From: Bolinopsis microptera
Lineage: Eukaryota > Ctenophora > Tentaculata > Lobata > Bolinopsidae
Direction of reading: 5' to 3'
NCBI RefSeq assembly: GCF_026151205.1
Contig: NC_087083.1
Coordinates: forward strand, 9,607,460-9,671,459
Length of the DNA: 64,000 nt
The position numbers and the translations under genes are program-made. A model generated the notes under the pieces. The model did no database searches, had not been told where the DNA came from, and was given only the letters and a program-made list of their open reading frames with translations. The stretch's first letter is position 1; every line of letters begins with the position of its first letter. Positions 1 through 64,000 of the stretch are shown one piece after another.

Positions 1-27
1 ACACTCACGCTCGTTTTCACTCTGCAG

Positions 28-3000
28 AGTATACATTAAAGACGACTTGTCAAGATCCCATATCATATGACGCTGGAGCCTATATTGGAACGTAAGCGAA
101 ACTTTATGATTTTTACTTTGTAAATAAGTTTTAAGTTTACTAAAATAAACGATCATCATCACGATGGTTCCATGTTTCATTTTCTTTCAAATCATTTTGT
201 CTCCTTGTGAAAGCAATTTCTAATATTTGAACAAAAGAACTGATAAGTCACCATATTATCATAAAACCCATACTTCATAAAATTCTAGGTTCTTATGTAC
301 ATGTTCATTGTTCATGAGTCGCTTTAAATTGCTTGAACTGAATCTTTGAAGTTTGAGTTCTTTTTGGCTATAAAGCGATGTATAAATTTTGTTATTATTA
401 TTATATCGGGTCTCAATAAGAGGTCTCGACTGCCTATGCATCAAACATTGGCAATCGGTAATTTTCCTATGGCCCGGAGTCAGCTGACCCTAGGGACCAG
501 AGGATAAAGACGTAGAGACTGTGTGTATCTACAAAAGTGGTTGTTTTTACAAGAGACAGGGCTTGCAATGCAAGGGAAGAAAAATGGGAGAAACAATCAT
601 AAAGTGTATATTATATGAATTAGCAAATAGAAATTCAAACAATCCTACGCTACAATCAAAGTTTATTACACAATTATAATATGTTGTATAGACAAGAAAC
701 AGGGCTTGCAGGGCAAGAAATGGGACACCCAAGAGCTGGCAACAGAGTGTATAATACAGTAATTCAGCAAACACCTATAATTACTAATACCGAAATCTGA
801 ACCACAATTTACCACAATAAATACAATATAAAAAATACTATAAACACAATGTTTATACAAGAATCAGGGCTTGCAGAGCAAGGGAAGAAAAACAAGAGAA
901 ACAACTGCAACAATTGTATATCACAAAGTCCAGAAGATAATCATTACACAAATCTGACACAATTTTCAATACAGTATACTTAATAAATACACAAAGTTCC
1001 CGATATGTACAATGATATGAGTTTAAAGAACTTGTATAAACAAGAGACAGGGCTTGCGGAGCAAGGGGAGAGATACAGGAGGACCAGGCAAAAAGTGTAT
1101 AATACAGTAAAAAATAGACTAAAACTAAAAGAAAACCTACAGTGTTTTAAACACTCAACTAAATATCCAAGACCATCCTGAGAATTCTGGCTGATCCGAG
1201 CAGAGCTGTCTTCTGAAGATTAGAGATGCTCAGATTGCAGTGGACTGCGTCGAGGTGCTTACGAAAGTTTGTGGTGACAGTTCCTAAAGCGCCTACCACC
1301 ACTGGGACAATTGTAACCTTTCGTAAATTCCAGTTCTTCTTAATTTCTCTTTTTAGGTCCTGGTAAGCCAGTATCTTGTCTTGCTCTCTATTATTATTAT
1401 TATATTTCAGGGTATTTTGTATATTCTTCATCACTCTCACCACACTGGGATCAGTACGTGGACCACTTAAAAAGTACATCAGCTGGTTTGTTAAGGAAGT
1501 ACAGTGCGGAGAGGCTGGAGATAACGAACCAGAAGTTGCTTATAATAAGAAAAGAAGTGTAGTGGTCAAAGAGAATACTGAAGGTAAAGTCAAGCTATCA
1601 TTTGCTCCTGCAGCTTGTTCGTCCAGTCATTTACGGACATTTTTGGATCGGTACCTGCAAATTTTCAGATACTCACAAAACTTTGCACAGAAACTTTCCA
1701 AGACATGAATAAATACGTATAATTCAGGATGTTCTAATTATGTAAAAATGGGAAATTTCGCAAGAACAGAATAGAATTTCATTGGATCGATTTTTTAGAG
1801 ATAAACATAGTGATCGGAAACAAGACAGCTGACGATGCTAACATTTTGTTGGATGTTCAGGCATCTTGCCAAAAAGAAGCAGATGAAGACGACACTAGAG
1901 CAGGTTCGTGTTTATTCACTGTTCATTTCGATTTAAATCGCGTTCTTGAAATAGTTTCTTGTGACTGCTTTACTAGCTTATTTTATCTGTTAATTATTAA
2001 TTTATATTTTAAAATAAATGCCGCAAGATAGTGTCCTAACGCCAAATGATCGTAGTTAGGAGTAAGTCTATCACATTAATTCCAGCATAATTAATTTTCA
2101 AAGACCATCTGTATCATTACATTGTCTTATTACTATCCAATAATTTTTCAATACATAATTATTAATTAATTACATGGTAAATGTTTCGAATTTCATCAGA
2201 AGTGTATTTTATTAACAGTTAATAGAACTTATAATTTGAATATCCGTTACAGCTGATTAAAGTTATTCAATTATATTATTGCTGTGTACATTTGATACTA
2301 CTTCTAATTTTAACCATGAACTACTTGACTCAGGGTTCGAGGTTACAGAGAACCTATACGATACAGGGGTAGATCCAGAAGACACAGCGTCTGAAGGACA
2401 CGAGCCTCTGGTCGGTGTTAGGAACGCTTTGTATCGCTTCTATCCTAGTGCTAGAAGTAGTCACGTGGTTTTGGATAAAATCTCGGAAACTTCAGGTTAG
2501 TTACTGGACAAAATACAGTTAACTTTCAGTGAATCTACAGTTAACCTACACTAATCCTACACTAATCCTACACTAATTCTACACTAATTCTACACTTAAC
2601 CTATACTAATCCTACACTAATCCTACACTAATCCTACAGCAACCCAGGTCCTAGAGTCAGTAATAAACAATTTTCTGTTTCAGTTTCAGTGTTGAAGTGC
2701 TTCTCCTTACAGAGGAACATTCAAATCTTAATGGACACGACCGTAAAACCTGGCCAAGTACTTTGTATGAACGGTAAGTTATTATTTAATAATTATTTTA
2801 GTTATCTTAAGTTTACTAAGTTATACATATTATTATTGAATTTATTCAATTATTACTTTTATATTTTAGAATATTACAATTTTTACCAGTTGACTTTTAA
2901 CCTATAACTATGCTAGCTCCAACAATTCCAGTGATCGGCAACTATGTTCTGAGTAACCAATAATTTAATTTAAAATGTAATTTTGAGCTCATTTTCAGAA

Positions 3001-6000
3001 ACTTATTTAATATCAACAAACGATTTAGCACCCTTTGGGCTTTGTCTATTAGATCTGAACAGAATACCTTATCAGAATTATTTCAAATTCTATGTTTATA
3101 ACATAGAACATGTTATAACATGTTTATAACATCACATTTTCAGGGATCAGAAGTCTTAGTATCGGTTGGGTGCTTTTGTCCCACATGTTTCTCGTCCCTC
3201 TACTCGCTTCTCAAGGTACCCCTAGAAAAACTTAATTCCACCGTACCTATTTATTTAATTAATCTACACATTTACACATTTAAATCTACACATTTCACAA
3301 CAAGTTCACAGCATCTCCATATTTCTGTGTTTATACACACTGACTGTTCTCAGATCAACTAGCTTCTGATTACAGGAGATGCGTACCAAGCATTCGTGAA
3401 AGGAAAAAGACGCTCTTTTGATATAATTCTCAACGGCTTCCCTTCTGTGGATAGTTTCTTTGTGATGAGGTACTTTTTCAAGAATTTTTAAGAATATCTA
3501 AGTTTTACAATTCTAGTTTTTATACAAGCAATGTCACACATTCGCCCTACAACACTACAAAATGGGTAACATAAAAGGGCCAATATTAACCTTCTAAATC
3601 AATCAGTCACATTTATTTTTCAATAGAGGATGATGGGATCTTGATCATAAATTTGTCAACAATTTCTATTTTCAGTGGCTTTCTTGTGTCTTTTCTTCTT
3701 ATCAAGAACTTTGAGAAAGGGAAAACTTTCAGAGGAATAGCTGTCGGTTACTACGTTCACAGGTATAATATTCAGATCAACATTTCCAACTTTTCGTGAT
3801 CTTTCTAAGAGAATATTCACAGAAAAAAAATCACATAATTCCAAATTTTGGACCTTTTCCAAACAACACCAAGGATGAATAGTAATTTTATCTGCACTTT
3901 CTCAACTCTCGATCTAATGATATTATTTAAGGTACATACGACTTACTATACCGTATTTGATACTAATGTTATTATTTAAGGTACATACGACTTACTATAC
4001 CGTATTTGATACTAATGTTATTATTTAAGGTACATACGACTTACTATACCGTATTTGATACTAATAATATTATTTAAGGTACATACGACTTACTATACCC
4101 TATTTGATACTAATGTTATTATTTAAGGTACATACGACTTACTATACCGTATTTGATACTAATGTTATTATTTAAGGTACATACGACTTACTATACCGTA
4201 TTTGATACTAATAATATTATTTAAGGTACATACGACTTACTATACCCTATTTGATACTAATGTTATTATTTAAGGTACATACGACTTACTATACCGTATT
4301 TGATACTAATGTTATTATTTAAGGTACATACGACTTACTATACCGTATTTGATACTAATAATATTATTTAAGGTACATACGACTTACTATACCCTATTTG
4401 ATACTAATGTTATTATTTAACTCTCGATCTAATAATATTATTTAAGGTACATACGACTTACTATACCCTATTTGATACTAATAATATTATTTAAGGTACA
4501 TACGACTTACTATACCCTATTTGATACTAATGATAATATTTAAGGTACATACGACTTACTATACCGTATTTGATACTAATGTTATTATTTAAGGTACATA
4601 CGACTTACTATACCGTATTTGATGGTGATACTGATACAAGGGTTCCTCTACAGACAGTATATCACTGGTCCTTTTGCTGATAACTTTACACTTGTTAGTT
4701 TTTAGAATAGTTTCTTTATGTGGTGAATGAATAATTTTTCTCTAATTTTTCTCTAATTTTTCTCTAATTTTTCTCTAATTTTTCTCTAATTTGTCTCTCA
4801 ATTGCTGCGTCGGGATTTTTTTGTTACACAAGTAATGATGTGTGTAATCAAGTCTCTCAATAATTAATATAATTAGACTAATTAAATCACACTATACTTA
4901 TAATTATGAACAGTTAATTATTTAATTATCGCACAGGGATACGAGGGTTGTAAGAAATGGTGGTGGGCTAATCTACTTTATATCAACAACTTTTTACCTT
5001 GGTCCTCGGTAAGCTGTTATTTAAATGTTAACCTTAAAATACTTTTAGACTTAGTAGATTACATTTTCCTCATTACATTATTTAAAAATTTAGTTTTTAT
5101 TTATTCTGTGAACTTTATGTGAACTTTAATTTTTTGATAGCACTTGACCAACAAATTAGGGACCGATTGTAAGCTAGTCAATATACAATTAGGTAATTAA
5201 CTTACATATTAGTCACACTATTTAGCCTAATTTGTTACACTAATTAGCATAATTTGTTACACTAATTAGCCTAATTTGTTACACTAATTAGCCTAATTGA
5301 TCACGCTAATTAGCCTAATTGATCACGCTAATTAGCCTAATTGATCACACTAATTAGCCTAATTGATCATACTAATTAGATGATAATTACCCGCATATTT
5401 CCCAGCCAGCTAAATGTGTGGGACAATCCTGGTACTTGGCTAATGACATGCAGTTCTTTATAGTAGCCCCACTTTTTATATGGTTGCTATGGAAATCACC
5501 TGTATTAGGTAAGCTGTGATACTTTATAGTAGCCCCACTTTTTATATGGTTGCTATGGAAATCACCTGTATTTGGTAAGCTGTGATACTTTATAGTAGCC
5601 CCACTTTTTATATGGTTGCTATGGAAATCACCTGTATTAGGTAAGCTGTGATACTTTATAGTAGCCCCACTTTTTATATGGTTGCTATGGAAATCACCTG
5701 TATTTGGTAAGCTGTGATACTTTATAGTAGCCCCACTTTTTATATGGTTGCTATGGAAATCACCTGTATTAGGTAAGCTGTGATACTTTATAGTAGCCCC
5801 ACTTTTTATATGGTTGCTATGGAAATCACCCGTATTAGGTAAGCTCTGACACTTTTATTTATAGTGCGCCCCTTTTTATCTAAACGTAGTTCCAACTGAG
5901 CAATACTTATAATAATACTATAAAACCCCGATTTATCGCGGAGTTTTGGGAAAGGAGAAGCCTTGGTCAATCAAGATTATAGCTTGTAAGATTAGGGTAA

Positions 6001-9000
6001 CTTTATATTGTTACTTACTTTACTTTACTTTATGGATAATGGATAATGATTAATGACACGTGATATAATATCACGTGATATGACACGTGGCACCATCTTC
6101 AGGTAACCTTGTACTGTGGGTGACTGTGCTCGTGTCCATGTTGGCTGCTGGTGTTGCTACTTGGTACTACAAATTCGCCACCTCCCCACTCAGGTACAGT
6201 ACACCAAACAGTATTTAATTTTAACTATTCTACACACTTTGTTAGTCTATAATCACTACTTTACTTGAATAATATTACCAGTGCATCCCTACGAATAGCT
6301 GATTATTCATTATGGGCCACCCTGGAGTTCCTCATTATTCACCATATATTACATTTCAATGGATAATGGACATCACATCACGTGATCATATGTAATGTGA
6401 TACATCACATGATATTACATGTGATACATCACGTGACCCCATATAACCAGGGCAGGAGTGTACGGTAAAGAGTTTCAGTACTACTACACAAAACCCTACT
6501 TCCGTTTTATTCCCTATCTTGTGGGCATATTCGGGGGTTGGCTCTACCATAAGTACGCCAAGAGAATGGAACAACTTGCTAAAATGAAACCAGTTAGTTG
6601 AGAGATAGTCACGTGACATGTGATTGGCACGTGACATTTGTCTGGGTGATGACTAATGTGACATGTTGTATTGTATCTTGATCTAGCGCAACTCGCAATC
6701 AAATAACACGTGAAATGCTAATTTATCTGTTAGTGTGTTTAAGACACGTGACCAGTCAGCAGACATGTGACTATTGACACGTGTTTTTGTTATGGTTGTT
6801 AGTTGTTGGCTCCCAACGAGTTATAATGAATCAAAGTTATTAAAACTGCAATGTTATTCAAGACGATCATTAATCATATTCAATGATTCATAAGTTTTGT
6901 TATTATTCGACTGTGAATAACAGGGAAATTATTTTGAAAATGATTGAAATTAATGCAGATATTGCTTGAAATTAATGTATGCAAAGCGCTGTTGATTTTT
7001 AAAAACCAGTATAGATAACCACTTGAAGCTGTCTGTAAAGATTTTGTAGGGTCCAGTACTAATATCACGCTTTCTACCTTTCTAAGTTTCTAGGAGACTT
7101 GTCTAATGTCTACACTATTTAAACGTCTAATTTATCATTGGCTGTATCATTTCTACTAGAGTACTAGATCATCTCAAACAATGTCTTCACTCTGCATTTA
7201 AATAGTTAATTATAATAACTACATTTAAATAATCAATTTCCATAACTTACATACTTGATATGGGCTGAGTATTGTAACAGATGTAAATGTTACAACCCAA
7301 GGCACTAGCAAGAGGGAATGCACCTAACTACGTCACTTCAGCAGATAAGAGATAAGAATCTGTACCTTCTATTTCATATCGATAGTCTTGTTGTAGCGCT
7401 TTTGCCTCTGGTAAAATCAGTGATGCGCGGCTCAGCAAAGACTTCTCAAATAAGACGTGCTCCTTCATAAACTAGCTCGTGTATTTGAGGTAACCTTATA
7501 TTCACGTTATCTTCAGGGGGAATCTAATAACGTTTCACATATATGACTCCAGTTAACTGTAAGATAGTGACAATTTGAATACGGAAATGGCTCTTGGCCA
7601 ACTAAAAATTGAAATTCTTGCCTCTTTTTTAATTTGATAGCCTTATTCTGTTTCCCCTAAATTACTTCTTACTTTAATTTAGTACCTGGCTCGTAACTTG
7701 TTTACATGTTACAGGTGACAACAGCATTTTTGAAACATGATATAAGGCCCAGGCACCCCATATCCTGAAATACATACCGAAAACCGCATTAAGTTCAACT
7801 GTAAACCTACATATCAAACTACCAACTCAATTATACTCATATTATCCGCTGGATTTGATGATGTTAACTTAATTATTAAGGTTTCTTAAAAATGATATCG
7901 CATTCAACTCATGAAGAGATTCTTACAATCATATTTACAGACTTTCAGATAAACTCGCTGTTAAAAAATGTGTATTTTAACTGCTCAGTTTTCACTCGAA
8001 AAAACCATCATTTTAGTTGCATTGGCCCTTGTCCATAAAAGTTATAATGTTTTCTTCCTGATCTTCTTAATTTAATATTGTGGAATCTGGTGGATTCGTG
8101 TAGTGTTTTTGAGTCTCATGATTTGATAGTTCTTTTATTCAAATTTCTGATTGTTTCTGAATAGACTCAGTGAAGACAAATTCTAATGGAAATAAATAGC
8201 TGAATAACGTATCGACATTTCTACGTCATACTCATATTCTCAAATTATTTGTTATATAGTAGTGTTGAAAGTATTAAAACTGTTTTAATACTTTCAACAC
8301 TACTATATAACAAATAATTTGAGAATATGAGTATGACGTAGAAATGTCGATACGTTATTCAGCTATTTATTTCCATTAGAATTTGTCTTCACTGAGTCTA
8401 TTCAGAAACAATCAGAAATTTGAATAAAAGAACTATTAATATTGTGGGCTATGATTTATAACTCCTAATCTAAAAACAAAAAAGAGGAATGGCCCACCTG
8501 GTGATAGGGCCTGCCACCAGCTTCCGCCTTCCTTAGGGTAAATTTCAGCGTACCAACCCTTTCTTCACATCCGTATTAAACCGATATCTTTTCAACGCAT
8601 AAGTTTCCAAATAAATGTCTTGGTTGCTTATCTCAAGAAACGCTGCAGCTGAGTATTAGTTTTATCTTAGTATTGGTGTTATTTTTATTATTATCATATT
8701 CATTTTTGCACATGTGATAAAACCTTTTGAACCCATTAGGGTCATCGAAACTGTTAAACGAACCATTCTCGAAAAGATTAAAATAATTGAACGTAACTAA
8801 TTTGAGTCTGAATGTATTTCAATATTGTGGATTGATTGATTGTTGGAACTTTGGAAGTTATGATTTTACAAAATGGTCGGTCTATAATTAAATGTTGAAA
8901 TCAGGTAATTTGCTTCAGCATGGCTATACATGTTATCTAGATATCTATAACATGATATCTATACAATATAATCATGTTTATTGATCATAATTATCATTTC

Positions 9001-10429
9001 CGAAGGTATGTAGATGAAGTATCCAGTATGAATTGATGATTAACGTGAACAAATTATAATAAGATCAGTCCGAAAGAACACTGTGTCATTTTGGTTGGAT
9101 ATACTACCTTTCCTATCATTTAAATAAATGTCACACTTTATACCGACAATTTAAAATGCAAATAATTTAATAATAATGATAATAAAAATAACCTTGGTTT
9201 CAGCTGACGAAGCTTGTGTTGTCAGTACAGTTGTGGGCTGTTACAATAGCTATAGAGTACGCGGTAATATTCGGGACACATAACGATGCAGGGATTGGTA
9301 TGTTTAAAAAATGTTTTGTTTGGATTATGACAATTATTTATTTAGTTATGCAAGCAATTAGTTAGATTAACTAGTTAACTAATTAATTAATTTACCAATT
9401 TACCAATTAACCAATTAACCAACAACTTCCATAGCGCCGACAGTAGAATCCCCGGGAGTTACAATACCGTATGCTATATTCGGGAGGGTGGGCTGGGCTG
9501 GTGCTCTACTCACACAGATATTCCTCTGTCAGGCTGGACTCGGAGGTTCGAGGAATTTAAATTTATAGATTTTACACTTAACTTTAACAGTTAATTATGA
9601 CTGTGTTTGTTTGTGAGATTTGTGTGACCAACGTCTGCGCCAAAATTCAATTATTAAACAAACGGACGAGTTTGATTATTGCCCTTATTTGGGCATCACA
9701 TGACAGGGTAAATATTCTTACAATGGTCAATGAGCAAGTAAGTTTAACATAACATTGTGTTTGACAGGTCCTATAAATGACTTCCTGAGCTGGAGGGGGT
9801 GGTTACCGCTGTCTCGTCTCACATACTCTGTCTATCTTCTACACTACGGGATCAACATCGCCTGGGTGGCTCAACTCCGTCATGTTTACAGCTACAGTCC
9901 TGACTTTCAGTCGGTTAGTGTGGTCACGTGATAGTGTGATGTCGTCACGTGATAGTGTAATGACGTCACGAAAAAGTGTGATGACGTCACGAAACAGCGT
10001 GGCGATCTTATGATATACCGTCATGTGACATTTAGTGAATGATATTGTAATGATGATGTCACGCGACATTAAGTGAAGGATACTGTCGTGATGACGTCAT
10101 CACGTCACGTGACACATTTAGTTAACATTTCCTGTTTTCAGGTGGTCATCTTCCTTGGTCTTATAGCAACTGTAAACTTTTGTGGAGTGTTACTGTTTCT
10201 CTTTGTCGAGCAACCGTCTGCTAATCTGGAGAAACTGCTCCTTCCTGCACCTCGACCTCCTAGGAATGTTGCTACAAACATTCCTGATCAGAAGAGGAAC
10301 ATACCTGAGCACAGCGATCAAGTTGAACAGAAAATGGAGGTTCCTGAAGAGCTTGGAGAAATTCCTGATCACAACGGCCACGGGGATTTTGTTCAGACTG
10401 CTGAAGAGAAACTGGAAATTCCTGACTAG
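28..10429 (+). CDS. NRF-6-like (nose resistant to fluoxetine) acyltransferase-3 membrane protein, 5' end missing
   Basis: Multi-pass membrane protein of the acyltransferase-3/NRF-6 family, which moves acyl groups or lipids across membranes (family knowledge; substrate unknown). Seventeen exons, all phases agreeing: 28-91, 1411-1583, 1799-1903, 2334-2495, 2690-2773, 3144-3215, 3376-3469, 3676-3762, 4594-4693, 4937-5008, 5406-5508, 6103-6193, 6451-6592, 9204-9297, 9435-9545, 9768-9913, 10142-10429, giving 661 residues and a stop. Family landmarks in order: first membrane helix after YDAGAYIG, CFSLQRNIQIL, GIRSLSIGWVLLSH with the usual His, SVDSFFVMSGFLVSFLL, RYIRLTIPY, WWWANLLYINNFLP, WYLANDMQFF, RLTYSVYLLHYGI and FVEQPSANLEKLL. 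The tail is hydrophilic with repeated IPD/IPE triplets. The N-terminal Cys-rich NRF domain lies upstream of the window. Two exons (4594 and 5406) carry tandem arrays of their own splice edge. Family assignment is firm; the exon at 1411 is less certain because it abuts a LINE relic. Confidence 0.88.
547..1110. repeat. Dispersed tandem repeat with a GACAGGGCTTGCA core
   Basis: Four copies of a segment with the core GACAGGGCTTGCA followed by GCAAGGGAAGAAA lie near 551, 690, 861 and 1040, about 140-180 bp apart and divergent. They sit directly downstream (minus sense) of the LINE relic at 1159-1395 and could be its 3' untranslated region or an intronic minisatellite of the acyltransferase gene. 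Confidence 0.6.
1159..1395 (-). mobile_element. LINE reverse-transcriptase C-terminal relic
   Basis: Minus-strand reading contains REQDKILAYQDLKREIKK, VTIVPVVVGALGTVTTN and LQKTALLGSARILRMVLDI before a stop. This is the conserved C-terminal end of a non-LTR retrotransposon polyprotein common in invertebrate genomes (recognised by motif, not alignment). Only the last ~80 residues remain, so it is 5'-truncated. The open frame runs on to 1479, but that extension is antisense to the transmembrane exon of the acyltransferase gene at 1411-1583, so I end the element near 1395. Confidence 0.65.
2515..2645. repeat. 11-12 bp minisatellite in an acyltransferase intron
   Basis: About ten copies of an ACACTAATCCT-type unit fill most of the intron between the exons ending at 2495 and starting at 2690. 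Some copies are ACACTAATTCT. No splice edge is contained in the unit. Confidence 0.75.
3931..4610 (+). repeat. 49-bp exon-edge array: 14 copies of an acceptor plus exon start
   Basis: Fourteen copies of a 49-bp unit (starts at 3931, 3981, 4030, 4079, 4128, 4177, 4226, 4275, 4324, 4373, 4447, 4496, 4545, 4594). Each holds TTATTTAAG followed by GTACATACGACTTACTATAC, which encodes the RYIRLTIPY start of the acyltransferase exon. Only the last copy (4594) runs on into the full exon. Copies differ mainly at CCG/CCC and show a three-copy (147-bp) higher-order rhythm. A 25-bp interruption lies near 4420. The period is not a multiple of three and read-through meets a TAA, so upstream copies are decoy acceptors. 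Confidence 0.92.
4735..4800. repeat. 11-bp TTTTTCTCTAA minisatellite
   Basis: Six copies of TTTTTCTCTAA in the intron after the exon ending at 4693; purely intronic. Confidence 0.8.
5210..5380. repeat. ~20-bp CACTAATTAGCCTAATT minisatellite
   Basis: About eight copies of CACTAATTAGCCTAATTGAT and its TTTGTTA variant fill the intron ahead of the acceptor at 5405. Confidence 0.8.
5455..5852 (+). repeat. 66-bp exon-edge array: six copies of an exon end plus donor
   Basis: Six copies with TAGTAGCCCC starting at 5461, 5527, 5593, 5659, 5725 and 5791. Each unit holds the last part of the acyltransferase exon (FIVAPLFIWLLWKSPVL) followed by the donor GTAAGCTGTG. The first copy is joined to the unique exon start at 5406. 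The period is divisible by three, but every junction carries an in-frame TGA, so only the first donor leaves the frame open. Copies alternate between TATTAG and TATTTG at the junction. Confidence 0.92.
6593..9203. other. Large acyltransferase intron, no gene seen
   Basis: A 2.6-kb intron between exons 6451-6592 and 9204-9297. It contains scattered CACGTG/CACGTGA motifs near 6600-6780, AT-rich sequence and the foldback element near 8080-8440. I see no open frame with codon structure. Confidence 0.6.
8080..8440. mobile_element. Palindromic foldback MITE (copy 1)
   Basis: Two arms of about 155 bp meet at 8279-8282 with almost no loop. The left arm reads GAATAACGTATCGACATTTC and the right arm gives its exact complement. 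The left side extends further out to about 8080 (TGGATTCGTGTAGTG), which the right side of this copy lacks. A second, more diverged copy lies at 31946-32215 and a fragment near 63606. There is no coding capacity, so it is a non-autonomous element or large hairpin-forming repeat. Confidence 0.88.
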
Positions 10430-10550
10430 AGCGATAAAATCCTGATCAGAAAAAGGGAATTCATGGACAAAACGAAAAGCAGTGAACCATTAACCAGGCA
10501 AAATGGATTCAAAAATTAACTTTTAGACCCTTTGGTTGCCTCCGATAGCA

Positions 10551-10551
<1 letters not shown>

Positions 10552-10629
<78 letters not shown>
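10552..10629. repeat. 78-base homopolymer G tract
   Basis: Seventy-eight consecutive G residues, 120 bp past the acyltransferase stop codon. Other long G/C runs lie at 11212-11230, 11297-11311, 15863-15885 and 19763-19780. Length of such a run is prone to sequencing or assembly error. Confidence 0.95.
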
Positions 10630-10630
<1 letters not shown>

Positions 10631-11163
10631 ACCTTAAATAAACCCCAACTTTTCAGATTGGTTACTGAATCAATCCCATTGTCGCTTGTTAACCACTTAT
10701 GTGAACAATGAATCTTACAAAACGTTTAGCTGTTAGCCCAGGTCATTATCCTTAAAGCCTTAACTAGCCGTCTCCAAGCCGACCAATTACACAAGGTTGC
10801 CCAGTTTGTTGTATCGAACTTCTGTTTTTATTTGTACGACTTGTTAGTCTTGAGGATTACATACTTAGCTCCAGCTAAACGAGTAATTAATGTTGATTAA
10901 TTTGTAGATTTGAATTTTTGAGGGTTTTGTTGCTGTGAAAGTTTTCATCGTGATTTAAACTTTGTTTCGTATTAAGCTATCGCTCAGTATTTGCATCATG
11001 TCTATTTCAAAACATTTTTTGACTTCAGAATGACGGTAATAATTATTAATTACCAATTACTAATTACTTAATTACTCCGTTATGACCGGTTATCAAATTC
11101 CTGTCGTCTGCGATCAACAATAAACATGTATGCTGAGCGGTAAACCAAATGCTCGGCGAGATA

Positions 11164-11335
11164 GGGGTCGTTCACATAATATTACATAATCACTTTTTGG
11201 ACAATTTTTAACCCCCCCCCTCCCCCCCTCCGTAATCAGTTTTACACACAGCTATTGTGTCAAAATTACCCTATCGTATTCATTTGGAAACCCCGTCCCC
11301 CCCCCCCCCCCTTCGGCTGATTACGTAACGACCCC
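11164..11335. mobile_element. MITE with GGGGTCGTTCA/…ACGACCCC ends (copy 1)
   Basis: About 172 bp starting GGGGTCGTTCACATAAT and ending ATTACGTAACGACCCC, which are inverted repeats of each other. Two C-runs lie inside. Related partial copies are at 19714-19866 and near 37327. No coding capacity. Confidence 0.75.
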
Positions 11336-12181
11336 ATACCTAGTTCTCATTGAGTTTAAAACTGTTCCAGTTGGTATCTAAAAAACTGAAAGCAAATTGT
11401 CTCGGTAAATCCAGCTGTTAAAAGACTCTAGATTCTAGAATCTTCTCTCGTCCTCCGTAGTCACATAATAAGATAATATTGAGTCATTAAAATCACGTGA
11501 CACATTCAGTAAAACAGAGTTATGCACTGTTTCGTGAAGTAAAACTGTTAAACGTAAGTTAAACAAACCCACAATACCACTTATAGAGCGAGTAGTATTA
11601 TTGTGTGCACCTTAACAAGCACTCCAGCCTCTCCGCAGTGCTCAATTTTAAAGCATGCTGTAAATCTCCTAATATCATCTCAAGTTATGTGACTGCTGTG
11701 CAGCACTTATGATATTCGAGGAGGAATATATAAAGAATTTCCTGAATATATATCATTATCAGAGGAGTGATGTGTTTAATGCATGCTTTATATTTTCAAA
11801 TTGATACTTGCGAACCGTGACTTGATTTTGTACATAATTTGATTCTCATATAAAGGTTTTGATATTTTTATTCTGTTTTTGACCATTAGATTAATGAGAT
11901 TGTTTATTTGCGTTGAGCTAAAAGATACTTCATAATAATAAAAGAGCCATTTGCTTTAAAATATAAGAATAAAAACTGCAATTCTGTTTCAAGTAATCGG
12001 AAGTTGAGAGATAAACTTAAAATCAGGTATCGCCAGCACACTGTCACACTTCAGCTAAAGTATGCAATGCTTGCTTCAATGTCCTATAGAATTTTAAAAT
12101 GTACTGGTAAAAATAAGGCCCTTTTAAGTTCTTCATAATGTATCATGGCGTTTAGAAACAAATAAATATACTCCTAGTACG

Positions 12182-12314
12182 CAGGGACAAAAGAAAGTCG
12201 CGATTATTTTGCCCAAAAATCGCGGTACAAGTTAAGCAGACGACGTATAAAATTTGTCGCAAAGAATGGGAAAAATCGCGATCCCGCACATGCCGCGATT
12301 TAATTTTGTCCCTG
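12182..12314. mobile_element. hAT-like MITE with 8-bp target duplication
   Basis: A 133-bp element that begins CAGGGACAAAAGAAAGTCGC and ends with the matching inverted repeat TTAATTTTGTCCCTG. It is flanked by a perfect 8-bp direct repeat, CTAGTACG (12174-12181 and 12315-12322). An 8-bp duplication and CAGGG ends are typical of hAT elements. The fresh duplication implies a fairly recent insertion. Confidence 0.9.
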
Positions 12315-12432
12315 CTAGTACGTGATATTTACTCCTAGTATGTGATATTTAAAGTTTACTAACAGACAACTCTACTCCTAGTACGTGATGTTTACATTTT
12401 CCGTTTACTAACAAGTTAGTTTCCCAGTAGAG

Positions 12433-15400
12433 ATGACACGTACCACCACGTATGACCAGTCCTACCCTAACCACAACCCTGAACCTCGGGTGAACTACTA
12501 CGACTTCCCTTCACTTCAATGGAGAAACTTCAGGACCATCCGGAAGAAGCCTGGTATGGTGGTGATCGAGTTGATTTTAATTTGATCGTATTTGGTTTAT
12601 ATATAATTCAGAGAACGGGGATGAACCACACTATTCACCTGTTGCCACAATTTTCGAACTATTTATTATTAATTGGCATTTTTTGAAAATAGTCACACCA
12701 TAATAATATGTCGATATGAAAATTAAAAACATATTATAATATAACCGATCTTAAAGATAGAAAATTGTGGTTCTTTGACATGCAAAGTTTTAACCTTGCG
12801 TTTCTAACCTTGTGTTTCTAACCTTTTGTTTAAAACTTGTGTTTCTAACCTTGTGTTTCTAGAACCTTGTGTTTCTAAATTTGTGTTTCTAACCTTGTGT
12901 TTCTAACCTTGTGTTTCTAACCTTGCGTTTCTAACCTTGTGTTTTTAACCTTGTGTTTCTAACCTTGTGTTTCTAACATTTTGTTTCTAACCTTGTGTTT
13001 CTAACCTTGAGTTTCTAACCTTGTGTTTTTAACCTTGTGTTTCAGCCCCACATCGTGTGGTTGAGTTTGACAGACCTCCTGGTCTGGGTATGGGCAGCAT
13101 GGTGTCTGACAACTGGTACCGCTTCCACCTCGGGCATCTCACCAAACCAACTATCTTCAAAGAGGGTAATTGTTTTGTATTTCCATCTAGTTTTCAGTTT
13201 GTATCAGTGGTAAGTGGTAACTGGTAGACTGACACAGTTATGTCACAGTTATGTCACAGTCATGTCACAGTTATGTCACACTTCACAGTCATGTCACAGT
13301 TATGTCACAGTTATGTCACAGTCATGTCACAGTTATGTCACAGTCATGTCACAGTCATGTCACAGTTATGTCACACTTCACAGTCATGTCACAGTTATGT
13401 CACAGTTATGTCACAGTCATGTCTGATGTCACATCTTTCTGTCAATGTGTTTTGATTATATTCTAGCTCGTGTCACTCTTCTGTTTGTCTCTGTGGTTAC
13501 TTAAGTACCTCTTGAAGACTGAGATACTAACTACAACACATTTAAGATATAAAAAAGAAACATGTGCGGTGTGCCATGCATTTAGATTATTTAGTGATCT
13601 GAAGTTCTGACTTCATTCAGACAATCCCTCTGTCGTTGTATATTTTAAAAGTTGGGCTGTACTCCTTTATCTTGTTGAAAAGTCGCACTAGCTAATTTCA
13701 TGATTCATTAGAAAATGAAATGAAATGAAATGAGGTGTTTAATATCCCGCTCATATGAATAACCCAACAACACAAGGAAGAGGTTAACCATGTCAGAGCG
13801 CTGACTGTGAGTAATGTGAAGCAACTGTGGTAAAATGAACCAAAGTATAACTCAAAAGGCGCTTAAGACAAATTAATAACATCTTTTATTGTAAACACCC
13901 CCAACTAAACTAAAAGAAACAGAAACCATAACAATACGTGTAGGTATAATAAATGATAATACAGTACATGATCAACAAAAAGAGAGACAGATCCTAGAAA
14001 GGTAGAGATCCATAACATTAAATGGGAGTGCAGTAGAAATAAAAGATGTTCTTGTAAGTGAAACTTGGAAGAAAAGCAAAAACCGTGATTGACTATTCCA
14101 GGGTTCTTGTAACAACCGTATTTCGCTGAAGCATGTGGCTTCAGCTTCGTCACATTCTTGGGGGAGGGTTGGGGCAATAGGTGTGGCTCGACAGTCTTTT
14201 CTAAAAATTTGACCTTTTATTCTTGGCACATTTACAGAGATGTCAAGATCTTTCGTACCTGATCATTACTTTGCCAAACTGATTCTGTATCCACTACACA
14301 CATTGTAATTGCCTTTTAGGAACAGTGTGCAATGTGAACTATTGGGGTTAAAGACACGGGCTTGTAAGTGAGATGGTTGGTATTAGGGTTAAAATCACTG
14401 GAGTCCGTGGCTCGATGTATATTCACTATTAGGTAAAAAGTCTATAGTGGAGGAGGTTTTATCAAATAATTCAATTAATTAGCTCAAATGTAAAAAAAAC
14501 AAGACAAGTTTTTAAAAGGTTGGGACACAAAAAATGAGAATAAAGATAGCGTACCACCGAAAAAATATTCGCCTTAGATTTATAATTTTTTCAGAATTGT
14601 CGATTGAAATAACAGAAAATTCCCTCCGAAACAAATAGTGTATTAAAACATCACACTAACATGAACATTCCATCTCTACCAATCAAACTTGTAATGGGGG
14701 TGATGCAACGTCAATTAATGTCAGTATTCCATAAAAACCCCAAACTGACATTGACATTAATAGACATTAATTGACATACTTGACATTAATTGACATTAAT
14801 TGACATTAATAGACCATAATTGACATTACTTGACTTAATCTGACAATTAATTTGACATTAATTTGTCTTGAAATTTGAGATTATCATTAATTCGATAAAT
14901 ATTCAAGATATTCTCGTCTATGTAAGTTAGACCGGTTCAAAAAAACAAAATGTCCTGAATAATTATGAGTATGTTCTTATCTGTTGATCCTTAGCTTCAA
15001 AGACCACCAAAAAAATTTCAGCTTCCAACTCTTCCATCTTCGGTCCCCACCGGCCATGCCCATATTTTATTGGTTTCTTATACAGGTAAAATATCTAGAA
15101 TCGGTTTTTTTTAGTATGAAGGAGTAATGTTAGCTGTTTAAGATTCGTTATTCAAATATAAATGTCATGAAGGCATTTCGTTTAATGTGGGTTTTAAGTT
15201 CTGATGATGTTGAGAACCACGCCCTTGGATGGCCACGCCCATTTAAGAAAATTTAATTTCGGAAAACCGTATTATTTTAGTTTTATTGTTTAATGATCTG
15301 AATTTATTCACATTTCACATTTCCATATGTGATAGTAGTGAATAAATTGATGATATAAACGTTCTAAAGTGCTAAAAATATGGTAGAACTACATAATCTC

Positions 15401-18400
15401 TGGTCGAAAAATATCGTGTCAATTAATGTCAGTATTCCAAAATTTTGCAAAACTGACATTGACATTAATTGACATTAATTGACATTAATTGACATTAATT
15501 GACATTAATTGACATTAATTGACGTTGCATCACCCCCCTTGTAATCAAGGTACTCAGTAACATTCCATCTCTAACAATCAAACGTAAACTTGTAATCAAG
15601 GTACTCAGTAACATTCCATCTCTACCAATCAAACTTGTAATCAAGGTACTCAGTAACATTAAGGTGCATGGTAGGTCCACCGTAGAAATCCAGCACGAAG
15701 ATGTTCTGTATGTTGAGCTTGTAGAAAGCAAACCCGTGACTGACTGGCCAGTTCTTGGTTGCAGGGTGTCTTGTGAACATACCGTATTTCGACCATGTGA
15801 CTTCAGCTTCGTCAGTTACTTTCTCCATCTCTCCTGCGGAAGGTGGAAGTTAAATTGGTGATGGGGGGGGGGGGGGGGGGGGGGGAGGTAATTAGAGGTG
15901 CTCGACAGTATTTTTCTAAAAATTTGCCTAAAAACTTTAAGTACAATACCTGACAACATTACTTTGCCACATCTCGGATCGTCGTTATCCACACCATTGT
16001 CATTGCACCAGTGAGTAAACTCGGAACTGTAGCCAAATGTAACTTTGGGGTCCTTCAGGAAGTCCTGTGCTTGTATCTCCAGGTGAGAGGTGTAGATACA
16101 GGGTACTCCTGGAGGTGGCCGTGGGGTCGATGTTATATCACTATCAGGGGAGAAGTTGTAGTGGGAGACCGGGGAGGTTTTAATCAAAGAAATCAATTAA
16201 AATACCACCCTACCACGAGATCAAACCAAACTCACCAGTTGACAAGGTCTCATTCCACAGTCCATCAGCCACATCCTTGTTCTGTCCAAAAGGGAACCCA
16301 TCCAGAAAAGAAGACTGTGTAGCTAGGATGCTGACATTAGAGAACTTTACCATCCAGCGAGCATTCCCCACTAGATCCTGGTGGGGAGGTGGTGGTTCTG
16401 GCTCTCTTAGGACCGGTACTGGCTCTCTTAGGACCGGTACTGGCTCTCTTAGGACCGGTACCGTGAGGGTGAGGGGGAGGAGGAGGAGGAGGATGGCTAT
16501 CTGGAGTAGACACTTCATAACTACTGTCAGGGAGGGAGTAAGAGGGTTTTTTAATGGAATATCCAAATTTATATAAATATATCTATATGATCTATCCGAT
16601 TACTGGCGGTATTGAGGAATCGTACGATATTCTTAATATGTTTGGCAGTACTACAAGCAAAATAATACTGGGAAATTCTGTTGGACTGTAACATTTCCTC
16701 GCGATTGATGAAATTTAAAGACTTCGGTCAAAAAGTGCATACTTTCACTCTGGCGAATCAGGAGCAACACTGTATGTGAAAAAGGAGCCACACATTGTAC
16801 GTGAAAAAAGAACGGCACAAGAAGCCATATTGTACCTGAAGACGGCACAAGGAGCCAAATTGTACCTGCAACGCAGCAACTTAATAAATAACGCAGCAAC
16901 TTAATAAATAAAATAAAATACAGTTCACCTTACAGGCATGCCGTGAAGAATTGTTGAAGTTCCTTACGTTAGTTTACCGTGACATTATTTATCTCTCAGC
17001 TGATGTTATATTAGCCGTGTGATTCTTTGTTTGTTGGAATTGAAAGCAAAGTCTTATCTGTTTAGTTGGTTGGAATTAGAAACATGGTCTTATCTGCTTG
17101 AAGTTGAGGTATTTAGTTTCACATTCCTGAGCTACTCTCAGCAATGTACCAGACCCTCTGTCAGAAAATGAAGCTGATTTGAGAATTTGTGAGTGTAAAA
17201 TTTGTGAGTGGTTCGGATCTAAGCCATGTCTTATTTTAAAGTTCAGAGTAAATCAGCAAAAAAGCAAAGTAAAATGAAATTGACAACACAAAGCCGGAAA
17301 ACATGTGTTAAGACGACATCCTGGCATTATTTTGACATTTAATTCAATATAAGATTATCTAACACGAGACTAACAATACCAAATCTACAAAAGGAGCTCA
17401 AGATTGTAACTAAGAAAATTAAAGTATGTTTTCTAAAATTCTATAAGATCATTCACGTTACATGATATAGCAGGATAAAACAGGAAATTTGATAGGACGG
17501 ACAGACCATCTGAAATTTGTTATTTAGTACCCTGTGATTTTATCGCTAGAAGAGTTGATATATGCTTAAGGAGCACGCTATTGTTTAGGTCATGCAACAC
17601 TTTCTACCTTTGTTCATTAGATCCTCAAATATTATCAAATTACTACTGAAGTACTGAATACCAAGTTTATAATACCAACTATTATACTACAAAGAAATTC
17701 CACGTTATATCAAATTAATGTTTAATTACCAAGTAAAACCAAGTTGTATAAAGTATTAGGTCTTATCAATTATCATAGGAAAAAATAATATGTATCTGTA
17801 AACTATAGTTAATGTACTGCATACAATTTAAATGTTCGAATTAGTATTTACTATCATTATTCTTAAATTATACTTTCATCCCTCCAAATGTGGTCTACAA
17901 GTTCAATTCTTTATCAGAGGCGCAGGCATTTACTTAATTGTCAACTAATTAACTAATTACACATTCCAGGTAGCGAGAGTATTCCAGCACCCAAGAAAGA
18001 GGAACTGATCGACATGGACGATATTCGGGACATTGTTAAAACTAAAACTTTAGTTTCAACAAACAAGTCTTTCTATAAGAGCTTACCCATGGTATGTTGA
18101 AAACGTTCATTCGTGAATTTAAATGTGATCAATTTGGAACGATCTGTGGATTCACTATTAAAACAAAGATTTTAGTAAAACACTGGTTTTAGTAAAACAC
18201 TGGTTTGACTTCTTTTTAACACACAATTATAATTGCTGCTTCAAGACCACGTGCTATTAAACCCAGGTGAAGACAGTGCCACCTAATATGGAGGGAGTTA
18301 AGAGACCCTTGGACCAGGTCTTCGTTCATGATCGTCCCGGAGATCTCCCCCAACTTTCTAGAGTCCCTCGTTGTACAAGGTTTGTAGTATTACTCTTTTT

Positions 18401-21400
18401 CATGCTCGGTGGACTTTGGAAAGTCTTTTGGTGTATTTTGTGTGAATAGAATCCTGGCTTCGCCATGTGATATTGCGCGCACTACGCTTTAGTTGTAACG
18501 CGCGAGCCTTTATTTATTGTACAAATATCATACAAAAGTATCCACTATGACATAAATGTGTTTCAATATTTTCTTGAATCGATCACTTTATTTTGATCTT
18601 TTTTATTTATATTTTGTCTTATTTAAACTGCTCAATTATAAAAACTAGACATGACTATTGTAAAAGAAAGTAATTATTAGTTTGGCTACTTTGTTGAACT
18701 ATATTATCAAGCCAACGTTAATTTCGATTAAAAGACCTTCTCTTCTTTAACCCATTAGGGACGACGAGTTTTAAAGTTTGCCGATTTTGATGCCGTTTAA
18801 CACACTAGGTCTCTTTACAGCAAAAATGAGATATCCAAAAAAGCTAATCTGTATCTCGTTTACTTTAAAAGATACAGCTATGGTCGCATGCGACCCACTC
18901 GTCCGGGTCGCAAACGACCCATCACGGTTTTTCGGCTTTAACTTCTGAAACAAAGACGTTAGGATAAAATAAAAACTGTAGCATAAGTTAAAAACATATG
19001 GTCAATACTGTGTAACTCTAACTTTTTAAAAATAAAGAATTTGGGTCATTAACGACCCACTCGGCTCACTTGCTTATTACTACATATGTCCATGTAACTT
19101 CTTGAATTCAGCCTAAAGCATGACATCATAAGTTCAAAATCGCCTCTCAGCAAGTGATAATCATCATAAACGGCGAAAAATCGGTTAAATGGGTCATTAG
19201 CGACCCACTAGGACCACAAAATTGATTAATTAAATATAATGTTGTCAAACTTTTACAAATATTAGTATAAAAACATGTTATATCTTGGTCATTACTCCTG
19301 TACGTTGATTTAACTTTTAAAATCGATCAACTGGGTCAATAACGACCCACTCGGAAGTTGAACCACGACATTAATTATCAGTATCATGTTGTTCTACCAT
19401 CAAGAAAGACACTCGTAGGTCTTAATTCCACGCAAACCACGGGTGGCTGACTACTAGCCCTTCTGAGATCTGGAGTCTCACGGTAATCTGCAGATCACGT
19501 CACCCAATGACTGACGAATAATGGGCAGAATTGGATTGATAGGTAGGTGAGTTTATCAGCTGTTAGTATACGACCGTAATGTCGTGAGACAGCAAACAAC
19601 GTGCCTATCTTTTCCCGATACCTAAAAAGTCCAAGAAGAACTATACAACTGCTGGATTCAGATTTCAGATGGCTGCATCTACTCTCTTCGCAGCTCCCTT
19701 TGTTTACTTCTTAGGGGCCGTTCATATATAACGTAATCACTTATTGGACAATTTTTACGCCCCCCCCCCCCCCCCCCCCCCACCACATAGCTATTAGTAT
19801 TATGTCAAAATTACACAAGCGTAATCATTTGGAAACTCCCCTCCCTCTCGGCCGATTACGTAATACTTGTTTTCGTTTTGAAAGCTGCCTCGTTGTTGCG
19901 GGGTTTGTTACCCACAACGAGGTAGTTGTCTGAGAGATTGCAGGTTGCAGCACCGCCAGCCAAATGGGGGAGGGGGGGGCTTTTACCTTGTCCTTCTTCA
20001 CAGAGCTGTAGAATGTAGATGTAGCCATCTGAATGCAACAGTTGTTTAGTTATTCTCGTACTTTCTAGGAATGAAAAAAAAAACAGATTGGCATGTTGGA
20101 TTAGAATATGCAATTTGACCACTCGTCTTTCAGTATTTACCCAAGGTTACATGATATCTCGTATACTTCGTTCAGGGGATTTTTCTTGAGTGACATGATC
20201 TGATCACCGTGGGACCCTGGGTCTCAAGCGGTGGGTTGTAGCAGGTCGTTTACCAAGATTCGAAATTGACGAAAAAGGTAACAGAATCTAATAAGCAACA
20301 ACAACAGCATGGCTATTACTTAGCAAGTTAGGAACGAGGGCCGATTCCTTTTCTTTTGCGGCACGGCCACGGTCCTTTCGGTACAGATTTCCACGCACCA
20401 TAGTATTAGTCAGGACGCAACTCCAGGCATATGCAGTAGTGTTATTCTCGCAGCTCTTTGATGAGTGATGACGGCCCTTCAGTTGGCCCTGGATCTTAGA
20501 AGGGCTAGTAGTCAGCCACCCGTGGTTTGCGTGGAATTAAGACCTACGAGTGTCTTTCTTGATGGTGGAACAGCATGATACTGATAATAATTGATGAGGT
20601 GGTTCAACTTCCGAGTGGGTCGTTATTGACCCAGTTGATCGATTTTAAAAGTTAAATCAACGTACAGGAGTAATGACCAAGATATAACATGTTTTTATAC
20701 TAATATTTGTAAAAGTTTGACAACATTATATTTAATTAATCAATTTTGTGGTCCTAGTGGGTCGCTAATGACCCATTTAACCGATTTTTCGCAGTTTATG
20801 ATGATTATCACTTGCTGAGAGGCGATTTTGAACTTATGATGTCATGCTTTAGGCTGAATTCAAGAAGTTACATGGACATATGTAGTAATAAGCAAGTGAG
20901 CCGAGTGGGTCGTTAATGACCCAAATTCTTTATTTTTAAAAAGTTAGAGTTACACAGTATTGACCATATGTTTTTAACTTATGCTACAGTTTTTATTTTA
21001 TCCTAACGTCTTTGTTTCAGAAGTTAAAGCCGAAAAACCGTGATGGGTCGTTTGCGACCCGGACGAGTGGGTCGTATGCGACCGCAGTTAGTAAACAGCG
21101 TCTAGCTCTGTTTGTGAACATCTGATTATCACGGGCTTTTCATATGTCTCAAGGAAATTGTTGCCCGCAACTATTTTGTCCTCAACAAAATAAGCCTACA
21201 TAAAGTTTTAATGTCCCAATCAAGGCAAGAAGTAAAGTGAAATATTTTCCAATTATGACGACTAATTAGCCTAATTATTTAGTTGTTAGTGATTAATTGG
21301 GTCTCGACTGGAAAGTCAATAATGTAGCCCAATAAATTTTGAGCACATGTGCGAAAGATTCGTTGCGTTTAGTATTATGGTTTGTCCTCTATAGCCTCTA

Positions 21401-24400
21401 GAAAAGGTGGGTCGTAAACGACCCTATCGTCCCTAATGGGTTAAAGCAGACCGCCAGCTTGTTTTTAATATTATCTACCGAACAAAGTCAAACTGAGAAG
21501 TATTGAAATAAAATATGGAGCTCACATGCACTATAAACATTACTCCAAGGTCAGCAATATATTGTTAGATGGTTTCAGTGTTTGTTTAAGAAAGTTGGTG
21601 GTTACTAAGTTTGATCCATTGTCCATGAGTATTGGATGTCGTCCTTTCCACCGATGTGCATCGCCTGCAAAATAGAAATGTCAGGTAATCATTTACATTT
21701 TATTTAGTTACCTGAGAACGATTCAACTTTTGTGGAAATATACTTGGAAAAATGGAAAATCTATCATAAGATTGAAGATAACAAAAAACATAAGTCTGGC
21801 TCACCTCTAATCTCCACACCTAATATTGCTGCTGCTCACCCCATCCTTCACTCCTTGTGTCTCTCCGAACCTCTTACTCTTCAAACCGCACACTTTTGTT
21901 GCTATCTCTTGAGACACGGCCACGCAGCCCGCTTCTGCTGCACAAATCTGGGGAAACGTTTCTTAAGCTATGAAAGTCGGTTTCTTTTAGAGATATTTGG
22001 ACATAAACGTATAATGAACTTTTCCGGAACTCTCATATAAGTTTATTCTGTCACATTTCACTGAAATAAAATTTCTAAAATCATCATTTCATAAAATAAC
22101 CTACCTCTAAACAATCCTGAATAGTGTTAACATCCGGGACTGACTTAATATCAGCACCCAGATACTCGTAGTTCTCCTTCACACATCCGCACTCTTGAGT
22201 GTTGCATGCCTTGGTCTTGGTGGAGTTACCCTGGCATTCTGCTCCCCCGAATTTCGGGGCAGGAGTGTCGCATTCCCTGGTTTTGGTCTGGTTTCCTCCT
22301 CCACACTCCGCGGAACAATCGCTCCAGTTACCAAAGACGCCCCAGCCGCCGTCAACTGGGGGTTATCGGGAACTAGAAACACTTTATCTTCAAGTTTGAA
22401 ACAGTAAATATCGACTTGGTACACAGCAACTTGTCAACTTGTGCGTCAGACATATTATGTAGAGGTTTAAAATAGTCGTTGTGGATTGGATCACCAAACC
22501 AATTTTATGTAGTTATGTGCCGAGTCTCACAATTTAGAGTGCATTACCAAGAAAATGGCAAATTGCAAACATGAGAATCTCAAAACTTAGACTCTAGATT
22601 CAACATGGCTAGCTTGCATGAACTTGGAAATCACTCCTAACCTGGGCAGGGAGCATTATTACAAGTTTTAGTCTCTGTTTCGTTACCCTCACAATCATTT
22701 CCTCCAAAAGTAGGTCTGGGATTATCACACTTCCTGCTCCTGCTCACCCTTCCTCCCCCACACATCACACTACAATCACTCCAGGTGCTAAACAAGCCCC
22801 ACCTTCCATCTCGAGTTGTGGCTGTGAACAGGGTATCTGGTGTAAGGTGACGTCACTGATCTTATGACGTGACGTCATATAAACCATGAAATGACGTCAC
22901 ATACTACGTAACATGACGTCACGCCAGATACCCTGTTCACAGCCACAAGACGATAGGTTGAGATTGTTTGAAAACTGGAGTGATAATAGCGGATTGTAGC
23001 ATGATATGCAGGAGGAAACACGACGCAAAAGTGTAATAACCCAGCTTTGAAGGAAGGAAACGGAGACTAAAACTTGCAATCTGGCGTGACGTCACATGAT
23101 GCGTGACGCTATTTCATGATGTACAGGGCATTATGTATTATACTAGCATTGTCATCCCTAATAACCTAATAAACTAATATCATGCCCGATCCTAATTAAT
23201 TATATATACCGCGACAGTTAAATTTAGCTTAATCCCCCGTGTGAGGAAACTAACCTGAGTGACAAGCTAAGAATACATCCTCACTATGGTCACAGTTGTG
23301 TTCTCGAGTAACATTGCACGTGGACCACGTATTACCACTACACTTCACGCTATCCACTTTTATCTTCAATTTCATTTGTAGATCCTTGAAAATTGTACCT
23401 AAAACGGGAAATTTGGGTTCATGGAAGTTTCTTATAGAAATATAGATTGCCCCAAAGTTTCAACCCTTAGATGTCAGATATGATTCAAAAGTTATTCAAT
23501 CCAGAATTAAAATAATCCATAACAAAAAGATAATACCACCCGTATTCACACTCAGAATTGAGTTTAGTCATTTTCCAATACGAGATTGGGGACGGGTTCT
23601 ATAAACAAACAAACAAACAGACAAACAAACAAACAGAAATATGATAAAAAGGAACCGTTTCTGTAAGAAAGTGCAGCGTGTCGTCCTATGTTCCTACAAA
23701 CAGCATTTGCTGAGTTGTTACTCCACTTGTCGTTACAAACGGTACCCCCTTCAAACATCAGCAGTCCTTCTTGGTCGTCTTCTATCACGGTACCGGTGCT
23801 GTCCACCAAGTAGAACTCTGTGATTCGTTAAAATGTTACACTTCAAAATGTAACACTCGCTGTTACACTTGAAAGTTTCACACTCACCGTTACACTTGAA
23901 AGTTTCACACTCACCGTTACACTTGAACGAGTTACACTCACCGTTACACTTGAACGTGTTACACTCACCGTTACACTTGAAAGTTTCACACTCACCGTTA
24001 CACTTGAACGTGTTACACTCACCGTTACACTTGAAAGTGTTACATGCCCTGCTCTGCTTCTTATCCCCCACGCATTCTGCTCCTCCGTATTTGGGTGCCG
24101 GATTAGTACAGGTCCGGGCCCGGGTCTGGTTACCTCCATCACATCCTGCACTGCATACTGACCACTTCCCGTACGGGGTCCAACCTCCGTCACGTTTAAT
24201 TGCTGTGAGGTAGGGAGTTAATCAGAAAGTGAAACTGAGTTTAGTCCATGGTGATATTTAGTTTATCTTACAGAGAAATATTCATTTAGTTAGTTTTCAA
24301 TGAGGACATCTAGCCTGTGGTATCAAATTATATAAATAATAAATTCAATTAGATCACAAAATCAGTCAAAATTATATGCTAAACATAACTTTGTCTCACA

Positions 24401-27400
24401 AAAGAGGATAAAATATCTATACATATTCGATAAAATGATCAGATTGTTACGGTTAAAGCGAAAGTGAATAAGAAAGTGAAAGAAAAGTACAACCGACCTG
24501 TCTCACAAGCAAGGAGCACGTCCTCAGTATGATCACAGTTGTGTATGGTACTGGAATTACAAGAACTCCACGCATTTGAGGTACAGTTGACGTCGTCTAA
24601 CTTGATCTTCTTGCTGTACTGTAGATCATCGTACAGTATTCCACTACTCCACTCTACTGACTTCTGGTATCCCAACTCTGTAGAGGTAGAATAAATAGAA
24701 AGTGAAAGCGAAAGTAATAAGGTTAGGGCTGATATCCCAACTCTGTAGAGGTATACTAAGTAGAAAGTGAAAGCGAAAGTAACAGGGTTAGGGCTGGTAT
24801 CCCAACTATGTAGCGGTATAAAAGTATAAAGTGAAAGCGAAAGTAATAAGGTTAGGGCTATTATCCCAACTCTGCAGTAGAGGTATAATAAATAGAAGGG
24901 AAAGCGAAAGTAACAGGGTTAAGGCTGGTATCCCAATTCTGTAGAGGTATAATAAGTAGAAAGTGAAAGCGAAAGTAATAGGGTTAGGGCAGGGGATGCC
25001 CATAAGTCGGGTCCTGTACTGAGATACTATTTGATCAAATATGAAATAGGTAAATACCCTTGTGATGGTTTGCTTTTCCATACGTGGTAAAAAGGTAAGC
25101 AGCTTTGTAAATAATCACTTGTATTAAAAAGTGTATTTTAACCATTGTGGTTGTTGAACTGGACCTATCTTTACAGAATACAGATAGCGTTAGCTCTGTG
25201 GTTGTTGAACTGGACCTACCTTTACAGATAGTGTTAGCACTGTGATTGTTGAACTGGACCTACCTTTACAGATAGCGTTAGCACTGTGGTTGTTGAACTG
25301 TACCTACCTTTACAGATAGCGTTAGCACTGTGGTTGTTGAACTAAACCTACCTTTACAGATAGCGTTAGCACTGAGGTTATTAAACTGGACCTACCTTTA
25401 CAGATAGCGTTAGCACTGTGGTTGTTGAACTGGTCATCACAAACCGTCCCGTCTTCGTAAAGGATAAGTCCCAACTGGTCATCTGTTTTAGTCTCTCCGA
25501 ACTCGTCTACTAGTCTGAATTCTGTGATGGTATTTTATTATCTTCCTCGCCCAATCCAGTTCATTGAGTGATTTTAGTTCGCTTACATTCAGCATATTTA
25601 TTGTGAAGAAGTATCTTACTTTGAAAGCGGACGAACGTTCGCAATCTTAGTTTATATAGTATGTAATCAGTAATATATAATTATAATATAGTGTACTATC
25701 TATATTAGTATGCTAACCTTTGCACTGGAAAGCATTGCACTCCCCTACTTCTGTAGCGTTACCCTCGCAGTTAGCGCCCCCATATCGCGGAGAGGGCCGG
25801 TTACACGACCTGGTCCTGTTTCTGGTCCCACCTCCACACTGCGCTGTACATCTCGTCCATTTCCCGTATTCGCTCCAGTGGCCGTCGCGGGGTAATGCTG
25901 GGATGATGTTATGTGTGAAGCAGGTTATTTACAATGTGCAGTGATGAGATCGAAGATGGATAATTGGCGATGATAGTTTAGAGGCAATGAAAATTATCTC
26001 TGATGCATTATTTCTGGAACCTTTTCTGGTACTAAAAACAATGTTAATTGACGGTATCCGTATCCAGTCGTTTCAATGAACCCTTGATATGATCAAAATG
26101 TTTATAAACAGTTGTCTGTTGTCTATTAAGTTATGTATTTACATTTTTTAAATGAACTGTACCATGTTCGCAAAACTGAATTCGGTATCACCTGCTGTTT
26201 ATGAGTTTAGTTATTGGCAGTGAGTTTATGAATAATTGCTTATTAATTATACCTAGTTCACAAGCCAATACAACATCCTGTTCATGAGTGCAATCATGGG
26301 CTCTCTCAGAAGTACAAGTAGTCCAGTCATCGTTCTTACAGCTCAGATCGTCTAGTTTTATCAATCTCTGTCTTTGGAGGTCCCCGTAGAGGATTCCTCC
26401 TCTGAAGGAAATAGCTGTGTGGTGTCCCATCTCCCTGTGAAGAGTACTGTGAGATACCTTGTCTCATCTCTACCTACAAAACCTTTAAACCAAGGGAAAC
26501 TACAAAACCTTCAAACCAAGTGAAACTACAAAACCTTCAAACCAAGTGAAACTACAAAACCTTCAAACCAAGTGAAACTACAAAACCTTCAAACCAAGTG
26601 AAACTACAAAACCTTCAAACCAAGTGAAACTACAAAACCTTCAAACCAAGTGAAACTACAAAACCTTCAAACCAAGTGAAACTACAAAACCTTCAAACCA
26701 AGTGAAACTACAAAACCTCTCAGACGTTAAACAATAAACGATAGCAATGTTTGAGTGTAGATAACTGTTTCATTGTGGGTGTTGACCTGCAGATGGCGTT
26801 AGCAGTGTGATTATCGAACCCATCTGAACACACGGTTCCCCCCTCGTACAGCAGCACACCCTCTTCTTGGGAGTATATTTTGTTTCCCTTAGCGTTCACT
26901 GTCTCGAAATCTGGTGGGTTAAAAAAGGGTTAGGTTATCGGCATCTTCAGTATTACGGTATCTGCTGTATTACGGCATCTCATGCTGTATTACGGCATCT
27001 ATTTTAAAAACTGTAGTCGTAGAAACGAAATTAAAGCTGGAAATCTAAATACATTTAAATATTCTCATGCACTTCAAGTTCAAAAGCACGTTGAGAATCT
27101 AAAAGGACTTGGAAAATATTTTATTGGCGTTTGTACATTCCATACTCACATCCGCAGATATCACTATTACACTCCCTAGCCTCGGTGTCATTACCCTTGC
27201 AATCGTGACCGCCATACCGGGGAGAAGGGTTACTACAGTTCCGGGACCTATCCTGTACACCTCCTCCACAGTATTGTTCCGAGCACTCCGACCACTCCGA
27301 CCATTCTGTGTAGTCCCCGTTCCGTGGCAGTGCTGTGAACAGGGATTATCATTGTAACAAGAACGGTTCTCGCACTATATTACGATAGCATTATATTATT

Positions 27401-30400
27401 ACGATCTCACTATATAACAGTAGTAATATAGTGCTGTTACGGGGAGGCCGAGGATCTCATAATTCTCTTCGATAACCCTAACTCTAACCCTATCCCGACT
27501 CCCGAGGCGTTTATCAGTATAGCAATGATGAGTGGGCTTAATGTAAACTTGTAAACAAATTGCTAAATTGGAGAGTATCATGCATGAAGCAGAGGTTTTC
27601 TTAACTACATGGCGGCCAACTCCTTGATAAGCGGCAGTGTTGGGTTATAAGATCGTCTAAGAATATTATTTAACAAGAAGGGTTACCTTCCACAGGGGGT
27701 TGGGTTGGGGGCTTCTCCCACATATATCTTAGTTAACTCCCACACCACTTAAAGTTAAATATGAAAAACAATGGATCAATCTAACGAACCTAGCTCGCAA
27801 GCGATGAGGACATCTTTCTCGTGGGTGCAGTGAGATGGGTTTCTGATGGAAGTGCATTCCAACCAATCGTTGGAGTTACATTCAATATCATCCAACTTTA
27901 TAGTTTCTACCGACTTCTGGTAATCGCTGCGGTAATACCAGATTTAGTGGAAGGTGAAAAGAAAAATTAATTTTTCTACCGCTTCGCTTCAGATTATATG
28001 CTGTTTACTATTTCACATTTTTAAAAATACTAGATTGAACATTTTTAACGATGTTTTCGTTTAGTTTTCTGTATAAAAATGATTTATTTTGATAGGAAGG
28101 TCAAAATAACTAAATAGAAATGGTTTGTTTCGATTACAAAATTCCTCAGTACCTGAAAAGAATGCCACTCCTCCACGAAATAGCCGCGTGATGCCCCATG
28201 TGTCTGCAGACAGCATCAGCAGCCAAATTAGTAAACCCATCAGCACAAACTGTGCCTCCTTCAAATAACAAAACCCCCTCCAACTGATCAAATGTAGGCT
28301 TCCCGTCGCTTCCTATTATCTCAAACTCTGTGGAGTGTGGTTAGAGAGTTAAAATAAACATATTTTCATGTTTTTTACTCATATATTTTTTATAATATAC
28401 TCAGCACAAAAAAGCTCAAAGCAAGGGAATTGAAAGCACAAAAACTCACGTCCACAAGCAAATGTGTTGCACTCCTGGATCCTCTCAAATGCTCCGGTAC
28501 AGTTTGCGCCCCCAAACTGAGGTTCCGGGTTGCTGCAGGTTCTGTTTCGGGTCCTGTTGCCAGAACCGCAGGGTACTGAACAGTGGCCCCACTCTCCGTA
28601 CAGGCTCCAGTTACCGTCAACTGGTAGAGGGTGGAGGTGTGATAATGAAGTTATGAATAGCGTTTAAGGTAGCGATATAATCATATCTCAACTGAGAGGA
28701 TGAAGAACCGTTCAAGGAAACAATCACGAAAACAGAAAGTTTATATTAATAATACCGCAATAATTTCAACCAAATTTAAATATTAAGAGAGGACTTTACT
28801 TGGACAGGGTTGTGTGCTACACTTCCTTTCATCAACGTCACTATCAGCACACTCCTTACCCCCGTGCTTGGGGACGGGGTTGTTACAGGTCCTGTTTCTG
28901 TTCTGCTTCCCTCCTCCACAGGACTCGGTACAGTTAGACCAAGGTCCGTAGTCGCTCCAACCTCCATCGACTGAACAAACATGTCTCACCATATTGAATA
29001 ATAAACACGTGCTCTTTCATAAACGTGTCTCACGATGTTGGATAAAGATGAAGATTATCATTACTTGTCGACGATAGTTTAAATGATCCATATATTGAGT
29101 AAACTGACCAGGACAAGGCTGTTCATTGCAGACCCTGCTCTTAGTGTCATCCCCTTCGCAGTGGGCTCCACCGTACTGGGGGTGAGGATTATCACACAGC
29201 TTTGTCATCGTTTGTGTTCCTCCTCCGCAATTCTTCGAGCACTTTGCCCAATCACCCCACTTGCCCCAGCCTCCGTCAACTATTGTGTGGGATTTGGGTT
29301 TCAGTTTCCTAAATTAACTGTTGATTTTATTTTAAGTTTTGTTTGAGTGGTTGTTATTTCTGTTTTATTTTAATTTTCCTTTATAGTTCATATTTTTGAG
29401 GGCACCTCAAGCCGTTCCATCTACCTTTAAACCTTTAAATGATGAAAATGGAAACCCCAAAACTATCAGAATTGAAAGTAACACTATTAATCTATACTCT
29501 GAATCGTATCACATTTTCAGATAACTTCTGGGACAATGTTGAACATAATTTGAACTTACTGGGACAATGTTGAACATAATTTTAAACTTAAGAACTTACT
29601 GGGACAATGTTGAACATTACACTCTGCCACCTTGATAGCATCCCCCTCACAATCCACTCCACCGTACTGGGGTTTGGGAGTGTTACACTGCCTGTTCCGA
29701 GTCTGCACTCCTCCTCCGCACTCCGCACTGCACTTACTCCAGTTACCGAATGAACCCCATCCTCCGTTAACTTGAAAATATGTATTTGTTGTTGATAATC
29801 GCTGACTTACACGAGGGATTAATCATGATTTGCTCGCTGGAACTGTATTTGTCCAAGGAAATTAAGCTAATTATACCAAGTTTAAGACCCCGAAGTAGTC
29901 CTGAAGTAAGATAACAATCCCCTTACTTGGACAAGGGTCGAGGTTGCAGGGTTGACCCACCAGGTCCTCCCCCTCACACTCCTTCCCTCCGTTCTCCGGG
30001 GATGGGTTGTCGCATACTCTCGTTCTGTTTTGGATGCCGCCCCCACAATTGACTGAACACATCGACCAGCCTCCAAACTTACCCCATTGACCGTCAACTG
30101 AGGGGAACATTGTTTGTAATCAACTGAGGGGAACATTGTTTCTAGTCAACTGAGTGGAACATTGTTTGTAGTCAACTGAGGGGAACATTGTTTGTAGTCA
30201 ACTGAGGGGAACATTGTTTGTAGTCAACTGAGGGGAACATTGTTTTTATAGTAAACTGAGGGAACATTGTTTGTAGTCAACTGAGTGGAACATTGTTTGT
30301 AGTCAACTGAGGGGAACATTGTTTGTAGTGTCTCCAAATAGGGACTACCATTAAAAATGAGAATCGGTAGCTTAGCTATTGGTATCTTGTTAAAATGTTG

Positions 30401-33400
30401 ATGAATCATCCTGAGTTCGCTTTAAATAGGCGGATTATCAAAAGAAAGACGCTGTCAAGAAATAATATTATACAAGTTTTCATTTTGACATTCCTGACAT
30501 GAAGACCTCTACAAAAAATATCTCACTTGGGCATCCCTGAGTGTTGCAGGTCTCCGTCTCTGTTCCCAGTCCGGTGCACTCCACTCCCCCGTACTGCGGG
30601 ACCGGATTGTTACACTTCCTCTTTCTCGAGTGTATTCCTCCCCCACATTTAGCGGTACACTTGCTCCACTCCGCCCACTCGCTGAACCCTCCGTTAACTG
30701 AGGTGTGTTATTTAGAGGACATACTTCCATTCATTTGTCACTTCCCGCATTATAACTCATGCTATAGATTAAAAGTTACCGGGTCATACTCACTCTGTTG
30801 ACTGAGGTGATAATGGACCTGATACTGTTCATTGAATCATGGTAAATCTATCAAATTTAAACTTATCATAGTATATTCATACTTCCATTCATTTGTCACT
30901 TCCCACATTATAATATAACTCATGTTATAAATTAAAAGTTACCCGGTCATACTCACTGGGACATGGCTGAATGTCACACTCCCGAGTAGTGGAGATAATG
31001 CCGTCACAAGGAAGACCCCCCGAACTGGGTGGTGGGTTGTTACACCTCCGGGTCTTGGTCTGGTTCCCACCTCCACATAACTCGCTGCAGTGGGACCACT
31101 CCGTCCAGTCACCCCACCCTCCGTTCACTGAGGGAGTGGAGTATTGTTAGTTAGAATAGTTAGAATAGTCGCAGTAATTGAAAATGGAGTTGTAATGGTT
31201 ATCAGAATAGTCACAGTTGGACGATCATTCGGGAAATAATCGGGCACGAAATTTAATCTTCTGAATCCAACCTGACAACCTGCACAATAGATATATACGT
31301 AAAACCAACCCGCTCAAGAAATTCAAATATATAAAACTAACCCGCACAAGGCTCCAAGTTGCTATCCTGCCCGCACTAACCCGCACTTACCCGCACAAGG
31401 CTCCAAGTTGCAATCCTGTCCGCACTAACCCGCACTTACCCGCACAAGGCTCCAAGTTGCAATCCTGCCACTCCTCCGCACTCCCCACACACTCAAGCCC
31501 GTCGTTCTTAGGAGCAGGTTTGGTACAGGTCCTGTTCCTGTGTTGTGTTCCACCCCCACACTTAGCGCTGCACTTGGACCAGTTGTGGAACTCGCTCCAG
31601 CCTCCGTCGACTGCAATTATATGCTACTTTTATAGCGATTATAGTGCCTTATCTAGAAATAGTCTGGCTGCACTGTTAGGGTAGAGCTGAAAAAAATGTG
31701 GACAAAAACTTCAAAATTGTTGTCAATCAAGTAAAAAGTGGAGCTGATATTATATGTTTTCTTCACCTGGACATTTGTAATTGCATTCTAGAAGTTTCTC
31801 TTCATATTTGGTGCACTTTTCCTCGCTCTTCTGATGCATTCTCTTCATCTTCTTAGCGGGATGATGGACGCAGCCTATCTTCGATTTGAAGCCTGCAAGG
31901 ATGATCTACTGAACAGTTTTGGTACTTTCAACAATATCAGAAATAAATAAATAGCTGAATAACGTATCGAAATTTTTACGTCATACTCATATTGTCAAAT
32001 TATTTGTTATATTTAGGTTTTAATACTTTCAACACTACTATATATCAAATAATTTGAAAATATGCGTATGACGTAGGATTTCGATACGTTATTCAGCTAT
32101 TTATTTTCATTGGAATCTGTCTTCACTGAATCTATCCAGAAATAATCAGAAATTTGAATGAATGAAAGAAACATCAAACCATAAGACTCAATAACACTAC
32201 ACAAATCCACTAGGTTTAATTAATCTTATTACGGACGTCAATTCACCAGAAGTGCTTTTAAACTTTAAAGTATAGTATTGATCACAGCTATCAAAGGGCC
32301 ACGTCACGAAGGCCGGTCTATAGTTACTATAGTTACTATAGTCACTAACCTGGTGACTATAGTTACTAACCTGGTTACTATAGTTACTAACCTGATTACT
32401 ATCTAGTTACTAACCTGTTTTTGATACAGAAATTCTAATTTATACAGTCAATGAATTAAACAGGTTTTCGGATCTCTCCCTTATTTGGACGGCCCAATAT
32501 GTGAGCGGCTCAAACCAAGGACTGCTGTACAATTAACGGCAGATCCCTACTCCATTAGTCATTAAACCCGTCCGAAACACGACCTTCACGGGTATTAACC
32601 AAATAGTGGCATAAACGAAGTGTTAGATTACCGAAGGCGATGCAGAATTTGTAGAACTTAAACTCGGTTTTGTGCACAACTTTCTCCTCGCAAACATTGT
32701 GCTCCTCCTCCTCTTGGTGCTGTTTTCCTCTTCTGCGCGCATCGCACACTAAGATAACAACCAGCAAGACAAACAAGGGGGACAGTTTCCCCATCACTAC
32801 CAGATCTAAACAATCTCAGTCGTGGAAATTAACTGTAGAAACTATCTGTAGCCGTGGAAACTATCTATGATGACGGGCGATAAAAAGATGGTGACTACGG
32901 TAAATCTGTTGTATTAATTCTCTCTAAAATTTACAAAGATAGAAAATGAAAGGTTAGGTTCAACATGGGGTATTGTCGGTTTATTCATGTTGATTTTAAC
33001 TGTCGTGTAACTCATTGAATGCTTGCTAAATGTCACGTGATTGTTTGTAGTACGTCACGTGAGATAGGTTAGACGACCAAGCCTTGGGAAGTTAGGTACT
33101 GTACTGTAATGTAGTCAGTTCGATATCCGACTAGAATACGATACAACTAAAATTAAGAATCCAATTTATAACTTAATTATTCTAAGTTGACATTTAAGTC
33201 TAGGTTATCGTTTTAAATCTCTTATCTCTTCCCTTTAAATGTAATTTATCAATATTCCCCATTTTTGTAAATTTCATCCAGGTTTGCCTGTCATCCCATG
33301 TTGAATTGTCCCCCTTGTACTTCATTAAAGTTGCTGTTTCGTACTATCATCATATTATAGCGTCTCTAACAAAGCAAAGTAATGTATTATTGCTTTGTTA

Positions 33401-36400
33401 TTTGGGTGCAGTGGAGGGTGTGATATTATATAACGTACTAACTTAACTTATAACACACACACACATCTGGTGGTGACGAGGTAGTGGTGATGGTTAACAG
33501 CGGCCCCTGGACCCTCAGTTTCATACATTGGACAATAAACTTCTTAGTTCCCGGAGTAGAGGTGTGGTTATAACGTCATAGTTTATTTTGTTCAACTTCA
33601 ATGAAAACGAAATGTTGTGTGACAACAGAGTTGCTAAGGTTTCGTACGTATATGACGTCGTGTGGGACCCTCCCCAATATGCTGGAAACTGTCATCATCG
33701 AGCAACCCTTACCCCGGCACATTTATACCACTCAGTTCAATCATCATTCTCCTACACAACTTGAAGACTTATTCATGACCGTATTTGCGTGACTTAAAAA
33801 ACTTTCCGGATATACAAATTACAAAATGCAAATGTGCAATTAAAATCAACTACAAATAAAATATTCTTCAAATAGAGGGTGAACAAACATTGTCATTTAT
33901 TTTATCAACAAATTCATAATTCATGCACGCGTCAAAGCAAATCAATTATTCTCCAACTAAAAACTTGGATATTAGCATCAAATCAGTTCACTTCAGTCAT
34001 TGCAGATCTTTAAAGGTGTTTTCTCATGATCATTTATTGCCCGTTCACCAGGAACAATTTTAGTTTAGTTTCTATAAAAGAGCTGACACATCAAGCCAGC
34101 TAATAATTCACAGTCTCTTCTTCACAGTTCATACTACCAGTACAAATAGTAAGATGTAGTGATTCCAGCCTACTCTGTTGCTGATGACGTCACGTGGCAG
34201 TGTAATGACGTTACGCGACAGTGTGATGACGTCACGTGATAATGATTGATTAATCGTGCTGTCAAACTTCACAGAATTATGCACGGTCTCTTCCTCACAC
34301 TACCAACAGTTGTGTTGCCCGCTTCCTCTGTTACCGCCTCAGAACCCCTGTTGCTACACTCACTCCACTTATCCCTAACTGACGGTGTCCCTGTTACTGA
34401 CGGTGTCCCTGTTACTGACGGTGTCCCTGTTACTGACAGCTGAGTGGACCCTACTTCTGAGTCTTGTTTTTTCATTTCCTGATCTTTAACACTTGTATCA
34501 GTCTTTATGGGGATCTCTGCAGGGGGCTGCTGAGTTGAGACTTTGTCAGCCTGCTTTGTTTCTTTTTCCGTTCCGGAATCATCTCCCTGTCTTATCACAG
34601 CTGTATCTTTTATTTGAGTCTGTACTTCTGTTTCTGTGGGTGCATCATCTGTTGGAATCGCAGCCTCTTCCACCGATTTGTCAGCCTCTTCCTCTGATTT
34701 GTAAGCCTCTTCCTCTGATTTTTCAGCTGTACCCACCCCCACTCCTCCTGCAGAAGCAGCCTGGTGGTCCCACTTGGCACCAGGTATCTTCATAGCATCC
34801 TCCTTGTTCCTAGCCACCTCCGGATCACGTGACTCAGCCTCCCTCAGTTCACGTGCCTCATCTTCTTCTCTAGCTTTGGAGAACCCTGTTGGGCACCTGT
34901 GTGCTAGGGGGGACCCGCCCTCTTGTTTTGCTTTCATTCGTTTTCTCATTGTAGTCAACGTCTCACTGTGTTCTGAATTATAGAGAGATTTTATTTGGTC
35001 CGAGATCAATATCAAAGTATCAAGACCCAAAAAGTGAAGATAACGGATAAGTTGGTCTACAACAGTACAACGGTCACAGCATTTCTTAAAAACACCAATA
35101 GGATTACCGTAAAATGAAAGTAGTTACACAATCAAACCAATAACTAACCAAATCTCAGAGCAGTGGTTGTGTATGATAGTCAAGACCCAATCCAAGGTAA
35201 CAACAGCTTCTTAATCATTAAAATTGGGTCAAGTCAAATCAATTTCCTTGAATCCAAGTGCAATTACAAATGACGCAATGCTAATTAATTAATAACGATA
35301 ATTTATAGACTCGATCAAACTGTCCACACTGAATACACGGTCGTACCAAGCTGAGAGAAAACACGATTTAGTGGCAGTGTACGTTTTACCTCGAGTTATA
35401 GAGTTCGTCAAGTTGTTGACAGTGTAGTTATATTATATACAACGTGTACTGACAAAGTAACGCGGGGATACTATGTCAAATATTTACTGACACAGCATTA
35501 TCGTGATATTATATCCGAGGTTTTCAGAGACCATATAAGACCAGCTTTTTGCGAGTTACTGATGTAATATTACAGAGTCGTGGAACTGAAAATAACAACT
35601 TCTCAATTATTTCTATTTTCTGATGTAATATTACAGAGTGATGGAACTGAAAATAACAACTTCTCAATTATTTCTATTTTTCTATTTTCAGTTTTAAATA
35701 TATTTCCGTGTTGAACATAACATATCAGAACAAACGCTTCCGCTCTGATCAATGTTGTTTTCAGAGAGAGAGAAGGCTGCCAGGGTATACTGGTTTATGG
35801 TTACTATCGTTACTATAGTTACTAACCTGGTTACTATAGCAATGTTGTTTTCAGAGAGAGAAGGCTGCCAGGGTACGCTGGTTACTATAGTTACTAAAGT
35901 TACTAACCTGGTTACTATAGTACCAAATCAGAACAAAAACTTCCACTCTGATCAATGCTGTTTTCAGAGAGAGAATGCAGCCAGGGTATGCTAGTTACTA
36001 TAGTTACTAACCTGGTTACTATAGCAATGTTGTTTTCAGAGAGAGAAGGCTGCCAGGGTACGCTGGTTACTATAGTTACTAAAGTTACTAACCTGGTTAC
36101 TATAGTACCAAATCAGAACAAAAACTTCCACTCTGATCAATGCTGTTTTCAGAGAGAGAATGCAGCCAGGGTATGCTAGTTACTATAGTTACTAACCTGG
36201 TTACTATAGCAATGTTGTTTTCAGAGAGAGAAGGCTGCCAGGGTACGCTGGTTACATTCCTCAGACTCCGGTGGTGAGGAGAAGTACACCCACTTTCTCT
36301 TATGATGCTACCACTGTCAACACAGTTCACAGGTCAGACTCTTCTTCTTCCTTCAGCTTTTTTAGAAACTAATGAGAACCCTTGTTAGCGGCAACAGTTT

Positions 36401-36843
36401 TATTATTAAAACACTGTTCACAGATATACTGTTGAAATACTTCCTGATCTCCCTCTCTTCGTCGCGTTAATACTTAATTCTTATTTGTTACAAATAAAGC
36501 AATAAGATACATTATTGATCCTCAAAAATGCCTAATTCTTGTTAATTAACTACAGCTGTACCTCGTTATAACGCGGACCTCGTTATAACGCGGTTTTTTG
36601 TTTTGGTACAAATTGTTTCCTCCCTTGTGTTATACTGTTATAGCGGGGTACTGGTGTGTAATATAAATCTTCCTTTGTCATGTGTTAGAGTGTCCTATCA
36701 GAATTATCATCAAACCTCCACTTTATTTCAGACCGTTCCCAGCTGCCGCTCATGATCCATCCCACTTTGTTAAATCTGGGTCCCTTTCAAGACACGTCAC
36801 TCTTACCTACCCCTTTAACCCCTTCAACAAAATCTCTAACTAG
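12433..36843 (+). CDS. PGYxGxIP-motif protein, probable ciliary microtubule inner protein
   Basis: Six exons with matching phases: 12433-12553, 13046-13165, 17970-18091, 18267-18379, 36225-36332, 36732-36843, giving 231 residues from ATG to TAG. Visible motifs: MTRTTTYDQSYPNHN at the start, NYYDFPSLQWRNF, DRPPGLGMGSMVSDNWYRFH, RRLPGYAGYIPQTP and a C-terminal PFPAAAHDPSHF. The PGYxGxIP box is characteristic of small proteins that sit inside axonemal doublet microtubules (CIMIP2/SPMIP types); exact family is my inference, with a TEPP/SPMIP8-like protein one possibility. The junction across the 17.8-kb fourth intron is supported by phase (AG plus A gives Arg) and by the motif it completes. Introns 2 and 4 contain other genes on the opposite strand. 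The acceptor of exon 5 lies at the end of a six-copy array of itself. Confidence 0.75.
12785..13045 (+). repeat. ~17-bp AACCTTGTGTTTCT array running into an acceptor
   Basis: About 15 copies of TAACCTTGTGTTTCT fill intron 1 of the PGYxGxIP gene and end exactly at the acceptor TTGTGTTTCAG before 13046. The polypyrimidine tract of the acceptor is thus part of the array. Confidence 0.85.
13230..13425. repeat. 12-bp CACAGTTATGT/CACAGTCATGT minisatellite
   Basis: About 16 copies of GTCACAGTTAT or GTCACAGTCAT in intron 2 of the PGYxGxIP gene. Open frames here (MSQLCHS repeats in all three frames) are repeat artefacts. Confidence 0.9.
13990..14490 (-). pseudogene. Decayed partial copy of the CREG gene (exons 2-3 plus introns)
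   Basis: Minus-strand matches to the intact CREG gene next door: exon-3-like sequence at about 14006-14165 (pieces such as SAKYG, NHGF and the GACGAAGCTGAAG stretch), the intron stretch CTCGACAGTCTTTTCTAAAA near 14186 and exon-2-like sequence with CATTACTTTGCCA near 14263. The frame is shifted several times relative to the intact exon. Intron sequence is kept, so this is an old segmental duplication and not a processed copy. The copy was originally adjacent to the functional gene and is now separated from it by the 842-bp transposon at 14696. Confidence 0.75.
14696..15537. mobile_element. 842-bp non-autonomous DNA transposon with 8-bp target duplication
   Basis: Ends are inverted repeats: GGGGGTGATGCAACGTCAAT at the left and ATTGACGTTGCATCACCCCC at the right, flanked by the 8-bp direct repeat CTTGTAAT (14688-14695 and 15538-15545). 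Subterminal arrays of TGACATTAAT lie just inside both ends (14710-14870 and 15440-15530). No transposase frame is visible. The 8-bp duplication suggests hAT. It landed in the tandem repeat that forms the CREG 3' end. Confidence 0.88.
15538..15661 (-). repeat. ~51-bp array containing the CREG C-terminal codons and stop
   Basis: Units of AACATTCCATCTCTACCAAT followed by CAAACTTGTAATCAAGGTACTCAGT. On the minus strand each encodes NVTEYLDYKFDW and a TAG. The copy next to 15661 is the one in frame with the CREG exon; two or three further copies follow, and a remnant at 14664-14695 lies beyond the transposon. Confidence 0.85.
15622..16518 (-). CDS. CREG: CREG-family secreted/lysosomal glycoprotein
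   Basis: Three exons, phases agreeing: 16236-16518 (start), 15950-16108, 15622-15833 (stop), giving 217 residues, close to the ~220 of CREG proteins. Start MKCLLQIAILLLLLPLTLT is a signal peptide; an in-frame upstream Met at 16566 is less likely. Family motifs: NARWMVKFSNVSILATQ, LSTGVPCIYTSHLEIQ, DNDDPRCGKVMLSG, MFTRHPATKNWPVSHGFAFY and FVLDFYGGP. CREG proteins are FMN-barrel-fold glycoproteins of the endolysosomal/secretory route (family knowledge). After the signal peptide a 27-bp direct repeat gives VPVLREP three times, not a family feature. The gene sits antisense inside intron 2 of the PGYxGxIP gene. Its last codons lie in a tandem repeat. Confidence 0.9.
16398..16462 (-). repeat. In-frame 27-bp repeat in CREG exon 1
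   Basis: Three copies of GGCTCTCTTAGGACCGGTAC code VPVLREPVP just after the signal peptide, adding a Pro-rich spacer without breaking the frame. Confidence 0.85.
16519..17969. other. Rest of intron 2, no gene seen
   Basis: AT-rich, with a short ~33-bp repeat containing GGCACAAGGAGCCA near 16790-16870 and no supported exon. The promoter of the CREG gene should lie at its start. Confidence 0.5.
18751..21440. mobile_element. 2.7-kb piggyBac-like foldback element
   Basis: Bounded by TTAA on both sides (18747-18750 and 21441-21444). Termini are CCCATTAGGGACGA and TCGTCCCTAATGGG, the TTAA-CCC pattern of piggyBac. Long inverted arms of about 600 bp (roughly 18868-19480 and 20490-21088) are nearly identical. 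The 16-18 bp near-palindrome GGGTCGTTAATGACCC and variants recur about every 150 bp within both arms and near both ends. The ~1-kb loop between arms has no transposase frame and carries a nested MITE fragment. Near-identity of the arms argues for youth or gene conversion. Confidence 0.9.
19714..19866. mobile_element. GGGGCCGTTCA MITE fragment (copy 2) nested in the piggyBac-like element
   Basis: Starts GGGGCCGTTCATATATAACG, has a long C run and the stretch CATTTGGAAACTCCCC, then GGCCGATTACGTAATA. It matches the MITE at 11164-11335 but lacks the last bases of the right end. Confidence 0.7.
21605..32797 (-). CDS. Secreted multidomain protein: 13 TSP1, 4 SRCR, C-terminal PAN-like
   Basis: Phases agree throughout: 32632-32797 (signal peptide MGKLSPLFVLLVVILV), 31767-31892, TSP1 exons 31440-31610, 30957-31127, 30527-30697, 29927-30097, 29600-29770, 29109-29279, 28800-28970, 28450-28620; SRCR1 28153-28327 and 27790-27926; TSP1 27150-27332; SRCR2 26787-26910 and 26253-26434; TSP1 25718-25897; SRCR3 25396-25521 and 24498-24677; TSP1 24023-24202; SRCR4 23656-23817 and 23255-23398; TSP1 22642-22821 and 22105-22355; PAN tail 21840-21947, 21605-21664. 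About 1343 residues. The first eight TSP1 exons are each exactly 171 bp. TSP1 shows WxxWxxC and CGGG; SRCR shows EGGTVC, CREMGHH, IKLDDxxC and a final DVxLAC. No membrane anchor, so probably extracellular matrix or lectin-like defence/adhesion (inference). The last two exons are less sure: without the splice at 21840 the frame stops at a TAG soon after. Confidence 0.85.
22905..23080 (+). pseudogene. Inverted relic of a TSP1 exon
   Basis: On the plus strand, CAGCCACAAGACGATAGG through GGAGACTAAAACTTGCAAT resembles the minus-strand TSP1 exon at 22642-22821 from its acceptor (TGTTCACAGCCACAA) to near its end (GAGACTAAAACTTG). The middle has decayed and the WxxW and CGGG codons are not kept. The two copies form an imperfect inverted repeat around a TGACGTCA-rich centre (22850-22920). 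It is therefore an old inverted duplication and non-coding. Confidence 0.75.
23828..24050 (-). repeat. 27-bp in-frame exon-edge array: donor ladder
   Basis: Seven to eight copies of a 27-bp unit starting at the end of the TSP1 exon 24023-24202. Six copies carry the identical donor context AACG|GTGAGT (possible exon ends 24023, 23996, 23969, 23942, 23915, 23888). Each step adds nine codons, ECNTFKCNG or ECETFKCNG, and the frame stays open. The array makes up nearly all of the 205-bp intron before the SRCR4 exon acceptor at 23818. Confidence 0.9.
24660..25000 (-). repeat. ~65-bp exon-edge array: acceptor copies
   Basis: About five copies of a unit holding CTCTACAGAGTTGGGATA on the minus strand, i.e. 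the acceptor and first bases of the SRCR3 exon 24498-24677. The rest of each unit is AAAGTGAAAGCGAAAGTAA. Only the first copy runs into the exon. Confidence 0.88.
25145..25440 (-). repeat. 44-bp exon-edge array: donor copies
   Basis: Six copies (CCTACC at 25215, 25259, 25303, 25347 and 25391, plus a variant near 25171). The unit is the last ~38 bases of the SRCR3 exon 25396-25521, including NNHSANAICK codons, followed by donor GTAGGT. The period is not a multiple of three. It shares one intron with the acceptor array at 24660-25000. Confidence 0.9.
26478..26722. repeat. 27-bp CAAAACCTTCAAACCAAGTG minisatellite
   Basis: Nine or ten nearly identical copies in the intron inside SRCR2. No exon edge is included in the unit. 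Confidence 0.9.
29535..29605 (-). repeat. Exon-edge array: three donor copies at a TSP1 exon
   Basis: AACTTACTGGGACAATGTTG occurs three times. It is the end of the TSP1 exon 29600-29770 with its donor AGTAAG read on the minus strand. Only the copy at 29600 is attached to the exon. Confidence 0.8.
30088..30335 (-). repeat. 26-bp exon-edge array: nine acceptor copies at a TSP1 exon
   Basis: Nine copies of GTCAACTGAGGGGAACATTG. On the minus strand each reads CCCCTCAG|TTGAC, the acceptor and first bases (Val-Asp) of the TSP1 exon 29927-30097. Two or three copies carry GAGTGG in place of GAGGGG. Confidence 0.9.
31340..31465 (-). repeat. 49-bp exon-edge array: three donor copies at the first TSP1 exon
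   Basis: GCACAAGGCTCCAAGTTGC at 31344, 31393 and 31442. Minus-strand reading is the exon end CNLEPCAG followed by GTAAGTGCGG. The copy at 31442 belongs to exon 31440-31610; the two outer copies are decoys, one with GTTAGT as donor. Confidence 0.85.
31946..32215. mobile_element. Palindromic foldback MITE (copy 2)
   Basis: Second copy of the 8080-8440 family: CTGAATAACGTATCGAAATT and its complement around a centre near 32010, with more mismatches and a longer right arm ending CACTACACAAATCCACTAGG. It sits in the intron after the signal-peptide exon of the TSP1/SRCR gene. Confidence 0.82.
32798..34265. other. Spacer upstream of the TSP1/SRCR gene
   Basis: No supported exon. Contains a short CACACAC run near 33460 and TGACGTCACGTG motifs near 34185-34245. 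The TSP1/SRCR promoter should lie at its left end. All of it is inside intron 4 of the PGYxGxIP gene. Confidence 0.5.
34269..35096 (-). CDS. Acidic, Lys/Glu-rich orphan protein (partial model)
   Basis: I do not recognise this protein. The frame is open from a plausible acceptor (TTTTTAAG) near 35090 to the stop at 34269. It starts KCCDRCTVVDQLIRYLHFL, continues LILISDQIKSLYNSEH, then becomes hydrophilic: EEAYKSEEEADKSVEEA, many TD/TE/TQ pairs, then a 24-bp in-frame repeat (TPSVTG three times) and the end GSVRKRPCIIL. The first ATG in frame is at 34949 (MRKRMKAKQ, 226 residues), but the open frame upstream of it looks coding, so a further 5' exon is likely and was not found. The ending CIIL resembles a CaaX prenylation box (C, two aliphatics, L), which would favour geranylgeranylation if real. 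It is nested antisense in intron 4 of the PGYxGxIP gene. Confidence 0.6.
   Translation of the reverse strand, partial: GVFKKCCDRCTVVDQLIRYLHFLGLDTLILISDQIKSLYNSEHSETLTTMRKRMKAKQEGGSPLAHRCPTGFSKAREEDEARELREAESRDPEVARNKEDAMKIPGAKWDHQAASAGGVGVGTAEKSEEEAYKSEEEADKSVEEAAIPTDDAPTETEVQTQIKDTAVIRQGDDSGTEKETKQADKVSTQQPPAEIPIKTDTSVKDQEMKKQDSEVGSTQLSVTGTPSVTGTPSVTGTPSVRDKWSECSNRGSEAVTEEAGNTTVGSVRKRPCIIL
35752..36250 (+). repeat. Exon-edge array: six acceptor copies before exon 5 of the PGYxGxIP gene
   Basis: TTTTCAGAGAGAGAAGGCTG occurs near 35757, 35848, 35961, 36035, 36147 and 36221. Each copy is the acceptor plus the first ~25 bases of the exon (ERRLPGYAG), then diverts into GGTTACTATAGTTACTAACC. Only the last copy reads on through the exon 36225-36332. 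Spacing alternates (about 75 and 112 bp), showing a two-unit higher-order duplication. Confidence 0.9.
36553..36655. mobile_element. Possible mariner/pogo-type MITE
   Basis: CAGCTGTACCTCGTTATAAC at the left and GTTATAGCGGGGTACTG at the right are imperfect inverted repeats about 100 bp apart, with the CTCGTTATAACGCGG phrase twice. This resembles Tigger/pogo-type ends. No clear TA duplication. Confidence 0.4.
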
Positions 36844-39800
36844 AGACCATGTCTCTAACTAGAGACCAACAGACCATGTATCTAAATAAAAATCGTGTCT
36901 CTAACTATGCGTCTTTAAATAGGAATCGTGTCTTTTCTCATGCTGAAATTGTTTCTGAAATAATTGAAAAAGAAAACAGTATACTCTATCGTCTATACGA
37001 GCAGAGTGATAAGGAAATGTTGTTTATTTGATGTAATTATTTTTGAGTGAAAATATTGTAAGTTTTTAGCAAGTTTTTGAGTTAAATCCAAAATATTAAT
37101 ATTATTTGATACTACTATTTGAATTTTAGAATTTTTTATATCATGGTGTGTAAAGAGCTAAAGGTGATGTAAAAACATTTATTAGGAGTATTATGAGTTT
37201 GTCTTGTAGATATGGTTCATTGTTGAATTGTTAATGTTAATTTGCGAGATTGGAGATTTTAGCAACAAAATTTAACAATTTATGGTTTCTTTTTGTCTCT
37301 GGAATCAGACGTTATCATTAAGTTGATAAAGGGTCGTTCATATGTAATCAGCCGAGGGGGAGGGGGTTAATAAAAATTTTCTTTTTTACCCTCTGGCTCT
37401 AGAATGATAACAATTTGACAATATTTTAATTCAAATTCCACTCAATTTTACTCTGATAGTGATAAAATTTAGAAATTGATCGGATATCCGACTATAGTAA
37501 GTAGTTTAGAAGGTATTGGTAATTGGCCGGATATCAATCAGAAATTTCATTAATTTCCAGGAAAAATTCTTGAGGGCTAGGTCCAATATTTTCGGCTAAT
37601 AATGATCATAAATCACATGAATCACATAAATCACATGAAAATTTACATCCTTTATTTATTGAACCACCAATCCTTCAGTCTCAACTTCATGACCATTATT
37701 ACTGCAATATATTACTAATTGCTATCTGAGCTACTGATGATATTGTCAGTGACAAGAGAATGAGATACTGCAATCAATTGAAATGTATTTTAGTTAAAGG
37801 CATATATTAAATTGTCATTGATTAACAATAACATAATATTATCTGAAATCCTTTTATTTTACGCAGTATTTTATTAGCCATGTTAACAGAAATGGCGATG
37901 CAACAAAGTCAATATACTAACGGCAAGTCGCCATTAATTATAGCCCGCTATAAGTACTTTGACTGCCTCCTTATATGTAAAATATAACATCAAGATATCA
38001 GAACCTTTCGATTCATTCATTAGAAATTTCATGAAAAAGGAAATAACAGGAAAATGGATTAGAATAAAATATTATAAACTCACGGAGATATTGAATGAAG
38101 AAAACTAAAATAAAATGGTAAACACATATAAAGACTAATTGATCTGAGAGCTAAGCACACATTTTACATTAAATGGAATTGGCTAATTGGGAATAAACTC
38201 GATTCATTTAATAATTTGTATTAATGCCACTGTTCAGTATTTATATCAATATATGAACTGTGGTAACTGGTAACACTGATTATATAATAGTAAGTAAAAG
38301 TCACAATATAGATACCTTGCTGGGTATATTTCTTTGTTTCACCGACTATGTTGTTATAAATATAAGTTGCTCTCAAAACAATGCAAATTTAAAAGTAAAA
38401 CAATCGCACTGTTTTGAGAGCACTGCGCAAGTCGCAATGCATGATATTTTGATTTTCCGTAGTGTACTCACAAACAAATGAAACAGTTCTTCTTTTGATT
38501 GGTCGGCGTCGACAGTAAGCCTTCCTTACGGTGGCTTTCACAACGCGTCCCCATTTCCCCAACTCCTGCTGCTGGAGAGAGACTGAGAGACTCCCAAATC
38601 ATATACCATAAATATATTAAACATCAGAGTATTATACCCAACATTGACCGGCGAACTGATAGCTACTTCAGAAGCAATGAAACTACAATCTTCTAGATAA
38701 AATGAGTCATAGTACTTTCAGCCGGAGCCATCATAAGTGACATAAATCTAAAAGATAGTATGGTCAGTTTCTAAATATAAACTCAAACTCTGAAAAGGAA
38801 ACTGCCGTGAAATATGAAACATCAATAAAAGGACCAATTATTTAAAAAAATAATTTATGGAAAGCCCCTCAGACAAAATAAAAATCAATTATGCAATAAA
38901 GGAATCTTAAAAGGGTTTGTACTATTCATTCCTGAGGGGCGGAGGGAATTTAAGGCATGTATATATCAGTGCTCCTTAACATCTAAACTACTAGGACTTG
39001 AATTTTCTAGGATACACACTGAAACACTATTGTTAAAATTTTCCTTCTGAGTCATATATTAAACATTTACATAGATATACGCACGAGAAATGGTATCTTG
39101 TGAGCGTGCAGACCGCTCTTCTATCGTTGTTTTGAGTGTCCGATCCAAAACCAAATCATAGGGTACACAAGACGTGGGAGCGCGAGCGAGCAGCGAGCCT
39201 GTGCAGCGTGTTAGTTTCCTGCGGAAGGTGTTATTTGCCAGTGGGAATATGGAATAGCGGTTATGCTGCGGTTCTAAGGTTAGTAGAGGCTATTAGAGCC
39301 AATTTCCTTTGTTGTCATGTAAAGATGGCTAGTCCCTTCCTAGCATAGATTGGTCCTCCTGTGCGTTCGAGCCACCCACCCCACACCGCGTGGAGGTTCT
39401 GTGAGGTTTTCGTGGGGCAAATGAAACAGTTTTTAGATGAACAAATATCTTTTCCTTGATTTCATGGGTGTGGAATCGTCAATATTGTCAGAGGACCCTC
39501 TTACGCACTTGGTTACCTGCGGTGGACTTTGAGGTGATCCTACAAATACCGGCGGAGCTGATTGCCTCTCGATCGTACGTACTGTTTGTCCTCACGTCAA
39601 GTTAATATCTATAACCTACGTCATACCGATCCAGATTCTAAAACAACTGAACATTGCACGTGGGACTTGTTATTGCTATGTGATACCGCCATAGTGCCAC
39701 GAGAGTGCCGTCATAGTGTCACGACAGTGCCGCGATAATGCCATCGGGATCCGGATGGATGACCATTAATTCACCCAACGGGGTGGTGTATTTTCGTAAC

Positions 39801-40390
39801 TTGAACAATTATTTCGATACAATTTGAACTGTAAGTGTAATTGCCCCGAAGCTTATTCATTATTAGACATTATGACTCATGAGGTATTGTATTGTATCGT
39901 ATCAGATGCCACCGTGGAGTAGGTGGTCTCCTGCACCTTTTCCGCCTCGACATAATATATAATTACCAATTAACCTCATGAGGTAACAGTGCTCAATAGA
40001 CACAATTTTAACTTCTATTTTAGTATTTTAGAACACATGGTCCATTGTCCAAGCCCCAAGGTAAATACTTCAATACTTCAATACTTAGTAACTGCCACCG
40101 AAGTTCCAATGTTCTGGAACAAAATCGGGTTTATGTGCACAAAATCCACACCTCCCCATGCACAATTAACCTCAATATTCAATAATTATATAAAAACATC
40201 ATGGATAATATTTTTACCAATTTTATGAATTTGCGAGCCATTTGCTCACCATGAAACTTGAGGATTGTGTAAAACCAAAACGTTTAAATTTTTCTTGTCA
40301 GCCAACTCTGCTTCATCATGTGTTATCGCATTTACTTTTTCTTGTTGAAGAAGCCAACGTTGGTAAATGTAAAATATAATACATTCGATT
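36844..40390. other. Gene-poor spacer
   Basis: No exon I can support. It holds a fragment of the GGTCGTTCA MITE near 37327-37375, a stretch at 37890-37985 (GGCAAGTCGCCATTAATTAT) that resembles the inverted repeat at the right end of the window, and a hairpin with a GCTCTCAAAACA stem near 38362-38420. Confidence 0.5.
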
Positions 40391-40392
40391 AT

Positions 40393-40910
40393 TGAGTTCT
40401 ACCGTCCTGTTGCTGTCAACCTACTTGCCGCCTACGATGTCACAGAAAATTCCAAAGTTCATAGATTTGCATCTGATATTACTAAGTAAGTTGCATATTT
40501 TTATAAAGAGTCTCATGGTGTCAATTATAATTTATATATAATCCGTTTATTTTTGTTGCTTTTGTCCGATCCGTTTTTATTTTGTTCCGTTTATTAAAGT
40601 ATGGTTATACTGTTTGTAATTTTAAAACTATTGCAGGAAAATCAAAACCATCGATAAAAGACGTCGAGAACTGGGGGCAAAGTCAGCGCAGTCCAAGAAA
40701 GACAAGTTCATCAAGAGCCTAGATGAACTTTTTAATGTATTACCAAAACAAGCCCCGGTGCTGCAGATTGATGTTCCTGTCACTCCTGCTCTCAGTCTCA
40801 GTAACTTCACGCCAACATCATCTACATTTACTCCAGTGCCTGTTAGCAGTTCAACTAATTATTTGTTGATTATCGTTTTGTTGCGGTTACTCCAAACTCG
40901 ATATCTGTAG
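40393..40910 (+). CDS. Lys-rich orphan protein, C-terminal two exons
   Basis: Two exons join in phase: about 40393-40485 (FYRPVAVNLLAAYDVTENSK...DITK, donor GTAAGT) and 40637-40910 (KIKTIDKRRRELGAKSAQSK, KFIKSLDELFNVLPK, then a Ser/Thr/Pro tail and a TAG). The K-rich stretch followed by a LDELFN box resembles a widespread but uncharacterised invertebrate family often found in repeated, transposon-rich settings; that link is from memory of the motif only. The 5' part is not found. The stop lies at the start of a 15-bp minisatellite. Confidence 0.5.
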
Positions 40911-41190
40911 TTGAACTATCTGCACATGCAGTTGAACTATCTGTAAGTGTAGTTGAACTATTTGCACATGCAGTTGAACTATCTGTAGTTGAACTATCTG
41001 CACGTCATGCAGTTGAACTATCTGTAGTTGAACTATCTGCACATGCAGTTGAACTATCTGTATTTGAACTATCTGTAGTTGAACTATCTGTAGTTGGACT
41101 ATCTGTAGTTGAACTATCTGTAGTTGGACTATCTGCAGTTGAACTATCTGCAGTTGAACTATCTGTAGTTGAACTATCTGCAGTTGAACT
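40900..41190. repeat. 15-bp GTTGAACTATCTGTA minisatellite
   Basis: About 18 copies of GTTGAACTATCTGTA, with GCA and CACATGCA variants, starting within the last codons of the orphan gene. Confidence 0.92.
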
Positions 41191-44100
41191 ATCAATTAGT
41201 CACGTTATAACTTATAAGTGTCTAATTGTTAATTGACTCCCAACGCGGGCAAAGACCTGATTAATTGGCCGGAACTCCAAACCTGGAAATAATTTACCGA
41301 CACCCGACATAATGTTGTTAATCGGTCGGGCGCCTACGTTATTGTCGAATATTCTTAAATTAGTCTGGAATAAACCATTAATAATCACTGTTATTTGTCT
41401 TACTACTATTATAATCACCGTCATTTAATTTAATAGTCCTGGGAATGAGATCGAATAAAAGAAAATAGCTTGCTCAATCTCACCACAAACACGACTCCTC
41501 AGGAATTTGTTCCTTTGATTAATTTCGGTGATACAATACACACGGTTAAAGGTGACTTTCGCAACTTCTAACACAGATCTTATAAATCATTAAGGTCAAG
41601 CTTAGGCGGGGTGTTTAAACCGTATCCAGATGCTTTGTTCGGTTATTAGACTTGGAATTGCGAATTCCAAAAAGGTATGTACCCGGGAATGCTGGATGAA
41701 TTACTTTGTCTTTTGCATAATGTCGTCTTATTCGTTTGCCCTACTGATAGTTTGAGAATTATTTACTTTTCTGGGGATATTTTATCAGTATAATATATAG
41801 TTTTTTGTACTTTTTATGATACTGGATGGATAACACTAGCCAAGAAAAGGTATGTTATGTTTATCTAATTGCTCTTCTTTACACGTATCTCTTAGTATAT
41901 CTGGCTAATAGATTGTATGCTGTGATTATGATCTCGGAAAAATTAGTTTGGGAATTTGATTTAATTGTTGAACTTTACGAAACCCGGCCTTTATTCTACT
42001 GTTAACTTGTTAATATAGCCACAACCAAGTGTTACTTTGATGCACCATAAGTATTACTTAGATGCACTGGGCCATAAGCAATAAGGTTATTGCTATCTTA
42101 ATCAATTTAAACTCCCTGATATTTGATATCTCTAAAAGTCTAAATATATTTTCACAACTACAATTAAATACATTTATTGAGTATTATTATCCGAGACAAT
42201 TTCTAAGGGCGTACATATTTCGCGACGGACGAAATTTTGTCTTCTAATATGCAAAAGACATAAAACTTGTCACTTTCGTTGATAGCACTCATAAATTAAG
42301 GGTTATTTTTATATTTTTTGCTCAGTAATTGCAGTAAGAACACTTTTGTTGGAAAAATGTTAACACTTCAGTCGTTATAAATGAAGTAAGCATACTTAAT
42401 GTTAACGCTATACAAAGTTTTTTCGTATTTAACGTAACTGAATCAATTCGACATTGTGTATAGTAATCTGTCAAGTTGCCTGCAGATTATATTACACGAT
42501 CTAAGCTATGATAACGTTTTAATGAAACATAAAAAGCTATTGATTGAGCTCGTCATATGTTAATAACCTAAAATAGCAGGATTCTATTACGACCATTTTG
42601 GTCAGTCGATTAAGCAAAATTCAGAAAAGAAGTTGACACAATCCTTACGTTATAATATGTGCTTCTAATATAGTACGGTTGAATTAATTTATAGGGTTAA
42701 TATATCTTACGCCCGCTTTACCAATCGGTATACTAAATATGAGTCTTTTTTAGAATCTTTACTCAACCTTTCGATATCGCCATGATTGTACAATACGTTG
42801 TTTACTGTACTATCTGTCATTAAACGGTCGTGTCTTAAGTTAATTTAGTAATCCTTTGTTGAAAAAAAACACATTCATGTTCAGTTTATACGTATGTTAT
42901 AAGCAATTGACCGTAACCTGTTATATATGTGTAGTCGTTTGTATCAACAGTAGTCCTGTGAGCGTAACAGAGACCCAATAGGTCCACTCACATCTTCTCA
43001 CAAATCCGTGTCTTGTTGTTTCCACCTCGCAGACAAATACTTATACCAGGACAAGTATGCGTTTTATCACATGTTAAATCAAAACTCATTATGACTAGTC
43101 ATAGATATGCACTGATATAACATAACAGCGTTTGACTTCTTTAGTAATTCTCTTTCTCTTTGTTCAGTTCACTTCTCATTTTTGAATAAGCAAATTCCAA
43201 TTAGAAGCTTGCGAACATTAATTTCCAACTAAATTTGCCTAATTAGAAGTTTACAATTTAAAGTGGGGACATGATGATTGGACTCCACAATTTTTAACTA
43301 ACACCCTTTAACCAATCCCGTGAGAACCATAACGTCTTATTACTACTTGGACGGACATCGACATTTAATTTGCGTCAAGGTAACCATAGCGGATTATCAT
43401 CCCATAAGTGTCCGTCAATCAAGGTCGTACTCATTAATGGTGTGACGTCACATGTTTAAGTCCGTTGATCATTTTGTCAAAAATTTTGCTCTTCAAGTGT
43501 GTGAAATCTTTTGTGGTCACATATATGTGAACGTATGTATGTGTTGACGTCAGTCATTTTGACGTCATTTCAAAAATTTTGAAGTTAATAAAACAGGTAT
43601 ACTAAATTTTATATTCATGATTGGTCAAATATGCACACTTATTAGTAATGATCACAGTTTGACGTCATCTCCGCGTCTTCTACCATAACCACATTTTCTT
43701 CAAGGTTGATGTCCAACTCTTTCAACGGGCAAGACGACCCAACTGCTCTAAACTACTGCAATTCCTAAGTTCAGCTCAATGCTTTAGATCTCTTAACTCA
43801 TTGGATATTTATTTTAGCTACCTTTACGGTTGGTTAAGTAGCTAGATATTCGACCAAAATCTCGCAAAGTAAAAGCCAATACCGGGTATAAACTTCTAAT
43901 ACGTATTGACCAACATATTGCTATTTGTGTTCCTTCTATAATAATCGAAGCAAATGCCAGATAATAACTGATGAAAAAATCGGATTAAAAATCAGCTAAA
44001 ATAAAAAACTACAAAAAAATCAAAAAATCGACCCTTATGATGATATACCTCAACCTCTAACAATAAATCCCTCCCTCAAATAACTTCCCTTACAATCAAT

Positions 44101-44385
44101 CCCTAAAATAATCGAAACGTAACAATATCACTATCACCCTACACTCCTGAACAACCTACCCCTTCCTAACAACCTTTACATAACACCCTAAAACCCTTAC
44201 ACTAACAACCTAAAATACAACCTACAACGCTATACAACCCTAAACCCCAACACTACACCTTAACTAATCCCTAAACCCATAAAACCCTTAAACATAAACC
44301 CGCCAGCCACCCGAGTGTTATTGACTTCACTGATGAACGTCCCACTGTATGAGCTACAGAGTGTATGACGTTCATATATGGAGAG
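41191..44385. other. Spacer, nothing recognised
   Basis: AT-rich sequence without exons I can support. From about 44060 to 44300 it becomes C-rich with degenerate CCCTAAAAC/AACCCTAAA words, telomere-like in flavour but not a regular repeat. Confidence 0.5.
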
Positions 44386-44389
44386 TCAC

Positions 44390-44545
44390 TTGTTATGACG
44401 TCACATGTTATGACATCACGTATTATGATATCATGTGACTTTACGTGTTATGACGTCACGTGTTATGACATCACGTATTATGATATCATGTGACTTCACG
44501 TGTTATGAAGTCACGTGTTATGACGTCACGTATTTAGATATCACA
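44390..44545. repeat. TGACGTCACGTGTTA repeat block
   Basis: About eight copies of a 16-18 bp TTATGACGTCACGTG or TTATGATATCATGTG unit immediately upstream of the first BTB exon. The TGACGTCA and CACGTG palindromes match CREB/ATF and bHLH consensus sites, but their tandem origin makes regulatory use uncertain. Confidence 0.75.
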
Positions 44546-44555
44546 CCCCCAACAG

Positions 44556-47500
44556 GTGGCGGAGAGTGCAGCTGTGAGCGCTGGAGACAAGAGAGCCCCC
44601 TCAGTAGGCTCCACTCCACACTCTTCCAACAACTCCGCTCCGAGGTCCTCCTCCTCTGTTTCCTCCTCCTCCGGGCAGGACAAGTACTTTTACAGGGACA
44701 AGTTGGTGTTTGATCCTGATGTCTACATCAACAACCCATCCTACTCAGGTCATAAGATTAGTGTGTACTCACTGGATATAACATTAACAGCGTTTACTGT
44801 TTTTTCTTTATTCAAATTTTGCTTTCTTTTTCTTTTTTCCCTAGTTTTCTCCTTTTTCTCCTCTCTCATGTATTTAATACTATTGCAGATTTCCAATTTA
44901 ACGCCTCGCGCACTATTGCAGATTTCCAATTTAACACCTCTTGCACTATTGCAGATTTCCAATTTAAAGTGGGATCCTCGGAGATAGGACTCAGCGGAAT
45001 AGTTTTAGCAGCTAACAGCTCCTTTATTCACTTCAAGATCCACTCTGAGAACTGCAAACGTCTTGATGTATCTACTTTGGAGCTGGACGTCGAGCAGGTT
45101 TTATTAGCGTCAAGTATAATCATCATGAGTGATGTGACGTCATGTCAAGTGGTGTGACGTCATCTCATGTGGTGTGACGTTATGTCATGAGGTGTGACGT
45201 CATGTCAAATGGTGTGACGTCATGTCAAGTGGTGTGAATTCATCTTATGTGGTTTGACGTCATCTTATATGGTGTGACGTCATGTCATGTGGTGTGACGT
45301 CATGTCGATTGGTGTGGCGTAATGTCAAGCGGTGTGACGTCATCTTATATGGTGTGACGTCATCTCATGTGACACTGTATTGATAAACGTCACGGCGTCA
45401 ATCAATTACCGTGATTTTTAGTAAGTAAGTAAGTATATGACGTCATCATCACCAATATGACATCATCATCACCAATAAAACAGTCTTATCTTCAGGTTAA
45501 AGAGATGGTGAGGCCTCTTTACAACGGGAGACTCTCTCTAAACTCCCGCAATCTCCTCAGTTTCCTCATGTTTAGCACTCTCTTTGAATTTCAGTGGATA
45601 TTTGACTGCTGTCTAGTCTACTTTACAGAGGTTTGTTTTAAGAAGTTTAGATGATTCGACCAAAAAGTGCTGCAAATTAAAAATGGCCAATATGGTCGTG
45701 GTATGAAACAATTTTATAATACGTACTTTCAGAAGCCAACATTTTGCATTTGTTTTTCCTTCAATATAAATAAGTCGAGAAGACAAAAATTAAAAACCAG
45801 ATAATAGACCGGATGATAAACAATCGCGATCAAGTTAACCCCAAACAACCCCTAACAACCCCTAACAACCCATAACAACCCCTAAAAACCCCTAACAACC
45901 CCCTAACAACACCTAACAACCCCTAACAACCCCTAACACCCTCCTAACAACACCTAACAACCCCTAACAACCCCTAACAACCCTTAACAACCCCTAACAA
46001 CCCCTAAAAACCCCTAACAACCCCTAACACCCCCTAACACCCCGACCAGCACATCAACCCGGAGCTAGTGTTTGACTTCCTGGAGCTGGGATTACGGTCC
46101 CAAAACCACTGTATGGATAGCTACAGAGTAGTGATGAAGCTGTGCTCCAAATACCTGGAGGAGGGTCACAATATGCAGCTCACTTGTGCGCACATAAAGG
46201 TCAGTCGTCTTTAGTTAGCTGACTAATTAACTAATTAAATAATTAACTAATTAACTAATTAACCAGCTAATTAATTAACTTATCAATTAATTGGTTTGTT
46301 AATATCCTTGGTGATAATCATAGGAATTAAATGATCACTTAGTAATCGAGATAGCGAGAGTTTAACATGGTAATGAGTATGACGGGGGTGTCCAGGAAAC
46401 CAACAGTGCTAGGGCTTGAATAAAATACTAAACGCTCAGGGCGTCTTGGTTCGCATAAGGTCCGTAAGGAAAAAAATGCATGCTGTCGCACTCCAACCTA
46501 CACAGATAGTTTCGTTGCAGGAATGTAACAAGATGAAGAAATTGTCACGTGATTTGGTGGAGTTCCTGTGCAGTGTAAACACCCACAACTCGATAGATGT
46601 CCTGTCCCTCGTTCTCTTCTGGCTCAGACTGGGTCTGTACATTTCCTTTTATAATTCTGTTTGATTTGTATTTCAGTGATGATCTGATACATCCATACAT
46701 ATGTTGAAATTGAATTGTAAAAATCTTTCAAATTTCTATTCGTTTTTTTAAACACTGTTGTGAATTATAATTGGTCGTGTTGACTGTTGATTCTTAACGG
46801 TTACATTCAGATGATGGTTGAACTTTCGTTTTATTCCCTAACTTAATTGTGCGACGTCATACCACGTGCTGTGTAACGTCATACCACGTGCGGTGTGACG
46901 TCATACCACGTGCGGTGTGACGTCATACCACGTGCGGTGTGACGTCATACCACGTGCTGTGTGACATCATACCACGTGCTGTGTGACGTCATACCACGTG
47001 CGGTGTGACATCATACCACGTGCTGTGTGACGTCATACCACGTGCTGTGTGACGTCATACCACATGCTGTGTGACGTCATACCACGTGCGGTGTGACGTC
47101 ATAACGTAAGTGCTCACCATCTCTTTGTCATAAAGATGTTTTGCTCGAGCACGCGTTCCTCTTACTGCTAAAAACCTCGTGCATTTCCATGTACAACGTG
47201 ACTGGTGACTCTACATGTATTGAACTGCATATCTAGCATAATTATTGATTAAAATATGCGATCGTTTAGCACACTAATTATCAAAAGCTAATTTTCCCGA
47301 ATACCTTCATTTTTACTCCATTATCATGCATGCTTGACATCTTAATTGAAACGTTTTGATTTTATAATCAATAATCATGCTAGGCCTAGATAATTAATAA
47401 AATTTCACCTCTTCATTCTTCAATTTCAGACACTAAAAATATGGAAGTAGTCCCGACTCTTCTGGACTCATTTGATTTTGCTGACGTGTTCAAACAGAAC

Positions 47501-47875
47501 CAGGAGCTGGCGGAGTCCTTCTTTACACACATTATTAGCGGAGATTTCACAGGTAGGATTAAATAGTGGTGTTAGAATTTCACATCGCATGTAATATGAC
47601 GTCACACCGCACGTGGTATGACGTCACACGTATGACTATACACTTATATACAATGTATTATACATTAGATGAAATTGATTAAACTGTATTATCTAATGGC
47701 CAGACAAACAATTTACACCATATTTTCAGCGGAAGTGAGGATGAGAATCATGAACCTCAGTTTCCAGAGCTGTAAAAATACTCGCTCCTCAAAGAACAGG
47801 GCAGGCTTCAGAATGAGCCGGCTCAAGTCAGTCAAGGACATTAAGGCAAAGGATCAAACAGAACACGTCGACTGA
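44556..47875 (+). CDS. BTB/POZ (BTB-BACK-like) domain protein
   Basis: Seven exons with agreeing phases: 44556-44748, 44955-45097, 45496-45630, 46050-46199, 46506-46632, 47430-47552, 47730-47875, giving 338 residues from 44556 to the TGA. The N-terminus is a Ser-rich disordered stretch (SSNNSAPRSSSSVSSSSG). The BTB fold follows: FQFKVGSSEIGLSGIVLAAN, SSFIHFKIHSENC, YNGRLSLNSRNLLSFL and WIFDCCLVYF, the usual helix pattern after the (Y)xGxL box. A helical BACK-like part follows (HINPELVFDFLELGL) and the tail is basic. BTB proteins dimerise and often act as Cullin-3 adaptors; no Kelch or zinc-finger part is present, so partners are unknown. The first exon opens at a good acceptor (CCCCAACAG) with GTG, so an upstream start exon is missing from this model. 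Confidence 0.8.
44880..44968 (+). repeat. 33-bp in-frame exon-edge array: acceptor ladder in the BTB gene
   Basis: ATTGCAGATTTCCAATTTAA occurs at 44882, 44915 and 44948, period 33. Acceptors ending at 44888, 44921 and 44954 have the same context, and the sequence between them is open in the BTB frame, adding 0, 11 or 22 residues (NASRTIADFQF, NTSCTIADFQF). Confidence 0.88.
45119..45375. repeat. GGTGTGACGTCATGTCA minisatellite
   Basis: About twelve ~20-bp copies in BTB intron 2, each carrying TGACGTCA or a one-base variant. Confidence 0.88.
45838..46049 (+). repeat. 10-bp CCCCTAACAA array ending at an acceptor
   Basis: About 20 copies of CCCCTAACAA or CCCCTAACAC that stop at the acceptor CCCGACCAG of the BTB exon 46050. 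The pyrimidine-rich tract of this acceptor is made of the repeat. Confidence 0.9.
46850..47110. repeat. 23-bp array with a CRE and an E-box in each unit
   Basis: Eleven copies of TGTGACGTCATACCACGTGC at 23-bp spacing in BTB intron 5. Each unit holds TGACGTCA and CACGTG. Two more single units lie at 47597-47630 in inverted orientation. Confidence 0.92.
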
Positions 47876-48314
47876 ATCTGATTCTGAGTTCTGACAAGAT
47901 GAATTATTATTTGTGTTGTAACTGATTGTTTGACGAACTTGAAACTCAATGGTAATGCAAGTGCGAGGATTTGGAATGGAAAAATGATGAAATTGAGATG
48001 AGGCGTTAAAGTGAGGCGTTGAGATGCAAGATGAGACGTTTACATTGATAAATCCAATCATCGTTAAATTTATTCCTTTCATTTAACTATTTAAGACACC
48101 AAACAAATATATTGGTATTCGCTGAAAAACATTATGTCAGAAGCAAAAAGACACTGAATTTTACTTTTTGCTGAATGTTTAATTACCAATAGTGTTTTAT
48201 GAAATTTGCAAATCAAACATGGAACAAAAGTTGTATTATTTAAGTGTGACAGTATAAGCTGTAACACATTATTTTGTTATTAACTTCTTGATTCGAATAA
48301 TGAAAATCAGTCAC

Positions 48315-49384
48315 TTTTTTTTTTTTTTTTTTTTTTTAAAGAGAGGCTGGGCCTGGTTGGCCCACGAGAGGATAGCATATGGATGCTTTGCCTACCTCTG
48401 GGGTATGGCAGTCCTGTGGGAGGATGCCAGCGGAATCAAGATGTGTAATCACGGATGATGGTAAGTGTTGTGGGGTGTGTTATAGATAAACGGTTAGGTG
48501 GTGGTTGAGTGTGGAAGAGAGGGGCGAAACAAGACGGCGTTAAAGTAGTCGCTATGTTACACCTGTCTGGTCCAACTCCTCCGGCACCACTAAGCGTTTA
48601 GTGTGGTTTGTAAAGTTGACAATGGTGGAGATGTGTTGGTTGTCGAATATGTCATTGACAGAGAGGTAGTAGTCCCGGAAATATTGACCTCTTATTTGGG
48701 CAATAGCCGGGCACTGTCCGAGAAAGTGTGAGACAGTCTCCTCTCCGTCGCCGCATTTTGGACAAGCACTTGTGTCTGATTTGTGGATGGTGTGTAGGTG
48801 TTTGTTGAGGCCACAATGTCCCGTGATGAGGTGCACTGCAGTTCTGTAATTTTGTCTGTTGTTGCTGAGTGTAGTGTTGAGATTTTTGATGATGTTGATG
48901 TTTTTATGTCCAAGTGTCAGTTTAGTGTGTCTGGGACCATTAGTAATCCATGATTCTTGATTAAGTTTTGTGACTTTGTCGTTGATCAGGCGTTTGATGT
49001 AAGATTGTGGAATTGGGCAATTCAAAGTGGATTCACTGGTTGTGCCATTTTTGGCCAGCTCGTCTGCTTTTTCATTACCCCACAATCCGATGTGTGCTGC
49101 TATCCATCTGATCTCTAAGGTGTTAGTGGATCCGAGTGTATTGAGGGTGTCGTAGCAGTCTCTAGTGGTTCTACTCCTCGTTGAAGGTGAGGATATAGCT
49201 TGAATAGAGGAGAGACTGTCTGACCATATGATGATATGTGTGTTTGTGTAAGTTGATAGATATTTACAAGCTTCGATGATGGCAGTGAGTTCAGTTTGAT
49301 AAACGGTGCAATAATCAGGAAGCTTGAATGATCTTTCATCTAGTGTAGTGTTGTTGTTGTCTGTGGTGATAATATAACCACCAT
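48315..49384 (-). mobile_element. 5'-truncated LINE with RNase H domain and poly(A) tail
   Basis: Minus-strand element of about 1.07 kb ending in a run of T at 48315-48338 (its poly(A) tail). It is flanked by a perfect 12-bp target duplication, AAAATCAGTCAC (48303-48314 and 49385-49396). The coding part shows RNase H motifs VYQTELTAIIEAC, IIIWSDSLSSIQAI and IGLWGNEKADELAKNG, then a Cys/His box HCGLNKHLHTIHKSDTSACP. That order fits the C-terminus of a non-LTR polyprotein with RNase H (I/Jockey-like). The RNase H part looks open, so the insertion is young; the reverse transcriptase is missing. Confidence 0.92.
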
Positions 49385-49396
49385 AAAATCAGTCAC

Positions 49397-50370
49397 GTTT
49401 ACCAGGTATATTATAATACTGTCGAGGAATTCATTAAGATTAAAATAATTTTATAATCATAAAAGCTTGCTAGAAAGCATGTGCCTTTGGAAATTTATTA
49501 CATTTCAAAATATTGGATGATTCTATTCATTAGTTTCCTTTTATCGTTTTATGATAGAACACCAATAAAAGAATAAAGCATTGTCCAATTGGCGGTACAA
49601 TTTCTATCAAAAGAAAATATTTGAGCTATTTTTTCATCAATGAAGGTGTTGATTCTATACTACAATACCTTGTACTTTTTTAATGTGGTTTTCAAAAATC
49701 TCATTATCATGAGCATTTTTCATTTTTTACATTCGTATGAAACTATCAATATAAAAATTTAGAATTAGTGATTTGTTCGAAAATTCATTATTTGTCTCTG
49801 AATCATTTAAAACATTTTCATCCCTTTTGTCCAACTACTGTGTACCAATTTTAACTGATAGAGGCTCACTGGAAACCCTTTTCATTATTATTACTAAAAC
49901 TTAAAGTCAAATAATGGAAAATAAATCTTACCAATTCTAAAGCTATAAATTAAAATATAACAAAACAAACAAATACTAGAATCAAATCATAGAACATCGT
50001 CATCAATTTAAATTTTAAACTGTCCAATTTCAGGTCGCGTGACCATAATAACGATACGTAGCATGTGACGTCACATCTCGTGTTGTGACGTCACATCTCG
50101 TGTTGTTATCTGATTTTGTTCAGTCCGTGAAGGTCTGTTAAGTTTACTGGTCTTTGTCTTCGGTGAGCTTTGTTCACTGCTATTAGGCTGTGACAAAATA
50201 ATTGATAAGTCTTCATTTGAAAATGCATACAAGCAGGTTCTTAAGAAAAAACCTCATAAATACAACGGTAATCTACTAAATTACTAATAATACTATTAGT
50301 AATCTACTAAATTACTAATAATACTATTAGTAATCTACTAAATCACTAATAGTACTACTAATTGACTAAT
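49397..50370. other. Spacer between LINE and junctophilin 3' end
   Basis: AT-rich, without a supported gene. At 50124-50270 both strands are open between splice-like signals; I could not decide whether this is a junctophilin tail exon (minus, starting PNSSEQSSPKTK) or nothing. Confidence 0.4.
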
Positions 50371-50377
50371 TACTTAC

Positions 50378-53300
50378 CGATTCTAACCCAGAACTTCCTG
50401 TAACTGACATGATCCTGTTCATCTTGGGTGACTTGACCATGTCGGATATCCTGCAGTAAACCAGGGGTTAGATACCGTAACCAAGGTACTGTAACCAAGG
50501 TACCGTAACCAAGGTACCGTAACCAAGGTACCGTAACCAAGGTACCGTAACCAAGGTACCGTAACCAAGGTACAGTAACCAAGGTACCGTAACCAAGGTA
50601 CCGTAACCAAGGTACCGTAACCAAGGTACCGTGACCAAGGAACCGTAACCAAGGTACCGTAACCAAGGTACCGTAACCAAGGTACCGTAACCAAGGTACA
50701 GTAACCAAAGTACCGTAACCAAAGTACCGTAACCAAGGTACCGTTACCAAGGTGCCGTAACCAAGGTACCGTAACCAAAGTACCGTAACCAAAGTACTGT
50801 AACCAAGGTACCGTAACCAAGGTACCGTAACCAAGGTACCGTAACCTAGGTACCGTAACCTAGGTACAGTAACCTAGGTACCGTAACCAAGGTACCGTAA
50901 CCAAGGTACCGTAACCAAGGCACCGTATATAATTTGTCAAACAAGGTTATAGTATATTTAGGGTAAAATATTTATGGTAGAATAAATTTAGTTTAGCAGA
51001 CTTTTTACCATGCGACCATGGTCCCCTTTGTAATATTTTTTGAAATAAATGTTCAGAAAGATGGATAATATTTTGCACGTACTTAGAGCGAAGGTTTATA
51101 GCCTGCTTAGCGAGGTTAATCTGAAGAGTGGTACCGGGACTGGGCGGTTTCAGATCCGTATCTATTGTAGCTACCACGTTGATTGCAATGTTACCCAGCC
51201 TGATCTGGTTCAACGTCTCTGATGAATAAAGTTACAACAATATGCTAATAAGTTAAGTAAATATGCTGATAAGTGAATAATGTGAATTTGAACTTAATAC
51301 GTTATACTTTGTCAATTATCAATATCCCAAAAAAAAGTTTCGTATAGAAGAAAACCAACCTGCTCTCCTTTGTTCAGCGATTATAAACTGTTCGTTGGCC
51401 CGGGCTTCCGAATCAGTTGCTTCAAGTGCACACCTGTAACAAAGTGCAATCACAATAAGCTGAATAGTTTCAGGAAACACTTATAAATAGTGTAACCCAG
51501 TTATTGACAACAATCGTTTTCTTCGCAGTGGGAACTCTGAAATCTGAATCAAGTAAACACTCCCCTCCCCCCTTCGGTACTTAGGTAAGACACAAAAAAT
51601 CCCCCTCCCCTTAAGTAAGATACAAAAACAGCCCTTACTTTCTAGCTCCAATAGCACGACCCCGTGACAGCACTGCTTTCTCTTTTGCTAGTTTCGCTGC
51701 TTCCTCCCCCGCCACTGCTGACCTCTGTGCCTGTGACAAACGCAGACATGTAACTTTTACTGCAGTAAAAATAATGTTGACACATTCTGCCCGGCAGAAT
51801 TTTACAATAGAATAAGATAAAGCACTACCAAATGTTCACATGAGTACGCGAATTAGTACATATATTTTAAAGTTATTTTAGTGTGTAATGTATACTGTAC
51901 AATAGTTTTACAGTATTTGATACATTAGAATTATCAGAAATGTAAAACGTACTGTACTGGTGAGGATTCTCTTGTTGACTTTACAAACGTTCTTACTCCA
52001 TTTACCACAATGCTCCAGACCGTTCAGGTCTATCAGTACTCCCTGTCCGTGCTTCTTGTTGTCCTGGTTACGTAGTACGAGTATGAGATATTGCAAATAT
52101 TCGTTCTATTGAATGGGGGTTAGGAATGTATGAATCCATCATCAACATTTTTATTACTTGATGTCGAAATCTAAGTAGAAGGTCATGGTGTTGAATTATC
52201 CGTCAGAGCTATATAGAGCACACGCACACGTGATAAACCTAGAGCACACGTGATAAACTTAGTCACACGTGCTAAACTTAGTCACGTGATAAACTCAGTC
52301 ACACGTGCTTTTAACTTAGAGCACACGTGCTAAACTTAGTCACGTGATCATCCAATGTACAATGTTATCATCCGTGATAGGTTACAAATCCTAAAACTTA
52401 CCTTGAATGTCCCCCTGAAAGTTTGTCCTCGAGAGGTTTTCTCTATTCCAAATCCATACCTCGCATCATCTTTCCATTGTCCCATGTATAATACGGTTGC
52501 CTTATAACGGAGTATAAAAATCACTGGTTCTTGTTTTTTAGTTTTTTATAATTTCTAACATAAACTCGCACGAAATTTTGCTGAAAACTAAATTATCAGT
52601 TCCAATCTCAAATCGTTTTTGTGGTTATTTGTTGAATAAGTAATATATTTCAGCACAAATATAAATATTAATTTACCTTCTCGAATATGTCACTGGATAA
52701 CTCTATATCCAAAGAACTGATAACATCCAATGCCGACATAAGAGGATTACGAATTTGTTTTATTTCCGTTCCTCCCGTTTCAGGATTTAACCCGTCTTCT
52801 GTCTATTTCAGAGTTTAAATGTTACTGTTAGCTTAAAATTTATTTACCTTTTTTTACTGTCTACCCAGCCCAAAGCCTTAAAATCCCTTGCTAGCTTATA
52901 TTTATAAAAAAGGGCAGAACCTATAATTATCAAAACCAAAGATTTAAAAAATTACTGAAATATACAATTGTTGATACATTTTGTTTTATTTTTTGATTTT
53001 TAAATTTATCAAGGTACCTAATGTAATAATATGTATAAACATATTAAGAAAATGTTCTCCAATGAATTAAGTGATAACATTATTTCCCTCACCAATAAAG
53101 CAGAAAAGACAAACTTCTGTTGATCAGTGGGGTTTTCTATTTTCACTCCATACCCACTACGCAATCCTGCATCAAACTGCCCCGCGTAGAAACCTGGTGT
53201 GCATAAGTGTAATTCTTGTTATACTTGTAGTGATTGTAATGCTTGTAATGCTTGTAATGCTTGTAATGCTTGTAATGCTTGTAATGCTTGTAATGCTTGT

Positions 53301-56300
53301 AATGCTTGTAATGCTTGTAATACTTGTAGTGCTTGTAATGCTTGTAGTGCTTGCAATGCTTGTAGTGCTTGTAATGCTTGCAATGCTTGTAATGCTTGTA
53401 ATACTTGTAATGCTTGCAATGCTTGTAATACTTGTAGTGCTTGTAATGCTTGTAATGCTTGTAAAATACATAGACACGGCACGAAAACATCTGAGATCAC
53501 TATATAACTAAATTGTGTTTTCGGACAGGTACGATGCAACAACTAACTAGTGCGATTAAATTAGATGGCACTGTGCCAAGTAGTGCGACTATATCTGGTG
53601 ACACCAAATTTACAGAACAGCTCCAGTAACTATTACAAAGGCGTTAGAAGACCAGTCATTACACGAAGGAATCCTCCCTGTAAACATTTAAAACGTTATG
53701 GTAAGAGTTTGGAAGGGTTCCAAATCTTAAAGACTCACTAACTTCCATCCCGGTAAGTCTCAATGCCACATCCCTCTTGTAAGTCCCTGTGCCACGTTCC
53801 CTCGTACTTAGATCCACTGTGACTTGTTATTACTCCGTACCCTTCTTTCAGGTCCTCCACCCATTCTCCCTGAAATGTGACTTGTTATTACTCCGTACCC
53901 TTCCTTCAGGTCCTCCACCCATTCTCCCTGAAGTGTGACTTGTTATTACTCCGTACCCTTCCTTCAGGTCCTCCACCCATTCTCCCTGAAGTGTGACTTG
54001 TTATTACTCCGTACCCTTCCTTCAGGTCCTCCACCCACTCTCCCTGAAGTGTGACTTGTTATTACTCCGTACCCTTCCTTCAGGTCCTCCACCCACTCTC
54101 CCTGAAGTGTGACTTGTTATTACTCCGTACCCTTCCTTCAGGTCCTCCACCCATTCTCCCTGAAGTGTGACTTGTTATTACTCCGTACCCTTCCTTCAGG
54201 TCCTCCACCCATTCTCCCTGAAGTGTGACTTGTTATTACTCCGTACCCTTCCTTCAGGTCCTCCACCCATTCTCCCTGAAGTGTGACTTGTTATTACTCC
54301 GTACCCTTCCTTCAGGTCCTCCACCCACTCTCCCTGAAGTGTGACTTGTTATTACTCCGTACCCTTCCTTCAGGTCCTCCACCCATTATCCCTGAAGTGT
54401 GACTTGTTATTACTCCGTACCCTTCCTTCAGGTCCTCCACCCATTCTCCCTGAAGTGTGACTTGCTATTATTTCGTACCCTTCCTTCAGTTCCTCCAACC
54501 ATTCTCCCTGAAGTGTGATTTGTTATTACTCCGTACCCTTCCTTCAGGTCCTCCACCCATTATCCCTGAAGTGTGAATTGTTATTACTCCGTACCCTTCC
54601 TTCAGGTCCTCCACCCATTCTCCCTGAAGTGTGACTTGTTATTACTCCGTACCCTTCCTTCAGGTCCTCCACCCACTCTCCCTGAAGTGTGACTTGTTAT
54701 TACTCTGTACCCTTCCTTCAGGTCCTCCACCCATTCTCCCTGAAGTGTGACTTGTTATTACTGGGTACCCTTCCTTCAGGTCCTCCACCCATTCTCCCTG
54801 AAATGTGACTTGTTATTACTCCGTACCCTTCCTTCAGGTCCTACACCCACTCTCCCTGAAGTGTGACTTGTTATTACTCCGTACCCTTCCTTCAGGTCCT
54901 CCACCCATTCTCCCTGAAGTGTGACTTGTTATTACTCCGTACCCTTCCTTCAGGTCCTCCACCCGTTCTCCCTGAAGTGTGACTTGTTATTACTCCGTAC
55001 CCTTCCTTCAGGTCCTCCACCCATTATCCCTGAAGTGTGACTTGTTATTACTCCGTACCCTTCCTTCAGGTCCTCCACCCATTCTCCCTGAAGTGTGACT
55101 TGCTATTATTTCGTACCCTTCCTTCAGTTCCTCCACCCATTCTCCCTGAAGTGTGACTTGTTATTACTCCGTACCCTTCCTTCAGGTCCTCCACCCACTC
55201 TCCCTGAAGTGTGACTTGTTATTACTCCGTACCCTTCCTTCAGGTCCTCCACCCATGCTCCCTGAAGTGTGACTTGTTATTACTCCGTACCCTTCCTTCA
55301 GGTCATCCACCCATTCTCCCTGAAGTGTGACTTGTTATTACTCCGTACCCTTCCTTCAGGTCCTCCACCCATTCTCCCTGAAGTGTGACTTGTTATTACT
55401 CCGTACCCTTCCTTCAGGTCCTCCACCCATTCTCCCTGAAGTGTGACTTGTTATTACTCCGTACCCTTCCTTCAGGTCCTCCACCCATGCTCCCTGAAGT
55501 GTGACTTGTTATTACTCCGTACCCTTCCTTCAGGTCCTCCACCCATTCTCCCCGAAATGTGACTTGTTATTACTCCGTACCCTTCCTTCAGGTCCTCCAC
55601 CCACTCTCCCTGAAGTGTGACTTGTTATTACTCCGTACCCTTCCTTCAGGTCCTCCACCCATTCTCCCTGAAGTGTGACTTGTTATTACTCCGTACCCCT
55701 CCTTCAGGTCCTCCACCCACTCTCCCTGAAGTGTGACTTGTTATTACTCCGTACCCTTCCTTCAGGTCCTCAATCAGCTTCCACTATTGACCAATCAAAC
55801 GCCAAAATACTACCACATGTCTAAAATGATGCTACACATCCCCACCAGAATTCACATCTACCAATGTTAAGCTCGTTATCAAACCATCGTGGTTCAACAA
55901 GCTAATTGTGTGGCTACCAAGCGGTACTGGTAAACTTTCGGTAGCTATTAAACAACAACTGCTTAAACAATAGCGCTAAAATACGTGATGGTATTAATTT
56001 CAGAGATGACATCAGTCTTTTACCTTTATAAATACTTGCTGGTTTTTACCTTGTAAACATAGTTCTTGTGTTGTTCTATTCCCTCCCCGTTCCTCCTTCC
56101 TTTCGCCCAGAAACCACTGTACCTCACATTATTCGGCCATGTGTAACAACCTGCACATTATATGTGTAACAATTTGCACATTTAAGTGTAACAATTTGCA
56201 CATTATTTGTGCAACAATTTGCACGTTATATGTGTAAAAATCTGCAAAGTGCACATTATATGGAGATAATTTCATTTTGATTTTAATTTCTTATTTGCAC

Positions 56301-57100
56301 ATTTACCAAAATAGTGGTATACTTTTATGATTTGATGGCAACAATTAAAAGAATGGAAGGTACCAATATATTCGTAACCACTGTCCCAAAGACCCCCAAA
56401 TTTACAGTCTTTGTACAGAAACACACCATGACCGTGAGCTTTGTTATCAGCAATCTCTCCTTGAACAATTTTGATTGTTAGATATTAAAGAGTATTAAAA
56501 TGTTTCCTTGTGTTTGATAATCATTCCTAGATCAGAAGTTAAAGCTTTAAAGCTACCTTTGTCCGTGTCAGTCATTTGATTGTAAAATATTTTAAATTTG
56601 TTCAAAATGTTACCTGTATATTCTTCATCTTTTTTAAACTCGTATCTTAACAGTTTATTGCGAGTTTTGGCTTCATAATCTTCTGAAAATGATAAATGTA
56701 AAATCATACATAATTAAATAGTGGACACACAGTACGACTTTATCATAATATTTTTTCTAATAGAATTTAGCTTGAGGTAGTATTACGTTGTATGTACTAG
56801 AGTACTATGGTTACCAGGAGGTTACTATGGTTACCAGGAGGTTACTATGGTTACCAAGAGGTAACTACAGTAAGATATTCTCTCCTTAGTTCAATTCTTA
56901 CTTCCTTGATCAGGTAGTGACTTCCTCCTCTTCCTTGGATTACCCGTCCCCACTATGTAATTGTGCAGTGATAATAAAGGATCGTTCCCGCTGGGGGAGG
57001 AGCCTACAGTTATCCCGGTTATTACCCCCGTCATCCCCGCTAGTACCCCTCCTAGCCCTTTATCTCCGCTTGCTGAGTTACTTCTACGCAGCTTCTTCAT
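50378..57100 (-). CDS. JPH: Junctophilin (MORN-repeat membrane-junction protein)
   Basis: Minus-strand exons with consistent phase: 56902-57100 (ATG, MKKLRRSNSAS), 56614-56682, 56364-56459, 56050-56150, 53743-53869, 53093-53193, 52677-52802, 52402-52500, 51953-52063, 51639-51730, 51360-51433, 51079-51218, 50378-50450. The order of parts is that of junctophilin: MORN units (EEYTGEIADNKAHGHGVFLY, YTWPNNVRYSGFWAKGRRNG, GEWVEDLKEGYGVI, KYEGTWHRDLQEGCGIETY, FYAGQFDAGLRSGYGV), a joining region, two more MORNs (YMGQWKDDARYGFGIEKTSR, DNKKHGQGVLIDL), then an Ala/Glu-rich helix (AVAGEEAAKLAKEKAVLSRG). Junctophilins tether plasma membrane to endo/sarcoplasmic reticulum (family knowledge). The usual C-terminal membrane anchor was not found: the last exon either ends in a nearby TAA (FWVRIGK) or splices on. 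An alternative first exon may lie at 58611. MORN exon 53743 ends a huge array of its own acceptor. Confidence 0.88.
50478..50930. repeat. 14-bp GGTACCGTAACCAA minisatellite
   Basis: About 32 copies of GGTACCGTAACCAA in the junctophilin intron upstream of exon 50378-50450. The period is not a multiple of three, so the unit reads as GYGTLVTVPWLR-like peptide in several minus-strand frames; those open frames are artefacts. Confidence 0.95.
52205..52340. repeat. CACACGTGATAAACTTAG repeat with E-boxes
   Basis: About seven diverged copies of an 18-20 bp unit with CACGTG or CACGTGA in each, inside a junctophilin intron. Confidence 0.75.
53215..53465. repeat. 9-bp TAATGCTTG minisatellite
   Basis: About 27 copies of TAATGCTTG with TAGTGCTTG and TAATACTTG variants, just upstream (minus sense) of junctophilin exon 53093-53193. 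A 9-bp period leaves all six frames open, giving Cys-Asn-Ala or Tyr-Lys-His repeats with no coding meaning. Confidence 0.95.
53828..55780 (-). repeat. 58-bp exon-edge array: ~33 copies of a junctophilin MORN exon start
   Basis: About 33 copies of a 58-bp unit. On the minus strand each holds the acceptor CACTTCAG and the first ~48 bases of the MORN exon 53743-53869, coding GEWVEDLKEGYGVITSH. Only the copy at 53869 continues into the exon. The period is one more than a multiple of three, so chained copies go out of frame. A variant pair (GCTATTATTTCGTACC with CAGTTCCTCC) recurs about 638 bp apart, i.e. 11 units, showing block duplication. Confidence 0.95.
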
Positions 57101-58610
57101 TTCGTACACGTGTTGGTATCAAAATTAACGAAGTTTTCACCAGTCATACAACTACTAGTATACAATATGTAGAGACCAGTGAAAACGAACAAATAAACAA
57201 GTTGTAATTACTCAACCACCACGAAAATAAAAACAAAGCGGGACAACTCCCCATTTACCACTGTCTTATTGTTTCGGTTAATTTACTTCATTAAGCTATT
57301 AAAGTAGCTTTAAAATCACCAATATGTCATCAGATTACGCGGGCCGCAGCTAATTAGTTTTAATATTTTGAGTTAATTAAGTTAAGTTGTACGGTTTTAT
57401 AGCTTAGATTATATTCAACTGATGGTAGCGTGCCGGTGTTGTGGGGCTTCCTTGTGTGTCTTTATATAGAAAATATATTATATAAAATATGTTGCAATTC
57501 ATTTAGAATAAGTCGGAGACAATTTAGAAACATTTTTCATGAGAAAGTTGGAGACATCATATTCTTGACTGCATTATAGGTGGACAGTTTTTATCATCTT
57601 AACTCATTGCCGTGAGAAATTAGAATTAAACTAATCACTGTGATTTGTAGTGTTGTAATCACAACACTACAAATGTGTTACATTTATTGAAAATCATTAT
57701 TTAATAGGATGGAAATGCTTTAAACAAGTGAAACCAGTCCAGACCCTGGCTCCATGATATGAAGGACTTGTTTTAACTATAATCGAAAAGAACAGGAGCG
57801 CGGCAGTGGCGTAACGTTGCCTGTTGGCGCCCCCCTGCCGAAAAGGCGCCCCCCTGTTGGCGCCCCCTCCCCTTTTGGTGCCCCTCCCTAAAATTGAACA
57901 AATTGGGTGATTTTAGAGGATACGCCGGTAAAATCTCTAAAAAAATGTGTATCTAGAGCAAAACGCGCAGTTTTGCTAGTACTTTAGTTAAGTTTTCGAA
58001 ATTGTCCCACATTCAAACGACAATTTGGCGCCCCCCTAAGACGGCGCCCCCCTGCACAGCGGGGTCAGCAGGGCCCTTTGTTACGCCACTGGAGCGCGGA
58101 CATTTTATTATCATCTTTTATATCATTTTAGTACGTACTACATATCGCTGATACCGTTTCTCAGGACAAATCTATTTTCTATGTACTAATCTTGCAGAAC
58201 TATCATTAATATTATGGTATTTGCAATCTTTATCTATTGTTCTTATTCATATTGTTTGCTCACTATTTGATTGCTCACACATGTCAATGATTTGTGAAGA
58301 ACCAGCAAATTAAACTATTGTATTGTTTTTTTCTTCTTAAATCAATGGACTCATAACCCTACAAATCTAATATTTACAAATTTGATTTAATATTTTGGGA
58401 GAGTCACACGATAAAATCGGGAAGTTTGAGAGAATTCATCTTTTCGATTAGGGTAAAATTAAAATAAAGGGACTGATCGAAAAGGCGCCGATATAAAGTT
58501 GAAAAGAATCATCGTTAGATAATCCTCATGTTTAATATATTAAAATCTATGAAAATTAATCAATGTATTATCTATCTATAAAGATTATAAACAGTGCAAC
58601 AATTACTCAC
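57101..58610. other. Spacer/intron between junctophilin first exons
   Basis: No supported exon besides the MITE at 57804. A short palindrome GTAGTGTTGTAATCACAACACTAC lies near 57647-57671. Confidence 0.5.
57804..58091. mobile_element. hAT-like MITE, CAGTGGCGTAAC ends, 8-bp target duplication
   Basis: A 288-bp element from CAGTGGCGTAACGTTGCC to GTTACGCCACTG with matching inverted ends and a perfect 8-bp duplication GAGCGCGG (57796-57803 and 58092-58099). The inside is rich in GGCGCCCCCC. These ends are a common hAT signature. Confidence 0.93.
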
Positions 58611-59478
58611 CTCTATAACCATGATTGTGTGTCTCCTTACTACACCTCCTATTCTTAACATACTCTCCAAACTCCACCTTTATATCCGCTATGTGCTCGT
58701 ATTTCTGGTCGGCTGGCGTTTTCCTCAGCGTTTTCCACAGAGACGGTGATCTCATGTCCATGGAGATCCGGCTCTTCTTTTTCCTGTTCTTCAGCAGATA
58801 ACCCGCACTGGAACCTCTCTCTGTTTCCAAAGTGGAGCTGTGTTTTATACGGTCATCTAAAGAAAATCGTCCTGGTCTTAGCACAGAGGGTTTCTCAAGT
58901 TTAGAAACAGATCTTTGTCGCTTGTTGCTGTGTGATGATGACAGCTTGTTGTTTTTAATGCTGTTGTCTGATGCAGACCTGAACATGTGTGGAGGATCAG
59001 ATGCCAGCAGTTGAGGGGGTGTTACTTCCCAGTTCAGTTCCCACGGAGGAATCTCACCTTCTTTGATTACATCACTCTCCTGGATCATGACACGTGTCAC
59101 ATCACGTGTCGTGCCACGTGTCATGTCACGTGTAGTGCTATCCCCTGTATTAAGTGACTCCTCTAGTTTATCCGACTGTTGTCCCACAGTGCAAGATGTG
59201 GGGGGATGAGGGGATATTGGAGGAGCTTCAAGCTCACCAGTTCTCCTGCTACGATCGCTTGCGGAGTGACTCCTACTTTGTGAGGACATGTCGTCATCAT
59301 CACTCATTTCCTGACTCATCTGCCGTGTGAGTGAGTGACGACGTGATATACCCGCTCCTTCTTCACAAGATGTCCTGTTGTTAGTTATACTCTGTAGGTG
59401 ATCTGTGTGAGTTGTTATCTCTGGGACTGTTGGTAGAGATAGTTGTGGGTCATGTCGGTAATGGTTCCGGACATCCAT
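58611..59478 (-). CDS. Candidate alternative first exon of junctophilin, disordered Ser-rich protein part
   Basis: Open frame of 289 codons from ATG (MDVRNHYRHDPQLSLPTVPE) to a clean donor AGAG|GTGAGT. The phase (one base over) is the same as that of the short first exon 56902-57100, so it can join exon 56682 without a frame change. The protein is polar and low-complexity: RRHSLTRQMSQEMSDDDDMS, TRDMTRGTTRDVTRVM, RSASDNSIKNNKLSSS, KNRKKKSRISMDMRS. Many RxxS sites suggest kinase targets (inference). No domain recognised. It could also be the end of a separate gene whose next exon I did not identify. Confidence 0.6.
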
Positions 59479-61435
59479 AACACTGGTGCAGAGATAAGTC
59501 AATACTTCAAAACTTACAAGAACAATGAAATGAATCTGTATATACTGCAGTCAAAAGGTGAATGTTTTAAAACGGTAAATTGGTGAATTATAGTTTTATG
59601 AAATATATATATATGAATATTGAATAATTAATTAAATAGTTAGTGTTAACTGATTTAGAAATTAAAAAGTAAAGCTGTCTGTAAGAAAATAAGAAAGTAA
59701 AAAGTAAGCAGTTAATGAACAACTCGGTCGAGTTCCTCTAACACTAAAATACTGACATAACCAGGCGTCTAACTGTTCGCACTAATAATTTGAAGCTCAG
59801 TGACCGACACATTGTCACCGGAAACATTGCTCCCTTACTACGCTAGCAGCAATTAAATTATTAGCAGATTGACAACTTGAAAATCTAAAGTTAATTAATT
59901 GAGGATACATGTCTTGGTTTTATGAATTAATTGAGGATTAAAGAAGCAATGTTTAATATGCAGCTGCACTAATCACTATGCTACTATGCACAAAATGATT
60001 ATTTTTATCGAGCGGGTAGAAAATGATTGTTTAATTAATATACATTAAATTGATATTTAAAATTAAATTCGAGATTTCGCGACCCTTCAGACTAAGGACA
60101 GTTACTATCCAGGTTTGTCTTTTTTTCAACACACGGAAGACAGTATAATGGCGGAACATTAGGGTGGAAAATATGGCGGTACTTTTTGAAAGGGTGGAAA
60201 ATATGGCGGAAATTTTTGAAAAGAGTGGAAAATATGACAGTACTTTTTTAAAAGAGTGGAAAATATGGCTTTACTTTTTGAAAAGAGTGGAAAACATGGC
60301 GAAACTTTTTCAAACGAGTGGAAAACATGGCGGAAATTTTTCAAAAGAGTGGAAAATATGGCGGTACTTTTTAAAAGGTTGGAAAATATGGCGAAACTTT
60401 TTCAAATGAATAGGCAGTACGGCATATTTTTTCTGAAAGGGTGGACAGTACGACAGAACTGTCCTAAAAGAACGAACAACTGTGCCATGCTGTGCACTGT
60501 GCCATGGTTTGACGCACAGCATGGCACAGCGCACAAAACAACTCCAGTGATTATAAATAATAACGTTAACGTATATAATCCTAAAGAAAAGAAAATATTT
60601 CCGTATTGTTCTACGACATATTCACAAAAATGGCAGGTCCTGATCGACATTATTGTCATGATCGAGTGTGGACACGTTGATTAAGGACTCAAATGTGGCT
60701 ACTGAACTACTGCACGAACTATTTGATACCTACCTGACGTAACAACAGCAATGTGCTCTCTCTCTCTCAAAATCTCGCTCTGAATTGTAACGGTGCTTAC
60801 TGGCAGTCAATGATCGTTATTAATTGTGTTTTATTGGTAGCCCATTAATCGGGGTTTTGTGTGAGAATATTTGAAGTTTTCTGAGGTTGGGTAGAGGTCT
60901 ACAGGAAGTAGGGTCTGTGCTAAGTACGGGCATTATATGTCAATTATAAGACAATTAGTAAAGTGTGATGAAAGTCATTATCAGCAGTATGTGGTTTTTC
61001 ACATTTTTTTATTTCAAAATTCGAATAAACTTTACATCAATGTATTACAGTTATATTTAGAAAAGACCACAATATCTCCTGTGAGGCAAAAACATGGAAA
61101 AGAGAGCTAGAAAAATATTCATGAGACTCAACACTACCAGACTGCAGCTGGAGTGAGAAACATTATGTAAAAAATGGTATTTGAAATGTACACTCTGTGA
61201 AAATGTTTAGTGTGGTTGCTTTTATATTAAATTGGCACTCTAGAAACAAAGCTCAATTATTTTGTATCCATTTAGCAACTACCGAGGCATTATATTTCTG
61301 TATCAAGTATGCGACTGATGAAGTGTAATGAAAGCGATTCCAATTTTTCACATTCAGAATTCAGATGGAGTTGTAAAATATGTATACCTTAGGTATGATA
61401 ATTTCCCTACTTGCTATCTTCTAGAATTTTAGAGT
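59479..61435. other. Upstream spacer, no gene seen
   Basis: AT-rich with the 30-bp minisatellite at 60160-60420, listed separately. No exon with convincing splice signals. Confidence 0.5.
60160..60420. repeat. ~30-bp GGAAAATATGGCG minisatellite
   Basis: Nine copies of a unit such as AGTGGAAAATATGGCGGTAC plus TTTTTGAAA. Thirty bases keep the frame, so one plus-strand frame reads VENMAVLFER-type decapeptides; there is no sign of splice sites or a gene around it. Confidence 0.85.
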
Positions 61436-61439
61436 TTTA

Positions 61440-62300
61440 TCACTTACCATTTTCATCAGTAATAAGTTTTATCACTTTCCATTTTCATCTGTAATGAGTT
61501 TTACCACTTACTATTTTCATCTGTAATGAGTTTTACCATTTACCATTCTCATCTGTAATGAGTTTTACCACTCACCATTTTCATCTGTAATGAGTTTTAC
61601 CACTCACCATTTTCATCTGTAATGAGTTTTACCACTCACCATTTTCATCTGTAATGAGTTTTATCACTTACCATTTTCATCTGTAATGAGTTTTACCACT
61701 CACCATTTTCATCTGTAATGAGTTTTATCACTTACCATTTTCATCTGTAATGAGTTTTACCACTCACCATTTCATCTGTAATGAGTTTTACCACTCACCA
61801 TTTTCATCTGTAATGAGTTTTACCACTCACCATTTTCATCTGTAATGAGTTTTATCACTTACCATTTTCATCTGTAATGAGTTTTACCACTCACCATTTT
61901 CATCTGTAATGAGTTTTACCACTCACCATTTTCATCTGTAATGAGTTTTATCACTTACTATTTTCATCTGTAATGAGTTTTACCATTTACCATTCTCATC
62001 TGTAATGAGTTTTACCACTCACCATTTTCATCTGTAATGAGTTTTACCACTCACCATTTTCATCTGTAATGAGTTTTATCACTTACTATTTTCATCTGTA
62101 ATGAGTTTTACCACTCACCATTTTCATCTGTAATGAGTTTTACCACTCACCATTTTCATCTGTTATGAGTTTTACCACTCACCATTTTCATCTGTAATGA
62201 GTTTTACCACTCACCATTTTCATCTGTAATGAGTTTTACCACTCACCGTTTTCATCTGTTATGAGTTTTACCACTCACCGTTTTCATCTGTAATGAGTAT
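61440..62300 (-). repeat. ~31-bp exon-edge array: more than 25 donor copies
   Basis: Around 27 copies of TTTTCATCTGTAATGAGTTT plus TACCACTCACCA. On the minus strand each reads ATTACAGATGAAAATG|GTGAGTGG: the last codons of the exon at 62279-62399 (ITDEN) with donor GTGAGT. A minority read GTAAGT. The unit also contains CATTACAG, an acceptor-like word, so a copy can look like a nine-base mini-exon. Confidence 0.9.
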
Positions 62301-62399
62301 AAAAGGGAGCTGAGAGACGTCCACCAGAGGACGAAGTGGCTGGAAGATAGATGCTCGACGACCTGATCTCACTGGGGGTCTCACTGTCTGCAACTCGTC
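62279..62399 (-). CDS. Single internal exon of an unassigned gene
   Basis: Between acceptor CAACTCCAG and donor G|GTGAGT, 40 codons are open: DELQTVRPPVRSGRR, ASIFQPLRPLVDVSQ, LPFILITDENG. I do not recognise it. Its outgoing phase matches junctophilin exon 56682, so it could be a far-upstream junctophilin exon, but it does not match the incoming phase of the long exon at 58611. Its donor edge is amplified in the array at 61440-62300. Confidence 0.5.
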
Positions 62400-63185
62400 C
62401 TGGAGTTGTGAGGGAGGGTTTAAGAGGTAAAGAGGGGTTAGGAGGAGTTATATGAGAGGTTACGATGGATTAATAGCGGGTAACGAGGGGTTATGAGGAG
62501 GGGTTAGGAGGATTTATGAGGTTGTGGGGCAGTTATGAGTATGATAGTTGCGACCAAATACTCATTCAAATAACTTTCTCATAGTTCTAGAAGATTACCT
62601 GTTGATTTCTCTCTGATCTACCCATCGTTTACCCAACTACTCCGCCAGAAAAAACGGTCACAAGAGGCCAGTACTAAACAACAACTAAAAACGTTTGAAG
62701 AAGCAAACAGCTGAACAACTAGGAAACTACTCAGCAGTACACCAAAAAGAACGGTACTAGTATTAAAATACGAATCTCAGAAAATCAGATCACTGTTATT
62801 TCAAGAGCTTCACTCAATCACACTGCTATCTTCTCCAGTGATAACTCAAATAGCACCAGATGAACTGTGTTTTCAATCTGACAGTCCACCAATAAACCCA
62901 GACAGCGTGAATTTAACCCGACAAACTACCCGTGTTTAAAATTGTATTCATCTACTTATACTCTTCTTGTTGTTGGCACAAACATGCAGTTGTTTTCCAG
63001 CCAGCTCTCCACGAATATAATTCCAAACTCAATTAGGGATTTTTAGCGATTCTCCCAAAGCGTCTGCTAGGCTGAAGAGCATGATGACAACATATAAACC
63101 CTTGCGCTTTTGTGACTGATAATCTAATATTAATTTTTATGGTTTCAACGCTACTATTTGATAAATGATTTCGGAAAGCGATGTA
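62400..63185. other. Spacer, nothing recognised
   Basis: A purine-rich stretch with GAGGGGTTAGGAGG words at 62410-62530, then AT-rich sequence. No supported exon. Confidence 0.45.
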
Positions 63186-64000
63186 ACTGAGTCGATCTAT
63201 TTTAATGTTGCCATGGGGTGGCAAGTCCCCATTCATCGTAGCCCGGTAGGTTCACTACCTCCTAATAATCAATGTAGATGATTCGAGAAATAATGTTCAG
63301 TATTTCTTGTTTAGAATTGTACTTTATAATTTGTAACGGGATCAGATAGCTTTTTGAGTTCCAGAATATTTTCATCACATATTTACTATTTAGTGCCAGA
63401 ATGTAACATCTGATACTACTATACTACTACTACTAATACTATGTCGGAACTAAGTCCGATCTACGCCAGATAACCCCTCCATAATATGTCCCTGTCCCGC
63501 ATCAGGGTTCACAGTTCCTCTTTAGAGTTTGTCCCAACTTCCTTCAGTAACATAGACAAGTAGCTTTGTTTTGGTAACATCTGATTAATTTATTAATAAA
63601 ATTTCCATTGCCGAGCCTATTCAGAAAAATCAGAAATATTTTTGAAAAAATCATTTAAAGTGCGTGCACGTCTAAATTTGATTATATCTTGACATTAAAT
63701 AGGTTATTTCTTCGTGTTTTCCAATTTATTCCATTAGTTGATGTTTACGTTCATTGTTCGCAAAGCATACGAAACTAATTATACGAATTAAAATGACATG
63801 TCTTGGTTTAAAAAAGGCTTATACATACATTGATTATCGATAGTGTGTGGAAATGAATGAAGTTGTCAAACTCCTCCCGCATAGACGAAAACTTCTGTCG
63901 AATATATATATATATTAGGATGCATCGAAACTATCGGACTACGATGAATGGCCACTTGCCACAATTCCACCCCATGGCAACATTAAAATATATCGACTCT
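63186..64000. repeat. Inverted repeat pair at the right edge
   Basis: GTCGATCTATTTTAATGTTG with GCCATGGGGTGGCAAGT at 63190-63225 is matched in inverse orientation by CCACTTGCCACAATTCCACC and CCATGGCAACATTAAAATAT at 63950-64000. The ~760 bp between includes the fragment of the foldback family near 63606. It may be a foldback element that runs past the window edge. A related segment lies at 37890-37985. Confidence 0.6.

Follow-up and report, generated by a model that had tools for sequence, protein, structure and literature searches.

At least nine minisatellites in a 64,000-nt stretch of the Bolinopsis microptera genome (the window) have repeat units made of the edge of an exon, its splice site and part of the adjoining intron. 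Our preferred reading, with a probability of about 0.68, is that they are minisatellites of the 'mirage' type, produced by position-indifferent duplication and sorted by selection in a stretch where minisatellites are dense and introns short.

Tandem Repeats Finder (TRF) returns 98 rows for the window, which merge into 67 loci, 63 of them with periods of at least 10 nt. Arrays cover 11,539 of the 64,000 bases (18.0%). The original prediction of twelve exon-edge arrays in five genes was largely right and is partly confirmed. TRF places an array at or near all twelve positions, although the one expected at 35752 begins at 35809, and the predicted copy numbers, where stated, match those of the program (arrays at 3914, 5456, 25179, 53818 and 61432). 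Protein homology supports the junction in nine of the twelve. For two others the support is just an open frame, and the last lacks coding support. The nine are found at 3914 and 5456 on the plus strand, in an acyltransferase gene; at 23835, 24664, 25179, 29523, 30093 and 31336 on the minus strand, in a TSP1/SRCR gene; and at 53818, also on the minus strand, in a MORN gene. Protein support thus covers three genes rather than five.

The acyltransferase gene is modelled from 3376 to 10429 as ten consecutive exons (N5-N14) separated by nine introns. The model starts at N5, without the 5' part of the gene, and further exons may lie within its 947- and 2611-nt introns. The spliced protein matches Pfam Acyl_transf_3 (E 1.1e-12). 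Exon N7 (4594-4693) has an acceptor array at 3914-4623 with 14.5 copies of a 49-nt unit, a figure obtained by merging two TRF rows of 10.3 and 4.0 copies. Each unit consists of 19 nt of intron ending in AG and 30 nt of exon, and the junction is in frame, with ...YYVHR continuing as YIRLTIPYL. The donor array of exon N9 (5406-5508) occupies 5456-5855 and has 6.1 copies of a 66-nt unit that combines 53 nt of exon with gtaagctgtgata. A run of 78 G residues is located at 10552-10629.

The TSP1/SRCR gene is modelled on the minus strand at 22105-32794, with 23 consecutive exons and 22 GT-AG introns that yield one open frame from a putative start; the gene probably extends below 22105. Pfam TSP_1 matches a run of seven TSP1 units in 7 stretches (E 2.6e-79), and Pfam SRCR matches each of four rebuilt SRCR domains with E 1.3e-10 or better. 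TSP1 exons T1-T8 are 171 nt long, T10-T12 are 180 nt and T9 is 183 nt, while T13 (251 nt) continues into further sequence. Introns recur at all modelled TSP1-TSP1, TSP1-SRCR and SRCR-TSP1 borders. A search for relatives of the TSP1 stretch in viral_contigs and genome_contigs found none, which says little because these collections are described as holding viruses, bacteria and archaea.

Six of the protein-supported arrays belong to this gene. Donor arrays are attached to TSP1 exon T11 (24023-24202; array 23835-24044, 27-nt unit, 7.8 copies), SRCR exon S3a (25396-25521; array 25179-25433, 44-nt unit, 5.8 copies), TSP1 exon T5 (29600-29770; array 29523-29620, unit of about 31 nt, 2-3 copies, divided between two TRF rows by an indel) and TSP1 exon T1 (31440-31610; array 31336-31469, 49-nt unit, 2.7 copies). 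Acceptor arrays are attached to SRCR exon S3b (24498-24677; array 24664-24990, 65-nt unit, 5 copies) and TSP1 exon T4 (29927-30097; array 30093-30329, 9.1 copies of a 26-nt unit with 21 nt of intron and 5 nt of exon). The S3b and S3a arrays, predicted at 24660 and 25145, lie at opposite ends of the single intron between these exons. The 205-nt intron between T11 and the SRCR exon S4a is nearly all array and would shrink to about 22 nt if the array were removed. The 27-nt units at 23835-24044 are in frame and free of stop codons, and use of a decoy donor there would append ECNTFKCNG-like repeats to the protein.

A further duplication, outside the earlier list, takes in the whole intron between T2 and T3 (30698-30957, minus strand; 88.75% identity over 80 nt). 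In its middle are a decoy T3 acceptor, an 8-nt exon remnant and then a decoy T2 donor at about 30794. It is one of seven near-tandem self-matches found outside the TRF arrays. The other six have 61-69% identity; two are at spaced TSP1 exons, one is at SRCR exons, and three are at 534-1165.

The working splice site was predicted to be always the copy joined to the unique body of the exon. This rule is upheld in the TSP1/SRCR gene: spliced at those sites, the 23 exons read as one open frame, and the length is 171 or 180 nt in 11 of 13 TSP1 exons. Exons T1, T4, T5 and T11 carry junction arrays yet are of standard length, so the working site would be the splice copy attached to the exon body, which keeps the protein whole. 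The near-constant exon lengths and the single open frame give indirect support to normal splicing despite the arrays.

Elsewhere in the window, a MORN-repeat exon has an acceptor array (53818-55771, minus strand) with 33.7 copies of a 58-nt unit that includes about 6 nt of intron and 52 nt of exon. Pfam MORN matches the hand-joined exons with E 5.3e-23. A probable acceptor array at 44879-44967 (plus strand; 33-nt unit, 2.7 copies) and a probable donor array at 61432-62298 (minus strand; 32-nt unit, 27.1 copies) are each recognized from an open frame, and their translations match no Pfam family. The acceptor array predicted at 35752 was dropped: tandem repeats are present at 35559-36255 (plus strand), but no coding frame is visible at the supposed acceptor.

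Arrays in coding sequence also occur away from splice sites. The last codons and stop codon of a CREG-like gene (Pfam CREG_beta-barrel, E 1.8e-36) are covered by an array of 45-51 nt units at 15538-15660 on the minus strand. This comparison case is a boundary array at a stop codon and includes no splice site. Three wholly exonic arrays, noticed in passing rather than by a systematic search, are in frame. One is in the CREG-like gene (16394-16461, period 21), and two are in an open frame that has no Pfam match (34378-34437, period 18; 34661-34727, period 21).

Other features of the window include a AACCCCTAAC array of 20.5 copies at 45837-46043 and palindromic motifs similar to CACGTG or GTGACGTCA that recur in minisatellites at unrelated loci (9923-10099, 34184-34239, 44386-44543, 45129-45371, 46848-47103, 52225-52348 and 59085-59138). 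An open frame at 48555-49388 with RNase H and weak zf-RVT matches is probably the end of a LINE-type element. No relatives of this frame were found in viral_contigs, a result that says little since the collection is described as viruses, bacteria and archaea. No known RNA family matched the window at gathering threshold.

The internal makeup of the repeat units was compared in 11 arrays, the nine with protein support and those at 44879 and 61432. Six are donor arrays and five are acceptor arrays, with one of each kind contributed by the two weakly supported cases. The exon part of the unit ranges from 5 to 53 nt. The position of the junction within the unit is scattered, with exon shares of 0.19-0.90 (Kolmogorov-Smirnov test against a uniform distribution, P=0.39, n=11). 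Of 111 units, 107 have intact splice dinucleotides, a count that includes the working copies and takes only gap-free units no more than 28% divergent. Loss of these dinucleotides resembles the divergence of a few per cent seen across the units generally, and the decoy GT and AG dinucleotides do not appear to be specially conserved. Because the unit length is not a multiple of 3 in 8 of the 11 arrays, a coding segment could not end at most of the decoys. Exonic sequence within the unit has diverged less than intronic sequence in 8 of 11 arrays, some of them with only 2 or 3 counted units.

Copies within an array are not identical, and their variants follow patterns. In the six arrays examined, there are 17 unit variants among 34 units (MORN), 10 among 26 (61432), 5 among 14 (3914), 3 among 6 (5456), 6 among 6 (25179) and 4 among 8 (30093). 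At 3914, for example, the variants are ordered ABBCBBCBBCDCEB.

A genome-wide trait that had gone undescribed was suggested at the outset, but mirages are already known from lancelet genes. The tandem-duplication model of intron origin reportedly dates from 1989, and the Adh paper from 2002. Among the matches listed by a full-text literature search, this structure occurs only in two papers on lancelets (PMC3087553, PMC3902484). According to the passages retrieved from them, mirages occur in the Adh3, globin and troponin C genes of lancelets and are minisatellite-like units of 10-160 bp over a 5' or 3' exon boundary. The AG or GT is intact in many, though not all, copies, and the arrays are reported not to disturb splicing (PMC3087553, PMC3902484). 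Length that is unstable between haplotypes or somatic cells, and homogenisation of units inside an array whose edge units are distinct, also count among the features of the type. The passages from the second paper list the Adh, troponin C and globin mirages and mention that PGBD5 of lancelets has duplications of a similar, though imperfect, kind (PMC3902484).

Three structural features of mirages that could be tested outright are found in the ctenophore arrays. The unit contains the boundary (9 of 12 predicted arrays), both 5' and 3' boundaries are affected (6 donor and 5 acceptor arrays), and most AG and GT dinucleotides are intact (107 of 111). Compared with the lancelet cases, as far as the retrieved passages describe them, the arrays studied here differ in their density (at least nine in 64 kb), in their presence at both ends of one intron, and in forming almost all of another, and they are known from one sequence. 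The duplicated whole intron and the intron that is nearly all array are new details.

Whether arrays span junctions more often than expected was assessed with the TSP1/SRCR and acyltransferase genes, using arrays (TRF score at least 50, period at least 10) that overlap the 31 introns between consecutive exons. The MORN, CREG-like and other genes are outside this comparison because their exons are not all known, and the T2-T3 duplication is uncounted because it is absent from the TRF list. In the null model, arrays are collapsed to one unit, and one unit of each array's length is placed at random over the modelled introns. A hit is a placement that takes in 3 nt or more of both exon and intron. 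With the T5 array counted, 8 of 17 arrays span a junction, compared with 2.64 expected by random placement (P=0.0016) and 4.29 if arrays may be placed only within the introns that host them (P=0.023). When TRF boundaries are taken blindly, the count is 7 of 17 against 2.64 expected (P=0.0086) or, within host introns, 4.27 (P=0.076).

Over twelve settings of score and period with blind TRF boundaries, P ranges from 0.0001 to 0.0165; the corresponding range for placement in the host intron is 0.002 to 0.13. If the 2611-nt intron is left out, 8 of 16 arrays span a junction (P=0.005). Among arrays scoring at least 150, the proportion is 7 of 9, compared with 1.7 expected (P=0.0002), or 3.2 expected within host introns (P=0.004).

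The original prediction also held that random birth of minisatellites would rarely include a splice junction so often. An excess over chance is present, but it is modest (about 3-fold over random placement and about 1.9-fold within host introns), and it comes post hoc from 17 arrays in two genes. All of these P values are optimistic because the window was chosen for the pattern seen in it. 'Rarely' is too strong, as such overlaps have a base rate that is by no means low. Arrays occupy 18% of the window, and 26 of the 31 modelled introns are no longer than 457 nt, so straddling of junctions should be frequent by chance. If only the 11 arrays whose units reach 25 nt or more are taken, chance would make 2.16 (about one-fifth) to 3.65 (about one-third) of them cross a junction. 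Such counts therefore need a null model that takes length into account.

The preferred reading runs as follows. Short segments would be tandemly duplicated at more or less any position, and the resulting arrays would grow and shrink through slippage or unequal exchange. A duplication wholly within an exon would break the frame and be lost, save where its length is divisible by 3, while one wholly within an intron would be neutral. A duplication at the edge of an exon would be tolerated, since splicing can keep the copy on the unique exon body and the others then become intron. A process blind to splice sites and followed by selection would yield all of the classes described above: junction arrays, the stop-codon array and in-frame exonic arrays. 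The scattered register of the units and the array over the stop codon fit duplication that is indifferent to position and filtered by selection. The residual 2- to 3-fold excess could reflect a modest bias in array birth, longer survival of junction arrays or the post hoc choice of window.

Several observations strain this reading or speak for a rival, in which duplication is truly favoured at splice junctions, whether by a mutational process tied to transcription or splicing or by some property of the sequence at exon edges. The count of 8 in 17 exceeds what position-indifferent duplication predicts (P=0.0016 and 0.023), and most of the strongest arrays (7 of 9) span junctions. The S3a-S3b intron is amplified at both ends, and a separate duplication takes in both sites of the T2-T3 intron. 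Donors with arrays look somewhat stronger than others (Mann-Whitney P=0.06, n=5 and 27), but acceptor strength is no different between array-bearing and other exons (P=0.62, n=3 and 29). The lower divergence of exonic parts in 8 of 11 arrays is not predicted by simple neutrality. A process that favours splice junctions, as first proposed, has no direct evidence, however. Registers are scattered (P=0.39), donors and acceptors are about equally affected (6 and 5 of 11), and one array covers a coding end. Old, decayed junction copies show no clear excess in other introns, where 5 of 52 tests give P<0.05 against about 2.6 expected, a count that leaves out the T2-T3 duplication and 10 tests made at known arrays. 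With only 17 arrays from two genes chosen post hoc, a true preference for junctions is rather doubtful. Birth of arrays at exon edges driven by GC content was also considered and rejected: wholly intronic units have a mean GC content of 0.323, compared with 0.344 and 0.324 for the array-free introns of the two genes, and show no GC preference.

It is quite improbable that selection maintains the arrays because extra splice sites are useful, for example by preserving intron length or offering alternative exon ends. The T11-S4a intron would be left with about 22 nt without its array, and the in-frame, stop-free units at T11 (27 nt) and at 44879 (33 nt) are such that alternative sites would only lengthen the protein. 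These cases are offset by the 8 of 11 arrays whose unit lengths are not multiples of 3 and by decoy GT and AG dinucleotides that are not visibly more conserved than the rest of the unit. Least probable of all, and by a wide measure implausible, is that the copies are false products of genome assembly. The run of G residues at 10552 shows that hard repeats are present, but the patterned differences among units in the six arrays examined speak against assembly stutter.

Junction arrays may bear on the question of how introns move. An alignment of the four SRCR domains has hardly any gaps, yet their internal introns are found at three places: after GILF in S1, after SYRN in S4, and after C(R/K) in S2 and S3, where the two introns are 2 nt apart. 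Arrays are concentrated in the S2 and S3 introns. Both of these introns, which separate C(R/K) from E, consist largely of tandem array: one has a 26-nt array, and the other has a junction array at each end. The 26-nt array (26474-26718) makes up most of the intron in the second SRCR domain, and two sister SRCR domains lack an intron at this place. This pattern is what intron movement driven by mirages would leave, although gain, loss and sliding are indistinguishable and undated without relatives.

Related processes have been proposed in other lineages. In potato RdRp, the retrieved passages of one paper describe intron gain from duplication across an intron/exon boundary (PMC4974935). As in this AGGT model of intron gain by tandem duplication, boundary-crossing duplications in the window multiply splice sites. 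In contrast to the potato case, no new intron is shown by the window: arrays at TSP1 exons sit in introns that sister exons also have at the corresponding borders. Passages on Drosophila attribute novel intron positions to sliding or tandem duplication (PMC2891723). Introns at nearby but different positions are shared with that system, here as three sites in four SRCR copies, but these are paralogous domains of one gene and not orthologues. We hold it to be unlikely, on present evidence, that duplication in this lineage is biased to exon edges and that the resulting arrays move or create introns, as the SRCR introns in three places might suggest. If this were true, junction minisatellites would continually supply new intron positions.

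How introns originate has been debated for a long time, and one suggested source is duplication that takes in splice sites. Direct counts and RNA-seq could put this idea to the test in a genome that has many such arrays per 100 kb. Such a genome would also reveal how splicing handles more than 30 near-identical competing sites.
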